Of a stretch of 64,000 bases of DNA, positions 1 to 64,000 are shown one piece after another; positions within the stretch are counted from its first letter, which is position 1, and each line of letters opens with the position of its first letter. The translations under genes were made by a program, and so were the position numbers. Origin of the DNA: Mesobacillus sp. AQ2 (GTDB lineage: Bacteria > Bacillota > Bacilli > Bacillales > Cytobacillaceae); the NCBI RefSeq assembly GCF_030122805.1, contig NZ_CP126080.1:1183001-1247000 (forward strand), written 5' to 3'. The notes beneath the pieces were generated by a model, which was not told where the DNA came from, did no database searches, and worked only from the letters and a program-made list of their open reading frames with translations.

Positions 1-4
1 AAAA

Positions 5-1111
5 GTGGCAACTGACATCAAGAAATGTGTAGATAAAATGGATAAAAAATCCTTTCAGGATGACTTGATAGGATGGTTTGTTAGCGAGCAGCGAGAACTG
101 CCATGGAGAAAGGATCAGGATCCTTATAAAGTGTGGGTATCTGAGATCATGCTCCAACAAACTAGAGTAGATACTGTCATCCCTTATTTTAATCGATTTT
201 TGGAAAGATTTCCAACCATAGAGGCGCTTGCATCCGCGGATGAAGAAAAGGTCCTGAAAGCCTGGGAAGGTCTCGGTTATTATTCCCGTGTCCGCAACTT
301 ACAATCCGCAGTGAAGGAAGTCCATGAACATTACGGAGGCAAAGTCCCTGATTCACCGGAAGAGATAGCTTCGTTAAAAGGGGTAGGCCCATACACGGCA
401 GGGGCCATACTTAGCATAGCCTACGGGAAACCTGAACCTGCTGTTGACGGAAATGTGATGAGGGTCTTGTCGAGGATCCTCCTGATTTGGGATGACATTG
501 CCAGACCTGCATCCCGTAAAATTTTCGAATCGGCTGTGAGGGAAATCATATCGCATGAAAACCCATCTTATTTCAATCAGGCCTTAATGGAGCTGGGAGC
601 CCTAATTTGTACGCCTACTTCTCCTTCATGTCTTCTTTGTCCTGTCAGGGACCATTGTGAGGCGTTCCATGAAGGGGTACAAACTGAGCTTCCAGTAAAA
701 ACGAAAAAGAAGAAGCAGAAAAATATCCAGCTGGCCGCAGGGATCTTTAGTGATCAAAGTGGAAGGATCCTTATAAGGAAAAGACCGGAAACTGGCTTGC
801 TGGCAAACCTGTGGGAGTTCCCGACTGTAGAGTTAGACCTCGGATTCCAAAGGCAGCGAGAGCAGCTGTCCGGACATTTTGAAGAACTTTATGGTTTTTC
901 TCCTAAGATAAATGATTCCATAGGCGAAATCGGCCATGTTTTCTCCCATCTGATTTGGAATATTCATGTATTCAGCGGCAGCTTTGATAGCGCTATTCCG
1001 GAAACTCAGCAGTTAAAACTTGTTACTGAGCAGGAGATCCAGGAATATGCATTTCCGGTTCCATACCAAAAAATGCTGAAGCGGTATCTTGAAGTTAAAA
1101 AGGCTGACTAA
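5..1111 (+). CDS. mutY: A/G-specific adenine DNA glycosylase MutY
   Basis: Removes adenine mispaired with 8-oxoguanine or guanine in base excision repair. Seen: the MutY catalytic motif with Glu about residue 47 (SEIMLQQT), the helix-hairpin-helix GVGPYTAG about 126-133 followed by catalytic Asp148 (AVDGN), and the 4Fe-4S ligands Cys202, 209, 212 and 218 in C-x6-C-x2-C-x5-C spacing. The C-terminal part (about 240-365) is the NUDIX-like 8-oxoG recognition domain. Length fits the family. The start is uncertain: a GTG at 5 has no visible upstream region because the window begins there, and an in-frame ATG at 38 has no good ribosome binding site. First gene of the yfhQ-like backbone; it ends in its own terminator. 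Confidence 0.95.
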
Positions 1112-1139
1112 TCACTAAGGTGGTTAGCAGCCTTTTTTT
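1100..1139 (+). terminator. Intrinsic terminator of mutY
   Basis: A long stem (AAGGCTG..., closing with ...CAGCCTT) overlaps the mutY stop codon and is followed by seven T. Confidence 0.85.
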
Positions 1140-1196
1140 CATGGTTTATCGGGAATTATTGACCATGCGATATGGATGACTACATGTGGTATTCCT

Positions 1197-1316
1197 AATC
1201 CAGCTTCAGCGCATAGCCCCTCTAGACGCTTCGGTCCTGCCAATGAAGTCAAAGAACGACTTCAGTGTCAGGACCTCCAGCGCTTGTCGGGGCTGAACGA
1301 GGCGCTTACGCTTTTT
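1197..1316 (+). repeat. Dispersed ~120-bp hairpin repeat, copy 1
   Basis: Begins near CCAGCTTCAGCGC and ends GGCGCTTACGCTTTTT. It contains an internal hairpin whose arms are GGTCCTG/CAGGACC and GAAGTC/GACTTC. The same sequence is found at 10009-10186 and, inverted, at 34720-34837. Here it fills the gap between convergent mutY and yfhS and stops about 5 bp from the yfhS stop codon. No reading frame is conserved between copies. Confidence 0.85.
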
Positions 1317-1320
1317 GTTA

Positions 1321-1545
1321 CTAATCGTAACTGATTTTTGTTCCATGGGTGTAATCAGCTTCACCGCGGCTAAGGCCGCCCCTGCGCTCGATTTCTTCAA
1401 CAATTTCTCTGTGGATGGTCTGCCCTTCGGAATTTAAATATGGCACCATCTGCTGCAGGGAGTGATGGAAAAACGCAAGCTCGCTGTCTCTCCAGTCAGT
1501 CTTGGACATCATCGAAAGTTCAGTCATATCACGGCCAACGTACAT
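1321..1545 (-). CDS. yfhS: YfhS-like small conserved protein
   Basis: Encodes 74 residues, starting ATG after AAAGGATG at suitable spacing. The N-terminus (MYVGRDMTELS) and the context between mutY and fabL match the small Bacillus protein YfhS as I remember it. It is hydrophilic, has no signal peptide or membrane segment, and has a mixed-charge C-terminal half. Function is unknown in the family. It is transcribed opposite to mutY and fabL. The downstream flank is a dispersed repeat rather than a terminator. Confidence 0.75.
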   Translation of the reverse strand: MYVGRDMTELSMMSKTDWRDSELAFFHHSLQQMVPYLNSEGQTIHREIVEEIERRGGLSRGEADYTHGTKISYD

Positions 1546-1702
1546 AAGTGATCATCCTTTCATTTAGGTTTAAACTTAATGTTAGTCTTTTCTGAGGTAC
1601 TGTTTTTTATCAGGGCTCTTTTGGGAGACTTATTGTCATATATACCTGAAAAAGCTAAAATGAAACAAAATCATGATTCCGCTTTTAACAGAAAGAGGAT
1701 AG

Positions 1703-2467
<765 letters not shown>

Positions 2468-2472
2468 GGAGA

Positions 2473-2501
2473 GCATTTTGGTAAAATTTAGTCGGATAGT
2501 A
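2473..2501 (+). promoter_or_regulatory. Candidate sigma-G promoter of sspE
   Basis: GCATT at 2473-2477, 17 bp, then GATAGTA at 2495-2501, similar to the forespore sigma-G pattern. It lies 45 bp before the sspE start. Assigned by eye on position and gene identity. Confidence 0.4.
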
Positions 2502-2545
2502 ACCCCCACAGATGGTTAATCTATATTTCGTGGAGGTGATAAACG

Positions 2546-2740
2546 ATGGCAAAACAACCTAACCAATCTCAAGCTGGAACTAACATTCAGCAGGTGAGAC
2601 AACAAAATGCTCAATCTGCTCAAGGTGCACAAGGTCAATATGGCACAGAATTCGCGAGCGAAACAAACGCTCAAGAAGTACGCCAGCAAAACCAGCAGGC
2701 TGAAGCACGCAAAGGTCAAAACTCTGGCCAACAGGGTTAA
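2546..2740 (+). CDS. sspE: Gamma-type small acid-soluble spore protein
   Basis: Encodes 64 residues, rich in Gln, Ala, Asn and Gly and lacking Cys and Trp. It holds the gamma-SASP block FASETNAQEVRQQNQQAEA (about residues 36-54), which contains the germination protease cleavage context. Gamma SASPs do not coat DNA; they are an amino-acid store in the spore core degraded at germination. The start has a perfect GGAGGTGAT site 6-7 bases upstream. The gene has its own terminator and probably its own forespore promoter. The protein identifies the host as an endospore former. Confidence 0.95.
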   Translation: MAKQPNQSQAGTNIQQVRQQNAQSAQGAQGQYGTEFASETNAQEVRQQNQQAEARKGQNSGQQG

Positions 2741-2753
2741 TATCACCTAAATG

Positions 2754-2783
2754 AAAGGCACTCTCACTCGCAGAGTGCCTTTT
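2754..2783 (+). terminator. Intrinsic terminator of sspE
   Basis: Stem AAGGCACTCT / AGAGTGCCTT with a short loop and T-run, 14 bp after the stop codon. Confidence 0.9.
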
Positions 2784-2909
2784 CCATGCCTGAAAACGGG
2801 AGTCCACAATTCGACAAAGGTTCCAAATCCTCTACATAACTAGTCAAAGGAATTCAACGGCTGCCAAAGAATACAATTAGGAGATAAATTTTACAGGGGG
2901 TGGATAAGC

Positions 2910-3164
2910 ATGGATAAATTTAACGAATTGGTATCTACTCAAATGCAAACAATGGAAAAGCTTCTGTATTTGCAGTCTGAACTGGAAAGGTGCCAGGAGA
3001 TTGAAAAGCAGCTGGATGCCCTGAAGCAAAATGCAGAGTTAGAGGAGCTTCGCTTGGAAATTGACCGTAAAAAGCAGGATCTGAAGGAAATCCACCGGAT
3101 GTTCGAAAAGCAGACGGAGGATGTCATTCATACCTATCAGCAGTTGGCTGTTACATTACGTTAA
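2910..3164 (+). CDS. ygaB: YgaB-like coiled-coil protein
   Basis: Encodes 84 residues. Nearly the whole chain from about residue 10 to 75 is heptad-like, with regularly spaced Leu and many Glu, Lys and Gln, so a single long coiled coil is expected. No signal peptide or membrane segment. Start ATG follows CAGGGGGTGG. Position between sspE and ygaC and the N-terminus (MDKFNELVSTQM) match YgaB of Bacillus. No biochemical function is known for the family. Confidence 0.8.
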   Translation: MDKFNELVSTQMQTMEKLLYLQSELERCQEIEKQLDALKQNAELEELRLEIDRKKQDLKEIHRMFEKQTEDVIHTYQQLAVTLR

Positions 3165-3364
3165 ATTTTTTATAAAGGCACTTTTAGTATTGTTGCTTAT
3201 CATCAGACCTCTTGTTGAAAATGTTTACTCCGTAACGGCCATGTGAAGCAATTTGAAGAACCCGTGAAGCGGGAATTTACATTTGAAAGAGAAAGCGGTA
3301 AAAGTTCAGGAAAAGAGCAATCCATCCGAAAAAAATGAATTTTTATAAAAATTTAAGCAATTTT
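3165..3364. other. Non-coding gap after ygaB
   Basis: No supported reading frame. It contains a small hairpin (CCCGTGAAGCGGG about 3259-3273) and is followed by a strong terminator at 3365-3402, so a short transcript could end there. I do not recognise any RNA family. Confidence 0.4.
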
Positions 3365-3402
3365 AAAGGGTCATCGATGGAAATCGATGGCTCTTTTGTT
3401 TT
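3365..3402 (+). terminator. Intrinsic terminator downstream of ygaB
   Basis: A 14-bp stem (two G-U pairs) around a GGAA loop formed by AAAGGGTCATCGAT and ATCGATGGCTCTTT, followed by TTTGTTTT. Confidence 0.85.
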
Positions 3403-3539
3403 AAATTCTCTCGTTAACCGTTATAATAATAAAAAATAGGAATCGTTCTTTGTTGCCTTTTGTCGTTTTAAAGAAACCGAGATAAATATACATTGATAGG
3501 TTGCAAAGTTTCCGGGAAAGGAAAGTAGGGGAGAAGAAC

Positions 3540-4070
3540 ATGGGCGTACCCACAGAAGGTGAACCAATTCAAATCCATAGTTATAAGCATAATGGGCACA
3601 TCCATCGAGTCTGGGAAGAAACTACCGTTTTAAAGGGCACACAAAACCTTGTAATCGGCGGAAATGACCGGACTGTCGTCACGGAGTCAGACGGCAGGAC
3701 CTGGATTACGAGAGAGCCTGCAATCTGTTACTTCCACTCTCAGCTGTGGTTCAACGTTATTGGCATGATCCGGGAAGATGGCGTATATTATTATTGCAAT
3801 ATTAGTTCTCCATTTATTTTTGACGGAGAAGCGCTGAAATATATTGACTATGATCTCGATATTAAAGTTTTTCCAGATATGACGTTTAATCTACTCGATG
3901 AAGATGAATATGAGCGCCACCGCAAGGAAATGCAGTACCCTGATGTGATTGACAAAATCCTGAAATACAATGTTGAAAAGCTCAAACGCTGGATCAGGCA
4001 AAGGAAGGGACCTTTTGCACCAGATTTCATCGACATTTATTATGAGCGGTATTTAACCTATCGCCGCTAA
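3540..4070 (+). CDS. ygaC: Nucleoside tri/diphosphate phosphatase family protein (YgaC, DUF402)
   Basis: Encodes 176 residues, the usual length of the family. Characterised members of this DUF402 family (NtdP of Staphylococcus aureus) hydrolyse nucleoside tri- and diphosphates with a divalent cation. Seen: the conserved blocks [36 protein letters not shown] and the C-terminal [11 protein letters not shown]. The run of Asp, Glu and Tyr in the third block probably forms the metal/substrate site. Start chosen at ATG 3540, which follows TAGGGGAGAAG; an upstream in-frame extension to 3501 lacks a site. It is monocistronic, with terminators on both sides. Confidence 0.9.
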
Positions 4071-4094
4071 CCATACAGGGAAGACAAGCTTCAG

Positions 4095-4125
4095 CCTGTT
4101 GATTCGATTCAACAGGTTTTTGTTT
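4095..4125 (+). terminator. Intrinsic terminator of ygaC
   Basis: CCTGTTGA / TCAACAGG stem followed by TTTTTGTTT. Confidence 0.85.
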
Positions 4126-4163
4126 CGTGCACGAGCAAGGCTCCATAAGGGGGAACTAAAAAA

Positions 4164-5912
4164 TTGGGCAGCATCCGCAGATACTTAAAATTCGTCAAAC
4201 CATACAGGCTGCAAATCATTGGCACCATCATCATCGGAATCCTGAAATTTGCGATTCCATTATTGATTCCGCTTTTGATCAAATTCGTGCTCGATGATGT
4301 CATCGGTAACGATACCTTGACCAAGAGTGAAAAAACGGACAAATTATTCTGGGTCATGGGCATCATGATCGTTGTTTTTGTCGTTCTCAGGCCGCCGATT
4401 GAATACTATCGTCAATATTTCGCGCAATGGACAGCGAGCAAAATCCTCTATGATATAAGGGATAGATTGTTTTCCCATATGCAGAGGCTCAGTTATAAAT
4501 ATTATTCAAATACGAGAGCCGGAGAGGTCATCTCGAGAATGATCAATGATGTCGAGCAGACAAAGACTTTCGTTGTTACGGGACTGATGAATCTGTGGCT
4601 GGATGTTGCTACGATTTTGATAGCGGCTGCTATCATGTTTACGATGGACGTGAAGTTAACATTCGTTTCCCTGATCCTGTTTCCATTTTACGCTTTTTCG
4701 GTAAGATACTTCTTTGGGAATCTTCGAAAGCTTACGAGGGAACGGTCACAGGCACTTGCAGGAGTACAAAGCTATCTGCATGAAAGAGTGGCCGGGATTT
4801 CGGTCATCAAAAGCTTTGCGATTGAGGATTATGAACAGACACAGTTTGACCGGCAGAATAAAAACTTTTTAACAAAAGCGCTTGAACATACAAGCTGGAA
4901 CGCAAAAGCATTTGCTGTGGTCAATACGATTACTGATATAGCCCCGCTCCTTGTCATCGGCTTTTCTGGTTATCAGGTACTCCACGGAAGTCTCACGATC
5001 GGGGAAATGGCAGCGTTCATCGCCTATATTGACAGATTGTACAATCCGTTGCGCCGACTGGTGAATTCATCGACGACGCTGACACAGTCGATTGCTTCAA
5101 TGGACCGGGTATTCGAGTTCATGGATGAGAAATATGATATTAAGGATTCTCCTGATGCAGTGGAATTGAAAAAAGTACATGGTGACATTTCTTTTAAAAA
5201 TGTTAGCTTCTCGTATGAAGAAGACGGGGAGACGGTACTGAAGTGTTTGAATATAGAGGTTGAAAAGGGTGAAACGATCGCGCTTGTTGGAATGAGCGGC
5301 GGCGGGAAGTCATCGTTTGTCAGCCTGATTCCGAGATTCTTCGATGTCACAGATGGAGAAATCCTTCTTGACGGCAAGGACATCCGCTCATTCAAAGTCC
5401 GTTCATTGCGCGATAAAATCGGGATGGTTGCACAGGATAATATTTTATTCAGTGAATCGGTGAAATCCAATATACTTTTGGGCAAGCCAGGTGCAAGCGA
5501 TGAAGAAGTAATCCAGGCTGCAAAAGCCGCGAATGCCCATGAATTTATTATGAATCTTCCCGAAGGCTATGATACCAAAGTAGGGGAAAGAGGAGTCAAG
5601 CTTTCCGGCGGCCAAAAACAACGTGTCGCCATAGCGCGAGTCTTCCTTAAGAATCCGCCTATTTTAATTCTTGACGAAGCCACTTCAGCACTTGATCTTG
5701 AGAGTGAACATCTTATCCAGGAAGCGATTGAAAAGCTGGCGAAGGACAGGACAACCTTCGTAGTAGCCCACCGCTTATCCACGATCACCCATGCAGACAG
5801 GATCGTCCTGATTGAGCATGGTGAAATCGTCGAAGTTGGAAGCCATGAAGAATTGATGGCAAAACAGGGCGGCTATCATAGGTTGTTCCAGGTACAGCAG
5901 CTGGAAAATTAA
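4164..5912 (+). CDS. ygaD: ABC exporter, fused membrane and ATPase domains (YgaD)
   Basis: A half-transporter of 582 residues of the MsbA/BmrA type. Residues about 15-300 carry six hydrophobic segments (ABC exporter type I fold); the nucleotide-binding domain follows, with Walker [10 protein letters not shown] about 376-384, signature LSGGQ about 480, Walker [13 protein letters not shown] about 500 and the H-loop VVAHRLS. It is expected to dimerise and export a hydrophobic compound or drug; the substrate is unknown. The start is TTG 4164, placed 9 bases after AAGGGGGA; no ATG gives a full N-terminus. Position after ygaC matches B. subtilis ygaD. Confidence 0.93.
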
Positions 5913-5927
5913 ATGAAAAGAAGGAGA

Positions 5928-5957
5928 ACCGGAGCCAATTTGGCTTCGGTTTTTTTA
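5928..5957 (+). terminator. Intrinsic terminator of ygaD
   Basis: A 10-bp stem ACCGGAGCCA / TGGCTTCGGT with a 3-base loop and seven T. Confidence 0.9.
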
Positions 5958-6283
5958 TTTGAAGAATTTCTTAAGGCTTTGTAATTCTATTGATTTCAAG
6001 TTTATTAAAGAAAATCAACAATCAAGGCGAAAATAGCTTTTCAGAAAGAATCGGTTTTTCAGCATTTTACCCATAATTCTTAGCATACCGTTCGTGTCAT
6101 ATTTCATCAGCTTTTGACATACAAATAGTACCAATTCCCTAATACTATTCAAAATTATTACTATATTTAAATAATTAAGAAAAATCAGTGGACTATTTGT
6201 GGGCATTTAATATAAAATGTTTTACACAGAGAGAATTATTTTTATTCAGCAATAATATTTCGGTAATAGAAAGGAGTAGGCAA
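5958..6283. promoter_or_regulatory. AT-rich region upstream of the peptide importer
   Basis: No credible gene. It holds a TTGACA at 6114-6119 without a well-spaced -10 and a weak CodY-like stretch around 6029-6045 (CTTTTCAGAAAG). The importer promoter is expected here, but I cannot place it with confidence. Confidence 0.35.
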
Positions 6284-7297
6284 GTGGTACATGCTCCGGT
6301 TTTAGAAGTGAAAAATTTAAGAACATCATTTATCACCAAAGATGGTGAGGTTCCAGCGGTAGATGATGTCAGCTTTTCGGTCAATAAAGGTGAAATCCTT
6401 GGAATAGTCGGAGAATCGGGCAGTGGAAAGAGCGTGACATCCTTGTCCGTCATGAAGCTGATTCCGCAGCCGCCGGGAAAAATTGCTGGAGGCGAAATCC
6501 TTCTCAATGGCGAAGACCTGGTGCACGCTTCAGAGTCCAGGATGAGGGAAATCCGCGGAAATGAAGTGGCGATGATTTTCCAGGAGCCGATGACTTCGTT
6601 GAATCCATTATTCACAATTGGTGAACAGCTGGTGGAAGCGTTGAAAATACATAAGAAGCTCGGCAAAAAGGCGGCATATCAGCAGGCAGTGGAGATGTTG
6701 AAGCTTGTCGGCCTTCCCAGGGCAGAGCAAATTGTCAAGGAGTACCCCCACCAGCTTTCAGGCGGGATGAGACAAAGGGTCATGATTGCGATGGCACTCA
6801 GCTGCCACCCTCGGGTGCTGATTGCAGATGAGCCGACAACTGCACTTGATGTAACCATCCAGGCGCAGATCCTGGCATTGATGAAGGATTTGAATGAAAA
6901 GCTCGATACGGCGATTATCATGATCACTCATGACCTTGGTGTCGTAGCAGAAGTATGCCAGCGTGTCGCTGTCATGTATGCCGGAAAGATTGTTGAGGAA
7001 GGGCTTGTCGGGGATATCTTCAAAAACCCTAAGCACCCTTATACTCTTGGCCTGCTTAAATCGATTCCTGATATCCGGGATAAAAAGGAACGCTTATATT
7101 CGATACCTGGCAATGTGCCGAAGCCCGGTTCAATCAAGACCGGCTGCCGATTTGCGGCCAGATGCGAATTCGTCATGGACAGATGCCTGAGCGTGGACCC
7201 GGAACTCTATGAAACTGACAGGCCAGGTCATACTGTTCGCTGCCTGTTGCATGAGAAGGAGGGAGTAGCCGATGGCAGAAGTACTGTTAAAAGTTGA
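6284..7297 (+). CDS. Oligopeptide/dipeptide ABC importer ATPase (DppD/OppD type)
   Basis: Encodes 337 residues. Energises uptake of peptides (or a related solute such as nickel) together with the next four genes. Seen: Walker A GESGSGKS at 43-50, Q-loop [11 protein letters not shown], signature LSGGMRQR about 158, Walker [13 protein letters not shown] about 178, and the C-terminal oligopeptide-type extension with [14 protein letters not shown]. Start set at GTG 6284, 7 bases after AAGGAG; the upstream in-frame ATG 6188 has no site and adds a non-homologous tail. It overlaps the second ATPase gene by 26 bp, indicating translational coupling. Confidence 0.92.
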
Positions 7298-8240
7298 TGG
7301 TCTTAAAAAATACTTTCCTATTACAGGCGGGATCCTGGGAAAACAGACCGGGGCAGTCAAAGCAGTTGATGATATCAGCTTCTGGGTGAACAAAGGGGAA
7401 ACCCTCGGTCTGGTAGGAGAGTCTGGCTGCGGGAAATCGACAACAGGCAGGATGCTGATGCGCCTGATTGATCCGACAGAAGGGCAGGTCGTGTTTGAAG
7501 GGAAGGATTTGGTGACCCTTTCTGATAGCGATATGCGCAAGGCCAGAAAGGATATGCAGATGGTGTTCCAGGACCCCTTTGCGTCTTTGAACCCACGGCA
7601 TACTGTTGAAAAGATCCTCGAGGAACCTCTCATCGTCCATGGAATCGGAACGAAAAAGGAACGAAAGCAAATGGTCAGGGAAATGCTGGAGGTAGTCGGC
7701 CTCAGCAGTTACCATGCCAAACGGTATCCCCACCAGTTCAGCGGCGGCCAGCGTCAGAGGATCGGGATCGCCCGGGCGCTGATGACAAGGCCAAAGCTGA
7801 TCATCGCTGATGAACCAGTTTCAGCACTGGACGTATCCATCCAATCGCAAGTATTGAATTTGCTGGAGGACCTGCAAAAGGAATTCCAGCTGACCTATAT
7901 TTTTATCGCCCACGATCTTGGTGTGGTCAAACATATCAGCGATAGAGTGGGAGTCATGTATTTAGGCAGACTAGTAGAAATCACGGATGCGGATAAGCTG
8001 TACGAAAAACCGCTGCATCCTTACACCAGGGCATTACTTTCGGCGGTGCCGATTCCAGATCCAGATATCAAAAGGGATGGGGTACTGCTGACTGGCGACC
8101 TTCCAAGTCCGTCGAATCCACCCCAGGGGTGCGCCTTCCATACAAGGTGCAAGGAGTGTATGGAAATCTGCAAGACAGACAGGCCCGCACTGCGGGAGAT
8201 TGAACCAGGTCATTTTGCTGCCTGCCATCTGTATTCCTGA
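7272..8240 (+). CDS. Oligopeptide/dipeptide ABC importer ATPase (DppF/OppF type)
   Basis: Encodes 322 residues; the second ATPase of the heterodimeric motor of the peptide importer. Seen: Walker A GESGCGKS about 47-54, Q-loop VFQDPFASLNP, signature FSGGQRQR, Walker B LIIADEPVSALD, and the Cys-bearing C-terminal segment CAFHTRCKECMEIC typical of Opp/Dpp ATPases. The ATG lies inside the 3' end of the preceding gene behind GAAGGAGGGAG. The next gene, the receptor, follows after about 90 bp. Confidence 0.92.
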   Translation: MAEVLLKVDGLKKYFPITGGILGKQTGAVKAVDDISFWVNKGETLGLVGESGCGKSTTGRMLMRLIDPTEGQVVFEGKDLVTLSDSDMRKARKDMQMVFQDPFASLNPRHTVEKILEEPLIVHGIGTKKERKQMVREMLEVVGLSSYHAKRYPHQFSGGQRQRIGIARALMTRPKLIIADEPVSALDVSIQSQVLNLLEDLQKEFQLTYIFIAHDLGVVKHISDRVGVMYLGRLVEITDADKLYEKPLHPYTRALLSAVPIPDPDIKRDGVLLTGDLPSPSNPPQGCAFHTRCKECMEICKTDRPALREIEPGHFAACHLYS

Positions 8241-8333
8241 TTAAAAGGGAATGCTGGCAGGAAAAACAGCATAGATGATATATAACATGGACCCGATAAA
8301 TAAAACCGGTCCGAAAAAACAAGGGGGAAGAAT

Positions 8334-9935
8334 ATGAAAAGGCGTTTTGGATTAATGTTTTTTGCTTTTATCCTCATCCTTAGCATGGGGCTTGCCGGCT
8401 GTAATAATGATTCCGGCGGCAAGAAAACAGGCGGGGAATCTGGTTCTGAAGGCGGATCATCGTCTGGCGGAACTCTAGTATTTGGCCGTGGCGGCGATTC
8501 AACTTCGCTTGACCCAGCTGTAACTACAGAAGGTGAAGCATTTAAAGTAACAAAAAACATCTATGAAACTCTTATCGAATTCGGTGAGCAGGATACAGAA
8601 ATTCACCCAGGTCTTGCAGAAGAATGGTCAGAGTCCGAAGATGGTTTGAAGCATACACTTAAACTTCGTAAAGGTGTTAAATTCCATGACGGCACCGATT
8701 TCAACGCCGAAGCAGTCGTATTCAACTTCGAGCGCTGGAAGGCCGGAAATAAAGAACAATTCTATTACTATAATTCGCAATTTGGCGATGTAATCAAGGA
8801 AGTAAAAGCAGTGGATGAGTATACAGTTGAATTCACATTGAACCGTATCCTTGCTCCATTCTACAAAAACCTTGCGATGTCACCATTCGGGATTGCAAGC
8901 CCTGCTGCAATCGAGAAGTATGGTGATAAGTTCATTGAAAATCCAGTAGGTACTGGTCCATTTAAGTTCAAGGAATGGAAGCGCAATGACAAAGTAACAT
9001 TGGTGAAAAACGAAGATTACTGGGAGAAGGGACTTCCAAAGCTTGATGAAGTCATCTTCCGTGTCATCCCAGAAAACTCAGCTCGTCTGAATGCTCTTAA
9101 CACAGGAGAAGTCGACATCATTGATGGCGTGAACTTCAGTGATGTTGAATCCATCGAAAACAACAAGGATCTGCAGACGTTCTACCGACCTTCTTTGAAC
9201 GTGGCCTACCTTGGCCTGAACAACGAACGCGGACCTCTTAAGGATAAGAAAGTACGCCAGGCATTGAATCATGCGGTTAATAAGCAAGCGCTCATCGACG
9301 CTTTCTATGCCGGTGCTGCAGAGCCTGCCAAGAACCCAATGCCAAAGACAGTTGCAGGATATAACGATGCTGTAGAAGCATATGAATATGATCCAGAGAA
9401 GGCTAAGGCGCTTTTAAAGGAAGCAGGCTTTGAAGATGGTTTTGAAATTGAACTATGGGCAATGCCAGTTCCAAGACCATATATGCCAGATGGAAAGAAA
9501 GTTGCTGAAGCGATTCAGAAAGATTTTGCTGAAGTGGGCGTAAAAGCGAAGATTGTTTCTTACGAGTGGGCGACATATCTAGAAAAAACACGTACTGGTG
9601 AAGCAGATTCATTCCTTCTGGGCTGGACTGGTGACAATGGTGATGCTGACAACTTCCTGTATGTCCTATTAGACCAGGATAATATCGACAGCAATAACTA
9701 TGCTCGCTATGCAAACCCGAAAGTGCATGATCTGTTCATCAAGGCTCAGTCTACAAATGACCAGGCTGAACGCGAAAAACTGTATAAGGAAGCTCAATTG
9801 TTAATTAAAGAAGATGCTCCATGGATTCCGCTTGTCCACTCTGAGCCTGCACTTGCGGGAAGAGCAGATGTAACTGGATTCAAGGCACATCCGACAGGAT
9901 CTGATATTCTTTCAACGGTTGAATTCAAAAAATAA
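8334..9935 (+). CDS. Peptide ABC importer substrate-binding lipoprotein (SBP family 5)
   Basis: Encodes 533 residues. A signal peptide with lipobox LAGC puts the lipidated Cys at residue 23, so the protein is anchored outside the membrane. A Gly/Ser-rich linker (about 24-46) precedes the binding domain. The family 5 pattern is clear: KLRKGVKFHDGT about 112-123, NPVGTGPFKF, and VRQALNHAVNK. It captures di/oligopeptides or a similar ligand and hands it to the permeases; specificity cannot be read from sequence. The start follows AAGGGGGAAG. A terminator immediately downstream probably makes receptor mRNA more abundant than permease mRNA. Confidence 0.93.
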   Translation: MKRRFGLMFFAFILILSMGLAGCNNDSGGKKTGGESGSEGGSSSGGTLVFGRGGDSTSLDPAVTTEGEAFKVTKNIYETLIEFGEQDTEIHPGLAEEWSESEDGLKHTLKLRKGVKFHDGTDFNAEAVVFNFERWKAGNKEQFYYYNSQFGDVIKEVKAVDEYTVEFTLNRILAPFYKNLAMSPFGIASPAAIEKYGDKFIENPVGTGPFKFKEWKRNDKVTLVKNEDYWEKGLPKLDEVIFRVIPENSARLNALNTGEVDIIDGVNFSDVESIENNKDLQTFYRPSLNVAYLGLNNERGPLKDKKVRQALNHAVNKQALIDAFYAGAAEPAKNPMPKTVAGYNDAVEAYEYDPEKAKALLKEAGFEDGFEIELWAMPVPRPYMPDGKKVAEAIQKDFAEVGVKAKIVSYEWATYLEKTRTGEADSFLLGWTGDNGDADNFLYVLLDQDNIDSNNYARYANPKVHDLFIKAQSTNDQAEREKLYKEAQLLIKEDAPWIPLVHSEPALAGRADVTGFKAHPTGSDILSTVEFKK

Positions 9936-9944
9936 TGCATCGGG

Positions 9945-9975
9945 GAAAGGGAGAACATATGCATTCTCCCTTTTC
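9945..9975 (+). terminator. Terminator between receptor and permease genes
   Basis: Stem AAAGGGAGAA / TTCTCCCTTT followed by TTCT. The tail is short, so partial read-through into the permease genes is plausible. Confidence 0.7.
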
Positions 9976-10008
9976 TATTGGTAATAGAAATTATTCAAAT
10001 TAAGGAAT

Positions 10009-10186
10009 GTCTAGCTCCAGCGCCTAGCCAGTTTTCATCCCTGATATAGCATCCTCGAGTATCTTGCGAAAAGCGTTAGCTTTGAGCAGCTCGAGTCACT
10101 TCGGTCCGCCCAATGAAGTCAAGGAACGACTTCACCGGTCGGCCCTCCAGTGCTTGTCGGGGCTGGCCAAGGCGCTTACGCTTTTC
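10009..10186 (+). repeat. Dispersed hairpin repeat, copy 2, with ~60-bp extra segment
   Basis: Starts GTCTAGCTCCAGCGCCTAGCC and ends GGCGCTTACGCTTTTC. Relative to copies 1 and 3 it carries about 60 extra bases (about 10030-10090) after the first block. It lies inside the importer operon and its end is only about 10 bp before the permease ribosome binding site, so it forms the leader of that gene. Confidence 0.85.
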
Positions 10187-10207
10187 ATCAAGAAATGAGG
10201 TGGGAAG

Positions 10208-11212
10208 GTGTTTGCCTATTCTGTCAGAAGGATTTTTTCACTAATTCCTGTACTGTTGGGACTATCACTTATTGTATTTTTCATGATCCGAGCAATCCCT
10301 GGCGATCCCGCCCAAGTCATTCTCGGACAGTTGGCGACTAAAGATGCCATTGCGGATTTAACGAGAGAGCTTGGACTCGACCAGCCGTGGTACATGCAAT
10401 ATTTTAATTATCTTGGTGGGCTGTTGACAGGGGACTTAGGACAATCACTAAGGACGAAGTCGGAAATAAGCAATGAAGTCTGGCCATATCTAGCCGCAAC
10501 GATGGAACTTTCATTTGTCGCGATGATGATTGCGATTTTTATAGGTGTCAATGCGGGAATCATCAGTGCGTGGTTCCAGAATTCCTGGTTTGATTACGGT
10601 GCAATGGTATTAGCGCTTGTCGGTGTATCGATGCCGATTTTTTGGCTTGGTTTGATGGAACAATGGATGTTCGCCATCAATCTCGATATCCTGCCGACCT
10701 CCGGGCGAGAAGAAGTAAGGAACCCGGTCGATGCCATCACAAATTTTTATATTATTGATACATTGATCCAGGGGAGAACTGACCAGTTTGTCGAGGTACT
10801 TAAGCATCTTGTCCTGCCGGCCATGGCGCTGGCAACGATTCCGATGGCCATCATCGCAAGGATCACCCGCTCGACAATGCTTGAGGTCATGAGGTCTGAT
10901 TTTATCAGAACTGCAAGAGCGAAAGGGTTGAGCATGTTCTGGGTCGTTTACAAACACTCCCTGAAAAATGCAATCATCCCTGTATTGACGGTTATCGGTT
11001 TGCAGACAGGCCTTCTGCTTGGCGGCGCGATCCTTACCGAAACGATCTTCAGTTGGCCGGGGATTGGCCGATATATTTACGAAGCAATCAATTACCGCGA
11101 TTATCCGGTAATCCAATCCGGCATCCTGATCATTGCGCTCATCTTTGTACTGATCAATCTAGTAGTGGACTTATTGTATGCAGCAATTGATCCTCGGATC
11201 AAATACCGTTGA
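10208..11212 (+). CDS. Peptide ABC importer permease (DppB/OppB type)
   Basis: Encodes 334 residues with about six membrane segments. The N-terminus (RRIFSLIPVLLGLSLIVF) and DLGQSLRT are typical of the OppB/DppB family; the EAA loop with RTARAKGLS about residues 236-244 contacts the ATPase. Start GTG 10208 follows GAGGTGG. It is the first gene after the terminator and the dispersed repeat in this operon, and 17 bp separate it from the second permease. Confidence 0.9.
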   Translation: MFAYSVRRIFSLIPVLLGLSLIVFFMIRAIPGDPAQVILGQLATKDAIADLTRELGLDQPWYMQYFNYLGGLLTGDLGQSLRTKSEISNEVWPYLAATMELSFVAMMIAIFIGVNAGIISAWFQNSWFDYGAMVLALVGVSMPIFWLGLMEQWMFAINLDILPTSGREEVRNPVDAITNFYIIDTLIQGRTDQFVEVLKHLVLPAMALATIPMAIIARITRSTMLEVMRSDFIRTARAKGLSMFWVVYKHSLKNAIIPVLTVIGLQTGLLLGGAILTETIFSWPGIGRYIYEAINYRDYPVIQSGILIIALIFVLINLVVDLLYAAIDPRIKYR

Positions 11213-11229
11213 TGGAAGGGGAGAAATAG

Positions 11230-12129
11230 ATGGAGATTTCAACTCAAAAACAAATGCCGCCGCCGGCCGTGCAGGCAGAGGAAAAAGTGGCGTCTCCCTG
11301 GGCAGAAGCATGGTATAGTTTCAAGAAGAATAAACTGGCCGTTGTCGGAACGGTAATTGTCTTGTTCTTTATTTTGCTGGCAATCTTTGCTCCATTGATT
11401 ACGCCAGAGGGCATCAATGACCAGAAAATGGAGGTCCGTCTCCAAGCTCCTTCAGCAGATCATTGGTTCGGCACAGACGACTTTGGCCGTGATATCTTTT
11501 CCAGGGTTGTTTTTGGAGCAAGGATTTCTTTATGGGTAGGAACCTTTGCGGTAATGGGTTCAATCATCGTAGGCTGCCTGCTCGGTATCCTTGCCGGTTA
11601 CTATGGCCGATGGGTAGATACCATTATATCAAGAGCTTTTGATATCATGCTGGCATTCCCAAGCATTCTATTGGCAATTGCCATTGTTGCTGTTCTCGGA
11701 CCTTCCCTTAGGAATGCGCTCATAGCGATAGCAATCATTAATATTCCAAACTTTGGAAGGTTGATTCGGTCTAGGGTACTCAGTGTTAAGGAAGAGGAAT
11801 ATATCATGGCAGCGAAGGCGGTCGGGATGAAGGACAGCCGGATCCTGTTCCAGCATATTCTGCCAAATAGTATGGCGCCAATCATCGTCCAGGGCACATT
11901 GGCCATTGCGACGGCGATTATTGAAGCGGCCGCACTCGGCTTCCTTGGGCTTGGTGCTGACGCTCCAAATCCTGAATGGGGAAAGATGCTTGCAGATGCA
12001 AAAGATTATATGATCCAGGCACCATGGACAATGATTTTTCCTGGGCTTGCCATCATGCTGACCGTACTTGGTTTCAACCTGATGGGTGATGGCCTGAGGG
12101 ATGCACTGGATCCAAGAATGAAGAGCTAA
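11230..12129 (+). CDS. Peptide ABC importer permease (DppC/OppC type)
   Basis: Encodes 299 residues. The N-terminal cytoplasmic tail is followed by a first membrane helix about 38-60 and the family block HWFGTDDFGRDIFSRVVFGARISL. The EAA loop (AAKAVGMKDSRILFQHILPN) is near residue 196. It pairs with the preceding permease to form the transmembrane channel. Start ATG follows GGAAGGGGAG. Last gene of the importer operon; a bidirectional terminator separates it from the convergent ygaE. Confidence 0.9.
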   Translation: MEISTQKQMPPPAVQAEEKVASPWAEAWYSFKKNKLAVVGTVIVLFFILLAIFAPLITPEGINDQKMEVRLQAPSADHWFGTDDFGRDIFSRVVFGARISLWVGTFAVMGSIIVGCLLGILAGYYGRWVDTIISRAFDIMLAFPSILLAIAIVAVLGPSLRNALIAIAIINIPNFGRLIRSRVLSVKEEEYIMAAKAVGMKDSRILFQHILPNSMAPIIVQGTLAIATAIIEAAALGFLGLGADAPNPEWGKMLADAKDYMIQAPWTMIFPGLAIMLTVLGFNLMGDGLRDALDPRMKS

Positions 12130-12146
12130 TCCTATATGTAAAACGA

Positions 12147-12174
12147 AAAGCAGCTGATAATCCAGCTGCTTTTA
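12147..12174. terminator. Bidirectional terminator
   Basis: AAAAGCAGCTG / CAGCTGCTTTT stem with A-run on one side and T-run on the other, between convergent permease and ygaE; it reaches the ygaE stop codon. Confidence 0.85.
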
Positions 12175-13254
12175 AATTTCAGTATTTTGTTCGATCGTGA
12201 TATTGCCGTCATCTTTATGATAGGACTGGAAGCTTGTCACGAGTTTATCGAGGTGTTCAACTTGCTCGCCGTATTCCATGATGATCGAGACTAATTGCAT
12301 GACGTGGTACAGCATCTGGCTGTTTGTTTGATCCAGCTCATTTCTTTGCGCCAAAAACAATTCAAAAAGCTGTTTTTTGTCCAGGCAGACCTCACCCGCG
12401 ATATAGGAAGTTTCAGGGCGGACTTTTCCGACATACTTCAGCATTACTTGTTCATGATGATTGATCAGGTAATCAAGCTGCTGCTGAATGACTTCCTGGA
12501 ATTCTACCGGGAGCTGGTTGAATTCATTCTCGTATCGATGAAGCCTTCTCAGTGTTTCCAATGATTTTTTAACCGTGTTGATCATCTGTCTATAGATGAC
12601 GAGTTTACGTGATTTAGCGAGTGTATTTTTCTTAAAATAATCACGTTCTTCTTTGTACATCATGTATAGCTGATCGAGCTTGATAATGCCTTCGCGAAGC
12701 TTCTCGATGTCTGCCTTAAGGAGCTGGTGCTCGGAGGCGTGGCGTGTGCTCAGCCTGATCCATTTCGTAATTTCCTCTGATAGAATGGAACTCTTGTAAT
12801 AAAGTTTGTTTTCATACTTCGGAGGCAGGAAAACTAGATTGACAATGAATGCAGAAACAACCCCGAGCATGATGGTCGAGAAACGAATCACAGCAAATTG
12901 GATGAAATTATCGCCAGGCGTCTCCATGATTGCAATTAGAGTTACCATCGAAAGTGAAATCGTCTTTTCCAGATTCAGCTTAAGGTTTAACGTAATAACC
13001 AGTACCGCCGCAAGGCCGATGATGAAAATGCTGTTGCCAAACGCCATGACGAACAAGACCGCGGTCGCGGCACCGATCAGATTGCCCTGGATATGTTCAA
13101 TGATTGATTGATAAGAGCGATATACAGTGGGCTGCAGGGCAAAAATCGCTGCAATCCCGGCAAATACCGGTGATGGCAGATTGAAAATATTCGATAAAAA
13201 TAATGCAAGAGTAATGGCAATTCCCGTTTTTAAAATGCGGGCACCAAGTTTCAT
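12172..13254 (-). CDS. ygaE: YgaE-like aromatic acid exporter family membrane protein
   Basis: Encodes 360 residues. The first about 150 residues hold several hydrophobic helices (including LSNIFNLPSPVFAGIAAIFA and VLFVMAFGNSIFIIGLA); the remaining 200 form a Lys/Glu-rich, probably helical cytoplasmic domain. This arrangement and the QPTVYRSYQSI motif match the aromatic acid exporter (ArAE/UPF0421) family. The transported substrate is unknown. Start ATG follows GAAAGGAATTC. Gene order next to ygaD and gsaB matches B. subtilis once the importer and glutamate synthase insertions are removed. Confidence 0.85.
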   Translation of the reverse strand: MKLGARILKTGIAITLALFLSNIFNLPSPVFAGIAAIFALQPTVYRSYQSIIEHIQGNLIGAATAVLFVMAFGNSIFIIGLAAVLVITLNLKLNLEKTISLSMVTLIAIMETPGDNFIQFAVIRFSTIMLGVVSAFIVNLVFLPPKYENKLYYKSSILSEEITKWIRLSTRHASEHQLLKADIEKLREGIIKLDQLYMMYKEERDYFKKNTLAKSRKLVIYRQMINTVKKSLETLRRLHRYENEFNQLPVEFQEVIQQQLDYLINHHEQVMLKYVGKVRPETSYIAGEVCLDKKQLFELFLAQRNELDQTNSQMLYHVMQLVSIIMEYGEQVEHLDKLVTSFQSYHKDDGNITIEQNTEI

Positions 13255-13479
13255 TTAGAGTGAATTCCTTTCATTAGAGACAAAAAATCTCATTCGTTAA
13301 ATGCAAAGACCGTGAAATTATTTATACTTTAAACCATTTTGTTTAAAACTAAACAATTATGTACTATACAATGGATATGGGAGAAGTTCAAGCGTCAATT
13401 TACCAAAAAACAAGCCTTTTTTTATGAAAGTGGTTACATTTCATTGGAGAGGATATCGGTAAAACAAACTTATTGGAGA

Positions 13480-13590
13480 TATTCCTTAATTATTGTGAGA
13501 TATTCCTGAAAAAGCGGATATATTCCTTAAAAATGGATTATATTCCTTAGAACCAAAATATATTCCTTAAAATCCAGCCTTTATTCCTGA
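13480..13590. repeat. Short-period array of TATTCCTKA, six copies every 20-21 bp
   Basis: The 9-mer starts at 13480, 13501, 13521, 13541, 13561 and 13582, all in one orientation; the bases between copies vary. It lies in the 409-bp gap between the ygaE start and the glutamate synthase terminator. The rest of the gap (13255-13479) is AT-rich and shows no gene. Confidence 0.8.
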
Positions 13591-13622
13591 ATCAGGCTAA
13601 TCTGGATTGTGTCCAAAATAAA

Positions 13623-13647
13623 TGGCCCCGTTTTAGTAACGGGGCCA
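13623..13647 (-). terminator. Terminator of the glutamate synthase gene
   Basis: GC-rich stem TGGCCCCGTT / AACGGGGCCA followed on the minus strand by TTTATTTT. Confidence 0.9.
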
Positions 13648-13663
13648 CTATCATTTTCTTAAA

Positions 13664-16600
13664 TCATTCAGTTGATACGGCCGGGTCTGCCTGCTCTTTA
13701 ACAGGAACGACCTGAACAAAGTGATCTTCTGGATGCTCCATTATTAATGCAAGTTCTTTGGCTTCATTTTCCTGGCCATGGCGTGCCAGCATCTCGGTAT
13801 AGGATGAAAGCATTTCTTTTACATCCTGTACGCCTTTTGCGGTTAGTGTGTCGATGGAAACCTTCGCGCCTTTGGCAATACGGCGGGTGAGGGCTTCTCT
13901 TGTCAAGCCCATCTCCGGCTGATGTCTCAGATAGACGACACCGCCTGTCATGCCTGCACAAATCCATGGTCCCGGATCACCGAGGACAAGTCCGCGGCCA
14001 TTCGTCATGTATTCAAACGCAAATCCTTTGATATTGGCGTTTGTTCCAATGTTGCCGAATTCTTTTTCAGGGATAGGCTTTTTCACAAGTCCGCCGATGA
14101 TCATATCAGCTCCTGATAAACGGATTCCAGCACGGGCGTCGGCATTGCCCTGTGCGACGAGCAATCCTTTCTGCGCTCCGTAGCCAAAGCCTTTGCCGAC
14201 TGAACCATTGTAGAAACCGCCATCCTTGCCAGGGGATTTCGCGATTAAAATCGCACCGCCGAATGAAGTCTTACCGACTCCGTCCTGGCCGCCGCCGTCA
14301 ATCTCGATGTTGATGCCATCTGTGTTATAGGCGCCAAGTCCGTTTCCGAGAATGGAACCTTTGTAGCGAAGTGAGACTGGCTGCAGATTACGATAGGATC
14401 CATCAAGACGTCCACGGACACGGTGGCAGGAAACCCTGCTGGCCAGCACACGCTGTTCGGCAGTGACAGCTCTGAATTCGCGTGACTGATGAAGCTCTTC
14501 GTCGATTGCATCAAGATACTCGGCGCCTGCAGCGACCTGGAGCTGTGCTGATGCCATCGCGGCAGCAGCTTCTTTTTGATGCATGATCTGGCCGATTTCA
14601 AGCGGCTTCAGCAGGTAGGTCAAATCAAGCAAGTCATTTCCTTTAATCTGTTCCAGCAAGTCGGAGCGGCCGACTGCTTCCTGCAGATTTTTGATTCCGG
14701 CAGAAGCAGCCAGAGCCTTCAGTTCATTCCCGAATGCAGTGAATAGATTCATGATACCCTGGACAGCAAGGTCGAACTGGCGAGGTACAAATCGGCGCAA
14801 TCCGTGTTCCTTTGCCTGTGCTTCTGAGTCGATTTGGGTTGCGATCCCGACATGGCATGTATCCAGATGGCAGCCTCGGCAAGTTGTACAGCCGATGGCC
14901 AGCATTGACAGCGTACCAAAGCCGACGCGGTTTGCACCAAGGAGCATATATTTAATCACATCCTGAGCACTCTTCACACCGCCATCAGCCCAGAGCTCGA
15001 CATTGTCGCGCAATCCTGCTTCAAGCAAGGCATTGTGTGCCGCCTTAATGCCAATTTCGGCAGGCAAGCCGACAAACTGGAGTGCGTGGATGCGGGCAGC
15101 ACCTGTACCGCCGTCAAAACCGCTCAAGGTGATGATATCAGCCCCTGCCTTGGCGATACCAACTGCAATCGTGCCGATATTCGGAACGACAGGAACCTTA
15201 ACGGCTACACGTGCCTGGTCATTGGCTGTCTTGAGCTCATGGATCATTTGCGCAAGGTCTTCGATCGAATAAATATCATGGTTGTTTGATGGTGAAATCA
15301 AATCAGAACCAATGGTGGCATTCCTTGCCTCCGCTATTTTAGCTGTAACCTTCGAACCAGGAAGGTGTCCGCCTTCACCAGGCTTTGCGCCCTGACCAAT
15401 CTTGATTTCAAGAAGATTGGAAGAGTTCAGCAGCTCCGCATTCACACCGAAACGTCCTGAGGCAACCTGCTGGCCTCGCGTGCGCGGGTACTTGCCAAGC
15501 ATATCCTTGATTTCGCCGCCCTCGCCGTTCATGCTTACCATGTTCAAACGGTCTGCGCCTTCAGCATATGCACGGAATGCGATTTCGTTTTGCGAACCAA
15601 ATGACATTGAAGCGATGACAAACGGCAGGCTGTGTTCACCTACGCCGATTTCAACTTCTTCTGGTGAAACCTTTGAGTCGGTCTTTTTCAATCCAGTCAA
15701 ATGGCGGATCGTAGTCGGGTTGCTGTCTTCCTGTTCGGAAATTTTCTCCCGGTAGACACTATAGTCCCCGGTAGAAGCAACCTCACCAATCGCTTTCCAG
15801 ATACGAGGAAAGAGGTGGAACGTCTTGCCGATCCGTTCTTTTTCGTTCTGGAAGTCTTCAGCTCTTTTCAATGCGTCTTCTTTCATTGCTTCGAAATTGT
15901 ATGCAAGTTCATTAGAACCAAAGAAGTTCACGATCACTAAATAATCTGCAACTTCATCATTCAGGCCGATTGCCGAGAACAGACGCCCGTATCCGCGCAA
16001 TTCATGGATACCGATTGTGGAAATAACCTTTTCAAGGCCTTTCGTAAGGGCGCTGTACAGATTCACAAGCGGTGTGATGGACTCATCGAGTACTGTCATG
16101 AACATATAATATGGGCTGACTGCGTCTGCGCCCAGTCCGAGTGCAACAATGATATCATGCAGCGATCTTAAGGAAGCGGAACGAAGCAGCAGTGAGCAGT
16201 CGCGGCGCAATCCTTCTTTTACAAGAGCCTGGTCGATCGCTGAGACGACCAGATGCGGATCGAGCCACAGAGAATTTTCCTGGTGGGCCATTGCATCGTC
16301 AAGAACAAGCAATGTTTTGCCATCCTTCACAGCAGCAATTGCCTCAGCAGCAAGTTTCTCAAGCGCATCCTTGACTGTTTCGTCACTGTGGAAAACTGTT
16401 TCCAGATAGGCAGCAAGTTTGTCATCCTGATAGCATTGGATGACCTGGTCCATGCTTGGCTGGCCAGTTTTCAACGAAGCCTCATAGCCTGCTTTGCCTT
16501 CGATAAGCAGAGGGGTGAGCAGTTCGATGACTTTTCCTGTTTCTGTTTTTCCGAAAAGCGAAGGGCGTTTGCCAAGAACAGTCCTTGTTGAAAAATGTTC

Positions 16601-18133
16601 CGCCTCGCGGTCACGGTCTATTGCAGGATTTGTTACGACAGCGACACTTTCTTTAATAAAATCAGCGATATTTTTGCGTTCTGGATTCATCGCAGCAAGC
16701 GGAGCGTCATGTCCAAGGGAGCGGATTGGCTCTGCCCCTTTTTCAGCCATCTGTTCGACGAGCTGGACGTGGTCACGCTCCCAGCCGAATGCCTTATATT
16801 GTCCGTTATGGATTTTATCCGGGTATGTCATTGTTACCGTTTTTGCAAGATTTGCACCCTGTAGGCGATGACGGGCTTCCTGGAAAGAAATACGCCCGGA
16901 AAAACGCTGGTAAACCGCACTCTGGAACTGCTCCATTTCATAAACTTCGATTTTGTCACCATTCCATTTCAGGCCGACCTTCTCGCCCGGTGCAAGTGGC
17001 TTGGGGTCATTTGTGTACTCTGTTGATGAAATGATTCCCGGTTCTGATGAGAACAGGTATGAGCTTTCTGTTTCAACCATCCAGAGAGGGCGCAGGCCAA
17101 GAGCATCCACACTGAATACTGCTTCGTCGGCAAATCGCGAAATGATTCCGGCAGGTCCCTGTGCGAAGTGTCCCCATGCTTCGCGGATATAAGTATATAA
17201 ATCTTGTAAATGCTCCGGATAAGCTTTGATTTCATTGATGATTGGCGGGAACATCATGTCCATTGCCTCGAACAATGAGTAGCCATCACGGCAGATGAAT
17301 GTTTCCAGCGTACGGCTTAAATCCTGTGAGTCACTGCCATCTTTGACGAGTGGGACATTGACCATTCGAGCTTCGTCGCGGAGTCTTGCAATTGTATTGA
17401 TTTCTCCGTTATGTCCAAGGACGCTGAAGGGCTGAACACGGAAAAAGCTTGATAGAGTATTAGTAGAATAACGGTTGTGCCCAAGAGTCATAGTGGATGC
17501 CACAAGCGGGCTTGCCAGGTCATGGTAGTATTTCGGCAGTATGTCGCCTGCGCCCATAACCTTATAAACAGCGTGGTATTGGCTTAGGGAAGCCACATGA
17601 ACCTGATCGTTTTTCTCGAAATCTATGATCATATTAAACAATTTGCCTGAAAGTTCCTGTCCGACTTCGTCTGCAAGGCATGCGAACTGCCAAAATACAG
17701 GATTTTCCTGGATGGCAATCGGGCCAAGCGCTTCAGGATTTGTTACGTCAACAGATGAAAAGATCGGCATCATGTTTTGCTCTTCAAGCTTTGCCTTAAG
17801 TTCATCCTGGATTGCTTCAGCTTGATCGGTCCTCGTGATAAAAACATGTCCGACGACGAAGCTTTCGTTGTCGACAGCGCTGGATTCCACACCAGCTTCA
17901 ATAAGTTTTTCCTTCCAGAGCGCCCGTGGAATATCGATGTGCACACCCACTCCATCACCTTCGCCATTGATAAAGCCTGCTCGGTGGTTCATGGTGACGA
18001 GGCCATCAATACAGTGAAAAATATTTTCGCGCGTCGGGATCTTCTTTTTTTCAATGCTGGCTACAATTCCGCAGGCATCGTGTTCGAATCTTGAGAAATC
18101 TTTGAATTTGGAAGGGCTCCATTGTGTTGTCAT
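13664..18133 (-). CDS. Glutamate synthase large subunit, probably ferredoxin-dependent type
   Basis: Encodes 1489 residues. Transfers the glutamine amide to 2-oxoglutarate, giving two glutamates. Seen in order: a class II amidotransferase domain with catalytic Cys21 (FEHDAC) exposed after removal of a 20-residue propeptide; the central domain; the FMN-binding synthase domain (PGEGGHLPGSKVT); the iron-sulfur Cys group CTTCRGCHLDTCHVG; and the C-terminal GXGXG beta-helix domain. No small NAD(P)H subunit lies beside it, and it differs from the B. subtilis GltA N-terminus, so ferredoxin or a distant partner may be the donor. Start at ATG 18133 is chosen by homology; its only strong ribosome site (AGGAGGTGA) lies about 38 bases upstream. 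Confidence 0.9.
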   Translation of the reverse strand: MTTQWSPSKFKDFSRFEHDACGIVASIEKKKIPTRENIFHCIDGLVTMNHRAGFINGEGDGVGVHIDIPRALWKEKLIEAGVESSAVDNESFVVGHVFITRTDQAEAIQDELKAKLEEQNMMPIFSSVDVTNPEALGPIAIQENPVFWQFACLADEVGQELSGKLFNMIIDFEKNDQVHVASLSQYHAVYKVMGAGDILPKYYHDLASPLVASTMTLGHNRYSTNTLSSFFRVQPFSVLGHNGEINTIARLRDEARMVNVPLVKDGSDSQDLSRTLETFICRDGYSLFEAMDMMFPPIINEIKAYPEHLQDLYTYIREAWGHFAQGPAGIISRFADEAVFSVDALGLRPLWMVETESSYLFSSEPGIISSTEYTNDPKPLAPGEKVGLKWNGDKIEVYEMEQFQSAVYQRFSGRISFQEARHRLQGANLAKTVTMTYPDKIHNGQYKAFGWERDHVQLVEQMAEKGAEPIRSLGHDAPLAAMNPERKNIADFIKESVAVVTNPAIDRDREAEHFSTRTVLGKRPSLFGKTETGKVIELLTPLLIEGKAGYEASLKTGQPSMDQVIQCYQDDKLAAYLETVFHSDETVKDALEKLAAEAIAAVKDGKTLLVLDDAMAHQENSLWLDPHLVVSAIDQALVKEGLRRDCSLLLRSASLRSLHDIIVALGLGADAVSPYYMFMTVLDESITPLVNLYSALTKGLEKVISTIGIHELRGYGRLFSAIGLNDEVADYLVIVNFFGSNELAYNFEAMKEDALKRAEDFQNEKERIGKTFHLFPRIWKAIGEVASTGDYSVYREKISEQEDSNPTTIRHLTGLKKTDSKVSPEEVEIGVGEHSLPFVIASMSFGSQNEIAFRAYAEGADRLNMVSMNGEGGEIKDMLGKYPRTRGQQVASGRFGVNAELLNSSNLLEIKIGQGAKPGEGGHLPGSKVTAKIAEARNATIGSDLISPSNNHDIYSIEDLAQMIHELKTANDQARVAVKVPVVPNIGTIAVGIAKAGADIITLSGFDGGTGAARIHALQFVGLPAEIGIKAAHNALLEAGLRDNVELWADGGVKSAQDVIKYMLLGANRVGFGTLSMLAIGCTTCRGCHLDTCHVGIATQIDSEAQAKEHGLRRFVPRQFDLAVQGIMNLFTAFGNELKALAASAGIKNLQEAVGRSDLLEQIKGNDLLDLTYLLKPLEIGQIMHQKEAAAAMASAQLQVAAGAEYLDAIDEELHQSREFRAVTAEQRVLASRVSCHRVRGRLDGSYRNLQPVSLRYKGSILGNGLGAYNTDGINIEIDGGGQDGVGKTSFGGAILIAKSPGKDGGFYNGSVGKGFGYGAQKGLLVAQGNADARAGIRLSGADMIIGGLVKKPIPEKEFGNIGTNANIKGFAFEYMTNGRGLVLGDPGPWICAGMTGGVVYLRHQPEMGLTREALTRRIAKGAKVSIDTLTAKGVQDVKEMLSSYTEMLARHGQENEAKELALIMEHPEDHFVQVVPVKEQADPAVSTE

Positions 18134-18303
18134 AAATTTCGGCTTATAAAGTGTTCCTTTAAGCCGGTTCACCTCCTGAAAAAATAATCTATGATTTGTC
18201 GTTTGATAGCTTGGTACATGAGGGTATAACATTTTGACGGGAATTTAAAGCAAGGGATTAAAAGCGGCCACTTGAATGGCTAATTTTAAGAATATTAATA
18301 GCA

Positions 18304-18332
18304 ACTATATCATAAGAATTTTCAGAAATCAA
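18304..18332 (-). promoter_or_regulatory. Glutamate synthase promoter
   Basis: Minus strand TTGATT, 17 bp, TATAGT. The predicted start of transcription is near 18297, about 165 bases before the ATG. Confidence 0.65.
18317..18331. promoter_or_regulatory. CodY-like box in the glutamate synthase promoter
   Basis: AATTTTCAGAAATCA matches the CodY consensus AATTTTCWGAAAATT at 12 of 15 positions and lies between the -35 and -10 elements, where CodY binding would block transcription. Confidence 0.45.
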
Positions 18333-18400
18333 TTATTTATACATATTTTTGGATGAAAAGAATTTGGAGAAGGATTATCGTAAATGGAAAATAGCTAGCA

Positions 18401-18415
18401 ATGTAAACGTTTTCA
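18401..18415. promoter_or_regulatory. CcpA operator (cre) upstream of the glutamate synthase gene
   Basis: ATGTAAACGTTTTCA fits the cre consensus WTGNAANCGNWNNCW fully. It lies about 105-120 bp upstream of the predicted start of transcription, a position seen for CcpA activation rather than road-block repression. Confidence 0.65.
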
Positions 18416-18425
18416 TTTATAGGAT

Positions 18426-18459
18426 GAAAAATAACAGGCATCCAATCAATGCCTGTTAT
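18426..18459 (-). terminator. Terminator of gsaB
   Basis: ATAACAGGCAT / ATGCCTGTTAT stem followed on the minus strand by TTTTC, 19 bp after the gsaB stop. Confidence 0.85.
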
Positions 18460-18477
18460 GTATAGAAAGTTGTATAT

Positions 18478-19773
18478 TTATTCATTCGCCATTGAATAAA
18501 ATGCCTGGTCAACTGCATGCAGGGTGGCTTCAATATCTTCCTGTGTATGAGCAATCGTAACGAACCATGCTTCATATTTGGAAGGAGCTAGATTGATTCC
18601 CTGCTGAAGCATCAGGTTGAAGAAACGCGCAAACATTTCGCCATCTGTGTTCTCTGCCTGCTCATAGTTTTCGATCTTTTCAGTTGTAAAGTAGATGGTG
18701 AGCGCACCTTTCAGACGATTGGTCGAAATCGGGATCCCGTGCTTGCTTGCTGAAGCTGTGATTCCTTCTTCGAGCATCGCGCCAAGCTGATCTAGGTAAT
18801 CATATACACCATCCTGTTTCAGGACTTCCAGGCAGGCAATGCCGGAAAGGATGGAAGCCGGGTTGCCAGCCATCGTGCCCGCTTGATAAGCAGGGCCAAG
18901 TGGAGCGACTTTTTCCATAATTTCAGCACGGCCGCCGTAAGCGCCGATTGGCAGGCCTCCGCCGATGATCTTGCCCATTGCTGTAAGGTCAGGTGTGATT
19001 CCCAGCAAGTCCTGAGCTCCGCCGTACATAAAGCGGAAGGCGGTGATGACTTCATCAAAAATGATCAGCGATCCAGCCTGATGGGTAAGCTCCTTCACTT
19101 CCTCTAGGAAACCAGGTTTAGGTTCGACAATTCCAAAATTGCCGACAATCGGCTCCACTAAAACTGCCGCGATTTGGTCGCCCCATTTTTCAAGTGCCTC
19201 CTTGAAAGGTTCAATATCATTGAATGGCACTGTAATGACTTCCTGTGCAATGCTTTTAGGCACACCAGCTGAATCAGGCGTCCCAAGAGTGGATGGACCA
19301 GAACCTGCAGCAACTAATACCAGGTCTGAGTGGCCGTGATAGCAGCCGGCAAACTTGATGATTTTATCGCGCCCGGTATATGCCCGTGCTACTCGGATTG
19401 TCGTCATGACTGCTTCGGTACCTGAATTCACAAAACGCACTTTATCCATCCCGGGCATTGCTTCCTTCAGCATTTTTGCGAATTTAACCTCATGAGGAGT
19501 TGGCGTGCCATATAATACCCCTGTTTCGGCAGCTCTTTTGATTGCCTCGGTAATATGCGGGTGGGCATGCCCCGTGATAATCGGGCCATATGCCGCCAGA
19601 TAATCGATGTATTGATTGCCGTCCACATCCCAGAAGTATGCCCCCTGGGCCCGTTCCATCACAACAGGGGCACCGCCGCCGACTGCCTTGTAGGAACGGG
19701 ACGGGCTATTTACGCCTCCGACGATATGTTCAAGTGCTTCATTATGTATTCGCTCAGAATTCGTTCTTTGCAT
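18478..19773 (-). CDS. gsaB: Glutamate-1-semialdehyde 2,1-aminomutase 2
   Basis: Encodes 431 residues; PLP enzyme that converts glutamate-1-semialdehyde to 5-aminolevulinate for haem synthesis. Seen: [12 protein letters not shown] near the N-terminus, the PLP-phosphate region [15 protein letters not shown], Asp of FDEVITAFR, and the Schiff-base Lys268 in [10 protein letters not shown]. Start chosen at the second of two adjacent ATGs (19773), 7 bases after AGGAGG; the long upstream extension has no site. This is the gsaB paralogue of the hem-operon hemL; its position before bcp-perR matches B. subtilis. Confidence 0.93.
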
Positions 19774-20017
19774 CATTAAACCTCCTAAATATGACTGCCT
19801 AACTATTTTATCATTAATTTTATTTTTTACCGATTGTTTCACTTTTCGTTCATTTCCAACGAAAAAGAAGCTTTGTTTTAGACTCGCAATTCCTTCGTTA
19901 TTCAACATGTTTTCTGATTGAACTATCCGAGACCACGAAAAGGGTAATCAGGCATAGCATTTGTTTTAGCCAGGAGGATTGGCTAAACTGTTTGAGTGAC
20001 CAAAGGAGGAAATCAAC

Positions 20018-21031
20018 ATGAACGCAATTGAAGTGAATGGACTGCGGAAGGAATTCAAGGCATATTCGAGCCGTTCCGGATTATCGGGAGCCTTCCGTGA
20101 TCTTTTTACACGTAATTATAAAATCGTTCCTGCAGTGAACGATATCAACTTTACCGTCAAACAGGGAGAGATGGTCGGTTACATCGGTGAAAATGGCGCC
20201 GGGAAATCGACGACAATTAAAATGCTGACCGGAATCCTGACTCCGACTTCAGGAAGTGTCATTGTAAATGGCATGAATCCTCATAAAGAAAGGGAAAGGT
20301 TCGTCCAGACGATTGGTGTTGTGTTTGGCCAGCGTTCCCAGCTCTGGTGGGATATCGCTGTCCAGGAATCGTTCCGTCTGTTGAAAAAAGTATATAAAGT
20401 TTCGGATGCTCAGTATAACGAGCATATGGACCATGTGATTAAAACGCTTGATCTGGAACCGTTGCTCGATAAGCCAGTAAGGAAGCTTTCGCTTGGGCAG
20501 AGGATGCGCTGTGAACTTGCCGCCGCGCTGATCCATAACCCGCCGCTGCTTTTCCTTGATGAGCCGACTATTGGTTTGGATGTGCTCGTTAAGCTGAAAA
20601 TAAGAGAGTTTTTAAAAGAAATAAATGAGAAGTACAATACGACGATTCTGTTGACAACGCACGATTTGACTGATATCGAGGCACTGTGCGAGCGGGTCAT
20701 CATGCTTGATGAAGGGAATATTATCTATGATGGCGCCCTGAAAAGTCTGAAGGAGAAATGGGGAGAAGGAAAGGAAATCAGTTTTGAGTTCCTTGAACCT
20801 GCTGACATTAACCATCTCGAGTCGTTGACAGCCAATCTGGGTATAAAGTGGGAACTGGATGAGAAGAGTCAGGTCTTTACCGCGATGACTGGGGATGATG
20901 AGGAAACTGTGTCCCAGGTGATTGCACTGACGGTCGCTGCCTATAAGGTCAGGGATGTAAAAATCAATGAGCCATCCACTGAAGAGATCATCCGCAATAT
21001 CTATGATAAAGGGATGGCGATCAATGGATAA
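20018..21031 (+). CDS. ABC-2 transporter ATPase (COG4586-type)
   Basis: Encodes 337 residues. Seen: Walker A GENGAGKST, Q-loop VFGQRSQLWWD (long WWD variant typical of this subfamily), signature LSLGQRMRCE and Walker B LLFLDEPTIGLD, followed by a C-terminal regulatory domain of about 90 residues. It drives the two membrane proteins encoded next. The substrate is unknown; the group is often annotated as a multidrug or unknown-substrate exporter. Start ATG follows AAAGGAGG. It is divergent from gsaB across about 240 bp. Confidence 0.9.
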   Translation: MNAIEVNGLRKEFKAYSSRSGLSGAFRDLFTRNYKIVPAVNDINFTVKQGEMVGYIGENGAGKSTTIKMLTGILTPTSGSVIVNGMNPHKERERFVQTIGVVFGQRSQLWWDIAVQESFRLLKKVYKVSDAQYNEHMDHVIKTLDLEPLLDKPVRKLSLGQRMRCELAAALIHNPPLLFLDEPTIGLDVLVKLKIREFLKEINEKYNTTILLTTHDLTDIEALCERVIMLDEGNIIYDGALKSLKEKWGEGKEISFEFLEPADINHLESLTANLGIKWELDEKSQVFTAMTGDDEETVSQVIALTVAAYKVRDVKINEPSTEEIIRNIYDKGMAING

Positions 21032-21815
21032 ATATCTTGAAATGATCCGCATCCGTTTTTTGATGATGCTGGCGTACAGGACGAATTATTATACGGGAAT
21101 CTTGATTTACAGTATCAATATCGGAGCTTACTACTTTCTTTGGAATGCGATTTATGGAGGAAAGAGTGAAATAGAAGGCTTGAGTGCTGTGCAAATGACG
21201 ACTTATGTGGCGGTTGCCTGGATGGCAAGGGCGTTTTATTTCAATAATATCGATCGGGAAATGGCGACGGAAATCAAGGAAGGCAAGGTAGCCGTTGAAT
21301 TGATCAGGCCATACAGCTATCTCGGCATGAAAACGATGCAGGGACTGGGAGAAGGGATATTTAGATTGTTCTTCTTTTCCGTTCCTGGGATGGTAATTGT
21401 CGCGTTGATTTTCCCATTGGAATTTTCAGCGGACGCCGCGACCTGGGGATTGTTCGCAATTTCGATTGTGCTAAGCTTTTTCATCAACACACAATTGAAC
21501 CTGCTGACGGGAATCACTACTTTCTTCTTATATAATAATACTGGCCTGATTAGGGCCAAGCGTGTCCTCATCGACCTGTTTTCAGGATTGCTGCTGCCAA
21601 TCAGCTTCTTTCCTGGCTGGGCCCAGGAAATTATGAGGTTTCTTCCCTTTCAGGGAATCAGCTATATTCCTAGCATGATATTCACGAATGGCTTAACAGG
21701 GAGCGAGGCAGTCGAAGGTCTTATGCTTCAGGCTGCATGGGTGTTGATATTGGTGATCCCAACCCAGATTCTTTGGGTCATAGCAAAAAAACAATTGATT
21801 ATACAGGGAGGGTGA
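21024..21815 (+). CDS. ABC-2 family permease (DUF990-like), first subunit
   Basis: Encodes 263 residues with about six hydrophobic segments. Starts at ATG 21024 (MDKYLEMIRIRFLMM), overlapping the end of the ATPase gene by 8 bp with AAAGGGATGG upstream. The pattern of an N-terminal amphipathic stretch, YYTGILIYSINIGAYYFLW and a late SFFPGWAQEIMRFLPFQ matches the ABC2_membrane_6/COG4587 group. It forms a heterodimeric membrane part with the next gene. Confidence 0.85.
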   Translation: MDKYLEMIRIRFLMMLAYRTNYYTGILIYSINIGAYYFLWNAIYGGKSEIEGLSAVQMTTYVAVAWMARAFYFNNIDREMATEIKEGKVAVELIRPYSYLGMKTMQGLGEGIFRLFFFSVPGMVIVALIFPLEFSADAATWGLFAISIVLSFFINTQLNLLTGITTFFLYNNTGLIRAKRVLIDLFSGLLLPISFFPGWAQEIMRFLPFQGISYIPSMIFTNGLTGSEAVEGLMLQAAWVLILVIPTQILWVIAKKQLIIQGG

Positions 21816-21818
21816 CAA

Positions 21819-22604
21819 GTGTTTTACGTTAGCATGTTTTTTCAGTATGTCGCCCAGTATATGAAAACAAGGCTCGAATACCGGGCAGATCTGGTCGTTG
21901 AAATATTTTCGGATTTATTGTTCCAGGCGGTCAATCTGATATTTATCCTCGTGGTATTCGATCATACCGAATTCCTGAACGGCTGGAGCCGGGATGAAAT
22001 CATCTTTATATACGGGTTTTTCCTTGTGCCTTACGCACTTTTTTCTTCCTTCTTCAATATTTGGGATTTCAATGAACGTTATATAGTAAAAGGGGAACTT
22101 GACCGGATCCTGACAAGGCCGATCCACAGCCTGTTCCAAATCATCCTTGAACGGATGGAACTGGAATCATTGTTCGGAGCCATCACTGGCCTAGCTGTCA
22201 TGTTTTATGCCGGAAGCCGGCTTGGCCTTGAGGTAAGCTGGTCTGATCCCTTCTTATTTGTTTTATTTGTCTTGGGCGGTGTTCTTGTTTATGCCGGCAT
22301 TTTCGTGATGATCGCCTGCATAAGCTTCTGGGCAGATGCCCGCACATCCATCATGCCGATGATGTACAATATCGGGAACTACGGCCGCTATCCTGTTGAT
22401 ATCTATAACAAGGCAATCCGGTTTGTCCTGACATGGATTTTGCCATTCGCCTTCGTCGGAGTCTATCCCGCTGCCTATTTCCTAGGACGAGATGAGTGGT
22501 ATGGTTATTCATTTTTGACACCAGTAATCGGGCTTGCCTTTTTCAGCCTGTCAGTGTTCATTTGGAATGAAGGCGTTAAAAGATACCGTGGTGCTGGGAA
22601 CTGA
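21819..22604 (+). CDS. ABC-2 family permease (DUF990-like), second subunit
   Basis: Encodes 261 residues with about six hydrophobic segments; starts GTG 21819 after GGGAGGGTGA, 3 bp beyond the previous stop. The motif GELDRILTRPIHSLFQI (about residues 90-106) and YGRYPVDIYNKAIRFVLTWILPF are characteristic of COG3694 proteins, which always occur beside the previous two genes. No terminator follows; the gene runs straight into the large tandem array. Confidence 0.85.
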   Translation: MFYVSMFFQYVAQYMKTRLEYRADLVVEIFSDLLFQAVNLIFILVVFDHTEFLNGWSRDEIIFIYGFFLVPYALFSSFFNIWDFNERYIVKGELDRILTRPIHSLFQIILERMELESLFGAITGLAVMFYAGSRLGLEVSWSDPFLFVLFVLGGVLVYAGIFVMIACISFWADARTSIMPMMYNIGNYGRYPVDIYNKAIRFVLTWILPFAFVGVYPAAYFLGRDEWYGYSFLTPVIGLAFFSLSVFIWNEGVKRYRGAGN

Positions 22605-22645
22605 CTTTAATTATTTCAGCACCATGAGGGAATCGTTGCTGGGGA

Positions 22646-23750
22646 AAGATGCCCTTTTAGAGTCCAAAACAGCTTGATATGGGTACTGCTGATTGAGGAA
22701 GGTGCCCTTATGAGGCACAAAGCAGCTCCATAAGGGTACTATTACTGGAAAAAGATACCCTTATGGGGCACAAAGCAGCTCTATAAGGGTACTATTACAG
22801 GATAAAGATACCCTTATGAGGCCCTAAACAGCTCCATAAGGGTACAATTATAGGAGAAAGGTGCTCTTATGAAGTCCAAAGCAGCTCTATAAGGGTATCA
22901 TTACGGGAGAAAGATACCCTTATAAGGCCAAAGCAGCTCCATAAGGGCACTATTACTGAAGAAAGATACCCTTATAAGGCCAAATCAGCTCCATAAGGGC
23001 ACTATTACTGAAGAAAGATACCCTTATGCAGTGAAAATCAGCTCTATAAGGGTACCATTCCAGGAGAAAGATACCCTTATGAAGTCCGAAGCAGCTCCAT
23101 AAGGGTACCATTCCAGGAGAAAGGTGCCCTTATGAAGTCCAAATCAGCTCCATAAGGGTACTATTACGGGAGAAAGATCCCCTTATGAGGCACAAATCAG
23201 CTCCATAAGGGTACCATTCCAGGAGAAAGATACCCTTATGAATCCCAAAACAGCTCCATAAGGGTACTATTACAGAAGAAAGATACCCTTATGAATCCCA
23301 AAACAGCTCCATAAGGGTACTATTCCAGGAGAAAGATACCCTTATAAAGTCCAAACCAGCTCCATAAGGGTACTATTATAGGAGAAAGATACCCTTATGA
23401 ATCCCAAACCAGCTCCATAAGGGTACTATTACAGAAGAAAGATACCCTTATGAAGCCCAAAACAGCTCCATAAGGGTACCATTCCAGGAGAAAGATACCC
23501 TTATAAAGTCCAAACCAGCTCCATAAGGGTACCATTCCAGGAGAAAGATACCCTTATAAAGTCCAAACCAGCTCCATAAGGGTACTATTATAGGAGAAAG
23601 ATACCCTTATGAATCCCAAAACAGCTCCATAAGGGTACTATTACAGAAGAAAGATACCCTTATGAAGCCCAAAACAGCTCCATAAGGGTACCATTCCAGG
23701 AGAAAGATACCCTTATAAAGTCCAAAGCAGCTCCATAAGGGTCTCATTCC
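22646..23750. repeat. Tandem array 1: about 21 units of 53 bp with TACCCTTAT/ATAAGGGTA arms
   Basis: Left arms (TACCCTTAT or close variants) recur every 53 bp (52 twice) from about 22649 to 23706. Each is followed, 18 bp later, by the inverted arm ATAAGGGTA, then a 17-bp spacer. Both the loop (ending AGCTCC) and the spacer (ending GGAGAAAGA) are conserved, unlike CRISPR spacers. The period is not a multiple of three and no frame is kept open, so it is not coding. First and last units are the most degenerate. Confidence 0.95.
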
Positions 23751-23752
23751 TT

Positions 23753-23793
23753 AAAGACAGTACTGCAGCATTAACCTTGCTGCGGTCTTTTTT
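23753..23793 (+). terminator. Terminator at the end of array 1
   Basis: Imperfect stem AAGAC..GCAGCA / TGCTGC..GTCTT followed by TTTTTTATT, directly after the last unit. It could end the ABC transporter transcript after it has crossed the array. Confidence 0.6.
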
Positions 23794-23929
23794 ATTATTT
23801 CAGACAGGTCCTGACTTGAAATGCCGAAAATAGTCAGAAGCATGGATCTCATCAGAGTGTACTTGCTGTCATACTCCTATTTTCGCCAGCGTATAGTGAA
23901 GGGAGAGAGGCATGAAATGAGGCTTGAAA

Positions 23930-24337
23930 ATGCAATTTTACATTTCAATTTTTTTGATTGTTTTAGCTATATTTTTGAGTTTGCGGACATTATTCATTCC
24001 TCATAAAATTAAAGGCAAGCAGGTCTCGTTCGAAAACTTTGTCACACTTGCGCTGATTTATGGGACGGTGATGGCTGGCTTTGGATTATTGTATTATTTG
24101 CTTGATTTGAAAGGAATCTGGGTACTATCCGATGAGAGCATGCGGCCAAGCACTTCGTCGTATGAGAGGATGTCAACGAGTATGTACTTCAGTGCCATTA
24201 CTCTGTTTTCTGTAGGATATGGGGATATTGCTCCAGTCGGGGTCGGGAGGGCGATCGCTGTTTTGGAGGCGCTGATTGGTTATACGATTCCTGCAGCGTT
24301 TGTAACAAGGGCCATGTTTGATCAAAAACGGTCCTGA
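23930..24337 (+). CDS. Two-helix potassium-channel-like membrane protein
   Basis: About 135 residues. An N-terminal hydrophobic helix, a second helix (about 40-58), a re-entrant pore region with the K+ selectivity filter TLFSVGYGDIAP (about 93-104) and a final helix place it in the Ion_trans_2 family. No RCK/TrkA-N domain is attached, so gating must come from elsewhere. Start chosen at ATG 23930 seven bases after TGAGG; an in-frame TTG at 23924 is possible. It lies just after array 1 and before bcp. Confidence 0.85.
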   Translation: MQFYISIFLIVLAIFLSLRTLFIPHKIKGKQVSFENFVTLALIYGTVMAGFGLLYYLLDLKGIWVLSDESMRPSTSSYERMSTSMYFSAITLFSVGYGDIAPVGVGRAIAVLEALIGYTIPAAFVTRAMFDQKRS

Positions 24338-24414
24338 AGTGTTCCTTTGATTTGTATTCCAACCCGAAATTAGATAGGCTAATGTTAATAGATCAAATTT
24401 TGGAGGGATACATA

Positions 24415-24882
24415 ATGGCACTGGCTATAGGTGAAAAAGCACCGGCGTTTGAGCTGCCGGCAAGCAATGGAGAAACTGTAAAACTTTCCGATTTTGAAGG
24501 GAAGAATGTGGTGCTTTATTTTTACCCGAAAGATATGACACCCGGCTGCACAACAGAAGCATGTGATTTCCGGGATCATCATGAAAGCTTCGAGGGGTTA
24601 AATGCTGTCATTCTTGGGGTGAGCCCAGATCCGATTAACCGGCATGAAAAATTCATTGAAAAGCATGGATTGCCTTTCCTTCTTCTTGCGGATGAAGACC
24701 ATAAAGCAGCTGAGGATTATGGCGTCTGGCAGCTGAAGAAAAACTTTGGCAAAGAATACATGGGCATCGAAAGGTCTACATTCATCATTGATAAGGACGG
24801 CAATCTTGCCAAAGAGTGGAGAAAAGTTAAAGTAAAGGGCCATGTGGAAGAGGCGCTTGAATTCATTAAAGAAAACCTGTAA
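24415..24882 (+). CDS. bcp: Thioredoxin-dependent thiol peroxidase (Bcp/PrxQ)
   Basis: Encodes 155 residues; reduces hydrogen peroxide and organic peroxides using thioredoxin. Seen: PKDMTPGCTTEACDFRD with the peroxidatic Cys (about 45) and the neighbouring resolving Cys five residues later, the atypical 2-Cys PrxQ pattern. Start ATG 24415 is seven bases after TTGGAGGG. It is the ygaF equivalent, four genes upstream of perR, consistent with a peroxide-defence neighbourhood, though no Per box is visible before it. Confidence 0.93.
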   Translation: MALAIGEKAPAFELPASNGETVKLSDFEGKNVVLYFYPKDMTPGCTTEACDFRDHHESFEGLNAVILGVSPDPINRHEKFIEKHGLPFLLLADEDHKAAEDYGVWQLKKNFGKEYMGIERSTFIIDKDGNLAKEWRKVKVKGHVEEALEFIKENL

Positions 24883-24887
24883 ACATG

Positions 24888-24914
24888 GAGACAGCCAGAA
24901 ACGGCTGTCTTTAT
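24888..24914 (+). terminator. Intrinsic terminator of bcp
   Basis: GACAGCC / GGCTGTC stem followed by TTTATT. Confidence 0.8.
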
Positions 24915-24965
24915 TGCTGTTTTGATGCCGGTTATAAGTTATAATAGGGTGTATAATTATTACCA

Positions 24966-24984
24966 TGACCAGTCAGTCAATCGA
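24966..24984. promoter_or_regulatory. Candidate TetR-family operator
   Basis: TGACCAGTCAGTCA lies 9 bp after a TATAAT (24952-24957) and 26 bp before the TetR gene. The TGACYRGTCA half-palindrome is a common TetR operator form, suggesting autorepression. Confidence 0.45.
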
Positions 24985-25009
24985 TGTTTATATTGGGGAG
25001 GCAATAAAG

Positions 25010-25876
25010 ATGAAGGAAAAAGAAAAAGCAATCATCGAAGCAGCGATTAAGCTTTATGCGACGAAAGGGTTCGCTTCTACCTCAATCCAGGAGATCGTCA
25101 CGGAAAGCGGAATTTCCAAGGGCGCTTTTTATCTTTATTTCAAATCCAAAGAAGCTTTATTGATCGCAATTCTTGAATATTATTTTGATTATATCCAGAA
25201 GAAACTTGAAGGGTTTGAAAATGATAATCTGCCGCCCAGGGAAAAGTTTGCTTTGCAGTTGACAGCATTATTCAATACCATGCTCGAGCATAAGGAATTC
25301 ATCATCATGCAATCCAGAGAACAGGCAATTCCCTTGAATGAAGAGGTAAAGGAATTGATGATCCGCAAGTATTACGAAGCACAAATGTTTTATCAAGGCA
25401 GCCTGCGGGCAATCTACGGTAAAAGTGCTGAAGCGCATTTATGGGATATGGCGCTAATGCTCGAGGGATTTTTTAATTCTTATATAAAGTTGCTTCTATT
25501 CAATCCTGAAGGATTCAAGATTGATGAATTAGTGGGATACATTCTAAGAAGAGTGGATTCATTGGTTGATGGACTGCAGGGAGAGGAGCCACTGGCAACA
25601 AAAGAAAAAATCGATGAGTTGATAACAAAGACCAAGGCATACTTCCTGACAGATAGCAAGGACATTAAAAAGGTCATCACTAAAATGAAAGAAGCAGTTG
25701 CTGATCTTCAAAATAGAGATGACTTGCTAATCACACTGGATGTCCTCGAGAGTGAGATCGAAAGAGATGCACCCCGAATCCCGGTAATCCAGGGAATGCT
25801 GTCAAACCTCAATGACGAGCCATCGCTTGATTTCTATCGTGAAGCTATCGCAAAAAAATATCATCTAAAGGGATAA
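25010..25876 (+). CDS. TetR/AcrR family transcriptional regulator
   Basis: Encodes 288 residues. The N-terminal 50 residues are a classic TetR helix-turn-helix (IIEAAIKLYATKGFASTSIQEIVTESGISKGAFYLYFKSKEALL). The ligand domain is longer than the usual 190-200 residues by about 90, and the added C-terminal part is charged and probably helical. Start ATG 25010 is placed nine bases after GGGGAGG; the in-frame ATG 24965 would overlap the operator-like sequence. No efflux pump or acyl-CoA gene adjoins it, so its target other than itself is unclear. Confidence 0.88.
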   Translation: MKEKEKAIIEAAIKLYATKGFASTSIQEIVTESGISKGAFYLYFKSKEALLIAILEYYFDYIQKKLEGFENDNLPPREKFALQLTALFNTMLEHKEFIIMQSREQAIPLNEEVKELMIRKYYEAQMFYQGSLRAIYGKSAEAHLWDMALMLEGFFNSYIKLLLFNPEGFKIDELVGYILRRVDSLVDGLQGEEPLATKEKIDELITKTKAYFLTDSKDIKKVITKMKEAVADLQNRDDLLITLDVLESEIERDAPRIPVIQGMLSNLNDEPSLDFYREAIAKKYHLKG

Positions 25877-25972
25877 TTTTTCCGCCTATTTTTATCAATA
25901 CAGGCTACTGTCCATTCATTTCAGCTGTAACTGAATATCATTGTATTAGGGCATACCTCCTCAAACACTTTA

Positions 25973-25999
25973 GCGGGCTTAAATAGCCCGCCTTTTTTA
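25973..25999 (+). terminator. Intrinsic terminator
   Basis: GCGGGCT / AGCCCGC stem followed by TTTTTT, about 95 bp after the TetR gene. Confidence 0.85.
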
Positions 26000-26134
26000 T
26001 GGGGAAAACAGGTTCGAATTCCCATTCTTCGAAATGTAGCGCCGGCTTTTCATTTTTCAGGCTTGGAAGTTGTTTAATTAAGTGAAAATTAATACAATTA
26101 ATAGTACGAAACTAGAACGAAGGGTTGGGTGAAA

Positions 26135-27079
26135 ATGAATATTTACTCCTCGATTCTTCCGGCTGAACGATTGCAGGAAGAGGTGAAAAAGGAATTCCCT
26201 CAGGTGAGCTTCGAATTCCATAAAGGAATCAAGGAAGATTTATTTTTGGATGCAGAGATATTCCTTACCTATGGTGAAGATTTGACGGAAGAGCTGATTG
26301 GCAAAGCAGACAAGCTCAAATGGATTATGGTCATGTCTGCCGGTCTGGATAAAATGCCATTTGAAGCGTGTAAAAAACGCGGAATCCTTGTTACAAATGT
26401 GCGGGGGATCCATAAAATTCCGATGGCTGAGTTTACCGTCGGCATGATGCTGCAGCATGTTAAACAAATGAAGTCGTTATGGTCAAATGAACAAAGCAAA
26501 ACTTGGGAACGTAAATTGCCAATGGGAGAATTGTACGGCAAGACATTGCTCATTCTAGGTATAGGGGCGATTGGGGGAGAAGTGGCCCGTTTGGCAAAAG
26601 CTTTTAATATGCAAACGATTGGTGTGAATCGGAGCGGCCGCCAAGCCGACTGGACAGACGAAAACTATACGATGGAAAACTTCAGGGAAGCTTTGCCTAA
26701 AGCGGATTTCATTGTTTCGGTATTGCCAAGTACGCAAGAAACGAAGCATTTCCTCGACTTGAACGATTTTGTCTTAATGAAAGACACAGCTGTGTTTATC
26801 AATATTGGCCGTGGTGACTTGGTCCAAGATGAGGTGTTATTGGCCGCACTTCAGGAAAATAAGATCGCGCATGCTTATCTGGATGTTTTCTATGAAGAAC
26901 CTTTGAAGGAAAGTCATCCATTCTGGACAATGGACAATGTAACCGTAACTCCTCATATTTCAAGCTTGACCAAAAATTATTTGCCAAGGTCCTTTGAAAT
27001 TTTCAAACAAAATCTTCATACATATCTTAATAAAGCCACAGAGTTTATCAATGTAATCGACATGGACAGGGGGTACTGA
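26135..27079 (+). CDS. D-isomer 2-hydroxyacid dehydrogenase family protein
   Basis: About 314 residues. NAD(P)-dependent reductase of 2-oxoacids. Seen: dinucleotide motif GIGAIGGEVA about 144-153, substrate/catalytic Arg in NIGRGD about 230, catalytic Glu in DVFYEEP about 259, and catalytic His in TPHIS about 277. The closest named groups are the glyoxylate/hydroxypyruvate reductases; the exact substrate is not readable. Start uncertain between GTG 26129 and ATG 26135; AAGGG lies upstream of both. The gene is 3 bp before the adenosyltransferase gene, so the two are probably cotranscribed. Confidence 0.88.
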   Translation: MNIYSSILPAERLQEEVKKEFPQVSFEFHKGIKEDLFLDAEIFLTYGEDLTEELIGKADKLKWIMVMSAGLDKMPFEACKKRGILVTNVRGIHKIPMAEFTVGMMLQHVKQMKSLWSNEQSKTWERKLPMGELYGKTLLILGIGAIGGEVARLAKAFNMQTIGVNRSGRQADWTDENYTMENFREALPKADFIVSVLPSTQETKHFLDLNDFVLMKDTAVFINIGRGDLVQDEVLLAALQENKIAHAYLDVFYEEPLKESHPFWTMDNVTVTPHISSLTKNYLPRSFEIFKQNLHTYLNKATEFINVIDMDRGY

Positions 27080-27082
27080 TTA

Positions 27083-27634
27083 ATGAAAATCTATACTAAG
27101 ACAGGGGACAAAGGAACAACCTCTCTTATTTATGGAACAAGGGTAGCAAAAAATGATATGCGTGTTGAAGCTTACGGGACATGTGATGAGACAAATTCAA
27201 TGATAGGCCTGGCACTCAGTTACCTGAATGGAGAGTTTTTTAACGATAAAGAAGAAATGCAGGCAATCTTCCATAAGATCCAGACAGTTTTGTTCCATGT
27301 CGGTGCTGAACTGGCCACTCCTCCTGGCAAAGAAGTAAAATGGGTACTTGAAGCAAAGGATATAGAAGAACTAGAGAAGAAAATCGATGATTGGGATGCA
27401 GCGCTTCCGCAGTTGACGAACTTCATTCTTCCTGGGGGACACCAGGCAGGTGCCGCGCTTCATGTAGCAAGGACGGTTGCCAGAAGAGCGGAACGCCAGG
27501 CTGTTGAGCTGGGAGATGAGGTTAACCCGCTTGTCCTGTCCTATTTAAACCGACTATCCGACTTCCTGTTTGTCGCCGCAAGATATGTGAATATGCACCT
27601 GGGAGCAAAAGAACAAACCTTGCATCAAGGTTGA
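27083..27634 (+). CDS. Cob(I)alamin adenosyltransferase, PduO type
   Basis: Encodes 183 residues. Transfers the adenosyl group of ATP to cob(I)alamin to make coenzyme B12. Seen: the N-terminal ATP loop IYTKTGDKGTTSL (residues 3-15), GTCDETNSMIG, and the C-terminal block VARTVARRAERQAV...LNRLSDFLFVAARY with the conserved Arg and Asp pairs. This is a full-length single-domain PduO-type enzyme like B. subtilis YvqK. Start ATG follows CAGGGGG. No other cobalamin gene is in the window. Confidence 0.92.
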   Translation: MKIYTKTGDKGTTSLIYGTRVAKNDMRVEAYGTCDETNSMIGLALSYLNGEFFNDKEEMQAIFHKIQTVLFHVGAELATPPGKEVKWVLEAKDIEELEKKIDDWDAALPQLTNFILPGGHQAGAALHVARTVARRAERQAVELGDEVNPLVLSYLNRLSDFLFVAARYVNMHLGAKEQTLHQG

Positions 27635-27663
27635 GAGTTGTAAATGTTTGTGGTGTAGCAATA

Positions 27664-27692
27664 TTGACAAAAGAGGAATAAAATTAGTACAC
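27664..27692 (+). promoter_or_regulatory. perR promoter
   Basis: TTGACA at 27664-27669, 17-bp spacer, TACACT at 27687-27692; ends 57 bp before the perR start. Confidence 0.8.
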
Positions 27693-27695
27693 TAA

Positions 27696-27710
27696 TTATA
27701 AACATTATAA
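27696..27710. promoter_or_regulatory. Per box (PerR operator) of perR
   Basis: TTATAAACATTATAA matches the Per box TTATAATNATTATAA with one mismatch and overlaps the predicted start of transcription, so PerR should repress its own gene. Confidence 0.8.
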
Positions 27711-27748
27711 AATAAGAATTATAATCTGAAAAAGTGAGGTGCATGGCG

Positions 27749-28186
27749 GTGGTACAGAGTCATTTAAAAGAAGCCCTGGATACCTTGAAGGATACAGGAG
27801 TCCGTATTACTCCGCAACGTCATGCGATACTCGAATATTTAATAAACTCAATGTCGCACCCTACAGCAGACGAGATTTATAAAGCGCTTGAAGGTAAATT
27901 TCCAAATATGAGTGTAGCGACGGTTTATAACAATTTGAGAGTATTCCGTGAAGTTGGATTGGTCAAAGAACTGACATATGGGGATGCCTCCAGTCGTTTT
28001 GACTTTGTTACTTCCCATCATTATCACGTCATCTGTGATCAATGCGGGAAAATCGTTGACTTCCATTACCCTGGCCTTGACGAAGTAGAGCATTTAGCTT
28101 CCCATGTAACAGGTTTTAATGTTGGGCACCATAGAATGGAAATATACGGAACTTGTCCGGAATGTTCCGCAAAGGAAGTCCATTAA
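27749..28186 (+). CDS. perR: Peroxide-sensing Fur-family repressor PerR
   Basis: Encodes 145 residues from GTG 27749, the same length as B. subtilis PerR. With this start every known ligand falls on the B. subtilis number: regulatory metal at His37, Asp85, His91, His93, Asp104, and structural zinc at Cys96, Cys99, Cys136, Cys139. Metal-catalysed oxidation of His37/His91 by peroxide inactivates the repressor. GTGAGGTG lies 8 bases before the GTG; an ATG at 27743 is too close to it. The promoter carries a Per box. Confidence 0.96.
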
Positions 28187-28193
28187 TACTTAC

Positions 28194-28227
28194 GGCTGAT
28201 GGCATAAGCTATCAGTTTTCTTTTTTT
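28194..28227 (+). terminator. Intrinsic terminator of perR
   Basis: CTGATGGC / GCTATCAG stem with ATAA loop followed by TTTTCTTTTTTT. Confidence 0.9.
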
Positions 28228-28273
28228 GTCTGCGTACATGATTCTGCTGCTTCATATGTAAGCATTGTGGGAT

Positions 28274-28305
28274 AAAAAAAGAACTCGGCAAAAAACGAAG
28301 TTCTC
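28274..28305 (-). terminator. Terminator of ygzB
   Basis: GAACTTCG / CGAGTTC stem; minus-strand tail TTTTTTT. Confidence 0.75.
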
Positions 28306-28308
28306 TTT

Positions 28309-28653
28309 TTATTTTTTTCGATTGTATTGTTCATCGAACTCCTTGCCTTCCAGAGAGGCATCTAGAGTTAACGGTTCGTTGCAATACATGCAAATATCCA
28401 CCCTGCCAAGCATTTTCGTTTGTTTCCCGCAATTAGGGCAAACTACCTGAACTGTCTTTGTCGATAACAGTCCAATCCAAAAATAGACAACCGTGCTGGC
28501 AATAATAAACAGCAATCCAAGGATCATAAAAATTGTCATGACCACAAATGAGCTGCGGAAGAAGATACCCGCATACATAACGATGAAGCCAATGAAGATA
28601 AGACTTAACGCAAAGGTGCGGATTTTATTTATTTTACTTGAATATTTACCCAT
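28309..28653 (-). CDS. ygzB: YgzB-like membrane protein with zinc ribbon
   Basis: Encodes 114 residues. Two hydrophobic helices (about 12-34 and 38-62) are followed by a cytoplasmic zinc-ribbon CPNCGKQ...CMYCNEP (Cys about 73, 76, 88 and 91). This layout is the UPF0295 family. Function unknown. Start ATG is nine bases after GGGAGGG. It is transcribed opposite to its neighbours between perR and ygxA, as in B. subtilis. Confidence 0.88.
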
Positions 28654-28810
28654 TGAAGTTTCCCTCCCTAAAATCTAACTATATCATACTATTTCCGGCA
28701 AGATAATCATAAAAAGTAAACACCGATGTCGAAAATTGTCTAGATGAAATGCAGGAGATTTTATATAATTGTCGAACATATATGCTAACAAACAAATGGA
28801 GGAGTTTATT

Positions 28811-29686
28811 ATGGAGGATATCCTTCGTTCGATTTATCAAGAACGTGCAAGCCACCCTAACACCGTAGGAGTGGTGGCGGTGGAGAAGAGACATAAAGCG
28901 CTCGCTGCGACCGATACATTTGATGTCATTTTGCTTATTATAGTGAAAGAAAATGAAGAACCTGTGTTTGTTAAACATTATTCCTATCAGGATAAAAAAG
29001 CCGCCATGCATATTGTAACCGAAAAGCAGATCAATGATTGGCTCCTAACTGGCAGCAATAAAAAGATTTTTGATTGGCTTTACAATGGGAAGATAATTTT
29101 TGATCGAAATGAAAAAATCGCTGATTTAAAACATGAACTTAAAGAATTTCCGTTTTTCGGACGCAAAATAAAAATGGGAATTGAGTTTGCCAAGTTGATC
29201 AGAAGGTACTCAGATGGCAAGATGCTATTTGATAACTTTAACTATTTGGATGCCTACAATTATGTTGTGCATTCATTGCATCATCTTGCAAGACTTGCAG
29301 TGATAGAGAATGGCTTTCATCCCGAAGTGACCGTCTGGCATCAAGTGAAGCAGATCGAGCCAGAAATCTATAAGTTATACGAAGAGTTAATTTGCAGTGA
29401 AGAGACAATAGAAAAAAGGCTTGAACTCTTGTTCCTGGCAAGCGAATTCCTGATCCACAAAAGGACAAAAGTAGGGAGCCAGCATTTAGTGGAAGTGATG
29501 GAAGGTGAAGAGTATTGGGCATTCAGTGACCTGATGTCCCATCCAGAACTTTTACCGTATTCTGTTGACCTAGGAATCCTTGTAGAGTATTTGATTGATA
29601 AGAAAATCATTGAAGTAGTAAACGTAGAAACGAAAGGACAGGGCATTTATCACAGATATTATAAGGTTGCTGAAAAGTTATCCTGA
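28811..29686 (+). CDS. ygxA: YgxA-like nucleotidyltransferase-like protein
   Basis: Encodes 291 residues. Start ATG 28811 after GGAGGAG; the ATG at 28769 lacks a site. An N-terminal nucleotidyltransferase-like domain (about 1-120, VGVVAVEKRHKALAATDTFDVILLI) and a helical C-terminal half are expected by family. The usual GS...D-x-D catalytic pattern of nucleotidyltransferases is not obvious (DTFDV is the nearest), so enzymatic activity is unproven. It directly precedes the rrn operon, as in B. subtilis. Confidence 0.85.
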   Translation: MEDILRSIYQERASHPNTVGVVAVEKRHKALAATDTFDVILLIIVKENEEPVFVKHYSYQDKKAAMHIVTEKQINDWLLTGSNKKIFDWLYNGKIIFDRNEKIADLKHELKEFPFFGRKIKMGIEFAKLIRRYSDGKMLFDNFNYLDAYNYVVHSLHHLARLAVIENGFHPEVTVWHQVKQIEPEIYKLYEELICSEETIEKRLELLFLASEFLIHKRTKVGSQHLVEVMEGEEYWAFSDLMSHPELLPYSVDLGILVEYLIDKKIIEVVNVETKGQGIYHRYYKVAEKLS

Positions 29687-29703
29687 AAAAACGAAAAAAC
29701 CTA

Positions 29704-29732
29704 TTGACCATTCAAAAAATACTTGGTATATT
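29704..29732 (+). promoter_or_regulatory. rRNA operon promoter P1
   Basis: TTGACC, 17 bp, TATATT. The predicted start lies near 29739. Confidence 0.8.
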
Positions 29733-29828
29733 AATAACCGTCGCTGCGGAACATAGCAAAAACATTTTCGCGGCAGACGGTTTACAACTTAAAAGTATTT
29801 TTCACTGAAAAACATTTTTAGAAAAGTG

Positions 29829-29857
29829 TTGACAGAAAAAATGCCCGATGGTATATT
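29829..29857 (+). promoter_or_regulatory. rRNA operon promoter P2
   Basis: TTGACA, 17 bp, TATATT, 125 bp after P1. A boxA-like antitermination sequence (TGCTCTTTGAAAACT) follows near 29894. Confidence 0.85.
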
Positions 29858-30005
29858 AGTAAAGTCGCTTCTGGGCGGCATGCTAACTAACTTGCTCTTT
29901 GAAAACTAAACAAACAAGCGTCAACAAACAATAAATTATCATGCTTCTATTAATTATAGAAGACATGAGCCAACGTTTTAACTTATGAGCTAACTCATAA
30001 CTCTT

Positions 30006-34713
<4,708 letters not shown>

Positions 34714-34719
34714 AATACG

Positions 34720-34838
<119 letters not shown>

Positions 34839-34930
34839 TGATCATTCGATTCCCTTGTTTTCTTCTTACACATTATCTAGTTTTGAGGGAATAAAGATTT
34901 TTACGAAGTGAAATATCTTTAAAATTTCTC

Positions 34931-34958
34931 TTGCAAAATGCACTAAAGACAGTATAAT
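34931..34958 (+). promoter_or_regulatory. Candidate promoter directly before 5S rRNA
   Basis: TTGCAA, 16 bp, perfect TATAAT; predicted start near 34965, 15 bp before 5S. It could drive 5S and the tRNA cluster apart from the main rrn promoters. Confidence 0.5.
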
Positions 34959-34979
34959 AGATATTGTCTTGAAAAAATG

Positions 34980-35095
<116 letters not shown>

Positions 35096-35162
35096 AAGAT
35101 GCATTTGACATCTTCTTTCAAAGATACGGATTGTGTATCCAGGTCGGAGAAATCATTACTAT

Positions 35163-35237
35163 TCCGCAGTAGCTCAGTGGTAGAGCACTCGGCTGTTAAC
35201 CGAGCGGTCGTAGGTTCGAATCCTACCTGCGGAGCCA
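35163..35237 (+). tRNA. tRNA-Asn (GTT)
   Basis: 75 nt cloverleaf with CCA encoded; anticodon loop CTGTTAA. First of 15 tRNAs after 5S. Confidence 0.95.
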
Positions 35238-35241
35238 ATTT

Positions 35242-35333
35242 GGAGAGCTGTCCGAGAGGTCGAAGGAGCACGATTGGAAATCGTGTAGACGGTCAACGCT
35301 GTCTCAAGGGTTCGAATCCCTTGCTCTCCGCCA
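35242..35333 (+). tRNA. tRNA-Ser (GGA)
   Basis: 92 nt class II tRNA with long variable arm; anticodon GGA; CCA encoded. Confidence 0.95.
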
Positions 35334-35350
35334 TAGAAACTTAAACAAAA

Positions 35351-35425
35351 GGCCCCTTGGTCAAGCGGTTAAGACACCGCCCTTTCACGGCGGTAACACG
35401 GGTTCGAATCCCGTAGGGGTCACCA
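35351..35425 (+). tRNA. tRNA-Glu (TTC)
   Basis: 75 nt; anticodon loop CTTTCAC; CCA encoded. Confidence 0.95.
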
Positions 35426-35451
35426 TTTTCTTTAATAAGTAACATAACAAT

Positions 35452-35527
35452 GGAGGATTAGCTCAGCTGGGAGAGCATCTGCCTTACAAGCAGAGGGTCG
35501 GCGGTTCGATCCCGTCATCCTCCACCA
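35452..35527 (+). tRNA. tRNA-Val (TAC)
   Basis: 76 nt; anticodon loop CTTACAA; CCA encoded. Confidence 0.95.
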
Positions 35528-35543
35528 TAAGTTTTTTGATGAA

Positions 35544-35683
35544 TTATTACCGTCGCGGGGTGGAGCAACGAGCGTTACTTCACTGTATGAACTGCGAGTT
35601 GTACCGATCGAGCTGCTGCTTGAGTAAGCTTCCTGGGATCGGAACAGTCAATGCTCTCTAAGAGCATAAATCAAATAACATTT
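35544..35683 (+). pseudogene. Partial duplication of the tRNA-fMet 5' end plus ~116 bp
   Basis: A 24-bp direct repeat (35544-35567 and 35684-35707) covers 10 bp of leader and the first 14 nt of tRNA-fMet. The copy at 35554 breaks off after CGCGGGGTGGAGCA and runs into sequence with no tRNA fold. That sequence holds a CCGATC/GATCGG dyad and the hairpin TGCTCTCTAAGAGCA, and no gene. Confidence 0.75.
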
Positions 35684-35693
35684 TTATTACCGT

Positions 35694-35767
<74 letters not shown>

Positions 35768-35807
35768 TCATGAAGTGCTTTTCAAGTTAATCACTTGAAA
35801 AGATTTT

Positions 35808-35883
35808 GGTCCCGTGGTGTAGCGGTTAACATGCCTGCCTGTCACGCAGGAGATCGCCGGTTCGATCCCGGTCGGGACCGCCA
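35808..35883 (+). tRNA. tRNA-Asp (GTC)
   Basis: 76 nt; anticodon loop CTGTCAC; CCA encoded. Confidence 0.95.
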
Positions 35884-35889
35884 GTATAT

Positions 35890-35965
35890 GGCTCAGTAGC
35901 TCAGTCGGTAGAGCAAAGGACTGAAAATCCTTGTGTCGGCGGTTCGATTCCGTCCTGAGCCACCA
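35890..35965 (+). tRNA. tRNA-Phe (GAA)
   Basis: 76 nt; anticodon loop CTGAAAA; CCA encoded. The tRNA-Thr that follows Phe in the B. subtilis counterpart is absent here. Confidence 0.95.
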
Positions 35966-36034
35966 TTTAAAATTTCCTGGTTAATCAGGAAATTGAGTAA
36001 ATGGGTTTTTTAACATCGGAAATGATGTTATAAT

Positions 36035-36119
36035 GGAGGGGTAGCGAAGTGGCTAAACGCGGCGGACTGTAAATCCGCTCCCTCAGGGTTCGGCGGTTCG
36101 AATCCGTCCCCCTCCACCA
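36035..36119 (+). tRNA. tRNA-Tyr (GTA)
   Basis: 85 nt class II tRNA; anticodon loop CTGTAAA; CCA encoded. Confidence 0.95.
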
Positions 36120-36127
36120 TTTATCAT

Positions 36128-36201
36128 AGGGGTATAGTTTAAAGGTAGAACGAAGGTCTCCAAAACCTTTGGTGTGGGTTCGATTCCTACTACCCCTGCC
36201 A
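36128..36201 (+). tRNA. tRNA-Trp (CCA)
   Basis: 74 nt; anticodon loop CTCCAAA; CCA encoded. Confidence 0.95.
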
Positions 36202-36211
36202 ATTTTATAAT

Positions 36212-36288
36212 GGCGATTGTGGCGAAGTGGTTAACGCATCGGATTGTGGTTCCGACATTCGTGGGTTCGATTCCCATCAGTCGCCCCA
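36212..36288 (+). tRNA. tRNA-His (GTG)
   Basis: 77 nt including the extra 5' G typical of tRNA-His; anticodon loop TTGTGGT; CCA encoded. Confidence 0.94.
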
Positions 36289-36328
36289 TTTCAAATCACA
36301 TATTCAATCAGTATTGAATATAATATAT

Positions 36329-36403
36329 TGGGCTATAGCCAAGCGGTAAGGCAACGGACTTTGACTCCGTCATGCGTTGGTTCGAATCCAGCTAGCCCAG
36401 CCA
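36329..36403 (+). tRNA. tRNA-Gln (TTG)
   Basis: 75 nt; anticodon loop CTTTGAC; CCA encoded. Confidence 0.95.
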
Positions 36404-36406
36404 TTT

Positions 36407-36481
36407 GCGGAAGTAGTTCAGTGGTAGAATACAACCTTGCCAAGGTTGGGGTCGCGGGTTCGAATCCCGTCTTCCGCTCCA
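36407..36481 (+). tRNA. tRNA-Gly (GCC)
   Basis: 75 nt; anticodon loop TTGCCAA; CCA encoded; only 3 bp after tRNA-Gln. Confidence 0.95.
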
Positions 36482-36490
36482 ATATAATAT

Positions 36491-36565
36491 GGCGGCATAG
36501 CCAAGTGGTAAGGCAAAGGTCTGCAAAACCTTTATTCACCGGTTCAAATCCGGTTGCCGCCTCCA
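36491..36565 (+). tRNA. tRNA-Cys (GCA)
   Basis: 75 nt; anticodon loop CTGCAAA; CCA encoded. Confidence 0.95.
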
Positions 36566-36606
36566 CTAATTATTTAGTGGAATTGCAGTATTTGAAATCT
36601 TCATAT

Positions 36607-36691
36607 GCCGGTGTGGCGGAATTGGCAGACGCGCACGACTCAAAATCGTGTTCCTTCTGGAGTGTCGGTTCGACCCCGACCACCGGTACCA
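36607..36691 (+). tRNA. tRNA-Leu (CAA)
   Basis: 85 nt class II tRNA; anticodon loop CTCAAAA between CACGA/TCGTG; CCA encoded. Confidence 0.94.
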
Positions 36692-36743
36692 TCTTTATTT
36701 TAAACAGGATCTCCTGTTTTCTTTATTTTCATAAGATATGTAT

Positions 36744-36817
36744 GCGGGTGTAGTTTACTGGTAAAACCTCAGCCTTCCAAGCTGATGTAGTGGGTTCGAT
36801 TCCCATCACCCGCTCCA
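36744..36817 (+). tRNA. tRNA-Gly (TCC)
   Basis: 74 nt; anticodon loop CTTCCAA; CCA encoded. Last tRNA of the cluster. Confidence 0.94.
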
Positions 36818-36830
36818 TACATACGTGACT

Positions 36831-36876
36831 AACGCAGTATATCGTTTCCAGAAAACGATATACTGCGTTTTTTTTT
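36831..36876 (+). terminator. Terminator of the rrn-tRNA operon
   Basis: Near-perfect long stem AACGCAGTATATCGTTT / AAACGATATACTGCGTT followed by nine T. Confidence 0.95.
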
Positions 36877-36877
36877 C

Positions 36878-37064
36878 TTGGCTCTGTTAAAGCCCAATGT
36901 TGTTTTTACTCCTGTTGATTGTAGTGGAAGGCGCGTAGACTCCTGCGGGCGCAGCTGGCCAGGTGAGACCCCGCAGGAGCAAAGCGACGAGGAGGCTCAG
37001 CGCCAGCCCCGCGGAAAGCGAAGCGCCTGGAACGAAAATCAACAGCCTTGTTTAACAGAGCCAA
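36878..37064. mobile_element. 187-bp MITE-like element with 14-bp terminal inverted repeats
   Basis: Ends are TTGGCTCTGTTAAA (36878-36891) and TTTAACAGAGCCAA (37051-37064), exact inverted copies. A second inverted pair GTTGATT / AATCAAC lies inside. The centre is GC-rich and can fold around CTCCTGCGG / CCGCAGGAG. The 4-bp sequence TTTC flanks both ends, a possible target-site duplication. No transposase is encoded. It is inserted right behind the tRNA terminator. Confidence 0.8.
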
Positions 37065-37113
37065 TTTCTTTGATAGATGTGGAATCAGTAGCCCCGTGCT
37101 CGGTTGGCCAAAT

Positions 37114-37137
37114 AGAAAAAAGGATGCATCAGCATCC
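37114..37137 (-). terminator. Terminator of the B3/4-domain gene
   Basis: GGATGC / GCATCC stem with TGAT loop overlapping the stop codon; minus-strand tail TTTTTT. Confidence 0.85.
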
Positions 37138-37797
37138 CACGAGTTTAAATGTACCAGTTCCTCCATGAATCTGGGTGAACATATTCATGAGTGATTCGGT
37201 CATCTTCTCCATTTCTGTTGACGGAGAAGAAGGCCTTAAATAGACAATCTGCAACGCATTTCTTGTTTCTTCTGTCACTGCGGTCCTTTCAGAATCGACA
37301 AAAGGGCTTCCGAACGGTCCTTTATCGTCTGCAGATATGATCAAGTTAGCAAGATTATTAGTTCTGCCATTCAGACCTCCGTACTCTTCATTTTCTTCGC
37401 CAACTTTAATTGTGATATTCCCCTGCAGTTTGTCACTGTCGTAAATACCAATTGGAATTTGATATTCAAGCGAGAAGAAATTATTCAGATCTATCGCACT
37501 ATGTATGGTTTGAAGGTAATTCTGCTTAGAGATCCTTCGGTAAAGGGCTTCGGCCGAATGTCTATATCGGTTAGGATCCTTCCCCGTTGCTTTGAAGATT
37601 CCTCGCCACTCTTTGATTCCTTCAAGCTCCGTAACGTTTTTTTCCAAAAGGTCAAAGTATATTGATTCCTGGAAGAGCTGCAGTCTGCCTTTCAACATTT
37701 GAGGAGACTCGCCTACTTGTATGTTCTTATACTCGATCATTCCGATTGTGAATCCGGGATTGAGATTGCATATCATCCTGGAAACTTGAATTTCCAT
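37129..37797 (-). CDS. B3/B4 tRNA-binding domain protein (PheRS beta-like)
   Basis: Encodes 222 residues. The B3/4 domain of phenylalanyl-tRNA synthetase beta, which edits or binds mischarged tRNA, also exists as stand-alone proteins (COG3382); this is one. Seen: FKATGKDPNRYRHSAEALYRRI (about 79-100), typical of the group, and GPFGSPFVDSERTAVTEET. A role in editing free amino acids or tRNA is inferred only. Start ATG 37797 follows GGAGGTGG; the ATG at 37836 has no site. It lies beside the tRNA cluster and the tRNA-modification genes queG and trmL. Confidence 0.8.
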   Translation of the reverse strand: MEIQVSRMICNLNPGFTIGMIEYKNIQVGESPQMLKGRLQLFQESIYFDLLEKNVTELEGIKEWRGIFKATGKDPNRYRHSAEALYRRISKQNYLQTIHSAIDLNNFFSLEYQIPIGIYDSDKLQGNITIKVGEENEEYGGLNGRTNNLANLIISADDKGPFGSPFVDSERTAVTEETRNALQIVYLRPSSPSTEMEKMTESLMNMFTQIHGGTGTFKLVGC

Positions 37798-37904
37798 TGA
37801 TTCCACCTCCAAATCTGCTTTAAAATAGTTTATCATAAAAGAGATTTGCTTTTAAATTTATGGGATTCATATATAGATATCAAAATAGGAAGGGGGTATC
37901 CGCA

Positions 37905-39062
37905 ATGGATATGGCAAGTTTGAAGAAGGAGATCATAGCTTACAGCAAAACGATCGGCATCGATAAAATTGGTTTTGCAGCACCATCGACCTTTGAAGAG
38001 ATGAAGGTCCGGTTATACATGCAGCAGCAACTTCACTATCAATCAGGATTTGAAGAAAAGGATATTGAAAAGAGAACGGAGCCTGCCCTGATTTTTGATC
38101 GTCCTAAATCAATCATTTCGATTGCTCTCGCCTATCCTTCAAAAATGAAAACGAAAGTGATCAGCAAGAAGGGGGAAAGGCGGGGAATCTTCTGTCGGGC
38201 GTCATGGGGGACTGATTACCACGCGGTCCTGAGGGACAGGCTGAAAAAACTCGAGGAATTTATTGCTTTGAAAGTTCCTGAAGCCCGCTTCAAATCGATG
38301 GTCGATACGGGTGAACTGGTGGACAGGGCAGTTGCGGAACGAGCGGGCATCGGCTGGAGCGGCAAAAACTGTTCGATTATCACACCCGAGTTTGGATCAT
38401 ACGTCTATCTAGGCGAAATGATTACGAATATACCGTTTGAGCCTGACCATCCCATGGAGGATCGTTGTGGCAGCTGTAACAAGTGTGTGGATGTCTGTCC
38501 TACAGGTGCGCTGGTACAGGGCGGTCAGCTGGATGCGCAAAAATGTATTGCTTTTGTGACTCAAACTAAGGGGTTTTTAGCGGATGAGTTTCGGGATAAG
38601 CTGGGCAACCGATTATATGGCTGTGATACTTGCCAGACAGTTTGCCCAGAAAACAAAGGGAAGGATTTTCATTTCCATGAAGAAATGGAGCCAGACCCTG
38701 AAATTGCAAAGCCGTTGCTGAAACCTTTATTGACCATCAGCAACCGGGAGTTTAAAGAAAAATTCGGACATGTTTCAGGTTCATGGCGCGGAAAGAAGCC
38801 TATCCAGCGTAATGCGATTATTGCCCTGGCTCATTTTAAGGATGATACAGCGATACCGGAGTTGATAATGGTCCTGAAGGAGGATCCAAGACCTGTTCTC
38901 AGAGGAACGGCAGCATGGGCGCTTGGCAAAATTGGCGGACACGACGCGTTGGACGCATTGCAGCATGCTTCTTCTTTTGAGAAGGATGAAGAAGTATTGC
39001 AGGAAATCAGTAAAGGCTTGGATTTTTTTAATGAAAAGGAACAGTCTGATATCCCAATTTAG
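37905..39062 (+). CDS. queG: Epoxyqueuosine reductase QueG
   Basis: Encodes 385 residues. Carries out the last step of queuosine synthesis in tRNA, reducing epoxyqueuosine with cobalamin and two 4Fe-4S clusters. Seen: the cluster motifs CGSCNKCVDVCPTGAL (about 187-202) and CDTCQTVCPENK (about 242-253), the DUF1730 N-terminal region, and a C-terminal pair of HEAT-like repeats (from about 305) present in the longer members. Start ATG 37905 lies 8 bases after AGGGGG. The cobalamin need fits the adenosyltransferase-bearing genome, although QueG uses cobalamin differently. Homologue of B. subtilis yhbA. Confidence 0.94.
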   Translation: MDMASLKKEIIAYSKTIGIDKIGFAAPSTFEEMKVRLYMQQQLHYQSGFEEKDIEKRTEPALIFDRPKSIISIALAYPSKMKTKVISKKGERRGIFCRASWGTDYHAVLRDRLKKLEEFIALKVPEARFKSMVDTGELVDRAVAERAGIGWSGKNCSIITPEFGSYVYLGEMITNIPFEPDHPMEDRCGSCNKCVDVCPTGALVQGGQLDAQKCIAFVTQTKGFLADEFRDKLGNRLYGCDTCQTVCPENKGKDFHFHEEMEPDPEIAKPLLKPLLTISNREFKEKFGHVSGSWRGKKPIQRNAIIALAHFKDDTAIPELIMVLKEDPRPVLRGTAAWALGKIGGHDALDALQHASSFEKDEEVLQEISKGLDFFNEKEQSDIPI

Positions 39063-39065
39063 GAC

Positions 39066-39098
39066 AGAATGGATTTTTAATAATCCATTCTTTTTTTA
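39066..39098 (+). terminator. Intrinsic terminator of queG
   Basis: AGAATGGATT / AATCCATTCT stem with TTTTTTT tail. Confidence 0.9.
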
Positions 39099-39152
39099 TG
39101 CCTTAAATCCCTTGCTCCTTCATAAACATGATAGGTGAAGGGAGAGATGAGT

Positions 39153-40043
39153 ATGCGTAAACAACTGCAGGAGCTGCTGGAACAGCGAGTCCTTCAATGT
39201 GTATCCATGCCTCGCAATCAATTGCATGAGTGTGCGGGCATTGAGTTAAAAAAGCAGAGCTTTGCAAACAGGTCTGCTGAGATTGTAAAAGCAAAGGCAG
39301 ATGGCAGGATTAAGCAAAGATTTGAAGATAATGAGAATGCATCTGTTTTATATGATGTTCACTTTCAGTATTTGATCAAGCAAAGAGGTTTATTTTACAT
39401 GGAGGAAGAAGTGGAAAAGAGGCGGGCCGAATTCTACAAAGGGATCCTGGTGAACGACGAGAAGTTGAATGAAAATGAACCCACGGAGAAAATTGAAGAG
39501 GCTTTGCCTGTCTTTTCGCATGAGGTGGACGGACAGGAGAGGAAGGGCTTCAGATATGATAGGTTAAAGGCTGTCCAGTATGCTGAACGCTGGTGGAATG
39601 ACTATAATCCCGCATATAAGAAGTTCGAAGTGGATTGTACCAATTATATATCGCAGTGTCTGCATGTTGGCGGGGCACCGATGAGAGGCTATCCAAACCG
39701 AAGCAATGGCTGGTGGATGCAGAATAATAACTGGAGCTTCAGCTGGTCGGTTGCTAATGCGTTGCGCTGGCATATTCCTGGTTCAAAGTTTGGGCTAAGG
39801 GGCAGAGAGGTGAGCAGTGCTGAAAAGCTGAAGCTCGGCGATGTGATCTGCTACGATTTCCAGGGAGATGGACGATTCGATCATACGACCATTGTAACCG
39901 GGCATGACGCGGACGGAATGCCGCTTGTCAACGCCCATACGTATAACTCCCGAATGAGGTACTGGGCATATGAGGATTCGACGGCCTATACCCCGAATAT
40001 AAAGTATAAGTTCCTTATGATTACTGATGACCGTGATGAGTGA
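39153..40043 (+). CDS. yhbB: YhbB-like amidase-domain protein
   Basis: Encodes 296 residues. The C-terminal half is the Amidase_6 domain: AVQYAERWWNDYNPAYKKFEVDCTNYISQCLHVGG (Cys about 167 as likely nucleophile), the FDHTTIVTGHD His and an NAHTYN polar residue form a Cys-His-Asn/Asp type site. The N-terminal 130 residues are charged and helical. No signal peptide is visible, so substrate access is unclear. In B. subtilis yhbB sits between queG and trmL as here. Start ATG 39153 is 8 bases after AAGGGAG; the GTG and ATG upstream lie inside that site. Confidence 0.85.
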   Translation: MRKQLQELLEQRVLQCVSMPRNQLHECAGIELKKQSFANRSAEIVKAKADGRIKQRFEDNENASVLYDVHFQYLIKQRGLFYMEEEVEKRRAEFYKGILVNDEKLNENEPTEKIEEALPVFSHEVDGQERKGFRYDRLKAVQYAERWWNDYNPAYKKFEVDCTNYISQCLHVGGAPMRGYPNRSNGWWMQNNNWSFSWSVANALRWHIPGSKFGLRGREVSSAEKLKLGDVICYDFQGDGRFDHTTIVTGHDADGMPLVNAHTYNSRMRYWAYEDSTAYTPNIKYKFLMITDDRDE

Positions 40044-40118
40044 ATAGAAGGGCCGTTTCTTTTGCTGTGAAGGAGTGTAATGGTATAATAGCTGTAGTTT
40101 TGATTAGAGGTGAAAGTC

Positions 40119-40598
40119 ATGGCATTGCATGTTGTATTATACCAGCCGCTCATTCCAGCCAACACTGGCAATATCGCGCGCACATGCGCTGGTACCGATA
40201 CCAAGCTTCACTTGATCAGGCCGTTGGGATTTTCAACGGATGATAAGATGCTGAAGCGTGCCGGGTTGGATTATTGGGAACACGTAAAGATCCATTACTA
40301 TGATTCGCTGGATGATTTTTATCAACAGAATGAGGGTGGAAAATTCTTTTATGTGACCAAGTTTGGCAAGAAGGCGCATTCTGCTTTTGATTATAGTGCA
40401 ACCGATCAGGAGTACTTCTTTATTTTTGGCCGGGAAACAACCGGACTTCCTAAAGAAGTGATTGAAAACAATATGGACAGATGCCTGAGGCTGCCTATGA
40501 ATGAAAATATTCGTTCATTAAATCTGTCCAATACAGCCGCTATCCTGATTTATGAGGCATTGAGGCAGCAGGATTATCGCGATTTGCGCAAATATTAG
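40119..40598 (+). CDS. trmL: tRNA (cytidine/uridine(34)-2'-O)-methyltransferase TrmL
   Basis: Encodes 159 residues. SPOUT methyltransferase that methylates the wobble ribose of tRNA-Leu isoacceptors. Seen: N-terminal VVLYQPLIPANTGNIARTC (residues 5-23) and the trefoil-knot cofactor motifs FGRETTGLP and LNLSNTAAILIYEAL. The cluster contains tRNA-Leu(CAA), a known substrate class. Start ATG 40119 after AGAGGTGAAAG; the GTG at 40110 is inside the ribosome site. Corresponds to B. subtilis cspR. Confidence 0.93.
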   Translation: MALHVVLYQPLIPANTGNIARTCAGTDTKLHLIRPLGFSTDDKMLKRAGLDYWEHVKIHYYDSLDDFYQQNEGGKFFYVTKFGKKAHSAFDYSATDQEYFFIFGRETTGLPKEVIENNMDRCLRLPMNENIRSLNLSNTAAILIYEALRQQDYRDLRKY

Positions 40599-40622
40599 GA
40601 GGCCTTTTCAGGTCTCCTTTTT
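40597..40622 (+). terminator. Intrinsic terminator of trmL
   Basis: AGGAGGCCT / AGGTCTCCT stem with TTTTT tail. Confidence 0.8.
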
Positions 40623-40657
40623 GGCATTGCCATTATATTAAAGGAGATGAGAGAAGA

Positions 40658-41407
40658 ATGAACCAGGTAATCGAAACCATTTTAAACCATCGCTCAGTAA
40701 GGAGCTTTAGGGATCAGACGCTGGACCGGGAACAGATAGAAGCGATTGTAAAAAGCGCACAGGCAGCTTCTACTTCCAGCTTCGTCCAGGCTTATTCGAT
40801 TATTGGCGTGACGGACCAGGAGAATAAGGACAGGCTGTCTGAAATTGCCGGGAATCAGGCATATGTTGCAGCTAATGGCCATTTCTTTGTGTTTTGTGCG
40901 GACCTTCATCGCCATAAGGTCTTGGCTGAGATGGAGAATGTTGATTTGAATGATTCAATTGAGAGTACGGAGAAATTCATGGTTGCATTGATCGATGCGG
41001 CCCTGGCTGCGCAGAATGCTGCAATTGCTGCTGAGTCAATGGGTCTTGGTATTTGCTATATCGGCGGAATCCGCAATGACCTGGAAGCAGTAAAAGAAGT
41101 TTTAAAGACGCCTGAACATGTTATTCCTCTGTTTGGCATGGCAGTAGGTTATCCTAATAAGGAGACGGATTTAAAGCCTCGTCTTGCAATGGAACATGTC
41201 TATATGGAAAATGAGTATCAGCAGGACCAGAGCTTGTTTGAGAAACAGCTGCAGGATTATAATGAAACGACCTCGCAATACTACCGTGAAAGAACGGGTG
41301 GGAAACGTGAGGACACCTGGACTGGCCAAATGGCCAAGATGCTAGGCCGTAAATCGCGGATGTATATGAAGGAATTCGTGGAAAAACAGAATTTGAATAA
41401 AAAATAA
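40658..41407 (+). CDS. nfsA: Oxygen-insensitive NADPH nitroreductase (NfsA family)
   Basis: Encodes 249 residues. FMN-dependent two-electron reductase of nitroaromatics, quinones or flavin/disulfide substrates. Seen: HRSVRSFRDQTL (residues 12-23), the FMN phosphate contact, QAASTSSFVQAYS, and GLGICYIGGIRND with PLFGMAVGYP typical of NfsA/Frp proteins. B. subtilis NfrA1 and YcnD are relatives. Start follows AAAGGAGATG. It is set between trmL and prkA, a place occupied by other yhb genes in B. subtilis. Confidence 0.9.
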   Translation: MNQVIETILNHRSVRSFRDQTLDREQIEAIVKSAQAASTSSFVQAYSIIGVTDQENKDRLSEIAGNQAYVAANGHFFVFCADLHRHKVLAEMENVDLNDSIESTEKFMVALIDAALAAQNAAIAAESMGLGICYIGGIRNDLEAVKEVLKTPEHVIPLFGMAVGYPNKETDLKPRLAMEHVYMENEYQQDQSLFEKQLQDYNETTSQYYRERTGGKREDTWTGQMAKMLGRKSRMYMKEFVEKQNLNKK

Positions 41408-41421
41408 TGATTAAAAAGTAA

Positions 41422-41450
41422 AAAAGCTGCCAATCGGCAGCTTTTTATTT
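41422..41450. terminator. Bidirectional terminator
   Basis: AAAAAGCTGCC / GGCAGCTTTTT stem, serving nfsA and the convergent small gene; it overlaps the latter's stop codon. Confidence 0.85.
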
Positions 41451-41540
41451 TTTGGTGATCCCCGGCTTATCATCGTAACCTGAAGTGAAGATTGCAGATA
41501 AGAATGCAACTGTGACGCCCAGAATTAGAATTAGTTTCAT
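41445..41540 (-). CDS. 31-residue hydrophobic peptide
   Basis: ATG follows GGGAGG at 10 bases. The peptide has a hydrophobic stretch of about 16 residues (MKLILILGVTVAFLSAIF) and a polar tail (TSGYDDKPGITKK), the shape of a single-span membrane or secreted microprotein. The frame is flanked by a good ribosome site and ends exactly at a terminator stem. I do not recognise the family; no function can be given. Confidence 0.6.
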   Translation of the reverse strand: MKLILILGVTVAFLSAIFTSGYDDKPGITKK

Positions 41541-41746
41541 GTATGTAAGCCTCCCTTTTACTGGATTTTGTCCATATAGAATTTATTATAGCCTATTATC
41601 TTCGAACTGTGAAGGAGAGGCTCTTAGTTTTTGCATCAGGAATTAAAAAGGACAATCAGGATGGACCAACGATTACGCATGTTCAAATTGTTTGCTGCAT
41701 AGAATTTATTAATCGTCTCTTGATAACGCTACATGGGGAGGTCCAT

Positions 41747-43642
41747 ATGGATATTTTAAAAAAGATTGAAATGTATCGCCAGGATGAAGAGAAGCTTAAG
41801 TGGGAAGGGACGTTCAGGGAATATCTTGAAATTGTAAAGGAACAGCCTTGGGTTGCTCAATCGGCACATTCGCGTGTATATAATATGATCAAAGACGCAG
41901 GAATTGAAAACGAAAAAGGAAAAAAAAGGTATTCCTTCTTTAGTTCCCAATTGTTTGGTCTTGAAGAGGCACTGGAAAGGCTTGTTGAAGAGTATTTTCA
42001 TCCGGCGGCTAAAAGGCTGGATGTGAGGAAGCGGATCCTGCTGTTGATGGGCCCGGTAAGCGGCGGAAAATCCACCCTGGTCACCATGCTGAAAAGAGGG
42101 TTGGAGGCATACTCGCATACTGATAGAGGGGCGATCTACGCAATTAAGGGATGCCCTATGCATGAAGATCCGCTGCATATGATCCCGCATCATCTCCGCA
42201 AGGATTTTTATGATGAATATGGCATCAGGATTGAAGGCAATCTGTCGCCGCTTAATATGATGAGGCTTGACCAGGAGTATGGCGGCAGGATTGAAGATGT
42301 CATCGTTGAGAGAGTCTTCTTCTCAGAAGACAAAAGAACAGGGATTGGCACATTCAGCCCTTCTGATCCTAAATCACAGGATATCGCGGATTTAACCGGA
42401 AGCATTGATTTCTCCACGATTGCCGAGTATGGTTCTGAATCCGATCCGCGGGCATATCGCTTTGATGGTGAACTGAATAAAGCGAACCGGGGCATGATGG
42501 AGTTCCAGGAAATGCTGAAGTGTGACGAGAAATTCCTCTGGCATTTGCTGAGCCTGACGCAGGAAGGCAATTTTAAAGCGGGAAGATTCGCATTGATCAG
42601 TGCGGATGAATTGATTGTTGCCCATACCAATGAAACGGAATACCGTTCATTCATTTCGAATAAAAAGAACGAAGCGCTACATTCACGTATAATCGTTATG
42701 CCGATACCGTACAACTTAAAAGTGTCCGAAGAAGAGAAAATTTATGACAAGATGATCAGGGAAAGCGATGTGAACGATGTCCATATCGCGCCGCATACCC
42801 TAAGGGTTGCTGCAATGTTCACGATCCTTACACGCCTGAAGGATCCGAAAAAAGGTGATATTGACCTGATAAAGAAAATGAGGCTGTACGACGGTGAAAG
42901 TGTAGAGGGTTATAACCGGGCAGATGTTGAGGAATTGAAAAAAGAGCACCAGGATGAGGGGATGAGCGGAATTGATCCTCGCTATGTTATCAATCGGATT
43001 TCCTCCACAATTATCAGGAAAGAAGTCAAAACGATCAATGCACTGGATGTATTACGGTCATTGAAAGAGGGACTTGACCAGCACCCTTCGATCACTGCAG
43101 AAACAAGGGAACGTTATCTGAATTATATTTCCCTTGCCCGGAAAGAGTATGATGATATCGCCAAGAAGGAAGTTCAAAAAGCATTCGTGTACTCATATGA
43201 AGAATCAGCTAAAACCCTTATGGATAATTACCTTGATAATGTTGAGGCCTATTGCAATAAGGCGAAGCTTCGCGATCCGCTCACTGGAGAGGAAATCAAT
43301 CCGGATGAGAAGCTGATGCGTTCGATCGAGGAACAGATTGGCATTTCCGAAAATGCGAAGAAAGCGTTCCGTGAAGAGATTTTAATCAGAATTTCTGCTT
43401 ATGCGCGTAAAGGCAAGCGGTTTGATTATAATTCCCATGATCGCCTGCGTGAAGCGATCCAGAAAAAGCTGTTTGCTGATCTGAAGGATGTTGTGAAAAT
43501 CACGACTTCCACGAAAACTCCTGATGAGACCCAGCTGAAGAAAATCAATAATGTTGTCGCAAGGCTAATTGATGAGCATGGCTACAACTCCACTTCCGCC
43601 AACGAATTGCTGCGGTATGTTGGAAGCTTATTAAATAGGTAG
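41747..43642 (+). CDS. prkA: Serine protein kinase / AAA+ protein PrkA
   Basis: Encodes 631 residues, the B. subtilis length. PrkA is a sporulation-associated AAA+ protein first described as a kinase and later linked to Hpr-controlled protease activity. Seen: Walker A GPVSGGKST about 104-112, the AAA_PrkA domain (about 20-375) and the C-terminal kinase-like region (about 380-630). Start ATG 41747 after GGGGAGG; the in-frame extension upstream is not conserved-looking. It forms the usual prkA-yhbH pair with one small gene between. Confidence 0.94.
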   Translation: MDILKKIEMYRQDEEKLKWEGTFREYLEIVKEQPWVAQSAHSRVYNMIKDAGIENEKGKKRYSFFSSQLFGLEEALERLVEEYFHPAAKRLDVRKRILLLMGPVSGGKSTLVTMLKRGLEAYSHTDRGAIYAIKGCPMHEDPLHMIPHHLRKDFYDEYGIRIEGNLSPLNMMRLDQEYGGRIEDVIVERVFFSEDKRTGIGTFSPSDPKSQDIADLTGSIDFSTIAEYGSESDPRAYRFDGELNKANRGMMEFQEMLKCDEKFLWHLLSLTQEGNFKAGRFALISADELIVAHTNETEYRSFISNKKNEALHSRIIVMPIPYNLKVSEEEKIYDKMIRESDVNDVHIAPHTLRVAAMFTILTRLKDPKKGDIDLIKKMRLYDGESVEGYNRADVEELKKEHQDEGMSGIDPRYVINRISSTIIRKEVKTINALDVLRSLKEGLDQHPSITAETRERYLNYISLARKEYDDIAKKEVQKAFVYSYEESAKTLMDNYLDNVEAYCNKAKLRDPLTGEEINPDEKLMRSIEEQIGISENAKKAFREEILIRISAYARKGKRFDYNSHDRLREAIQKKLFADLKDVVKITTSTKTPDETQLKKINNVVARLIDEHGYNSTSANELLRYVGSLLNR

Positions 43643-43649
43643 ACAGCGG

Positions 43650-43675
43650 GGGCCTGCAGATTGCAGGTCCTTTTC
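43650..43675 (+). terminator. Intrinsic terminator of prkA
   Basis: GGGCCTGCA / TGCAGGTCC stem with TTTTC tail. Confidence 0.75.
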
Positions 43676-43738
43676 AACTTGGGTTAAGAGTTTATTTAGC
43701 ATCCATAGAGGGAATAGTACAGGCAAGAGGTGATAAAG

Positions 43739-43933
43739 ATGGCAAAAGAAGAAGTACAAAAAGACTTACCAAAAAACTATGTCCCTAAAAACAGTTCCAT
43801 GGCCCGCAATGAAGATGAAATGGAAAATCTGGGCAAGCAAATGGAACATCGCCGCAGTGGCGAAGTTTTAAAAGAGGAATATGATAAAGTACCAGATCCA
43901 ATTCAATTTGATAAAGCGAATGAAAAGAAATAA
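43739..43933 (+). CDS. Small hydrophilic protein of unknown function
   Basis: Encodes 64 residues, strongly charged (Lys/Glu rich), without Cys, Trp, signal peptide or hydrophobic run. Start ATG follows AGAGGTG at 6 bases. It is bracketed by two good terminators, so it is its own transcription unit between two sporulation genes. The composition would suit a small spore or stress protein, but this is inference only; no family is recognised. Confidence 0.7.
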   Translation: MAKEEVQKDLPKNYVPKNSSMARNEDEMENLGKQMEHRRSGEVLKEEYDKVPDPIQFDKANEKK

Positions 43934-43964
43934 CCTTTGCGGATAATGCAAAGGTTATTTTTTT
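43929..43964 (+). terminator. Intrinsic terminator
   Basis: Perfect AATAACCTTTGC / GCAAAGGTTATT stem with seven T. Confidence 0.95.
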
Positions 43965-44220
43965 GCCAAAAAAAGGTGAGCGTGTTATTGCGATATATAG
44001 TGCCTAACCTCAGCCCCTAAAAATAAATTCAATATGTAAAATGGGCTTGTCCTGCACTAGGAGAAAGCGGTAATTGTCAAAATTATTTGTAAATTATTTT
44101 GTCTTCTTGCATAAGATAGAGTAATTACATCTCCCCTGTGGTTTACGGCCATCGGGATATTGTATGAAAGTAGTTTGTATTATGTTACTCAAAATGAAAA
44201 TTTCAAAGGAGGGGTTGAAA

Positions 44221-45390
44221 ATGACCGATGAAAGCAGTCACCAGTTTGTGATTTCCCAGGAAGATTGGTCCCTCCACCGCAAAGGACATGATGACCAACA
44301 GCGCCATCAGGAAAAGGTGCAGGAAGCAATCAAGAGCAATCTGCCTGATTTGATCACAGAAGAGAACATTATCATGTCCAACGGCAGGGATGTCGTAAAG
44401 ATTCCGATAAGGTCACTGGATGAGTACAAAATCCGTTATAACTATGATAAGAACAAACATGTAGGCCAGGGCAACGGAGATTCAAAGATTGGGGATGTTG
44501 TCGCCCGGGATGGCTCAGGCCAACAGCAGGGACCAGGCAAAGGCCAGGGTGCAGGAGACCAGGCCGGGGAAGATTATTACGAAGCAGAAGTATCGATGAT
44601 GGAGATTGAGGAGGCCCTATTCAAGGAGTTGGAGCTTCCGAACCTCAAGAAGAAGGAAGAACAGGAACATCTTGTCGAAAACATCGAATTCAATGACATC
44701 AGGAAGACAGGGCTCATGGGGAATATTGATAAGAAGCGCACAATGATGTCAGCTTATAAACGAAATGCGATGACCGGAAAACCAGCTTTCCATCCAATCT
44801 ACAAGGAGGATCTGAAGTTTAAGACCTGGAATGAGGTTGTGAAGCCAGACTCGAAGGCTGTAGTGCTTGCGATGATGGATACGAGCGGAAGTATGGGACT
44901 TTGGGAAAAATATATGGCGAGAAGCTTTTTCTTCTGGATGACCCGTTTCCTTCGCTCTAAATATGAAACAGTCGAAATTGAATTCATTGCACATCATACC
45001 GAAGCAAAGGTCGTAACCGAGGAAGATTTTTTCTCAAAAGGAGAAAGCGGCGGTACAATTTGTTCGTCCGCCTATCGAAAAGCTTTAGAACTTATAGATT
45101 TGAAGTACAATCCAAGCAAGTTCAATATTTATCCATTCCACTTTTCCGATGGTGATAACCTGACCTCCGACAATGCCCGCTGTGTAAAATTAGTTGAAGA
45201 ACTGATGAAGGTCTCCAATATGTTTGGCTATGGAGAAGTCAATCAGTACAACCGCCACTCGACCCTAATGTCCGCGTATAAAAACATTAAAGATGAACAT
45301 TTCAGATACTATATCCTCAAGCAAAAAGCCGATGTATTCCATGCCATGAAGAGCTTTTTCAAACAAGAAGAAAATAAAATGTACGCTTAA
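44221..45390 (+). CDS. yhbH: Sporulation protein YhbH (DUF444, vWA-like)
   Basis: Encodes 389 residues. Sporulation protein family paired with PrkA; equivalents in proteobacteria are YeaH beside YeaG. Seen: a charged N-terminal half with a Gly/Gln-rich linker (about 98-120) and a von Willebrand A-like domain with the metal-site motif DTSGSMG (about 221-227). Start ATG 44221 lies after AAAGGAGGGG; the upstream ATG 44164 lacks a site. A good terminator follows. Confidence 0.93.
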
Positions 45391-45392
45391 AC

Positions 45393-45427
45393 AAAAATCG
45401 GCAGGGTAGAATCCCTGCCGATTTTTC
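45393..45427. terminator. Bidirectional terminator
   Basis: AAAAATCGGCAGGG / CCCTGCCGATTTTT stem between convergent yhbH and the C39-type peptidase gene. Confidence 0.95.
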
Positions 45428-45446
45428 CTATTATCCTCTTAAACTG

Positions 45447-46247
45447 TTACTTTTCGATGCCTATTGCCTGGCTGCCCATTTGAATCCATGCTTGTTCAAA
45501 TGCTTTGCGTGAAACAGTCTTGTAGCCTGTAACATCAAGAGGGTCGTTGATGTATAAGTAATTTTCGTCATAGCCGACGATTAATACACTGTGTTCTCTG
45601 TATGTAATCTTGACATCACCGGTATTGGTTTTCCAGGTTGTGAACTCGGATTCTGGCAATGGGGCAAACGTCGAATTAATGATGACCCAGACCGGCGAAC
45701 CGCTGTCAAGCAGCTCAGTTACTGTCTTAAACGGCTGTCCAGTCACATCCTTGACCTTTCCTGGAAGGAAGGTTTCTGCAAGGTTGGCGACTGGTCCATG
45801 ATAAACACCGTAACCAGATTTGCTGAATGTATAAATATCGCCAACAAATCCATCATACGGGTTGCCTCTGACATAATTCGCGTCACGGAAGGGAATTTTA
45901 TGTATTTTCTGGGCTAAAGTCATCTTATCCACTGCAATTCCTTCATATTGCAGCAGCATGGACAAACTGGTTACTTCACACCCTCGCTGCAATTCGGGGA
46001 GCTGGCTCACGTGTGGGACCCCGTCAATGAGGATTTTTTCTTCTTTATTCGTAAAATTTTTAAGAAGTGTTTTATTTTCGATATTCTTGTTCACGAGATG
46101 GGCTTTAGTCCTGGTAATTTTGGGTGCTTCTTCTGTTTTAGCCTCTGCTGTAGGGTTTTCAATCGATCGGATCTTCTCGCCACCGAGGAAGGTAACAAGG
46201 AAAATGACTCCTATTGACAATGTCCTGAAAAAGATTTTTTTATTCAA
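45447..46247 (-). CDS. Secreted C39-like cysteine peptidase
   Basis: About 266 residues. An N-terminal hydrophobic helix (residues about 6-24) acts as signal peptide or anchor. The C39_2 fold shows the nucleophile in LQRGCEVTSLSMLLQY (about residue 89) and the catalytic His in REHSVLIVGYDE (about 221) followed by NDP. Similar proteins (YvpB-like) are extracytoplasmic and of unknown substrate. Starts at TTG: of the two adjacent TTG codons (46250, 46247), the second is 8 bases after AAGGAG. Isolated gene, convergent with yhbH. Confidence 0.85.
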   Translation of the reverse strand: MNKKIFFRTLSIGVIFLVTFLGGEKIRSIENPTAEAKTEEAPKITRTKAHLVNKNIENKTLLKNFTNKEEKILIDGVPHVSQLPELQRGCEVTSLSMLLQYEGIAVDKMTLAQKIHKIPFRDANYVRGNPYDGFVGDIYTFSKSGYGVYHGPVANLAETFLPGKVKDVTGQPFKTVTELLDSGSPVWVIINSTFAPLPESEFTTWKTNTGDVKITYREHSVLIVGYDENYLYINDPLDVTGYKTVSRKAFEQAWIQMGSQAIGIEK

Positions 46248-46250
46248 CAA

Positions 46251-46557
46251 ATCGTCTCCTTACAACATCTCTATATCAATCTTATACAACTTTCGACATG
46301 GATTCAATAGACTAATAGATTGTAAATGGATAATTTGTGGAAAATAAATAAAATTGTGCTTCCAGAACCATAAATTTCTGTTTTCAACAGGCGGATACAA
46401 AAAGGAATTTTTAGATTGCAACTTTTAAAAGTCTTTAAACCCACATTTTTATGGCTGTATCAGGCCATACTAACTTTGTTATGAGTCAATCTTTTTAAAA
46501 AAACCTAAAGTTATGTTAGGGTATTAAAGTGTCATTTTTATTGAAAGGAGTTTTATG
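46251..46557. other. Intergenic region before the betaine transporter gene
   Basis: About 307 bp, AT-rich, no gene. The opuD-type promoter should lie here. A GGGTAT at 46519 resembles a sigma-B -10, but no matching -35 was found. Confidence 0.4.
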
Positions 46558-48072
46558 ATGAAAAAGGATTCATCAGTATTTTTCATATCGGCCGGGATTT
46601 TGCTTCTGATGGTCCTGTTCGGTGTATTTGTACCAGATAAGCTTGAATCAGTAACAGCCAATATTCAGGCTTTCATAACTGATTCTTTAGGATGGTATTA
46701 TTTAATCCTTGTATCTTTAATTGTTATTGTGTGTCTTTATTTCCTCATTAGCCCACTGGGGAAAATCAGGCTTGGCAGGCAGGACGACCGTCCGGAATTT
46801 TCGACGCTGAGCTGGTATGCGATGCTGTTCAGTGCCGGGATGGGGATCGGACTGGTTTTCTGGGGAACTGCTGAGCCAATAAGCCATTTTATGGTATCAA
46901 CACCGACGGGATCGGAACCGGGATCGAATCAGGCTATCCGTGATTCAATGAGATTCACATTTTTCCATTGGGGCATCCATGCCTGGGCCATTTACGGAAT
47001 TGTCGCCTTAGTTCTTGCTTATTTCAATTTCCGCCATGGTAAGCCTGGACTGATCAGTGCCACACTTGGACCAATTCTAGGTGAACGCACTGAAGGGACC
47101 GCAGGAAAAGTAGTCGATGTAATTTCTGTCGTCGCGACAGTTATTGGTGTGGCAACAACTTTAGGATTTGGAGCTGTACAAATTAACGGGGGGCTTTCTT
47201 ACCTGTTTGGAATTCCTGCTAGTTTCTTGACCCAATTACTAATTGTCCTGATTGTCACCATTTTATTCATGATTTCAGCATGGTCAGGATTAGGGAAAGG
47301 GATTAAGATCCTGAGCAATGTTAATATGCTTTTGGCAGGTCTATTGCTGTTAGCCATGCTGATTCTTGGACCAACTCAATTTATCCTGAATCTATTCACC
47401 AATACTATTGGTACCTATCTTCAGAACCTTCCTTCAATGAGCTTCCGTATTTCACCGCTGAATGAAGATGTGCGTTCATGGATAAACGGATGGACCATTT
47501 TCTATTGGGCTTGGTGGATTGCATGGGCGCCATTTGTAGGGATTTTTATAGCTCGAGTTTCTAAAGGCCGTACGATAAGGGAGTTTGTTTTTGGAGTTCT
47601 TCTTGTACCTTCCCTGATTGGCTTCCTATGGTTTTCCGCATTTGGGGGTTCTGCGATTAAATTGGAGCAGGAGGGGATTGCAAAAATCTCTGAGCTGGCG
47701 ACCGAAGAAGCATTATTTGGCGTATTCGCTAATTACCCAATGAGTTCATTGTTATCTATTCTTGCAATGATTCTGATTGGTACTTTCTTCATCACTTCAG
47801 CGGATTCAGGGACATTTGTTTTAGGCATGATGACAACTAATGGGTCCCTGACACCAGGCAACCGAATCAAATTCATTTGGGGAATCATGCTAGCGGCAAT
47901 ATCCCTGGTGTTGCTATACTCTGGCGGATTACAGGCACTGCAAAATACAATGATCGTCGCTGCGCTGCCATTCTCCATCATCATGGCGATGATGGCCTTA
48001 AGTCTAATAAAAGCATTAAACAAAGAGGCAAGAGAGCTAGGAATCGGGAAAATCCCTAAGCGAAAGCAGTAA
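46558..48072 (+). CDS. opuD: BCCT-family glycine betaine transporter (OpuD-like)
   Basis: About 504 residues with 12 predicted membrane helices. Sodium-coupled uptake of glycine betaine or related osmoprotectants. Seen: GMGIGLVFWGTAEP about 95-108, and the BCCT signature FYWAWWIAWAPFVGIFIARVS about 318-338 with the Trp residues of the substrate box. Length is near OpuD (512). The C-terminal tail is short, so osmosensing may be weak. Two adjacent ATGs follow AAAGGAG; the second (46558) has better spacing. Confidence 0.9.
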   Translation: MKKDSSVFFISAGILLLMVLFGVFVPDKLESVTANIQAFITDSLGWYYLILVSLIVIVCLYFLISPLGKIRLGRQDDRPEFSTLSWYAMLFSAGMGIGLVFWGTAEPISHFMVSTPTGSEPGSNQAIRDSMRFTFFHWGIHAWAIYGIVALVLAYFNFRHGKPGLISATLGPILGERTEGTAGKVVDVISVVATVIGVATTLGFGAVQINGGLSYLFGIPASFLTQLLIVLIVTILFMISAWSGLGKGIKILSNVNMLLAGLLLLAMLILGPTQFILNLFTNTIGTYLQNLPSMSFRISPLNEDVRSWINGWTIFYWAWWIAWAPFVGIFIARVSKGRTIREFVFGVLLVPSLIGFLWFSAFGGSAIKLEQEGIAKISELATEEALFGVFANYPMSSLLSILAMILIGTFFITSADSGTFVLGMMTTNGSLTPGNRIKFIWGIMLAAISLVLLYSGGLQALQNTMIVAALPFSIIMAMMALSLIKALNKEARELGIGKIPKRKQ

Positions 48073-48116
48073 ATGATCAAGGCTCTTGGCATAATTGAAA
48101 AGCAGCAATCAATTTG

Positions 48117-48156
48117 AAAAAAGGCATTCTTCCATTATGAGGAGGATGCCTTTTTG
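48117..48156 (+). terminator. Intrinsic terminator of the betaine transporter
   Basis: AAAAAGGCATTCTTCC / GGAGGATGCCTTTTT stem with T tail. Confidence 0.85.
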
Positions 48157-48324
48157 TGTTTTAATATTATTAGTTGTTGATTAAAACGTTCAAAAAGATT
48201 AATCATATGTAAAGATAAGGAGATTTATGAACATTTTGTTCTTTTTAAAATTGTAAATGTTTTCATTTGGATTTTTTGTTAAAATGAAGGTATTGAATTT
48301 ATGTCATTTCCAAAGGTGATCAGA

Positions 48325-49263
48325 ATGGAAAAAGAAAAATTATTGAAGATAATCGAGGCTGCAAAGCTATATTATCTACTGGATTATAACCAGAATGATA
48401 TCGCAAAAGAATTGGGAGTATCGCGACCGACAGTTTCGAGGTTCCTTCAGATAGCGAAGCAGGAGGGGATTGTCGACATCAAGATCATGGATCCGACTGA
48501 GGATGTCGAGAATCTGTCATTGCAGCTTGAACAAAAGTTTGGGCTCAAAAAGGCGATTGTTACCCATATTCCCCAATATGATGACACTGTCATCAAAACA
48601 TATCTTGGGGAGAAGGCGGCTTCTTTTTTGAATGAAGTGGTTGAGCATGATGATATCATTGGTGTAACGTGGGGAACGACGCTTTACCACGTGGCTCTGG
48701 AACTGAAACAGAAGCCGTGTAAGAATGTCAAGGTAGTCCAGTTGAAAGGCGGTGTCAGCCATTCTGAAACGAATACATATGCGAATGAAATCCTGTATTT
48801 GTTCGGCAAGGCCTTCAACAGTGCACCACACCACCTGCCGCTCCCGGCAATCGTCGACCATGTCGTAGTGAAGCAGGCAATGGAGGCGGACAGGCATATC
48901 AAAAAAATCCTCGAAATGGGGAAGCAGTCCAACATCGCCGTCTATACAATCGGGCCGATTAAATCCGAATCTCTATTGTTCCAGTTAGGCTATTTTACAG
49001 AAGAGGACCTGCAAGTCATCTATTCTAAAGCCGTAGGGGATATTTGTTCCCGATTCTTCGATAAGGACGGCCAGGTATGTAACGAAAATCTCAATGCGAG
49101 AACATTGGGGATCGAGCTGGAAGAGTTAAAAAAGAAAAAGTATTCTATTTTAGTGGCAGGAGGAGCCCATAAAATTGAAGGTATTTATGGTGCTTTAAAA
49201 GGGAATTATACAAATGTGCTTGTAACAGACCAGTTCACAGCAAAGTTCCTGTTGGATAAATAA
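48325..49263 (+). CDS. deoR: SorC-family regulator, DeoR (deoxyribonucleoside regulator) type
   Basis: Encodes 312 residues. N-terminal helix-turn-helix (NQNDIAKELGVSRPTVSRFLQIAKQEGIV, about 24-52) and a C-terminal sugar-phosphate-binding SorC domain with VTWGTTLYHVA and LVAGGAHKIEGIYGAL. B. subtilis DeoR represses dra-nupC-pdp and is released by deoxyribose-5-phosphate. Here the gene directly precedes nupC, which supports that role. Start ATG 48325 follows AAAGGTGATC. A cre-like TGTAAATGTTTTCA (48254) precedes it, with T instead of the central C. Confidence 0.82.
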   Translation: MEKEKLLKIIEAAKLYYLLDYNQNDIAKELGVSRPTVSRFLQIAKQEGIVDIKIMDPTEDVENLSLQLEQKFGLKKAIVTHIPQYDDTVIKTYLGEKAASFLNEVVEHDDIIGVTWGTTLYHVALELKQKPCKNVKVVQLKGGVSHSETNTYANEILYLFGKAFNSAPHHLPLPAIVDHVVVKQAMEADRHIKKILEMGKQSNIAVYTIGPIKSESLLFQLGYFTEEDLQVIYSKAVGDICSRFFDKDGQVCNENLNARTLGIELEELKKKKYSILVAGGAHKIEGIYGALKGNYTNVLVTDQFTAKFLLDK

Positions 49264-49310
49264 AGGTTTAATAGTTGTACTTAATGAGAAAAGCCATAAG
49301 GTACAATCAG

Positions 49311-49346
49311 ATACCCGATAGGTTTTCGGCCTTGAGGGTATTTTTG
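49311..49346 (+). terminator. Terminator of deoR
   Basis: ATACCC / GGGTAT stem with inner AGG/CCT pairing and TTTTTG tail. Confidence 0.65.
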
Positions 49347-49375
49347 TCGAAAAAATGAAAAGGCATTATTTTCAT

Positions 49376-49460
49376 TTTACATTTGTTCAAAAACATATTT
49401 ACAAAAGTTCTTTAGGTCTGATATATTTGCTATAGAAAGTTTAAGTTAAACAAATGTAAA
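49376..49460. promoter_or_regulatory. Paired 12-bp inverted operators flanking the nupC promoter
   Basis: TTTACATTTGTT (49376-49387) and AACAAATGTAAA (49449-49460) are exact inverted copies 61 bp apart, one on either side of the promoter. They are candidate sites for the tetrameric SorC-type regulator encoded upstream. Confidence 0.55.
49398..49427 (+). promoter_or_regulatory. nupC promoter
   Basis: TTTACA, 18 bp, TATATT; predicted start near 49434. Confidence 0.6.
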
Positions 49461-49488
49461 CGTTTTAAAGAAATTTTTTTCAAACTAT

Positions 49489-49503
49489 TTGTAAACGGTA
49501 ACA
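49489..49503. promoter_or_regulatory. CcpA operator (cre) in the nupC leader
   Basis: TTGTAAACGGTAACA fits WTGNAANCGNWNNCW fully and lies about 55 bp after the predicted start of transcription. It also has ATTTGT/ACAAAT flanks. Confidence 0.65.
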
Positions 49504-49529
49504 AATAACACAACAAGAGGTGGGTCAAA

Positions 49530-50744
49530 ATGAATATCTTATGGGGCTTGATGGGAATAGCTGTTGTTCTGGGAATTGCATTCATTTTCTCAAATAACAA
49601 GAAATCCATCAATTTGCGCACAATCATTGGTGGAATGGCAATTCAATTCATCTTCGCTTTCGCTGTACTGAAGTGGGAAACAGGGAAGCTGCTATTGAAA
49701 AAACTCTCGCTTGCTGTCAATGAAATCGTCAATTATACAGACGCTGGCGTGCAATTCTTGTTTGGCGGCTTGTTCCAGGCCGAAAATATTGGGTTTGTAT
49801 TCGCTTTTCAAGTATTAACTGTCGTCATTTTCTTCTCTTCTTTGATTTCTGTTCTTTACTATCTGGGAATCATGCAATTAATCATCAAGTTCCTGGGCGG
49901 AGGACTTTCTAAATTACTGGGAACGAGCAAAGCTGAATCACTTTCAGCAGCAGCAAACATTTTTGTTGGACAGACTGAGGCACCACTTGTCATTAAGCCA
50001 TACATTGCTAAAATGACTCAATCTGAACTTTTTGCAGTAATGGTAGGTGGACTAGCTTCCGTTGCGGGCTCTGTTTTAATTGGTTATTCTTTATTGGGTG
50101 TTCCTTTGGAATACTTGCTTGCAGCAAGTTTCATGGCTGCTCCGGCAGGGTTGGTACTGGCTAAAATCATGATTCCAGAAACAGAGAAATCTGAAACATC
50201 TGATGAGCTGAGGATGGAAAAAGACACAGAATCAGCGAACGTCATCGATGCTGCGGCCAGAGGTGCAAGTACAGGTCTTCAATTAGCTTTGAATATTGGT
50301 GCAATGTTGCTTGCGTTCATCGCATTGATTGCATTAATCAACGGTATTATTGGATTCTTAGGAGGATTCTTCGGTGCCGATAATCTAACACTTGAAACGA
50401 TTCTTGGCTTTGTATTTGCTCCGCTTGCTTTCGCTATTGGTGTTCCTTGGGATGAAGCAGTTAAAGCTGGCGGATTCATTGGACAAAAATTGATCTTGAA
50501 TGAATTTGTAGCTTATTCATCATTTGCGCCGCAAATCGATCAATTATCTGCTAAAACAGTAGCAATCATCAGTTTCGCGCTATGTGGATTCGCAAACGTA
50601 TCTTCCATGGGAATCCTGCTTGGCGGACTTGGAAGCCTTGCCCCAAATCGCCGTGCTGACATCGCGAAAATGGGTGTACGATCAATCATTGCTGGTATGC
50701 TTGCGTCATTATTGAGTGCAGCAATGGCAGGTATGCTGTTATAA
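49530..50744 (+). CDS. nupC: Concentrative nucleoside transporter NupC
   Basis: Encodes 404 residues, a membrane protein of the CNT family that takes up nucleosides with a cation. Seen: N-terminal helices, the Gln-rich substrate loop VGQTEAPLVIKPYI (about 149-162), GASTGLQLALNIGAMLLAFIALIALIN and the late FALCGFANVSSMGI motif. Start ATG after AAGAGGTGGG. It is preceded by deoR, but the usual dra and pdp catabolic genes are missing beside it, so they must be elsewhere or absent. Confidence 0.94.
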   Translation: MNILWGLMGIAVVLGIAFIFSNNKKSINLRTIIGGMAIQFIFAFAVLKWETGKLLLKKLSLAVNEIVNYTDAGVQFLFGGLFQAENIGFVFAFQVLTVVIFFSSLISVLYYLGIMQLIIKFLGGGLSKLLGTSKAESLSAAANIFVGQTEAPLVIKPYIAKMTQSELFAVMVGGLASVAGSVLIGYSLLGVPLEYLLAASFMAAPAGLVLAKIMIPETEKSETSDELRMEKDTESANVIDAAARGASTGLQLALNIGAMLLAFIALIALINGIIGFLGGFFGADNLTLETILGFVFAPLAFAIGVPWDEAVKAGGFIGQKLILNEFVAYSSFAPQIDQLSAKTVAIISFALCGFANVSSMGILLGGLGSLAPNRRADIAKMGVRSIIAGMLASLLSAAMAGMLL

Positions 50745-50753
50745 TAAATGACT

Positions 50754-50786
50754 GAAAAGAGAGGGACCTGGTCCTTCTCTTTTTTG
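50754..50786 (+). terminator. Intrinsic terminator of nupC
   Basis: GAAAAGAGAGGGACC / GGTCCTTCTCTTTT stem with T tail. Confidence 0.85.
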
Positions 50787-50833
50787 CTTTGAGTTATAAT
50801 AGAAGAAAACCGAACGGAAAGCTGTGATGATGA

Positions 50834-51592
50834 ATGTGTTTAATTTTATTTGCCTATAAAGCGCATCCAAAATATAAGCTGATTATCGCTGCAAACAGGG
50901 ATGAAGCATACAACCGTGCCACTGCCCCAGCGGCTTTTTGGGAGGATGCACCGGAGCTGCTTGCCGGACGCGACCTTGAAAAAATGGGTACCTGGATGGG
51001 AGTGACCACTTCAGGGAAAATTGCCGCCTTGACTAATTACCGGGACCCAAGTGAACAGACTGCTGGAAAAAGAACCCGCGGGGAGCTTGTGGCTGAATAT
51101 CTTAGGGGAATGGACAATCCCGAAAATTATCTTCAAAAAATGGCACAAAGGCGTCTCGAATATCCTGGTTATAATCTTTTGGCAGGTGACCTTAAGGAAC
51201 TTTATTACTATTCGAACCGTGGAAACCACCACCCGGTGGAAATTCAGCCAGGTATCCATGGCGTAAGCAACCATCTGCTTAATACCGAATGGCCTAAAGT
51301 GGAAAAAGGTAAAGCAGGATTGAAGAAAATCGTATCGGAAGACACTTCTGACCTGGCAGACAGCTTATTTAGCCTTTTGGAAAATGCGGACCCTGCACCT
51401 GACCATATATTGCCTTCAACTGGAGTTTCACTTGAATGGGAACGTTTGCTGTCACCAATGTTCATAAAAAGTGAAGGATACGGAACGAGAAGCTCGACTG
51501 TCATTTTAATGAATGATGAAGAAATCTATTTTAACGAACGGGTTTTCTCAGAAGATCAGCGGACAAACCAGGAATTTTTAATAACACTATAA
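50834..51592 (+). CDS. NRDE-family (TANGO2-like) protein
   Basis: Encodes 252 residues. Ntn-hydrolase-like fold with Cys2 as the first residue after Met and the name-giving AANRDE motif (about 19-24). Conserved GTWMGVTTSGKIAALTNYRDP follows. Homologues include mammalian TANGO2, tied to haem and lipid handling; bacterial function is unsettled. The ribosome site is weak (GGAAAG 12 bases upstream), but Cys2 fixes the start at 50834. Confidence 0.88.
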   Translation: MCLILFAYKAHPKYKLIIAANRDEAYNRATAPAAFWEDAPELLAGRDLEKMGTWMGVTTSGKIAALTNYRDPSEQTAGKRTRGELVAEYLRGMDNPENYLQKMAQRRLEYPGYNLLAGDLKELYYYSNRGNHHPVEIQPGIHGVSNHLLNTEWPKVEKGKAGLKKIVSEDTSDLADSLFSLLENADPAPDHILPSTGVSLEWERLLSPMFIKSEGYGTRSSTVILMNDEEIYFNERVFSEDQRTNQEFLITL

Positions 51593-51594
51593 AG

Positions 51595-51631
51595 AAAAAC
51601 AGACAGCCACAATCATGGTTGTCTGTTTTTA
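51595..51631 (+). terminator. Intrinsic terminator
   Basis: AAAAACAGACAGCC / GGTTGTCTGTTTTT stem after the NRDE gene. Confidence 0.9.
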
Positions 51632-51705
51632 TGAAAGCCTATTTCCGTACAAGGAAAAACAGACTCCGTTTTTATGGTAAGCAGGACCTGATGAAGAAAG
51701 AGCCT

Positions 51706-52671
51706 TTATTGAGCGAAGCTTTTAGCTGCTATATATTCCATCTTTAAATTGTCTATAATTTTCCGGACGGGAAGGATTTCTTTTATTTCACCAACCCTGG
51801 CACCTGCAAATACGAGGCCATTTTCTACATCCCCTGCAACTGAGGTAAGCAGCGAGTCAAGTGTGCAAAATTGGTAGGAGCAATTTTTCAGGCAATCACG
51901 GCATTTTTTGATCCGGAGTTTATCTGAAGTAGTAATAAGCCTTGTAAAATGATTTGCGATTGCCCGCCCTTGCAAGCCTACAGTTGTTTTTACCAGCTGC
52001 AGGTCTTTTTCTGCAGCCGAGATGTACTTTTCCTTAAAGCTTTGCGGAGCGTCACATTCCTCGCTGGCCACGAACCTTGTGCCCATTTGGACCCCAGAAG
52101 CTCCAAGTGATAATGCCCTGGCGATATCAGCACCAGTCAATATTCCTCCGGCAGCAATTACCGGGATGGACACAGCCTCAACAATCTCGGGGAGTATTTC
52201 AAATAATGGCCTGTCTGTCCCCAGATGCCCGCCGGCCTCAAATCCCTCCACAACCACGGCAGATGCACCCAGACGTTCCGAGATTTTAGCTAACTTCGCC
52301 GAAGAGACAATCGAAATGACAGGGATGCCAGCTTGTTTGCCCCAGGAATACATATCCCTTGATATCCCTGCTCCAGATATGATGAAATCCACTTTTTCAT
52401 CTAATGCAGCCTTCATTTTTTCAGCGAAATCATTCATTGCAAATAATACATTTACGCCAATGTATCCCTTCCTATCTGTTAGCTCGCGCGCCTTCCTGAT
52501 ATGTGACCGTAATTCCTCGGTCGAAATCCCTGTTCCGGAAATGATGCCAATCCCGCCTGCGTTAGCTACCGCTGAAGCTAATCCGCTCAGTGAAATTCCT
52601 ACCCCCATTCCTCCTTGCATGATTGGAACACTTGTAACCATATGGCCGATTTTAAGTTCTGGCAAATTCAT
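51706..52671 (-). CDS. Nitronate monooxygenase / FabK-like flavoprotein
   Basis: Encodes 321 residues. FMN-binding TIM-barrel enzyme of the NPD/2-nitropropane dioxygenase family. Seen: PIMQGGMGVGIS (about 16-27), GIGIISGTG, VVVEGFEAGGHLG (about 140-152) and IPVIAAGGI followed by ALGASGVQMGTRF. A Cys-rich stretch KKCRDCLKNCSYQFC (about 256-270) is unusual for the family and may bind a metal or cluster. Either nitronate oxidation or a reductase role is possible. Start follows AAAGGGGT. Confidence 0.85.
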   Translation of the reverse strand: MNLPELKIGHMVTSVPIMQGGMGVGISLSGLASAVANAGGIGIISGTGISTEELRSHIRKARELTDRKGYIGVNVLFAMNDFAEKMKAALDEKVDFIISGAGISRDMYSWGKQAGIPVISIVSSAKLAKISERLGASAVVVEGFEAGGHLGTDRPLFEILPEIVEAVSIPVIAAGGILTGADIARALSLGASGVQMGTRFVASEECDAPQSFKEKYISAAEKDLQLVKTTVGLQGRAIANHFTRLITTSDKLRIKKCRDCLKNCSYQFCTLDSLLTSVAGDVENGLVFAGARVGEIKEILPVRKIIDNLKMEYIAAKSFAQ

Positions 52672-52792
52672 GCTTATACCCCTTTCTGACTATATTCACT
52701 TGCAGTTTAGCATGGTGAAGTATAAAAAGAAGTGATTTTTAGCACTAGGTATTAAGTTTAGGTATAATAATTAAGTAATAATTTATTTTATA

Positions 52793-52823
52793 AAAAAAGA
52801 CACAGAAAAAATTCTGCGTCTAA
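52793..52823 (-). terminator. Terminator of the aldo/keto reductase gene
   Basis: AGACGCAGAA / TTCTGTGTCT stem; minus-strand tail TTTTTTT. Confidence 0.85.
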
Positions 52824-52842
52824 TTACTTACTTAGAGTTTAA

Positions 52843-53673
52843 TTAAAAATCGAAATTATCAGGATCCGGTCCTACACGCTCGTCTTTGTTCAAGCTGTTC
52901 AGACGGTCCATATCTTCGGTGTATAGTTCAAAGTCAAAGATATCTGCATTTTCGATAATGCGATGCTCCTTGATGGATTTTGGAATGGTCACCACGCCAT
53001 TTTGCAAATCCCAGCGAAGGATGATTTGTGCCGGTGATTTTCCATGCTTTTCAGCAATTTCGACAATCGTCGGTTCCGATAATAGTTCACCCTGTTTCAA
53101 TGGAGACCAAGCTTCCATCTGAATACCTTCGGCTTTACAGAATTCCAGAAGCTCCGTCTGGGCAAGATGTGGATGATATTCAACCTGGTTAACCATTGGC
53201 TTAATTTCTGCATCCGCCATCAAATCTTTTAGATGATGGACGTGGAAGTTACTGACACCAATCGCGCGGACACGGCCGTCTTTATAAAGCTTTTCAAGAG
53301 CTTTCCAAGTTTCCTTGTATTTTCCCGCAACCGGCCAGTGAATCAGGTAAAGATCAAGATAATCAAGGCCCAGCTTCTCCAAGCTTGTCTCGAAAGCTTG
53401 AAGAGTGGATTCATAACCTTGCTCCGAATTCCACACCTTTGTCGTGATAAACAACTCTTCACGAGCAACTCCCGCTTCTTTAAGTGCCTGTCCTACGCCT
53501 TCCTCATTCTTGTAAACCGCAGCAGTATCGATGCTTTTATAGCCATTCTTAAGGGCAGCTTTTACAGACTCAACAACTTCTGAGCCTTCCTTCACCTTGA
53601 ACACGCCAAGACCAAACCAAGGCATCTTGACACCGTTATGTAATTTAGTTGTATCCTGGAGATTTTTTGGCAT
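52843..53673 (-). CDS. yvgN: Aldo/keto reductase, glyoxal/methylglyoxal reductase type
   Basis: Encodes 276 residues, the same length as B. subtilis YvgN, an NADPH-dependent glyoxal and methylglyoxal reductase. Seen: catalytic tetrad Asp49 (SIDTAAVYKNE), Tyr54, Lys79 (TTKVWN) and His112 (LIHWP), AIGVSNF, and the C-terminal IPKSIKEHRIIENADIFDF with the Arg that contacts NADPH 2'-phosphate. Start follows GAGGAGG at 8 bases. Its 5' side faces tandem array 2. Confidence 0.93.
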   Translation of the reverse strand: MPKNLQDTTKLHNGVKMPWFGLGVFKVKEGSEVVESVKAALKNGYKSIDTAAVYKNEEGVGQALKEAGVAREELFITTKVWNSEQGYESTLQAFETSLEKLGLDYLDLYLIHWPVAGKYKETWKALEKLYKDGRVRAIGVSNFHVHHLKDLMADAEIKPMVNQVEYHPHLAQTELLEFCKAEGIQMEAWSPLKQGELLSEPTIVEIAEKHGKSPAQIILRWDLQNGVVTIPKSIKEHRIIENADIFDFELYTEDMDRLNSLNKDERVGPDPDNFDF

Positions 53674-53853
53674 CCCATGCGCCTCCTCTTCATTTTAATA
53701 CTTTCCTATCTTCTCACATTTTGATATTTCTAAAAAGCAATTGCATCCGAAGGGACGGTTTGCAGGGAACCGTGATAATCAGAGATGTACTGACTTTTTT
53801 TTAGGAAGGTTAGGAGGAGGCATGGGGAGAGCTGTTAAGAACCGCTCGGTATT

Positions 53854-54559
53854 TTGACAGGTTGAGGGCGATAGAGGTAAAAGCTGTCAAGAAAGTGTGG
53901 TTATTTTGACAGGTTCGGGGTGAGAGCGGTAAAAGCAGTCAAGAAAGCGTGGTTATTTTGACAGGTTCAGGGTGATAGCAGGAAAAGCTGTCAAGAAAGC
54001 GTGGTTATTTTGACAGGTTGAGGGTGATAGCGGTAAAAGCAGTCAAGAACCGGCCGTTATTTTGACAGGTTGGGGGCGACAGCAGGAAAAGCAGTCAAGA
54101 AAACGTCATTATTTTGACAGGTTCTGGGTGATGGAGGTAAAAGCTGTCAAGAAAACGTCGTTATTTTGACAGGTTCAGGGTGATAGCAGGAAAAGCAGTC
54201 AAGAAAGTGTGGTTATTTTGACAGGTTCGGAGTGAGAGCGGTAAAAGCAGTCAAGAAAGCGTCGTTATTTTGACAGGTTGAGGGTGATGGCGGTAAAAGC
54301 TGTCAAGAAAACGACGTTATGTTGACAGGTTCAGGGTGATAGCAGGAAAAGCAGTCAAGAAAGCGACGTTATTTTGACAGGTTCAGGGTGATAGCAGGAA
54401 AAGCAGTCAAGAAAGCGACGTTATTTTGACAGGTTGAGGGTGATGGCGGTAAAAGCTGTCAAGAAAACGTCGTTATTTTGACAGGTTGGGGACGATAGCA
54501 GGAAAAGCTGTCAAGAACCGGCCATTATTTTGACAGCTTTAAAACAAATGCCATACAAG
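53854..54559. repeat. Tandem array 2: 14 TTGACAG/CTGTCAA dyads with 52-bp period
   Basis: TTGACAG recurs at 53854, 53906, 53958 and every 52 bp to 54530 (one unit reads GTTGACAG with a changed flank). About 23 bp later each unit has CTGTCAA or its variant CAGTCAA, then a 15-bp spacer. Loop and spacer are both conserved with point changes. The last unit has a shorter, unrelated loop. It lies between divergent genes. The stretch 53700-53853 before it holds nothing I can identify. Confidence 0.95.
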
Positions 54560-54688
54560 CTGTCAAAAATCCTTTTCATTTCTCGGCCATAACTCAAAAA
54601 TCTGCGGGCAGGAGTCTTTCGTTTTTAAAAATGGGGTAAATTCACTCTATAAGCCATGCAGTGTTTTTATCAGAAGGAGGGAAAGGCC

Positions 54689-54916
54689 ATGATCATCAAA
54701 GTGTTGGGAACTGGTTGCAAAAAATCCAAGGTGCTTGAGGAGAATATTAATTTAGCGATCGATGAAGCTGGGGTGGCGGCTATTGTTGAAAAGATTGAAG
54801 ATGGGAAAGAAATCGAAAAGTATGCAGTAGATTGTACCCCCGCTGTGGTCATTGATGAAAATGTAGTCTCGGCGGGCAAACAGTTGACAGCGGAGGAAAT
54901 TAAGAAATTATTCTAA
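54689..54916 (+). CDS. Small thioredoxin-fold protein with CxxS site
   Basis: Encodes 75 residues. Matches the small 'redox-active disulfide protein 2' type of thioredoxin-fold proteins: beta-strand MIIKVLGTG, active-site loop at residues 10-13, helix, and the cis-Pro region DCTPAVVID (about 57-65). Relatives usually carry CxxC; here the site reads CKKS, so the resolving Cys is missing. Cys58 before the cis-Pro is an extra thiol. Start ATG 54689 is 9 bases after GGAGGG; the ATG at 54656 has no site. Confidence 0.8.
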   Translation: MIIKVLGTGCKKSKVLEENINLAIDEAGVAAIVEKIEDGKEIEKYAVDCTPAVVIDENVVSAGKQLTAEEIKKLF

Positions 54917-54950
54917 AACAATCATGCCTTCTTCACGGCCTGATTGTTTT
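54915..54950. terminator. Bidirectional terminator
   Basis: AAAACAATCATGCC / GGCCTGATTGTTTT stem between convergent genes. Confidence 0.85.
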
Positions 54951-55593
54951 CAAGAAATGCCTTTGTAGCCCATAGTGAAATGAGCAGGATAAGTTCAAAA
55001 CCGTTGGTCGCCGCATCGCTTTCCAATGGAAAGGGGACAGCACTTCCGATTCCCATTAGGATGACACCGATAGCCATCCATTTCCACTTCCTTTTTTTCC
55101 ATAAGATGATGCCGGCAATAAGCAAGGCGGCAGTAACGCCAATGATCATGATTGGCGGACCATGGGAGCCTGATGAATCATAGCTTAACACTCCATATGA
55201 GCGATCTGGCTCCAGTTCGAGGCCTACCGTATTTTGAACAAGCTCAGAGATGACCATTGACAGTGTGAGGAATCCCGCAAAGAGCAACCCGCCTCGCCCT
55301 TTTAACCATGCGATGGCGATGGCCTCGCTGGCTGCAGCCCAGGAAAAAATAATCAGTAATGGGGTGAAAAGGGCATGAAACCAAAAACGCAAAAGATTCA
55401 TGGTCTTTAAAAAAGAGCCTTCGCCGATCAAGCTTCCAAACGCAAGAATCAGGTTGTCATACACCAGTCCGAACGTAACGAGCAAAAGTACATTCATCCA
55501 CCTGAGAATTCCGAATTTGATTGAAGCTTTTAAACCCCAAAGGAATAAAATTAAGTAGATGAGGGAATATAATGCGTAGATATAAGGGTCCAT
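54922..55593 (-). CDS. Multispanning membrane protein of unknown function
   Basis: About 223 residues, seven or so hydrophobic helices. Start set at ATG 55593 (MDPYIYALYSLIYLI), about 10 bases after GGGAGG; the longer frame upstream lacks a site. Conserved-looking features are FWFHALFTPLLIIFSWAAASEA in the third/fourth helix and a periplasmic-side SYDSSGSHGPP loop. No family recognised with confidence. Convergent with the thioredoxin-fold gene. Confidence 0.7.
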   Translation of the reverse strand: MDPYIYALYSLIYLILFLWGLKASIKFGILRWMNVLLLVTFGLVYDNLILAFGSLIGEGSFLKTMNLLRFWFHALFTPLLIIFSWAAASEAIAIAWLKGRGGLLFAGFLTLSMVISELVQNTVGLELEPDRSYGVLSYDSSGSHGPPIMIIGVTAALLIAGIILWKKRKWKWMAIGVILMGIGSAVPFPLESDAATNGFELILLISLWATKAFLENNQAVKKA

Positions 55594-55799
55594 GGAACAT
55601 GTTCCTCCCAGTCGAGTTTGTACCATTGTTCCCGTTGGGTCATCTGTAAAAACATGTGTCAATGTTATTAACTTTTTTATAGTTTCTAACAAATAAATCG
55701 TATTCTTAAAAATTACTAATAGTTTTATAAGTGAACTTCATATATCATGGGAATTGTAAGCATATTCATCGATATTTTTGACGGAGAACAGGAGAAAAC

Positions 55800-56645
55800 A
55801 TGACGACATTAAATAACATTGCATGGGTAACCGACAGTACAGCTTCACTATCTGAAGAGTTCATAAAAGAAAACCATATATATGTTGTACCTTTAAGCAT
55901 TATTTTTGGCGAAGAATCCTATTTGGAGGGCGTTGATATTACAGCAGAGGATTTTTATCCAAAGCTTGCCGCATCAAAGGTCCTGCCGAAAACATCGCAG
56001 CCCGCGATCGGAGAGTTTGTGGAACTTTATCAGAAACTCAAGGAGCAATACAAACATGCGATTGCGATTCACGCATCAAGTGCCCTTACAGGAACTTACC
56101 AATCTTCAGTAGCCGCTTCCAGCATGGTGGAATTCAAGGTTGATGTCATCGATTCTAAAATTGGGTCCTTTCCATTAGGACGCATGGTTGAAAAGGGGAT
56201 TGAGCTTCAAAATGAAGGCAAGTCATACGATGAAATCGTTTCCTATTTAAGGACGCTGCCTGACAAGGCCAATCTGTATATGGCACCGGGAAGCCTGGAG
56301 CAGCTGCACAAAGGCGGCCGCCTGTCGACTACACAGGTGATCATCGGGAGCTTGATTAAACTGAAGCTGATCGTCAGGTTTGATGATGGAAAGGTTGTTC
56401 TTTTTGATAAAATCAGGACAGAAAAAAAGGTGAAGGAGCGCTTGTTCCAAATTTTTGATGAGGCATCTGGCAATGTAAAGGAAGCCAGTGTCATTCATGG
56501 AAATGTGCCACAATTGGCAAACGAATGGCAGGCAGAACTGCAGCAGCGTTTCCCAAATATATCTTTTACCACTACTACCTTCAGTCCTGTTGCCGGAACA
56601 CATACCGGGCAGGGCACGATCGGATTGGCATGGGTGAATGAATAG
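55800..56645 (+). CDS. DegV-family fatty-acid-binding protein
   Basis: Encodes 281 residues. DegV/FakB proteins bind a fatty acid so that FakA can phosphorylate it. Seen: VTDSTASLSEE (residues 10-20), DFYPKLAASKVLPKTSQPA (about 47-65), and HASSALTGTYQS (about 100-111), the Ser/Thr contacts for the carboxylate; C-terminal SPVAGTHTGQGTIGLAW holds the conserved His. Start ATG after AGGAGAAAAC. It stands alone, without a FakA gene nearby. Confidence 0.9.
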   Translation: MTTLNNIAWVTDSTASLSEEFIKENHIYVVPLSIIFGEESYLEGVDITAEDFYPKLAASKVLPKTSQPAIGEFVELYQKLKEQYKHAIAIHASSALTGTYQSSVAASSMVEFKVDVIDSKIGSFPLGRMVEKGIELQNEGKSYDEIVSYLRTLPDKANLYMAPGSLEQLHKGGRLSTTQVIIGSLIKLKLIVRFDDGKVVLFDKIRTEKKVKERLFQIFDEASGNVKEASVIHGNVPQLANEWQAELQQRFPNISFTTTTFSPVAGTHTGQGTIGLAWVNE

Positions 56646-56650
56646 GATCT

Positions 56651-56692
56651 AAAAAAGGGAACCAGCCTACGCAGGGCTGATTCCCTTTTTTT
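56651..56692 (+). terminator. Terminator of the DegV-family gene
   Basis: AAAAAGGGAACCAGCC / GGGCTGATTCCCTTTTT stem with T tail. Confidence 0.9.
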
Positions 56693-56731
56693 AAAAAGAA
56701 AGCCTGCAACTTTAATAGCTGCGGGCTTTTC
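56691..56731 (-). terminator. Terminator of pbuG
   Basis: AAGCCCGCA / TGCAGGCTT stem; minus-strand tail TTCTTTTTAA, 6 bp beyond the pbuG stop. Confidence 0.75.
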
Positions 56732-56736
56732 GTTTG

Positions 56737-58029
56737 CTATACATAAATAAAATAACCGACAAACAGGAATCCAAGAACATACATAATCGGGTGGACATCT
56801 CTGGATTTGCCCATGCCAAGCATCATTAATGGATAAAGAATGAAGCCGAGCGCAATCCCTGTTGCGACACTGAAAGTGAGCGGCATCATAATGATGGTCA
56901 CGAAAGCCGGAATGATGACAGCCAGGTTATTCCAGTTAATCTTGCTGATTTCAGTTGCCATCAGCGCACCTACGATAATCAATGCTGGTGCGGTGACTTC
57001 CGGAGTGATCACGGATAGTACAGGTGAGAAAAACAAGGCTGCGCCAAAACATGCAGCAATGATGACGGAAGTGAATCCGGTGCGGCCCCCGACCGCGATT
57101 CCTGCTGAAGATTCCACGAATGATGCGGTTGTTGAAGTGCCGAGTACAGCACCAGCAACCGCCGAGCCAGCATCTGCAAGCAGGGCACGGCCTGCATTCG
57201 GGATTTTATTATCCTTCATCAATCCCGCCTGGCTTGCTACTGCAATCAATGCACCCGCCGTATCGAAGAATGCAACGAACAGGAAGGTGAAAATGACGGC
57301 AAGCACATCCGGTGAGAAAATATCCCCTAAGTGGTTGAAGACAACGCCGAAAGTAGGAGAAATGTCTGGAACAGTGCCGACAACGGCGTCAGGTTTTTCA
57401 ATCAAGCCAGTAGAGATCCCGATGATCGTGGCAATGACCATTCCGTAAAAAATACCTCCGCTGACCCCGCGGACCATCATGATCACACTGATGATGAAAC
57501 CGAACAAAGCAAGCAATACCGGCCCCGATGTAAGGTTGCCAATCGACACAAATGTCGCTTCGCTGCCAACTATGATTCCAGCATTTTTCAGGCCGATGAA
57601 GGCAACGAAAAAGCCGATTCCCGCTGCGATGGCATGCTTCAGGTCCTGTGGAATGACATTGATGATCTTTTCACGGATTTTAAGAAGGCTGAGGATAACG
57701 AACAGGACACCCGCAACAAAGACGCCGGTAAGGGCGACCTCCCATTCAACACCCATCCCTATGCTGACGCTAAAAGTGAAAAAAGAATTCAAGCCCATGC
57801 TTGGAGCGATTCCGATCGGAAAATTGGCAAGCAGTCCTATGAGCAAAGAGCCAATGATGGCAGAAAGCGCTGTCGCTGTAAAAACGGCACCCTTGTCCAT
57901 GCCGGCCTGGCTTAGGATCATCGGATTGACGACAAGAATATACGCCATCGATAAGAATGTCGTAATCCCGGCAAGTGACTCTTGTTTATAACTGGTGTTT
58001 CGTTCTGCAAACTGGAAAAAGTTTTTCAT
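56737..58029 (-). CDS. pbuG: Hypoxanthine/guanine permease
   Basis: Encodes 430 residues, AzgA-type NCS2 family purine permease with about 12-14 helices. Seen: TSYKQESLAGITTFLSMAYILVVNP (about 12-36), GLNSFFTFSV, ATALSAIIGSLLIG, FDTAGALIAVASQAGL (about 255-270) and GTSTTASFVESSAGIAVGGRTG (about 294-315), the substrate-site signature. Start ATG about 10 bases after AGGAGG. The leader holds a guanine riboswitch and terminator, so high guanine or hypoxanthine shuts the gene off. Confidence 0.95.
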   Translation of the reverse strand: MKNFFQFAERNTSYKQESLAGITTFLSMAYILVVNPMILSQAGMDKGAVFTATALSAIIGSLLIGLLANFPIGIAPSMGLNSFFTFSVSIGMGVEWEVALTGVFVAGVLFVILSLLKIREKIINVIPQDLKHAIAAGIGFFVAFIGLKNAGIIVGSEATFVSIGNLTSGPVLLALFGFIISVIMMVRGVSGGIFYGMVIATIIGISTGLIEKPDAVVGTVPDISPTFGVVFNHLGDIFSPDVLAVIFTFLFVAFFDTAGALIAVASQAGLMKDNKIPNAGRALLADAGSAVAGAVLGTSTTASFVESSAGIAVGGRTGFTSVIIAACFGAALFFSPVLSVITPEVTAPALIIVGALMATEISKINWNNLAVIIPAFVTIIMMPLTFSVATGIALGFILYPLMMLGMGKSRDVHPIMYVLGFLFVGYFIYV

Positions 58030-58059
58030 ATGTGCTGTCCTCCTGGTTGTTTATTTGAG

Positions 58060-58095
58060 AAAATAAAAAACTCCGGCAGTGCATGCTGCCGGAGT
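58060..58095 (-). terminator. Riboswitch-controlled terminator of pbuG
   Basis: ACTCCGGCAG / CTGCCGGAGT stem followed on the minus strand by TTTTTTATTTT, 31 bp before the pbuG start. Confidence 0.92.
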
Positions 58096-58145
58096 ACCAC
58101 AAAGGACAAAACAAATGCCAAAAAAGAGTGGCAAATATCTAAGTC

Positions 58146-58214
58146 CCTTGTAGTCACGCCTTTTACGGTAGCATGGTAGAAACGTCCGAGCCATATTCTC
58201 GAACATATACAAGG
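58146..58214 (-). promoter_or_regulatory. Purine (guanine-type) riboswitch aptamer
   Basis: P1 stem CCTTGTA / TACAAGG encloses the purine-aptamer core: TATATG, GGACGTTTCTACC, CCGTAAA and GACTAC. The base equivalent to position 74 is C, which pairs with guanine/hypoxanthine rather than adenine. A terminator follows 50 bp later. Confidence 0.95.
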
Positions 58215-58243
58215 AAAAATGATGGATTTAAATAATAATAGAG

Positions 58244-58272
58244 ATAGTATCAGTTATTTTTTCCTAGGTCAA
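58244..58272 (-). promoter_or_regulatory. pbuG promoter
   Basis: Minus strand TTGACC, 17 bp, TACTAT; predicted start near 58237, about 23 bases before the riboswitch P1 stem. Confidence 0.75.
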
Positions 58273-58359
58273 TTGGATTCCAGGAAGTTTATCTATTTGA
58301 TTTTTTCTGATTATTAGCAGGATGACATTAAATGTTCTGGAAGTTGGCTGTTAAATTTA

Positions 58360-58480
58360 GATGCTGGTTTCCAAGTCGCGGAATGATAGTGGAAATTAGC
58401 GGAATTATATGGCTGTTTCACGAAATTGCAGGTGGATTTTGCGGGAAATTAATTCGGTTTCGCGGAATTGCATTATTTTC
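58360..58480. repeat. Degenerate GCGGAATT-type repeats
   Basis: Several variants of GCGGAATT / GGAAATT recur unevenly (58377, 58390, 58399, 58441, 58460). It may be a decayed tandem array. The remainder of the 58273-58686 gap shows no gene. Confidence 0.35.
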
Positions 58481-58686
58481 ACATATAAATCATTCATTCC
58501 TGGGACCTGGTTGAAATTGCTGTAATAGAGTAATCCTTGGCAGGGTATCGAAAGTCCCGCTATTATGGAGTTTTGACAACTTTTTGAATGAAATATGTGA
58601 ATAAAAAATGAACTAATTAGCAAAACACCCCTGATTGGATGACAACTTACTATAATGATAGTGTAATCCAAACGGAGGTGCCAATA

Positions 58687-59007
58687 ATGAACGTAACGAC
58701 GATTATTGAGTTGGAAAATCGCGAAGTGGAAAAGATGGCTGGCGCAAAACTGGTTTTTACTCAGGAGCAAATTGACGCAAATATCGTGGAGACATGTGTA
58801 GATTGTTTTAAATATGAAGGATCAGATGAATGCCTGGATACGGACGATGCAATGCAGAGGGTATTTGAAACATTGAAAGCTGACGGATTGATTCCTGAAG
58901 CAGTGCAGGATTTTTCCTATGAAATGCCTTCATGTGAAAGGTTGAGAAAAGAAGTATACGAAGAACAGGACATGCCGCAAAAGGTAGTCCTCAGTTTCGC
59001 AATATAA
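58687..59007 (+). CDS. Small acidic protein of unknown function with CxxC
   Basis: Encodes 106 residues, acidic, no membrane segment. A central VETCVDCFKYEGSDEC segment (about residues 35-50) has a CxxC and a nearby third Cys, and a fourth Cys lies near residue 79 (MPSCERL). A metal-binding or redox role is possible but unproven. Start ATG 58687 is 7 bases after GGAGGTG; the ATG at 58639 lacks a site. Own terminator follows. Confidence 0.75.
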   Translation: MNVTTIIELENREVEKMAGAKLVFTQEQIDANIVETCVDCFKYEGSDECLDTDDAMQRVFETLKADGLIPEAVQDFSYEMPSCERLRKEVYEEQDMPQKVVLSFAI

Positions 59008-59015
59008 AGAAAGAT

Positions 59016-59047
59016 AAAAAAGGAGTTCATAATGAACTCCTTTTTTA
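59016..59047 (+). terminator. Intrinsic terminator
   Basis: AAAAAAGGAGTTCAT / ATGAACTCCTTTTTT stem. Confidence 0.9.
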
Positions 59048-59102
59048 TCGAAAACGTGACTTTTGTCAAAGAGAAGATAAAAGTAGGCTTATATAATAGT
59101 AA

Positions 59103-59117
59103 ATGAAAACGCTTTCA
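59103..59117. promoter_or_regulatory. CcpA operator (cre) of the oxidoreductase operon
   Basis: ATGAAAACGCTTTCA fits WTGNAANCGNWNNCW fully. It lies 5 bp after a TATAAT (59092-59097) at the expected start of transcription and before the ribosome site, a position for repression by CcpA. Confidence 0.75.
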
Positions 59118-59138
59118 ATAGAAGAAGGAGGTGGAGCC

Positions 59139-59825
59139 GTGAAACGAGGTGCGGATATAACCATTATTACCGGCCATTTTGGCAGCGGCAAAACCGAGAT
59201 ATCGATCAATCTGGCGTTAGAAGCAGCAAAGGAGAGGACGAGAGTCGCAGTCGCCGATCTTGATATTGTCAATCCTTATTATCGTGCAAGGGATGCCAGG
59301 GCTATTTTTTCAGAAAAAGGGATTGAATTGATTGCACCTGCTGAAAGGCTTGCTGCTGCGGACTTGCCGATTGTTCCTGGCGATTTAAGCAGGGTGATTT
59401 ATGATCCGTCGTATAAGCTGATTGTCGATGCAGGCGGGGATAAGGATGGGGCGACAGCACTGGGTCAATTCTACAGCGATTGGAAAGAGATGAAGCTAGA
59501 GGTACTCTTTGTCCTGAATGCCAACCGGCCTTACGTAAGTACTCTGGAAGGTGCAATGGATACCTTGAAGAAAATTGAAAAAGCCTCAAGATTGAAGATC
59601 ACCGGCATCATCAATAATTCAAATGTTGGAAATGATACCACGGATCAGGATGTGTCGAATGGCTTGAAACTGAGTATGGCTCTATCGGAACAGCTTGGAA
59701 TTCCGATGTTGTACACGGTAGTGCCGCAGCATTTAGCAACTGAAGCATTAGAAGAAGTCGATATTGAGGCGGCAGCACCAGTGAAGGTGATCTCCAGGTA
59801 TCTGAGATTGCCGTGGGAAATGTAA
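59139..59825 (+). CDS. P-loop ATPase of the CobQ/MinD type, oxidoreductase-associated
   Basis: Encodes 228 residues. Walker A GHFGSGKTE about 11-19 with the deviant spacing of MinD/CobQ-like proteins, DLDIVNPYYRARD (about 43-55) as switch region and VDAGGD (about 98-103) as Walker B. Homologues are found before 2-oxoacid:ferredoxin oxidoreductase genes in anaerobic Firmicutes; a cofactor- or cluster-assembly role is inferred. Start is GTG 59139 after AAGGAGGTGG. The ATG at 59103 is in frame but is part of the cre site. Confidence 0.85.
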   Translation: MKRGADITIITGHFGSGKTEISINLALEAAKERTRVAVADLDIVNPYYRARDARAIFSEKGIELIAPAERLAAADLPIVPGDLSRVIYDPSYKLIVDAGGDKDGATALGQFYSDWKEMKLEVLFVLNANRPYVSTLEGAMDTLKKIEKASRLKITGIINNSNVGNDTTDQDVSNGLKLSMALSEQLGIPMLYTVVPQHLATEALEEVDIEAAAPVKVISRYLRLPWEM

Positions 59826-59839
59826 AGGAGGCAAAAGCA

Positions 59840-60070
59840 GTGGAGAAGAGAGTTGTTTTTAACGAAGAGACTTGCAAATCGTGTAAGTTGTGCGTGAATG
59901 CTTGTCCGACAAATGTGATCTATCTGGCTGATTACTTGAATGAAAAGGGATACCGGCCAGCCGTCGTCACTGATCAGGAAAACTGTATCAGCTGCGGGAA
60001 ATGCGCGCAAATGTGTCCGGATTCCGTGATCACTGTATATAGGCCTGAGAAGGTTCGCAAATCTGTGTAA
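59840..60070 (+). CDS. 2-oxoacid:ferredoxin oxidoreductase delta subunit (2x 4Fe-4S ferredoxin)
   Basis: Encodes 76 residues with two cluster motifs, CKSCKLCVNACP (about 13-24) and CISCGKCAQMCP (about 48-59). It passes electrons from the catalytic core to ferredoxin. Start GTG 59840 is 8 bases after AAAGGAGG and 14 bp beyond the ATPase stop; an earlier ATG (59813) lies inside the previous gene. Typical order delta-alpha-beta-gamma follows. Confidence 0.9.
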   Translation: MEKRVVFNEETCKSCKLCVNACPTNVIYLADYLNEKGYRPAVVTDQENCISCGKCAQMCPDSVITVYRPEKVRKSV

Positions 60071-60086
60071 CAAAGGAGAGATGACA

Positions 60087-61151
60087 ATGGGGAAAGTACT
60101 GATGAAGGGTAATGAGGTGATCGCCGAAGCTGCTGTCCATGCGGGCTGTAAGTATTTTTTCGGTTATCCGATTACCCCGCAGAGTGAGCTTGTAGCCTAT
60201 ATGGCCAGAAGGCTGCCCGAGGTTGGCGGGTTATTTTTACAGGCGGAAAGTGAAGTGGCTGCGATAAATATGGTGTATGGTGCGGCAGGAACCGGAGTTC
60301 GCGTGATGACGTCTTCTTCAAGCCCGGGCTTTAGCCTTAAGCAGGAAGGAATCTCCTATCTTGTTGGGGCTGAGCTTCCGGCGCTGATCGTGAATGTTAT
60401 GCGGGGCGGCCCTGGGCTTGGGAACATCCAGCCGGCTCAATCGGATTATTTCCAGGTAACAAAGGGCGGAGGACATGGCGACTATCATACACCAGTCCTG
60501 GCGCCATCTACTCTCCAGGAAATCATAGACCTGACGGAAGCAGCATTTGATATTGCCGACCGCTATCGGACGCCTGTTATCCTGCTTGGGGATGGCATGC
60601 TTGGACAGATGATGGAGCCTGTCGAGTTCAAGGAGCTGAAAGAAAGGGAACCGGAGCAGAAGGAATGGGCAACGACAGGAACCCGCGGGGACGGCAAGCC
60701 GAGGGTCATCACTTCACTAGAATTAAATGCTGATGCCCTGGAAAAACGCAATGAACATCTTCAGAAAAAATTTGCGCTGATTCAGCAAAATGAAGTCAGA
60801 TATGAGACGTATGAAACAGAGGATGCAGAATATATCGTAACGGCTTATGGAACCGCCGCAAGGATTGCCATGAATGCAATCAACAAAGCGCGTAAAGACG
60901 GACTGAAAATCGGCATGATCCGCCCAATTACACTTTGGCCATTCCCTGAATTGCCGTTTGTTGAGACCCGCGACCGGGTGAAGGGCTTTCTTTCGGTTGA
61001 GATGAGTGCCGGACAGATGGTCGAGGATGTCAGGCTGGCTGTCGAGGGCAAAGCTCCTGTTTCATTTTTCGGCCGGACTGGCGGGGTAGTGCCGACGCAG
61101 GAAGAAATCTATGATCAGATCATCAAGCTGGCCGGGGGTGTTGTGGTATGA
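60087..61151 (+). CDS. 2-oxoacid:ferredoxin oxidoreductase alpha subunit
   Basis: Encodes 354 residues. Pyrimidine-binding half of the thiamine diphosphate enzyme. Seen: [16 protein letters not shown] (about 20-35) with the TPP-activating region, [30 protein letters not shown] (about 51-80) and a C-terminal transketolase-like domain (from about 240, [14 protein letters not shown]). The sequence group is VOR/KOR rather than pyruvate specific; the exact 2-oxoacid cannot be read. Start ATG 60087 is 8 bases after AAGGAG. Confidence 0.92.
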
Positions 61152-61906
61152 CGATGAAAACGGTGTTCGAGAAAACAGCGGGGCTGACGGATACCCAGAC
61201 CCATTACTGTCCTGGCTGTACGCATGGAATCATCCACAGGATGGTAGGAGAAGTGCTGGAAGAAATGGGCATCCTCGAGGATACGGTCGGAGTAGCATCG
61301 GTTGGATGTTCGGTGCTGTCTTACGAATATTTCAATTGTGATATGACACAGGCAGCGCATGGCCGGGCTCCCGCAGTAGCGACCGGGATCAAGCGCGTCC
61401 TCCCAGACCGATTTGTTTTTACCTACCAGGGGGATGGCGACCTGGCTTCGATTGGGATTGCCGAAGCGGTCCATGCAGCAGCACGGGGGGAAAACATTAC
61501 GGTCATCTTCGTCAACAACGCGATTTATGGGATGACAGGCGGACAAATGGCGCCGACCACACTGGTTGGCCAGAAAACGGCGACAACTCCTTTTGGCCGG
61601 AATGCGAGCATTCAGGGACTGCCGATCCGGGTTAGTGAAATGCTGTCAACATTGGATGGCACAGCTTATATCGAAAGGGTTTCCTCGCACGATGTCCCGA
61701 ATATCCTAAAAGCAAAGAAAGCGATCCGCAAAGCATTCGAAACACAGAAGCAGGGGCTTGGCTTCTCGATGGTCGAGGTACTTTCAAGCTGTCCAACGAA
61801 CTGGGGGCTGGATCCGAATGAATCACTAGATTGGATCAAGGACAATATGGTGCCTGCTTATCCTCTCGGTGTATATAAGGATGTCCAGAAGGGGGATGTT
61901 CGCTGA
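61148..61906 (+). CDS. 2-oxoacid:ferredoxin oxidoreductase beta subunit
   Basis: Encodes 252 residues. Holds the TPP diphosphate motif [30 protein letters not shown] (GDG...NN, about 95-124) and an N-terminal CPGCTHG cluster-proximal motif (about 21-27). Start ATG overlaps the alpha stop by 4 bp (ATGA), and the gene overlaps the gamma start by 1 bp, so translation of the three subunits is coupled. Confidence 0.92.
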
Positions 61907-62451
61907 TGGAAGAAATTCTGATTGCCGGCTTTGGCGGCCAGGGGGTCATGTCGATGGGCCAATTGATTGCCTATGCCGGAATGACAGAGGGCAAGTTTGT
62001 ATCATGGCTTCCTTCTTACGGACCTGAGCAGCGTGGGGGTACCGCAAACTGTGCAGTAGTTGTCAGCGAGCAGCAGGTTGGTTCGCCGCTGGTTTCTAGC
62101 CCGACAACAGCCATTGTCCTGAACAATCCTTCTTATGAAAAATTCGAGCCAGTTGTAAGGGCTGGAGGATTACTCATAGTAAACTCCTCATTAATTTCAA
62201 AAAGAACGGAAAGAACCGATATCAGGGTGTTGAATATCAACGCAACAGAGAAGGCCAATGAACTTGGCAACCCGAAAGTCGCCAATATGATTCTTCTTGG
62301 CGCATTTTTAGAAGAAACGGGAATCCTTCCAGATGAATCGATCTTGGAAGCGTTGAAAAAAGTGCTTGCGCCGGAAAAACATTCCCTATTGGATATTAAT
62401 CGGCGAGCGCTCGAACTCGGGCGTTCATTGACGAAGATAAGTGCCTCTTGA
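61906..62451 (+). CDS. 2-oxoacid:ferredoxin oxidoreductase gamma subunit
   Basis: Encodes 181 residues. CoA-binding-type gamma domain: IAGFGGQGVMSMGQLIAYA (about 6-24), PSYGPEQRGGTANCAVVVS (about 36-54) and VANMILLGAFLEETGI. It completes a four-subunit enzyme (separate alpha, beta, gamma, delta), the arrangement common in anaerobes. No clear terminator follows; tandem array 3 begins 70 bp downstream. Confidence 0.92.
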   Translation: MEEILIAGFGGQGVMSMGQLIAYAGMTEGKFVSWLPSYGPEQRGGTANCAVVVSEQQVGSPLVSSPTTAIVLNNPSYEKFEPVVRAGGLLIVNSSLISKRTERTDIRVLNINATEKANELGNPKVANMILLGAFLEETGILPDESILEALKKVLAPEKHSLLDINRRALELGRSLTKISAS

Positions 62452-62522
62452 TGGATGGCTCGGGATAGAATGATTCTCGTGGGTTAGTCGGTTTTGAGAG
62501 GGGAATGAGGTTTTAATTGTAA

Positions 62523-62983
62523 TATGTGCCCGAAAACTGTGCAATCCGCGGATGACGGTCACATAAAAGAGAAATATGTGCCCGAAAAGATGGCTGTCCC
62601 TAGATTATGGTCACATAAAAGAGAAATATGTGCCCGAAAACTGTGCAATCCGCGGATGACGGTCACATAAAAGAGAAAATGTGCCCGAAAACTGTGCAAT
62701 CCGCGGATGACGGTCACATAAAAGAGAAAATGTGCTCGAAAACTGTGCAGTCCACGGATAACGGTCACATAAAAGAGAAATATGTGCCCGAAAACTGTGC
62801 AATCCGCGGATGAGGGTCACATAAAAGAGAAATATGTGCCCGAAAACTGTGCAATCCGCGGATGACGGTCACATAAAAGAGAAATATGTGCTCGAAAACT
62901 GTGCAGTCCACGGATAACGGTCACATAAAAGAAGAATATGTGCCCGAAAAGAGAGCGAAGCCAGAATTCCGGTCACAAAAATA
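62523..62983. repeat. Tandem array 3: 9 TATGTGCCCG/CGGTCACATA dyads with 51-52-bp period
   Basis: Left arms start near 62523, 62575, 62627, 62678, 62729, 62781, 62833, 62885 and 62937. Each is followed about 23 bp later by CGGTCACATA, which pairs with it over 10 bp with one mismatch, then a 9-bp spacer ending GAGAAA. In units 2 and 9 the loop differs almost completely while both arms persist. Not coding: frame is lost between 51- and 52-bp units. Confidence 0.95.
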
Positions 62984-63081
62984 GCAGTCACGCTAAAACC
63001 TGTTCCCGGAATCGAAAAGCCATCTTAATTTCCGGGCAACACTTACCTGACCGGCAAATAGAATGTCGCAAGTTTAAATTC

Positions 63082-63117
63082 AAAACCGCTGCCAGTTCTC
63101 CACAGGCAGCGGTTTTA
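63082..63117. terminator. Bidirectional terminator
   Basis: AAAACCGCTGCC / GGCAGCGGTTTT stem between array 3 and the stop codon of the convergent phosphatase gene. Confidence 0.85.
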
Positions 63118-63127
63118 ACAATGTAAG

Positions 63128-63661
63128 TTATTCTTCATCTAAAAGTTCGAGAATGAATGGAACGGCTGCCTGGAGTGAAGGGGCTTTTTTGTCTGCACTT
63201 GTATCTTCCGAGCCAATAAAGACGGTTTTGCAGCCTGCTTTTTTGCCGGCTTCAATATCGCGTTCGTGGTCGCCAACCATGACGCTTCCTTCCAGGTTGA
63301 TCTCATGCCTGCTGGCGAGGTCGAGAAGCATGCCGGCGTTCGGTTTTCGGCACTCGCAACCGGCTTTTGGCTTGTGAGGGCAGTAGGCAACCTCCTTGAT
63401 GTGGCCACCATGTTCCTTAATCATCTCAATCATGGTGTCATGAATTTCGTGTAGACGTTTTTCTTTTAAAAATCCCAGACCGACGCCACCCTGGTTTGTG
63501 ACAACAAAAATTTCATAACCAGCTTTGCTCAGTTCCGCAACGGCTTCGGCTGCACCTTCAAGGAGGTACAGGTCTTCCGGGGAGTTGACGAATTTTACCC
63601 GGTGAGATAGTACTTCATTTAGGACACCGTCCCTGTCCAAGAATATCGCTTTTTTTTTCAT
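63128..63661 (-). CDS. HAD-superfamily phosphatase, GmhB (heptose bisphosphate) type
   Basis: Encodes 177 residues. Catalytic FLDRDGVLN (residues 7-15) with two Asp, VVTNQGG (about 54-60), the zinc-binding insert CPHKPKAGCECRKPN (about 94-108) and GDHERDIEAG (about 130). The zinc loop is specific to GmhB/histidinol-phosphatase-like HADs, which dephosphorylate heptose 1,7-bisphosphate; with no heptose genes nearby the true substrate is open. Its ATG overlaps the stop of the upstream glycosylase gene (ATGA). No strong ribosome site, in line with coupled translation. Confidence 0.88.
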   Translation of the reverse strand: MKKKAIFLDRDGVLNEVLSHRVKFVNSPEDLYLLEGAAEAVAELSKAGYEIFVVTNQGGVGLGFLKEKRLHEIHDTMIEMIKEHGGHIKEVAYCPHKPKAGCECRKPNAGMLLDLASRHEINLEGSVMVGDHERDIEAGKKAGCKTVFIGSEDTSADKKAPSLQAAVPFILELLDEE

Positions 63662-64000
63662 TTTGACCCTCCATTGTTCACAAATGTTTTTTCGGCCTTC
63701 TGGTGACGGGAAACATAGCTGTTACCGGTAATCCAGAACCGCCATGGATAGTCTCTCGCTTCTCCGGAATTATCGATGCCGATTCTTTTGCCTGATGAAA
63801 TGCTATCTGGTAACAACCCCGGTGCGATGTAAAGTGGTTCCTTCGTTAAGTGATGTCCGTAATCTGACATAGTGATCCCGAGCGCTTTTGTCAGCTTCCC
63901 TGGACCATTGGTGAGATTGGCTGATTCCGGCATGCCCCGTCGCTTGACCATTAAATCCAGACCTGATAATGGTTCCACTCCACGGATTAACACAGCTTCT
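63658..64000 (-). CDS. 3-methyladenine DNA glycosylase, AAG/MPG family (partial)
   Basis: The C-terminal about 114 residues only; the 5' part lies beyond the window edge, and the frame is open to the last base. Seen: EAVLIRGVEPLSG, MVKRRG, LTNGPGKLTKALGI (the AAG signature with substrate-binding Asn/Gly) and RIGIDNSGEARDYPWRFW followed by GNSYVS. Excises alkylated purines such as 3-methyladenine. Overlaps the phosphatase start by 4 bp, so both are one operon. Confidence 0.9.
   Translation of the reverse strand, partial: EAVLIRGVEPLSGLDLMVKRRGMPESANLTNGPGKLTKALGITMSDYGHHLTKEPLYIAPGLLPDSISSGKRIGIDNSGEARDYPWRFWITGNSYVSRHQKAEKTFVNNGGSK

Follow-up and report, generated by a model that had tools for sequence, protein, structure and literature searches.

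Intergenic 52-bp and 20-21-bp tandem arrays in Mesobacillus and other Bacillaceae: a hidden half-site plan and a helical A+T rhythm

Background

Tandem repeats of 51-53 nt and 20-21 nt have been described in Bacillus as satellites of constant size and variable sequence whose function is unknown (Subirana and Messeguer 2021, PMC8161180). They are defined there by a unit of 51-53 or 20-21 nt that occurs in four or more copies outside coding sequence; a nucleoid protein polymerising on DNA, or small RNAs, were proposed to account for them. The arrays analyzed here resemble these satellites in having both size classes, several families per genome and partial conservation between strains, and in carrying short conserved words, often with "their reverse" within the same repeat. 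The available text of that paper mentions no GKC-N19-GMC core shared across species, no footprint and no 10.4-bp A+T rhythm, nor does it describe a position relative to terminators or a slot shared by unlike families. No later mechanistic study following the Subirana and Messeguer papers was found in the literature searched. What is new here is the shared GKC-N19-GMC plan, the half-site footprint, the helical A+T rhythm and the occupation of one slot by unlike arrays.

BIME-2/REP arrays of enterobacteria are composed of alternating inverted units and occur in clusters. We noticed no sequence common to them and to the present arrays, which in addition have two fixed helical periods. The likeness lies in the inverted alternation and clustering of units, in the intergenic location and in a proposed genome-organising role; according to the available text, BIME-2 have the properties of strong gyrase sites (PMC6379681). 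CRISPR arrays also consist of regular direct repeats with internal dyads, but in the arrays considered here the full 52-bp unit is repeated and there are no unique spacers.

Arrays of the window and their frequency

The window, i.e. the whole stretch of 64,000 nucleotides analyzed, contains four arrays pointed out in an earlier note made from the sequence, and all four were recovered by Tandem Repeats Finder. Array 1 (22644-23748; period 53, 19.7 copies, CCCTTATG/CATAAGGG half-sites) lies in the gap between gene 21819-22604 (+), which we take to be ABC-2 permease-like, and the gene at 23924. A terminator-like hairpin with a T-run is found just past it (23753-23793, +; by eye and with a simple terminator finder), followed by a lone relic unit TTCAGACAGG...GTCAGAAGC (23799-23841, +) recognized by eye against the relatives' loci L051-L063. 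By its similarity this relic appears to resemble the 52-bp family that fills the slot of array 1 in relatives; where that slot holds TGTC-type units, the corresponding hairpin precedes the array instead of following it (by eye). Array 2 (53830-54536; period 52, 13.6 copies), about 24 bp to the left of where it had been placed, has CTGTCAA/TTGACAG half-sites, that is TGTC-N19-GACA, and its worn units run on to about 54572 (by eye). Array 3 (62521-62950; period 52, 8.3 copies, GGTC-N19-GCCC half-sites) sits between convergent genes, with one worn unit extending to about 62977 (by eye). The 20-21-bp array (13472-13549; period 20, 3.8 copies, ATATTCCTTAA core) continues by eye as worn copies to about 13592, which makes about six copies. 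It is placed downstream of gene 13664-18232 (-), presumably glutamate-synthase-like, and a terminator-like hairpin of that gene (13624-13646, -; by eye and with the terminator finder) lies between its stop and the array. The three long arrays scored 697-1519 against a floor of 40 in Tandem Repeats Finder, and the whole unit is repeated with 82-89% matches; with units of 52 or 53 bp, 8-20 copies and an intergenic location they are satellites in the published sense.

Similar arrays are frequent outside the window. In a 1.264 Mb sample of the same genome (the window and 60 further stretches), 78 tandem arrays were counted, of which 61 repeat every 52-53 or 20-21 bp; among the 40 strong ones, 38 do so. 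Across 80 Bacillaceae loci, units of 51-53 bp make up 37 of 66 arrays. Two fixed periods recur across genera, in many dispersed arrays of constant size and variable sequence, as expected of satellites; the arrays are neither restricted to those first noticed nor scattered in period. In the own genome the 20-21-bp arrays are mainly origin-proximal (23 to 4, vs 15 to 19 for the 52-bp class, p 0.0013). This bias is absent in the relatives G005 and G003 (7 to 6) and was dropped as a general property.

Dyad, common core and footprint

Many 52-bp arrays that look unrelated follow one concealed plan, with GKC-N19-GMC arranged around a dyad. It is found within the genus and, at lower frequency, in other genera. 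The mean best-arm score is 7.8 for 49 arrays of the own and related genomes, vs 4.4 (sd 0.9) for shuffled units. For 59 units of 20-22 bp it is 3.4 vs 3.2; inverted arms exceed chance in the former and not in the short units. Likewise, a conserved short word with its reverse is present in the 52-bp class and not in the 20-22-bp units. The long arrays had been said to have no sequence in common; this is true on plain inspection, yet arrays 2 and 3 share the cryptic core (TGTC-N19-GACA and GGTC-N19-GCCC), which in array 1 (CCCTTATG family, period 53) is one-sided or weak. KGKC-N19-GMCM occurs in 23 of 34 own consensus units (mean 0.5 at other spacings) and in 30 of 40 units from relatives of the genus (mean 0.8 at other spacings). 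In other genera GKC-N19-GMC is found in 10 of 26 arrays, compared with a mean of 0.9 over all spacings and 4 for the next best one, and the remaining 16 lack it. Anchoring on the core failed for 22 of 74 consensus units in the genus and, in other genera, for 17 of 26.

Divergence between copies is about three times lower in the two 13-bp half-sites than in the spacers, and the core is less diverged than the remaining unit in 38 of 42 arrays; copies of one array are not independent, and p-values are optimistic to that extent. The inner half-site letters vary among families of one genome (families being distinguished by eye), which is odd for a single specific protein. Isolated TGTC-N19-GACA shows no excess (31 vs 30 expected, sd 7.7), which disfavours an ordinary transcription factor site.

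Helical rhythm

The phasing with the DNA helix proposed in the earlier note is borne out in the base composition itself, beyond repeat length alone. At the fifth harmonic (10.4 bp), the power of the A+T signal reaches 3.0 (z 16) for 72 arrays of the genus, 3.2 (z 8) for 13 non-redundant families and 2.2 (z 5.5) for 25 arrays of other genera, vs 1.2 (z 3.6) for 400 ordinary intergenic 52-mers. The 59 units of 20-22 bp show a second-harmonic signal (z 9), and with the core masked the rhythm is still present in 47 arrays (z 11.6). The helical harmonic is the single strongest one in 27/72 arrays of the genus, 6/13 families, 2/25 arrays of other genera and 25/59 short units. Mutations in the spacers suggest the same rhythm: in 20 of 30 arrays, A/T-phase positions change less often from A/T to G/C, and the same holds for 13 of 20 arrays (1 equal) once positions adjacent to half-sites are excluded. 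Within-class changes are also rarer there, and the signal is strong in pooled counts and weak when scored by array.

Static curvature from a wedge model falls in the most curved fifth of shuffles for 9 of 13 families of the genus, 7 of 25 arrays of other genera and 7 of 40 arrays of the 21-bp class. High values are thus confined to the genus, which favours the description "bendable or wrapped" over "curved". With arm-based anchoring, the dyad falls in a G+C-rich phase in all 18 usable arrays of the 25 from other genera; among families of the genus it does so in 6 of 12, where the choice between two dyad centres is ambiguous. With 0.10 indels per substitution, the arrays do not fall clearly under the neutral level, which makes rarity of indels unconvincing as proof of a length constraint.

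Slots and gene context

From one species to another, the same intergenic slot holds arrays that are unlike each other and that sometimes even belong to different size classes (identical or nearly identical strains account for some of the loci compared; simple scripts, not curated annotation, supplied the gene calls, terminators and slots). At gene ends, a terminator lies between the stop codon and the 52-bp array in 20 of 38 cases and beyond the array in 4; none was found in 15. Genes upstream of arrays are somewhat longer (median 969 vs 783 bp, p 0.008). Their codon adaptation does not differ (64 vs 435 genes, p 0.61; the reference set consisted only of rpoB, rpoC, a piece of an EF-G gene and gapA), and high expression of upstream genes was rejected on this ground.

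Possible functions

We lean towards reading the arrays as DNA scaffolds, i.e. tandem, helically phased, double-stranded sites for a putative bending or wrapping protein, which would bind as a symmetric assembly. The 52-bp unit would then correspond to five turns, with two inverted 13-bp half-sites whose GKC core lies about one turn from the dyad, set within A+T-rich and G+C-rich stretches alternating every 10.4 bp. The 20-21-bp arrays, with the rhythm and without the dyad, may be a two-turn relative of the same principle. Because single cores are no commoner than expected, adjacent sites probably work in concert. Placed between a gene end, often past its terminator, and the next promoter, the arrays would most likely be local architectural or topological boundaries. 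The nucleoid or insulator function and the shared amplification mechanism suggested in the earlier note are putative. A stronger form is tentative and in our view rather doubtful: fixed Bacillaceae slots would be marked by chromatin-like scaffolds wrapped by a common architectural protein, with replaceable letters, a kept rhythm and half-site geometry, and 52-bp and 21-bp arrays as interchangeable five-turn and two-turn forms.

Selfish or neutral satellites, spread by slippage and recombination into tolerant gaps, with half-sites serving a recombinase and not the cell, are an unlikely alternative. In its favour, copy numbers differ within the species (19.7 vs 22.8 for array 1, 13.6 vs 20.7 for array 2 and 8.3 vs 5.3 for array 3, compared with G006) and families are replaced wholesale. 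In tandem gaps the median distance of 52-bp arrays is 87 bp from the upstream stop and 162 bp from the downstream start, as tolerance would give, and a gap might be widened by an old array and so attract a new one. Neutral expansion would not, however, lead one to expect that two periods are fixed across genera, that both classes have a helical rhythm, or that unlike families, and arrays of the other size class, reuse the same slots. PF01797 (REP-associated Y1 transposase) is matched in 18 of 21 genomes of the genus, G000 included, but G016 and G020, two genomes with arrays, gave no match at E<=0.001; a RAYT-type transposase is therefore not a requirement here, in contrast to BIME-2/REP arrays.

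We consider it quite unlikely that the protein is DNA gyrase and that the arrays, as a possible Bacillaceae counterpart of E. coli BIME-2, deal with positive supercoils downstream of genes. The gyrase motif of E. coli is a symmetric sequence with helically periodic G+C that resembles nucleosomal DNA, the same kind of rhythm as in the arrays; it is nevertheless a single site of about 130 bp, its G+C content changes every 10.75 bp and not 10.4, and its description in the available text includes no GKC half-sites (PMC6379681). Arrays of the 52-bp class do occur more in convergent than in divergent gaps (15 to 7, compared with 174 to 220; p 0.045 for the own genome pooled with G005 and G003), but this bias is weak (p 0.15 for the own genome and 0.17 for the relatives taken separately), and the unchanged codon adaptation upstream also speaks against it.

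An RNA-level function, with transcribed arrays forming rows of hairpins in 3' regions or small RNAs, is very unlikely and is not preferred: it has for it the inverted arms, the terminator after array 1 and the transcription of such repeats seen by RNA-seq in B. coagulans, according to the available text (PMC8625621), which is also a counterpoint to the scaffold, but covariation is not seen (238 single and 4 double changes vs 5.7 doubles expected in 3712 pair cells; 3 of the 4 are compensatory, too few to weigh), nor is wobble asymmetry on the assumed sense strand (55 keeping vs 43 breaking in arms, 249 vs 258 in spacers, 22 arrays), transversions are frequent between the left and right half-sites, no Rfam family reaches its gathering score within arrays, and the position of terminators is adverse. 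Conserved half-sites without compensatory pairing fit a putative protein site, as the scaffold would have it.

Abundant as these bacterial satellites are, the paper cataloguing them leaves their role open (PMC8161180). With a common core, a footprint at base resolution and a helical rhythm, one can now ask directly what protein binds two arrays that differ in sequence and agree in plan. If the slots are architectural, a bacterial chromosome would here pass on position and geometry more than sequence.

Number and periods of the arrays

All four arrays of the window (22644-23748, period 53 bp; 53830-54536 and 62521-62950, 52 bp; 13472-13592, 20-21 bp, the part right of 13549 being read by eye) are real, each being recovered by Tandem Repeats Finder (TRF). 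We regard the window (1183001-1247000 of its contig) as Mesobacillus-like: within the plasmid collection its 16S rRNA is closest to a copy borne on a plasmid of Mesobacillus foraminis (97.8% identity), and its HemL protein has 100% identity with that of a record titled Cytobacillus oceanisediminis and 94% with those of Mesobacillus and Bacillus records. Many others exist in the same two size classes. The window and 60 evenly spaced 20-kb stretches, i.e. 1.264 Mb of the single 4.80-Mb contig, contain 78 arrays of TRF score 60 or more, 34 with a period of 52 or 53 bp and 27 of 20 or 21 bp (2 of the 27 coding). Among the 40 arrays scoring at least 150, these classes account for 33 and 5. Scaling from the sample gives about 130 and 100 arrays, respectively, in the whole genome. 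Two relatives, G005 and G003, were sampled over 400 kb each: the 51-53-bp class numbers 15 and 11 arrays there and the 20-21-bp class 6 and 7, 3 of these 13 being coding. A set of 80 named loci centred on one gene, most of them from Bacillaceae (1.50 Mb), holds 66 arrays; 37 of these, and 36 of the 45 strong ones, have periods of 51-53 bp. Periods therefore cluster at 51-53 and 20-21 bp, as the earlier note had foretold. The origin-proximal half of our genome holds most of the 20-21-bp arrays (23 to 4; L009-L048, L079-L098), an excess not seen in the two relatives (7 to 6). Among coding repeats, a predicted 715-residue protein (sampled stretch L033, 10948-12063) is encoded mainly by 9-, 15- and 42-bp repeats.

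Subirana and Messeguer described 4029 arrays in 176 Bacillus genomes, 1886 of them of 51-53 nt and 781 of 20-21 nt, constant in size and variable in sequence, with a function given as unknown (PMC8161180). The window arrays are new members of this already published, unexplained class.

Shared core and divergence footprint

The best inverted arms of the consensus units have a mean score of 7.8, versus 4.4 in shuffled units. In 44 of the 49 arrays these arms include the stretch 10.5-12.5 bp away from one dyad centre, compared with 24% of shuffles and 47 of the 102 strong-armed ones; a core, [TG]G[TG]C-N19-G[AC]C[AC], accounts for this. This core is present in 23/34 consensus units of our genome, 30/40 of genus relatives and 6/10 of the nearest named loci, a set overlapping the genus relatives; it is mostly absent from the period-53 CCCTTATG families. 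For other genera, 26 arrays (score 140 or more) were drawn from L125-L196, beyond the eight nearest loci: 5 carry the four-letter form (mean at other spacings, 0.13) and 10 the three-letter form GKC-N19-GMC (mean over all spacings, 0.92).

Copies were aligned to the consensus of their own array and all arrays were then set on the dyad. When the arms alone set the centre (42 arrays), copies differ from the consensus by 2.5-6.5% at distances of 6-17 bp and by 9-15% both near the dyad (0-5 bp) and farther out (18-26 bp); the core is less diverged than the remainder in 38 arrays (Wilcoxon p = 1.5e-7). Letting the core fix the centre instead (39 arrays) gives 3-4% at most of positions 5-17, 6-9% at 8, 9 and 14, and 8-18% in spacers. 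The profile in other genera is similar in shape and noisier. Slippage by itself would not yield this profile, which we take as a footprint of selection.

Compensation is not in excess in the arms: 238 single and 4 double changes (3 of them compensatory) were counted, versus 5.7 doubles expected by independence. For 22 arrays flanked by tandem genes, transitions that keep or break wobble pairing were counted on the strand assumed to be sense: 55 and 43 in arms, 249 and 258 in spacers. Both results speak for recognition as double-stranded DNA, short of proof.

Helical rhythm of A+T content

In 52 genus arrays anchored on the dyad, A+T is high (0.65-0.95) at 3-7 and 16-18 bp, intermediate (0.52-0.65) at 24-26 bp and low at 1-2, 10, 12, 14 and 20-23 bp; nine anchored arrays of other genera are high at 4-6, 16 and 24-26 bp. 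In spectra computed without anchoring, the 10.4-bp component (fifth harmonic of the unit) reaches a mean power of 3.04 (z 16) across 72 genus arrays, 3.21 (z 8.3) across 13 non-redundant families and 2.16 (z 5.5) across 25 other-genera arrays, versus 1.20 (z 3.6) for 400 ordinary intergenic 52-mers. The rhythm persists with the core masked (47 arrays, z 11.6). Among the shorter units (20-22 bp, n = 59), the second harmonic is prominent (z 9.2), as is the first (z 5.2). The helical phasing proposed earlier is thus borne out in both classes.

It is less certain that mutations follow the rhythm. In pooled counts from 30 arrays, spacer A/T to G/C changes occur at 5.7% of A/T-phase versus 13.3% of G/C-phase positions, and G/C to A/T changes at 13.6% versus 11.0%; excluding half-site-adjacent positions, the values are 6.9% versus 14.3% and 15.7% versus 10.9%. 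Per array, the A/T to G/C contrast is present in only 20/30 (13/20 without half-site-adjacent positions), and A/T-phase positions also have fewer of the changes that stay within a base class.

Distribution relative to genes

The 34 52-bp arrays of our genome lie between tandem genes (20), convergent genes (9) or divergent genes (4), with one at a stretch edge. Pooled with the two relatives, they weakly prefer convergent over divergent gaps (15 to 7 versus 174 to 220, p = 0.045). A terminator-like hairpin separates stop codon and array at 20/38 gene ends for 52-bp and 19/28 for 20-21-bp arrays; it lies beyond the array at 4/38 and 6/28, and none is found at 15/38 and 4/28. Elsewhere in the window, an rRNA operon (30005-35095) is followed by 15 tRNA genes, and a purine riboswitch (58131-58232, minus strand) precedes a 430-aa gene (56737-58029, minus strand).

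Downstream of the ABC-2 permease-like gene (21819-22604; missing from one of 21 genomes), TRF found a 52/53-bp array in 10 of 20 genus loci and a 21-bp array in one (G018). By eye, our species has its CCCTTATG array ahead of the terminator, and our genome retains one worn TGTC-type unit (half-sites TGTC-N19-GACA) after it. At least one TGTC-type unit follows the terminator in 11 relatives; the worn CCCTTATG units of G012 number two or three, G014 and G015 have a third family, and G009, G011 and G019 have no units. In the gap of window array 3, TRF reports arrays in 7/20 genus loci, two of which hold roughly two copies; inspection by eye distinguishes three families or more, and worn units of a fourth kind in G003, G005 and G008; the ATGGAGACAC family of G015 occurs in this gap and the permease gap alike. 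The gap of window array 2 has arrays in 13/20 genus loci, all TGTC-type by eye, so family replacement is not universal among slots.

We traced 16 gene-pair slots, each through as many as 71 loci, and found the two array classes in four of them: the permease slot (11/38 loci), the slot downstream of a glutamate-synthase-like gene (13/59), the divergent HemL slot (5/58, with other periods in three more) and a fourth (1/71). The synthase slot has at least six families by eye, of 20 bp in some loci and 51-52 bp in others, and a 26-bp array in one more. A further slot has long-period repeats in two loci, and none of 64 loci has an array in the HemL-synthase tandem slot, which is about as wide. The position of an array can thus outlast its sequence, although a wide gap left behind by an old array may itself attract a new one.

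A 37-bp array, of neither class, occupies the divergent HemL promoter region of G008 and G003 (L099 7953-8137, L103 7933-8137); TRF found none at this region of the window. Beside the synthase gene of G004 (L107 734-1028), a 41-bp array of 7.2 copies resembles a doubled 20-bp unit. Two records (L122 and L117) seem to bear wrong titles: 'Chryseobacterium sp. ISL-80', whose HemL shares 96% identity with that of the window, and 'Cytobacillus oceanisediminis 2691' strain DE0166, whose HemL shares 100% and which carries a 22.8-copy CCCTTATG array. Genome G000 has six IS200-type Y1 transposase matches of near-equal scores and same-species G006 a single divergent one, either through recent expansion or through loss in a draft assembly.

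Possible function of the arrays

It is somewhat likely that the arrays are cooperative scaffolds for a putative DNA-bending or wrapping protein. Gyrase is a candidate for this protein, since the gyrase motif of E. coli shows a G+C rhythm resembling that of nucleosomal DNA and the enzyme cleaves in BIME-2 arrays (PMC6379681); the helical G+C rhythm is like that of our arrays, whereas the period and core of the motif differ from theirs. The common core, footprint, rhythm and slot use render a published class of arrays testable.
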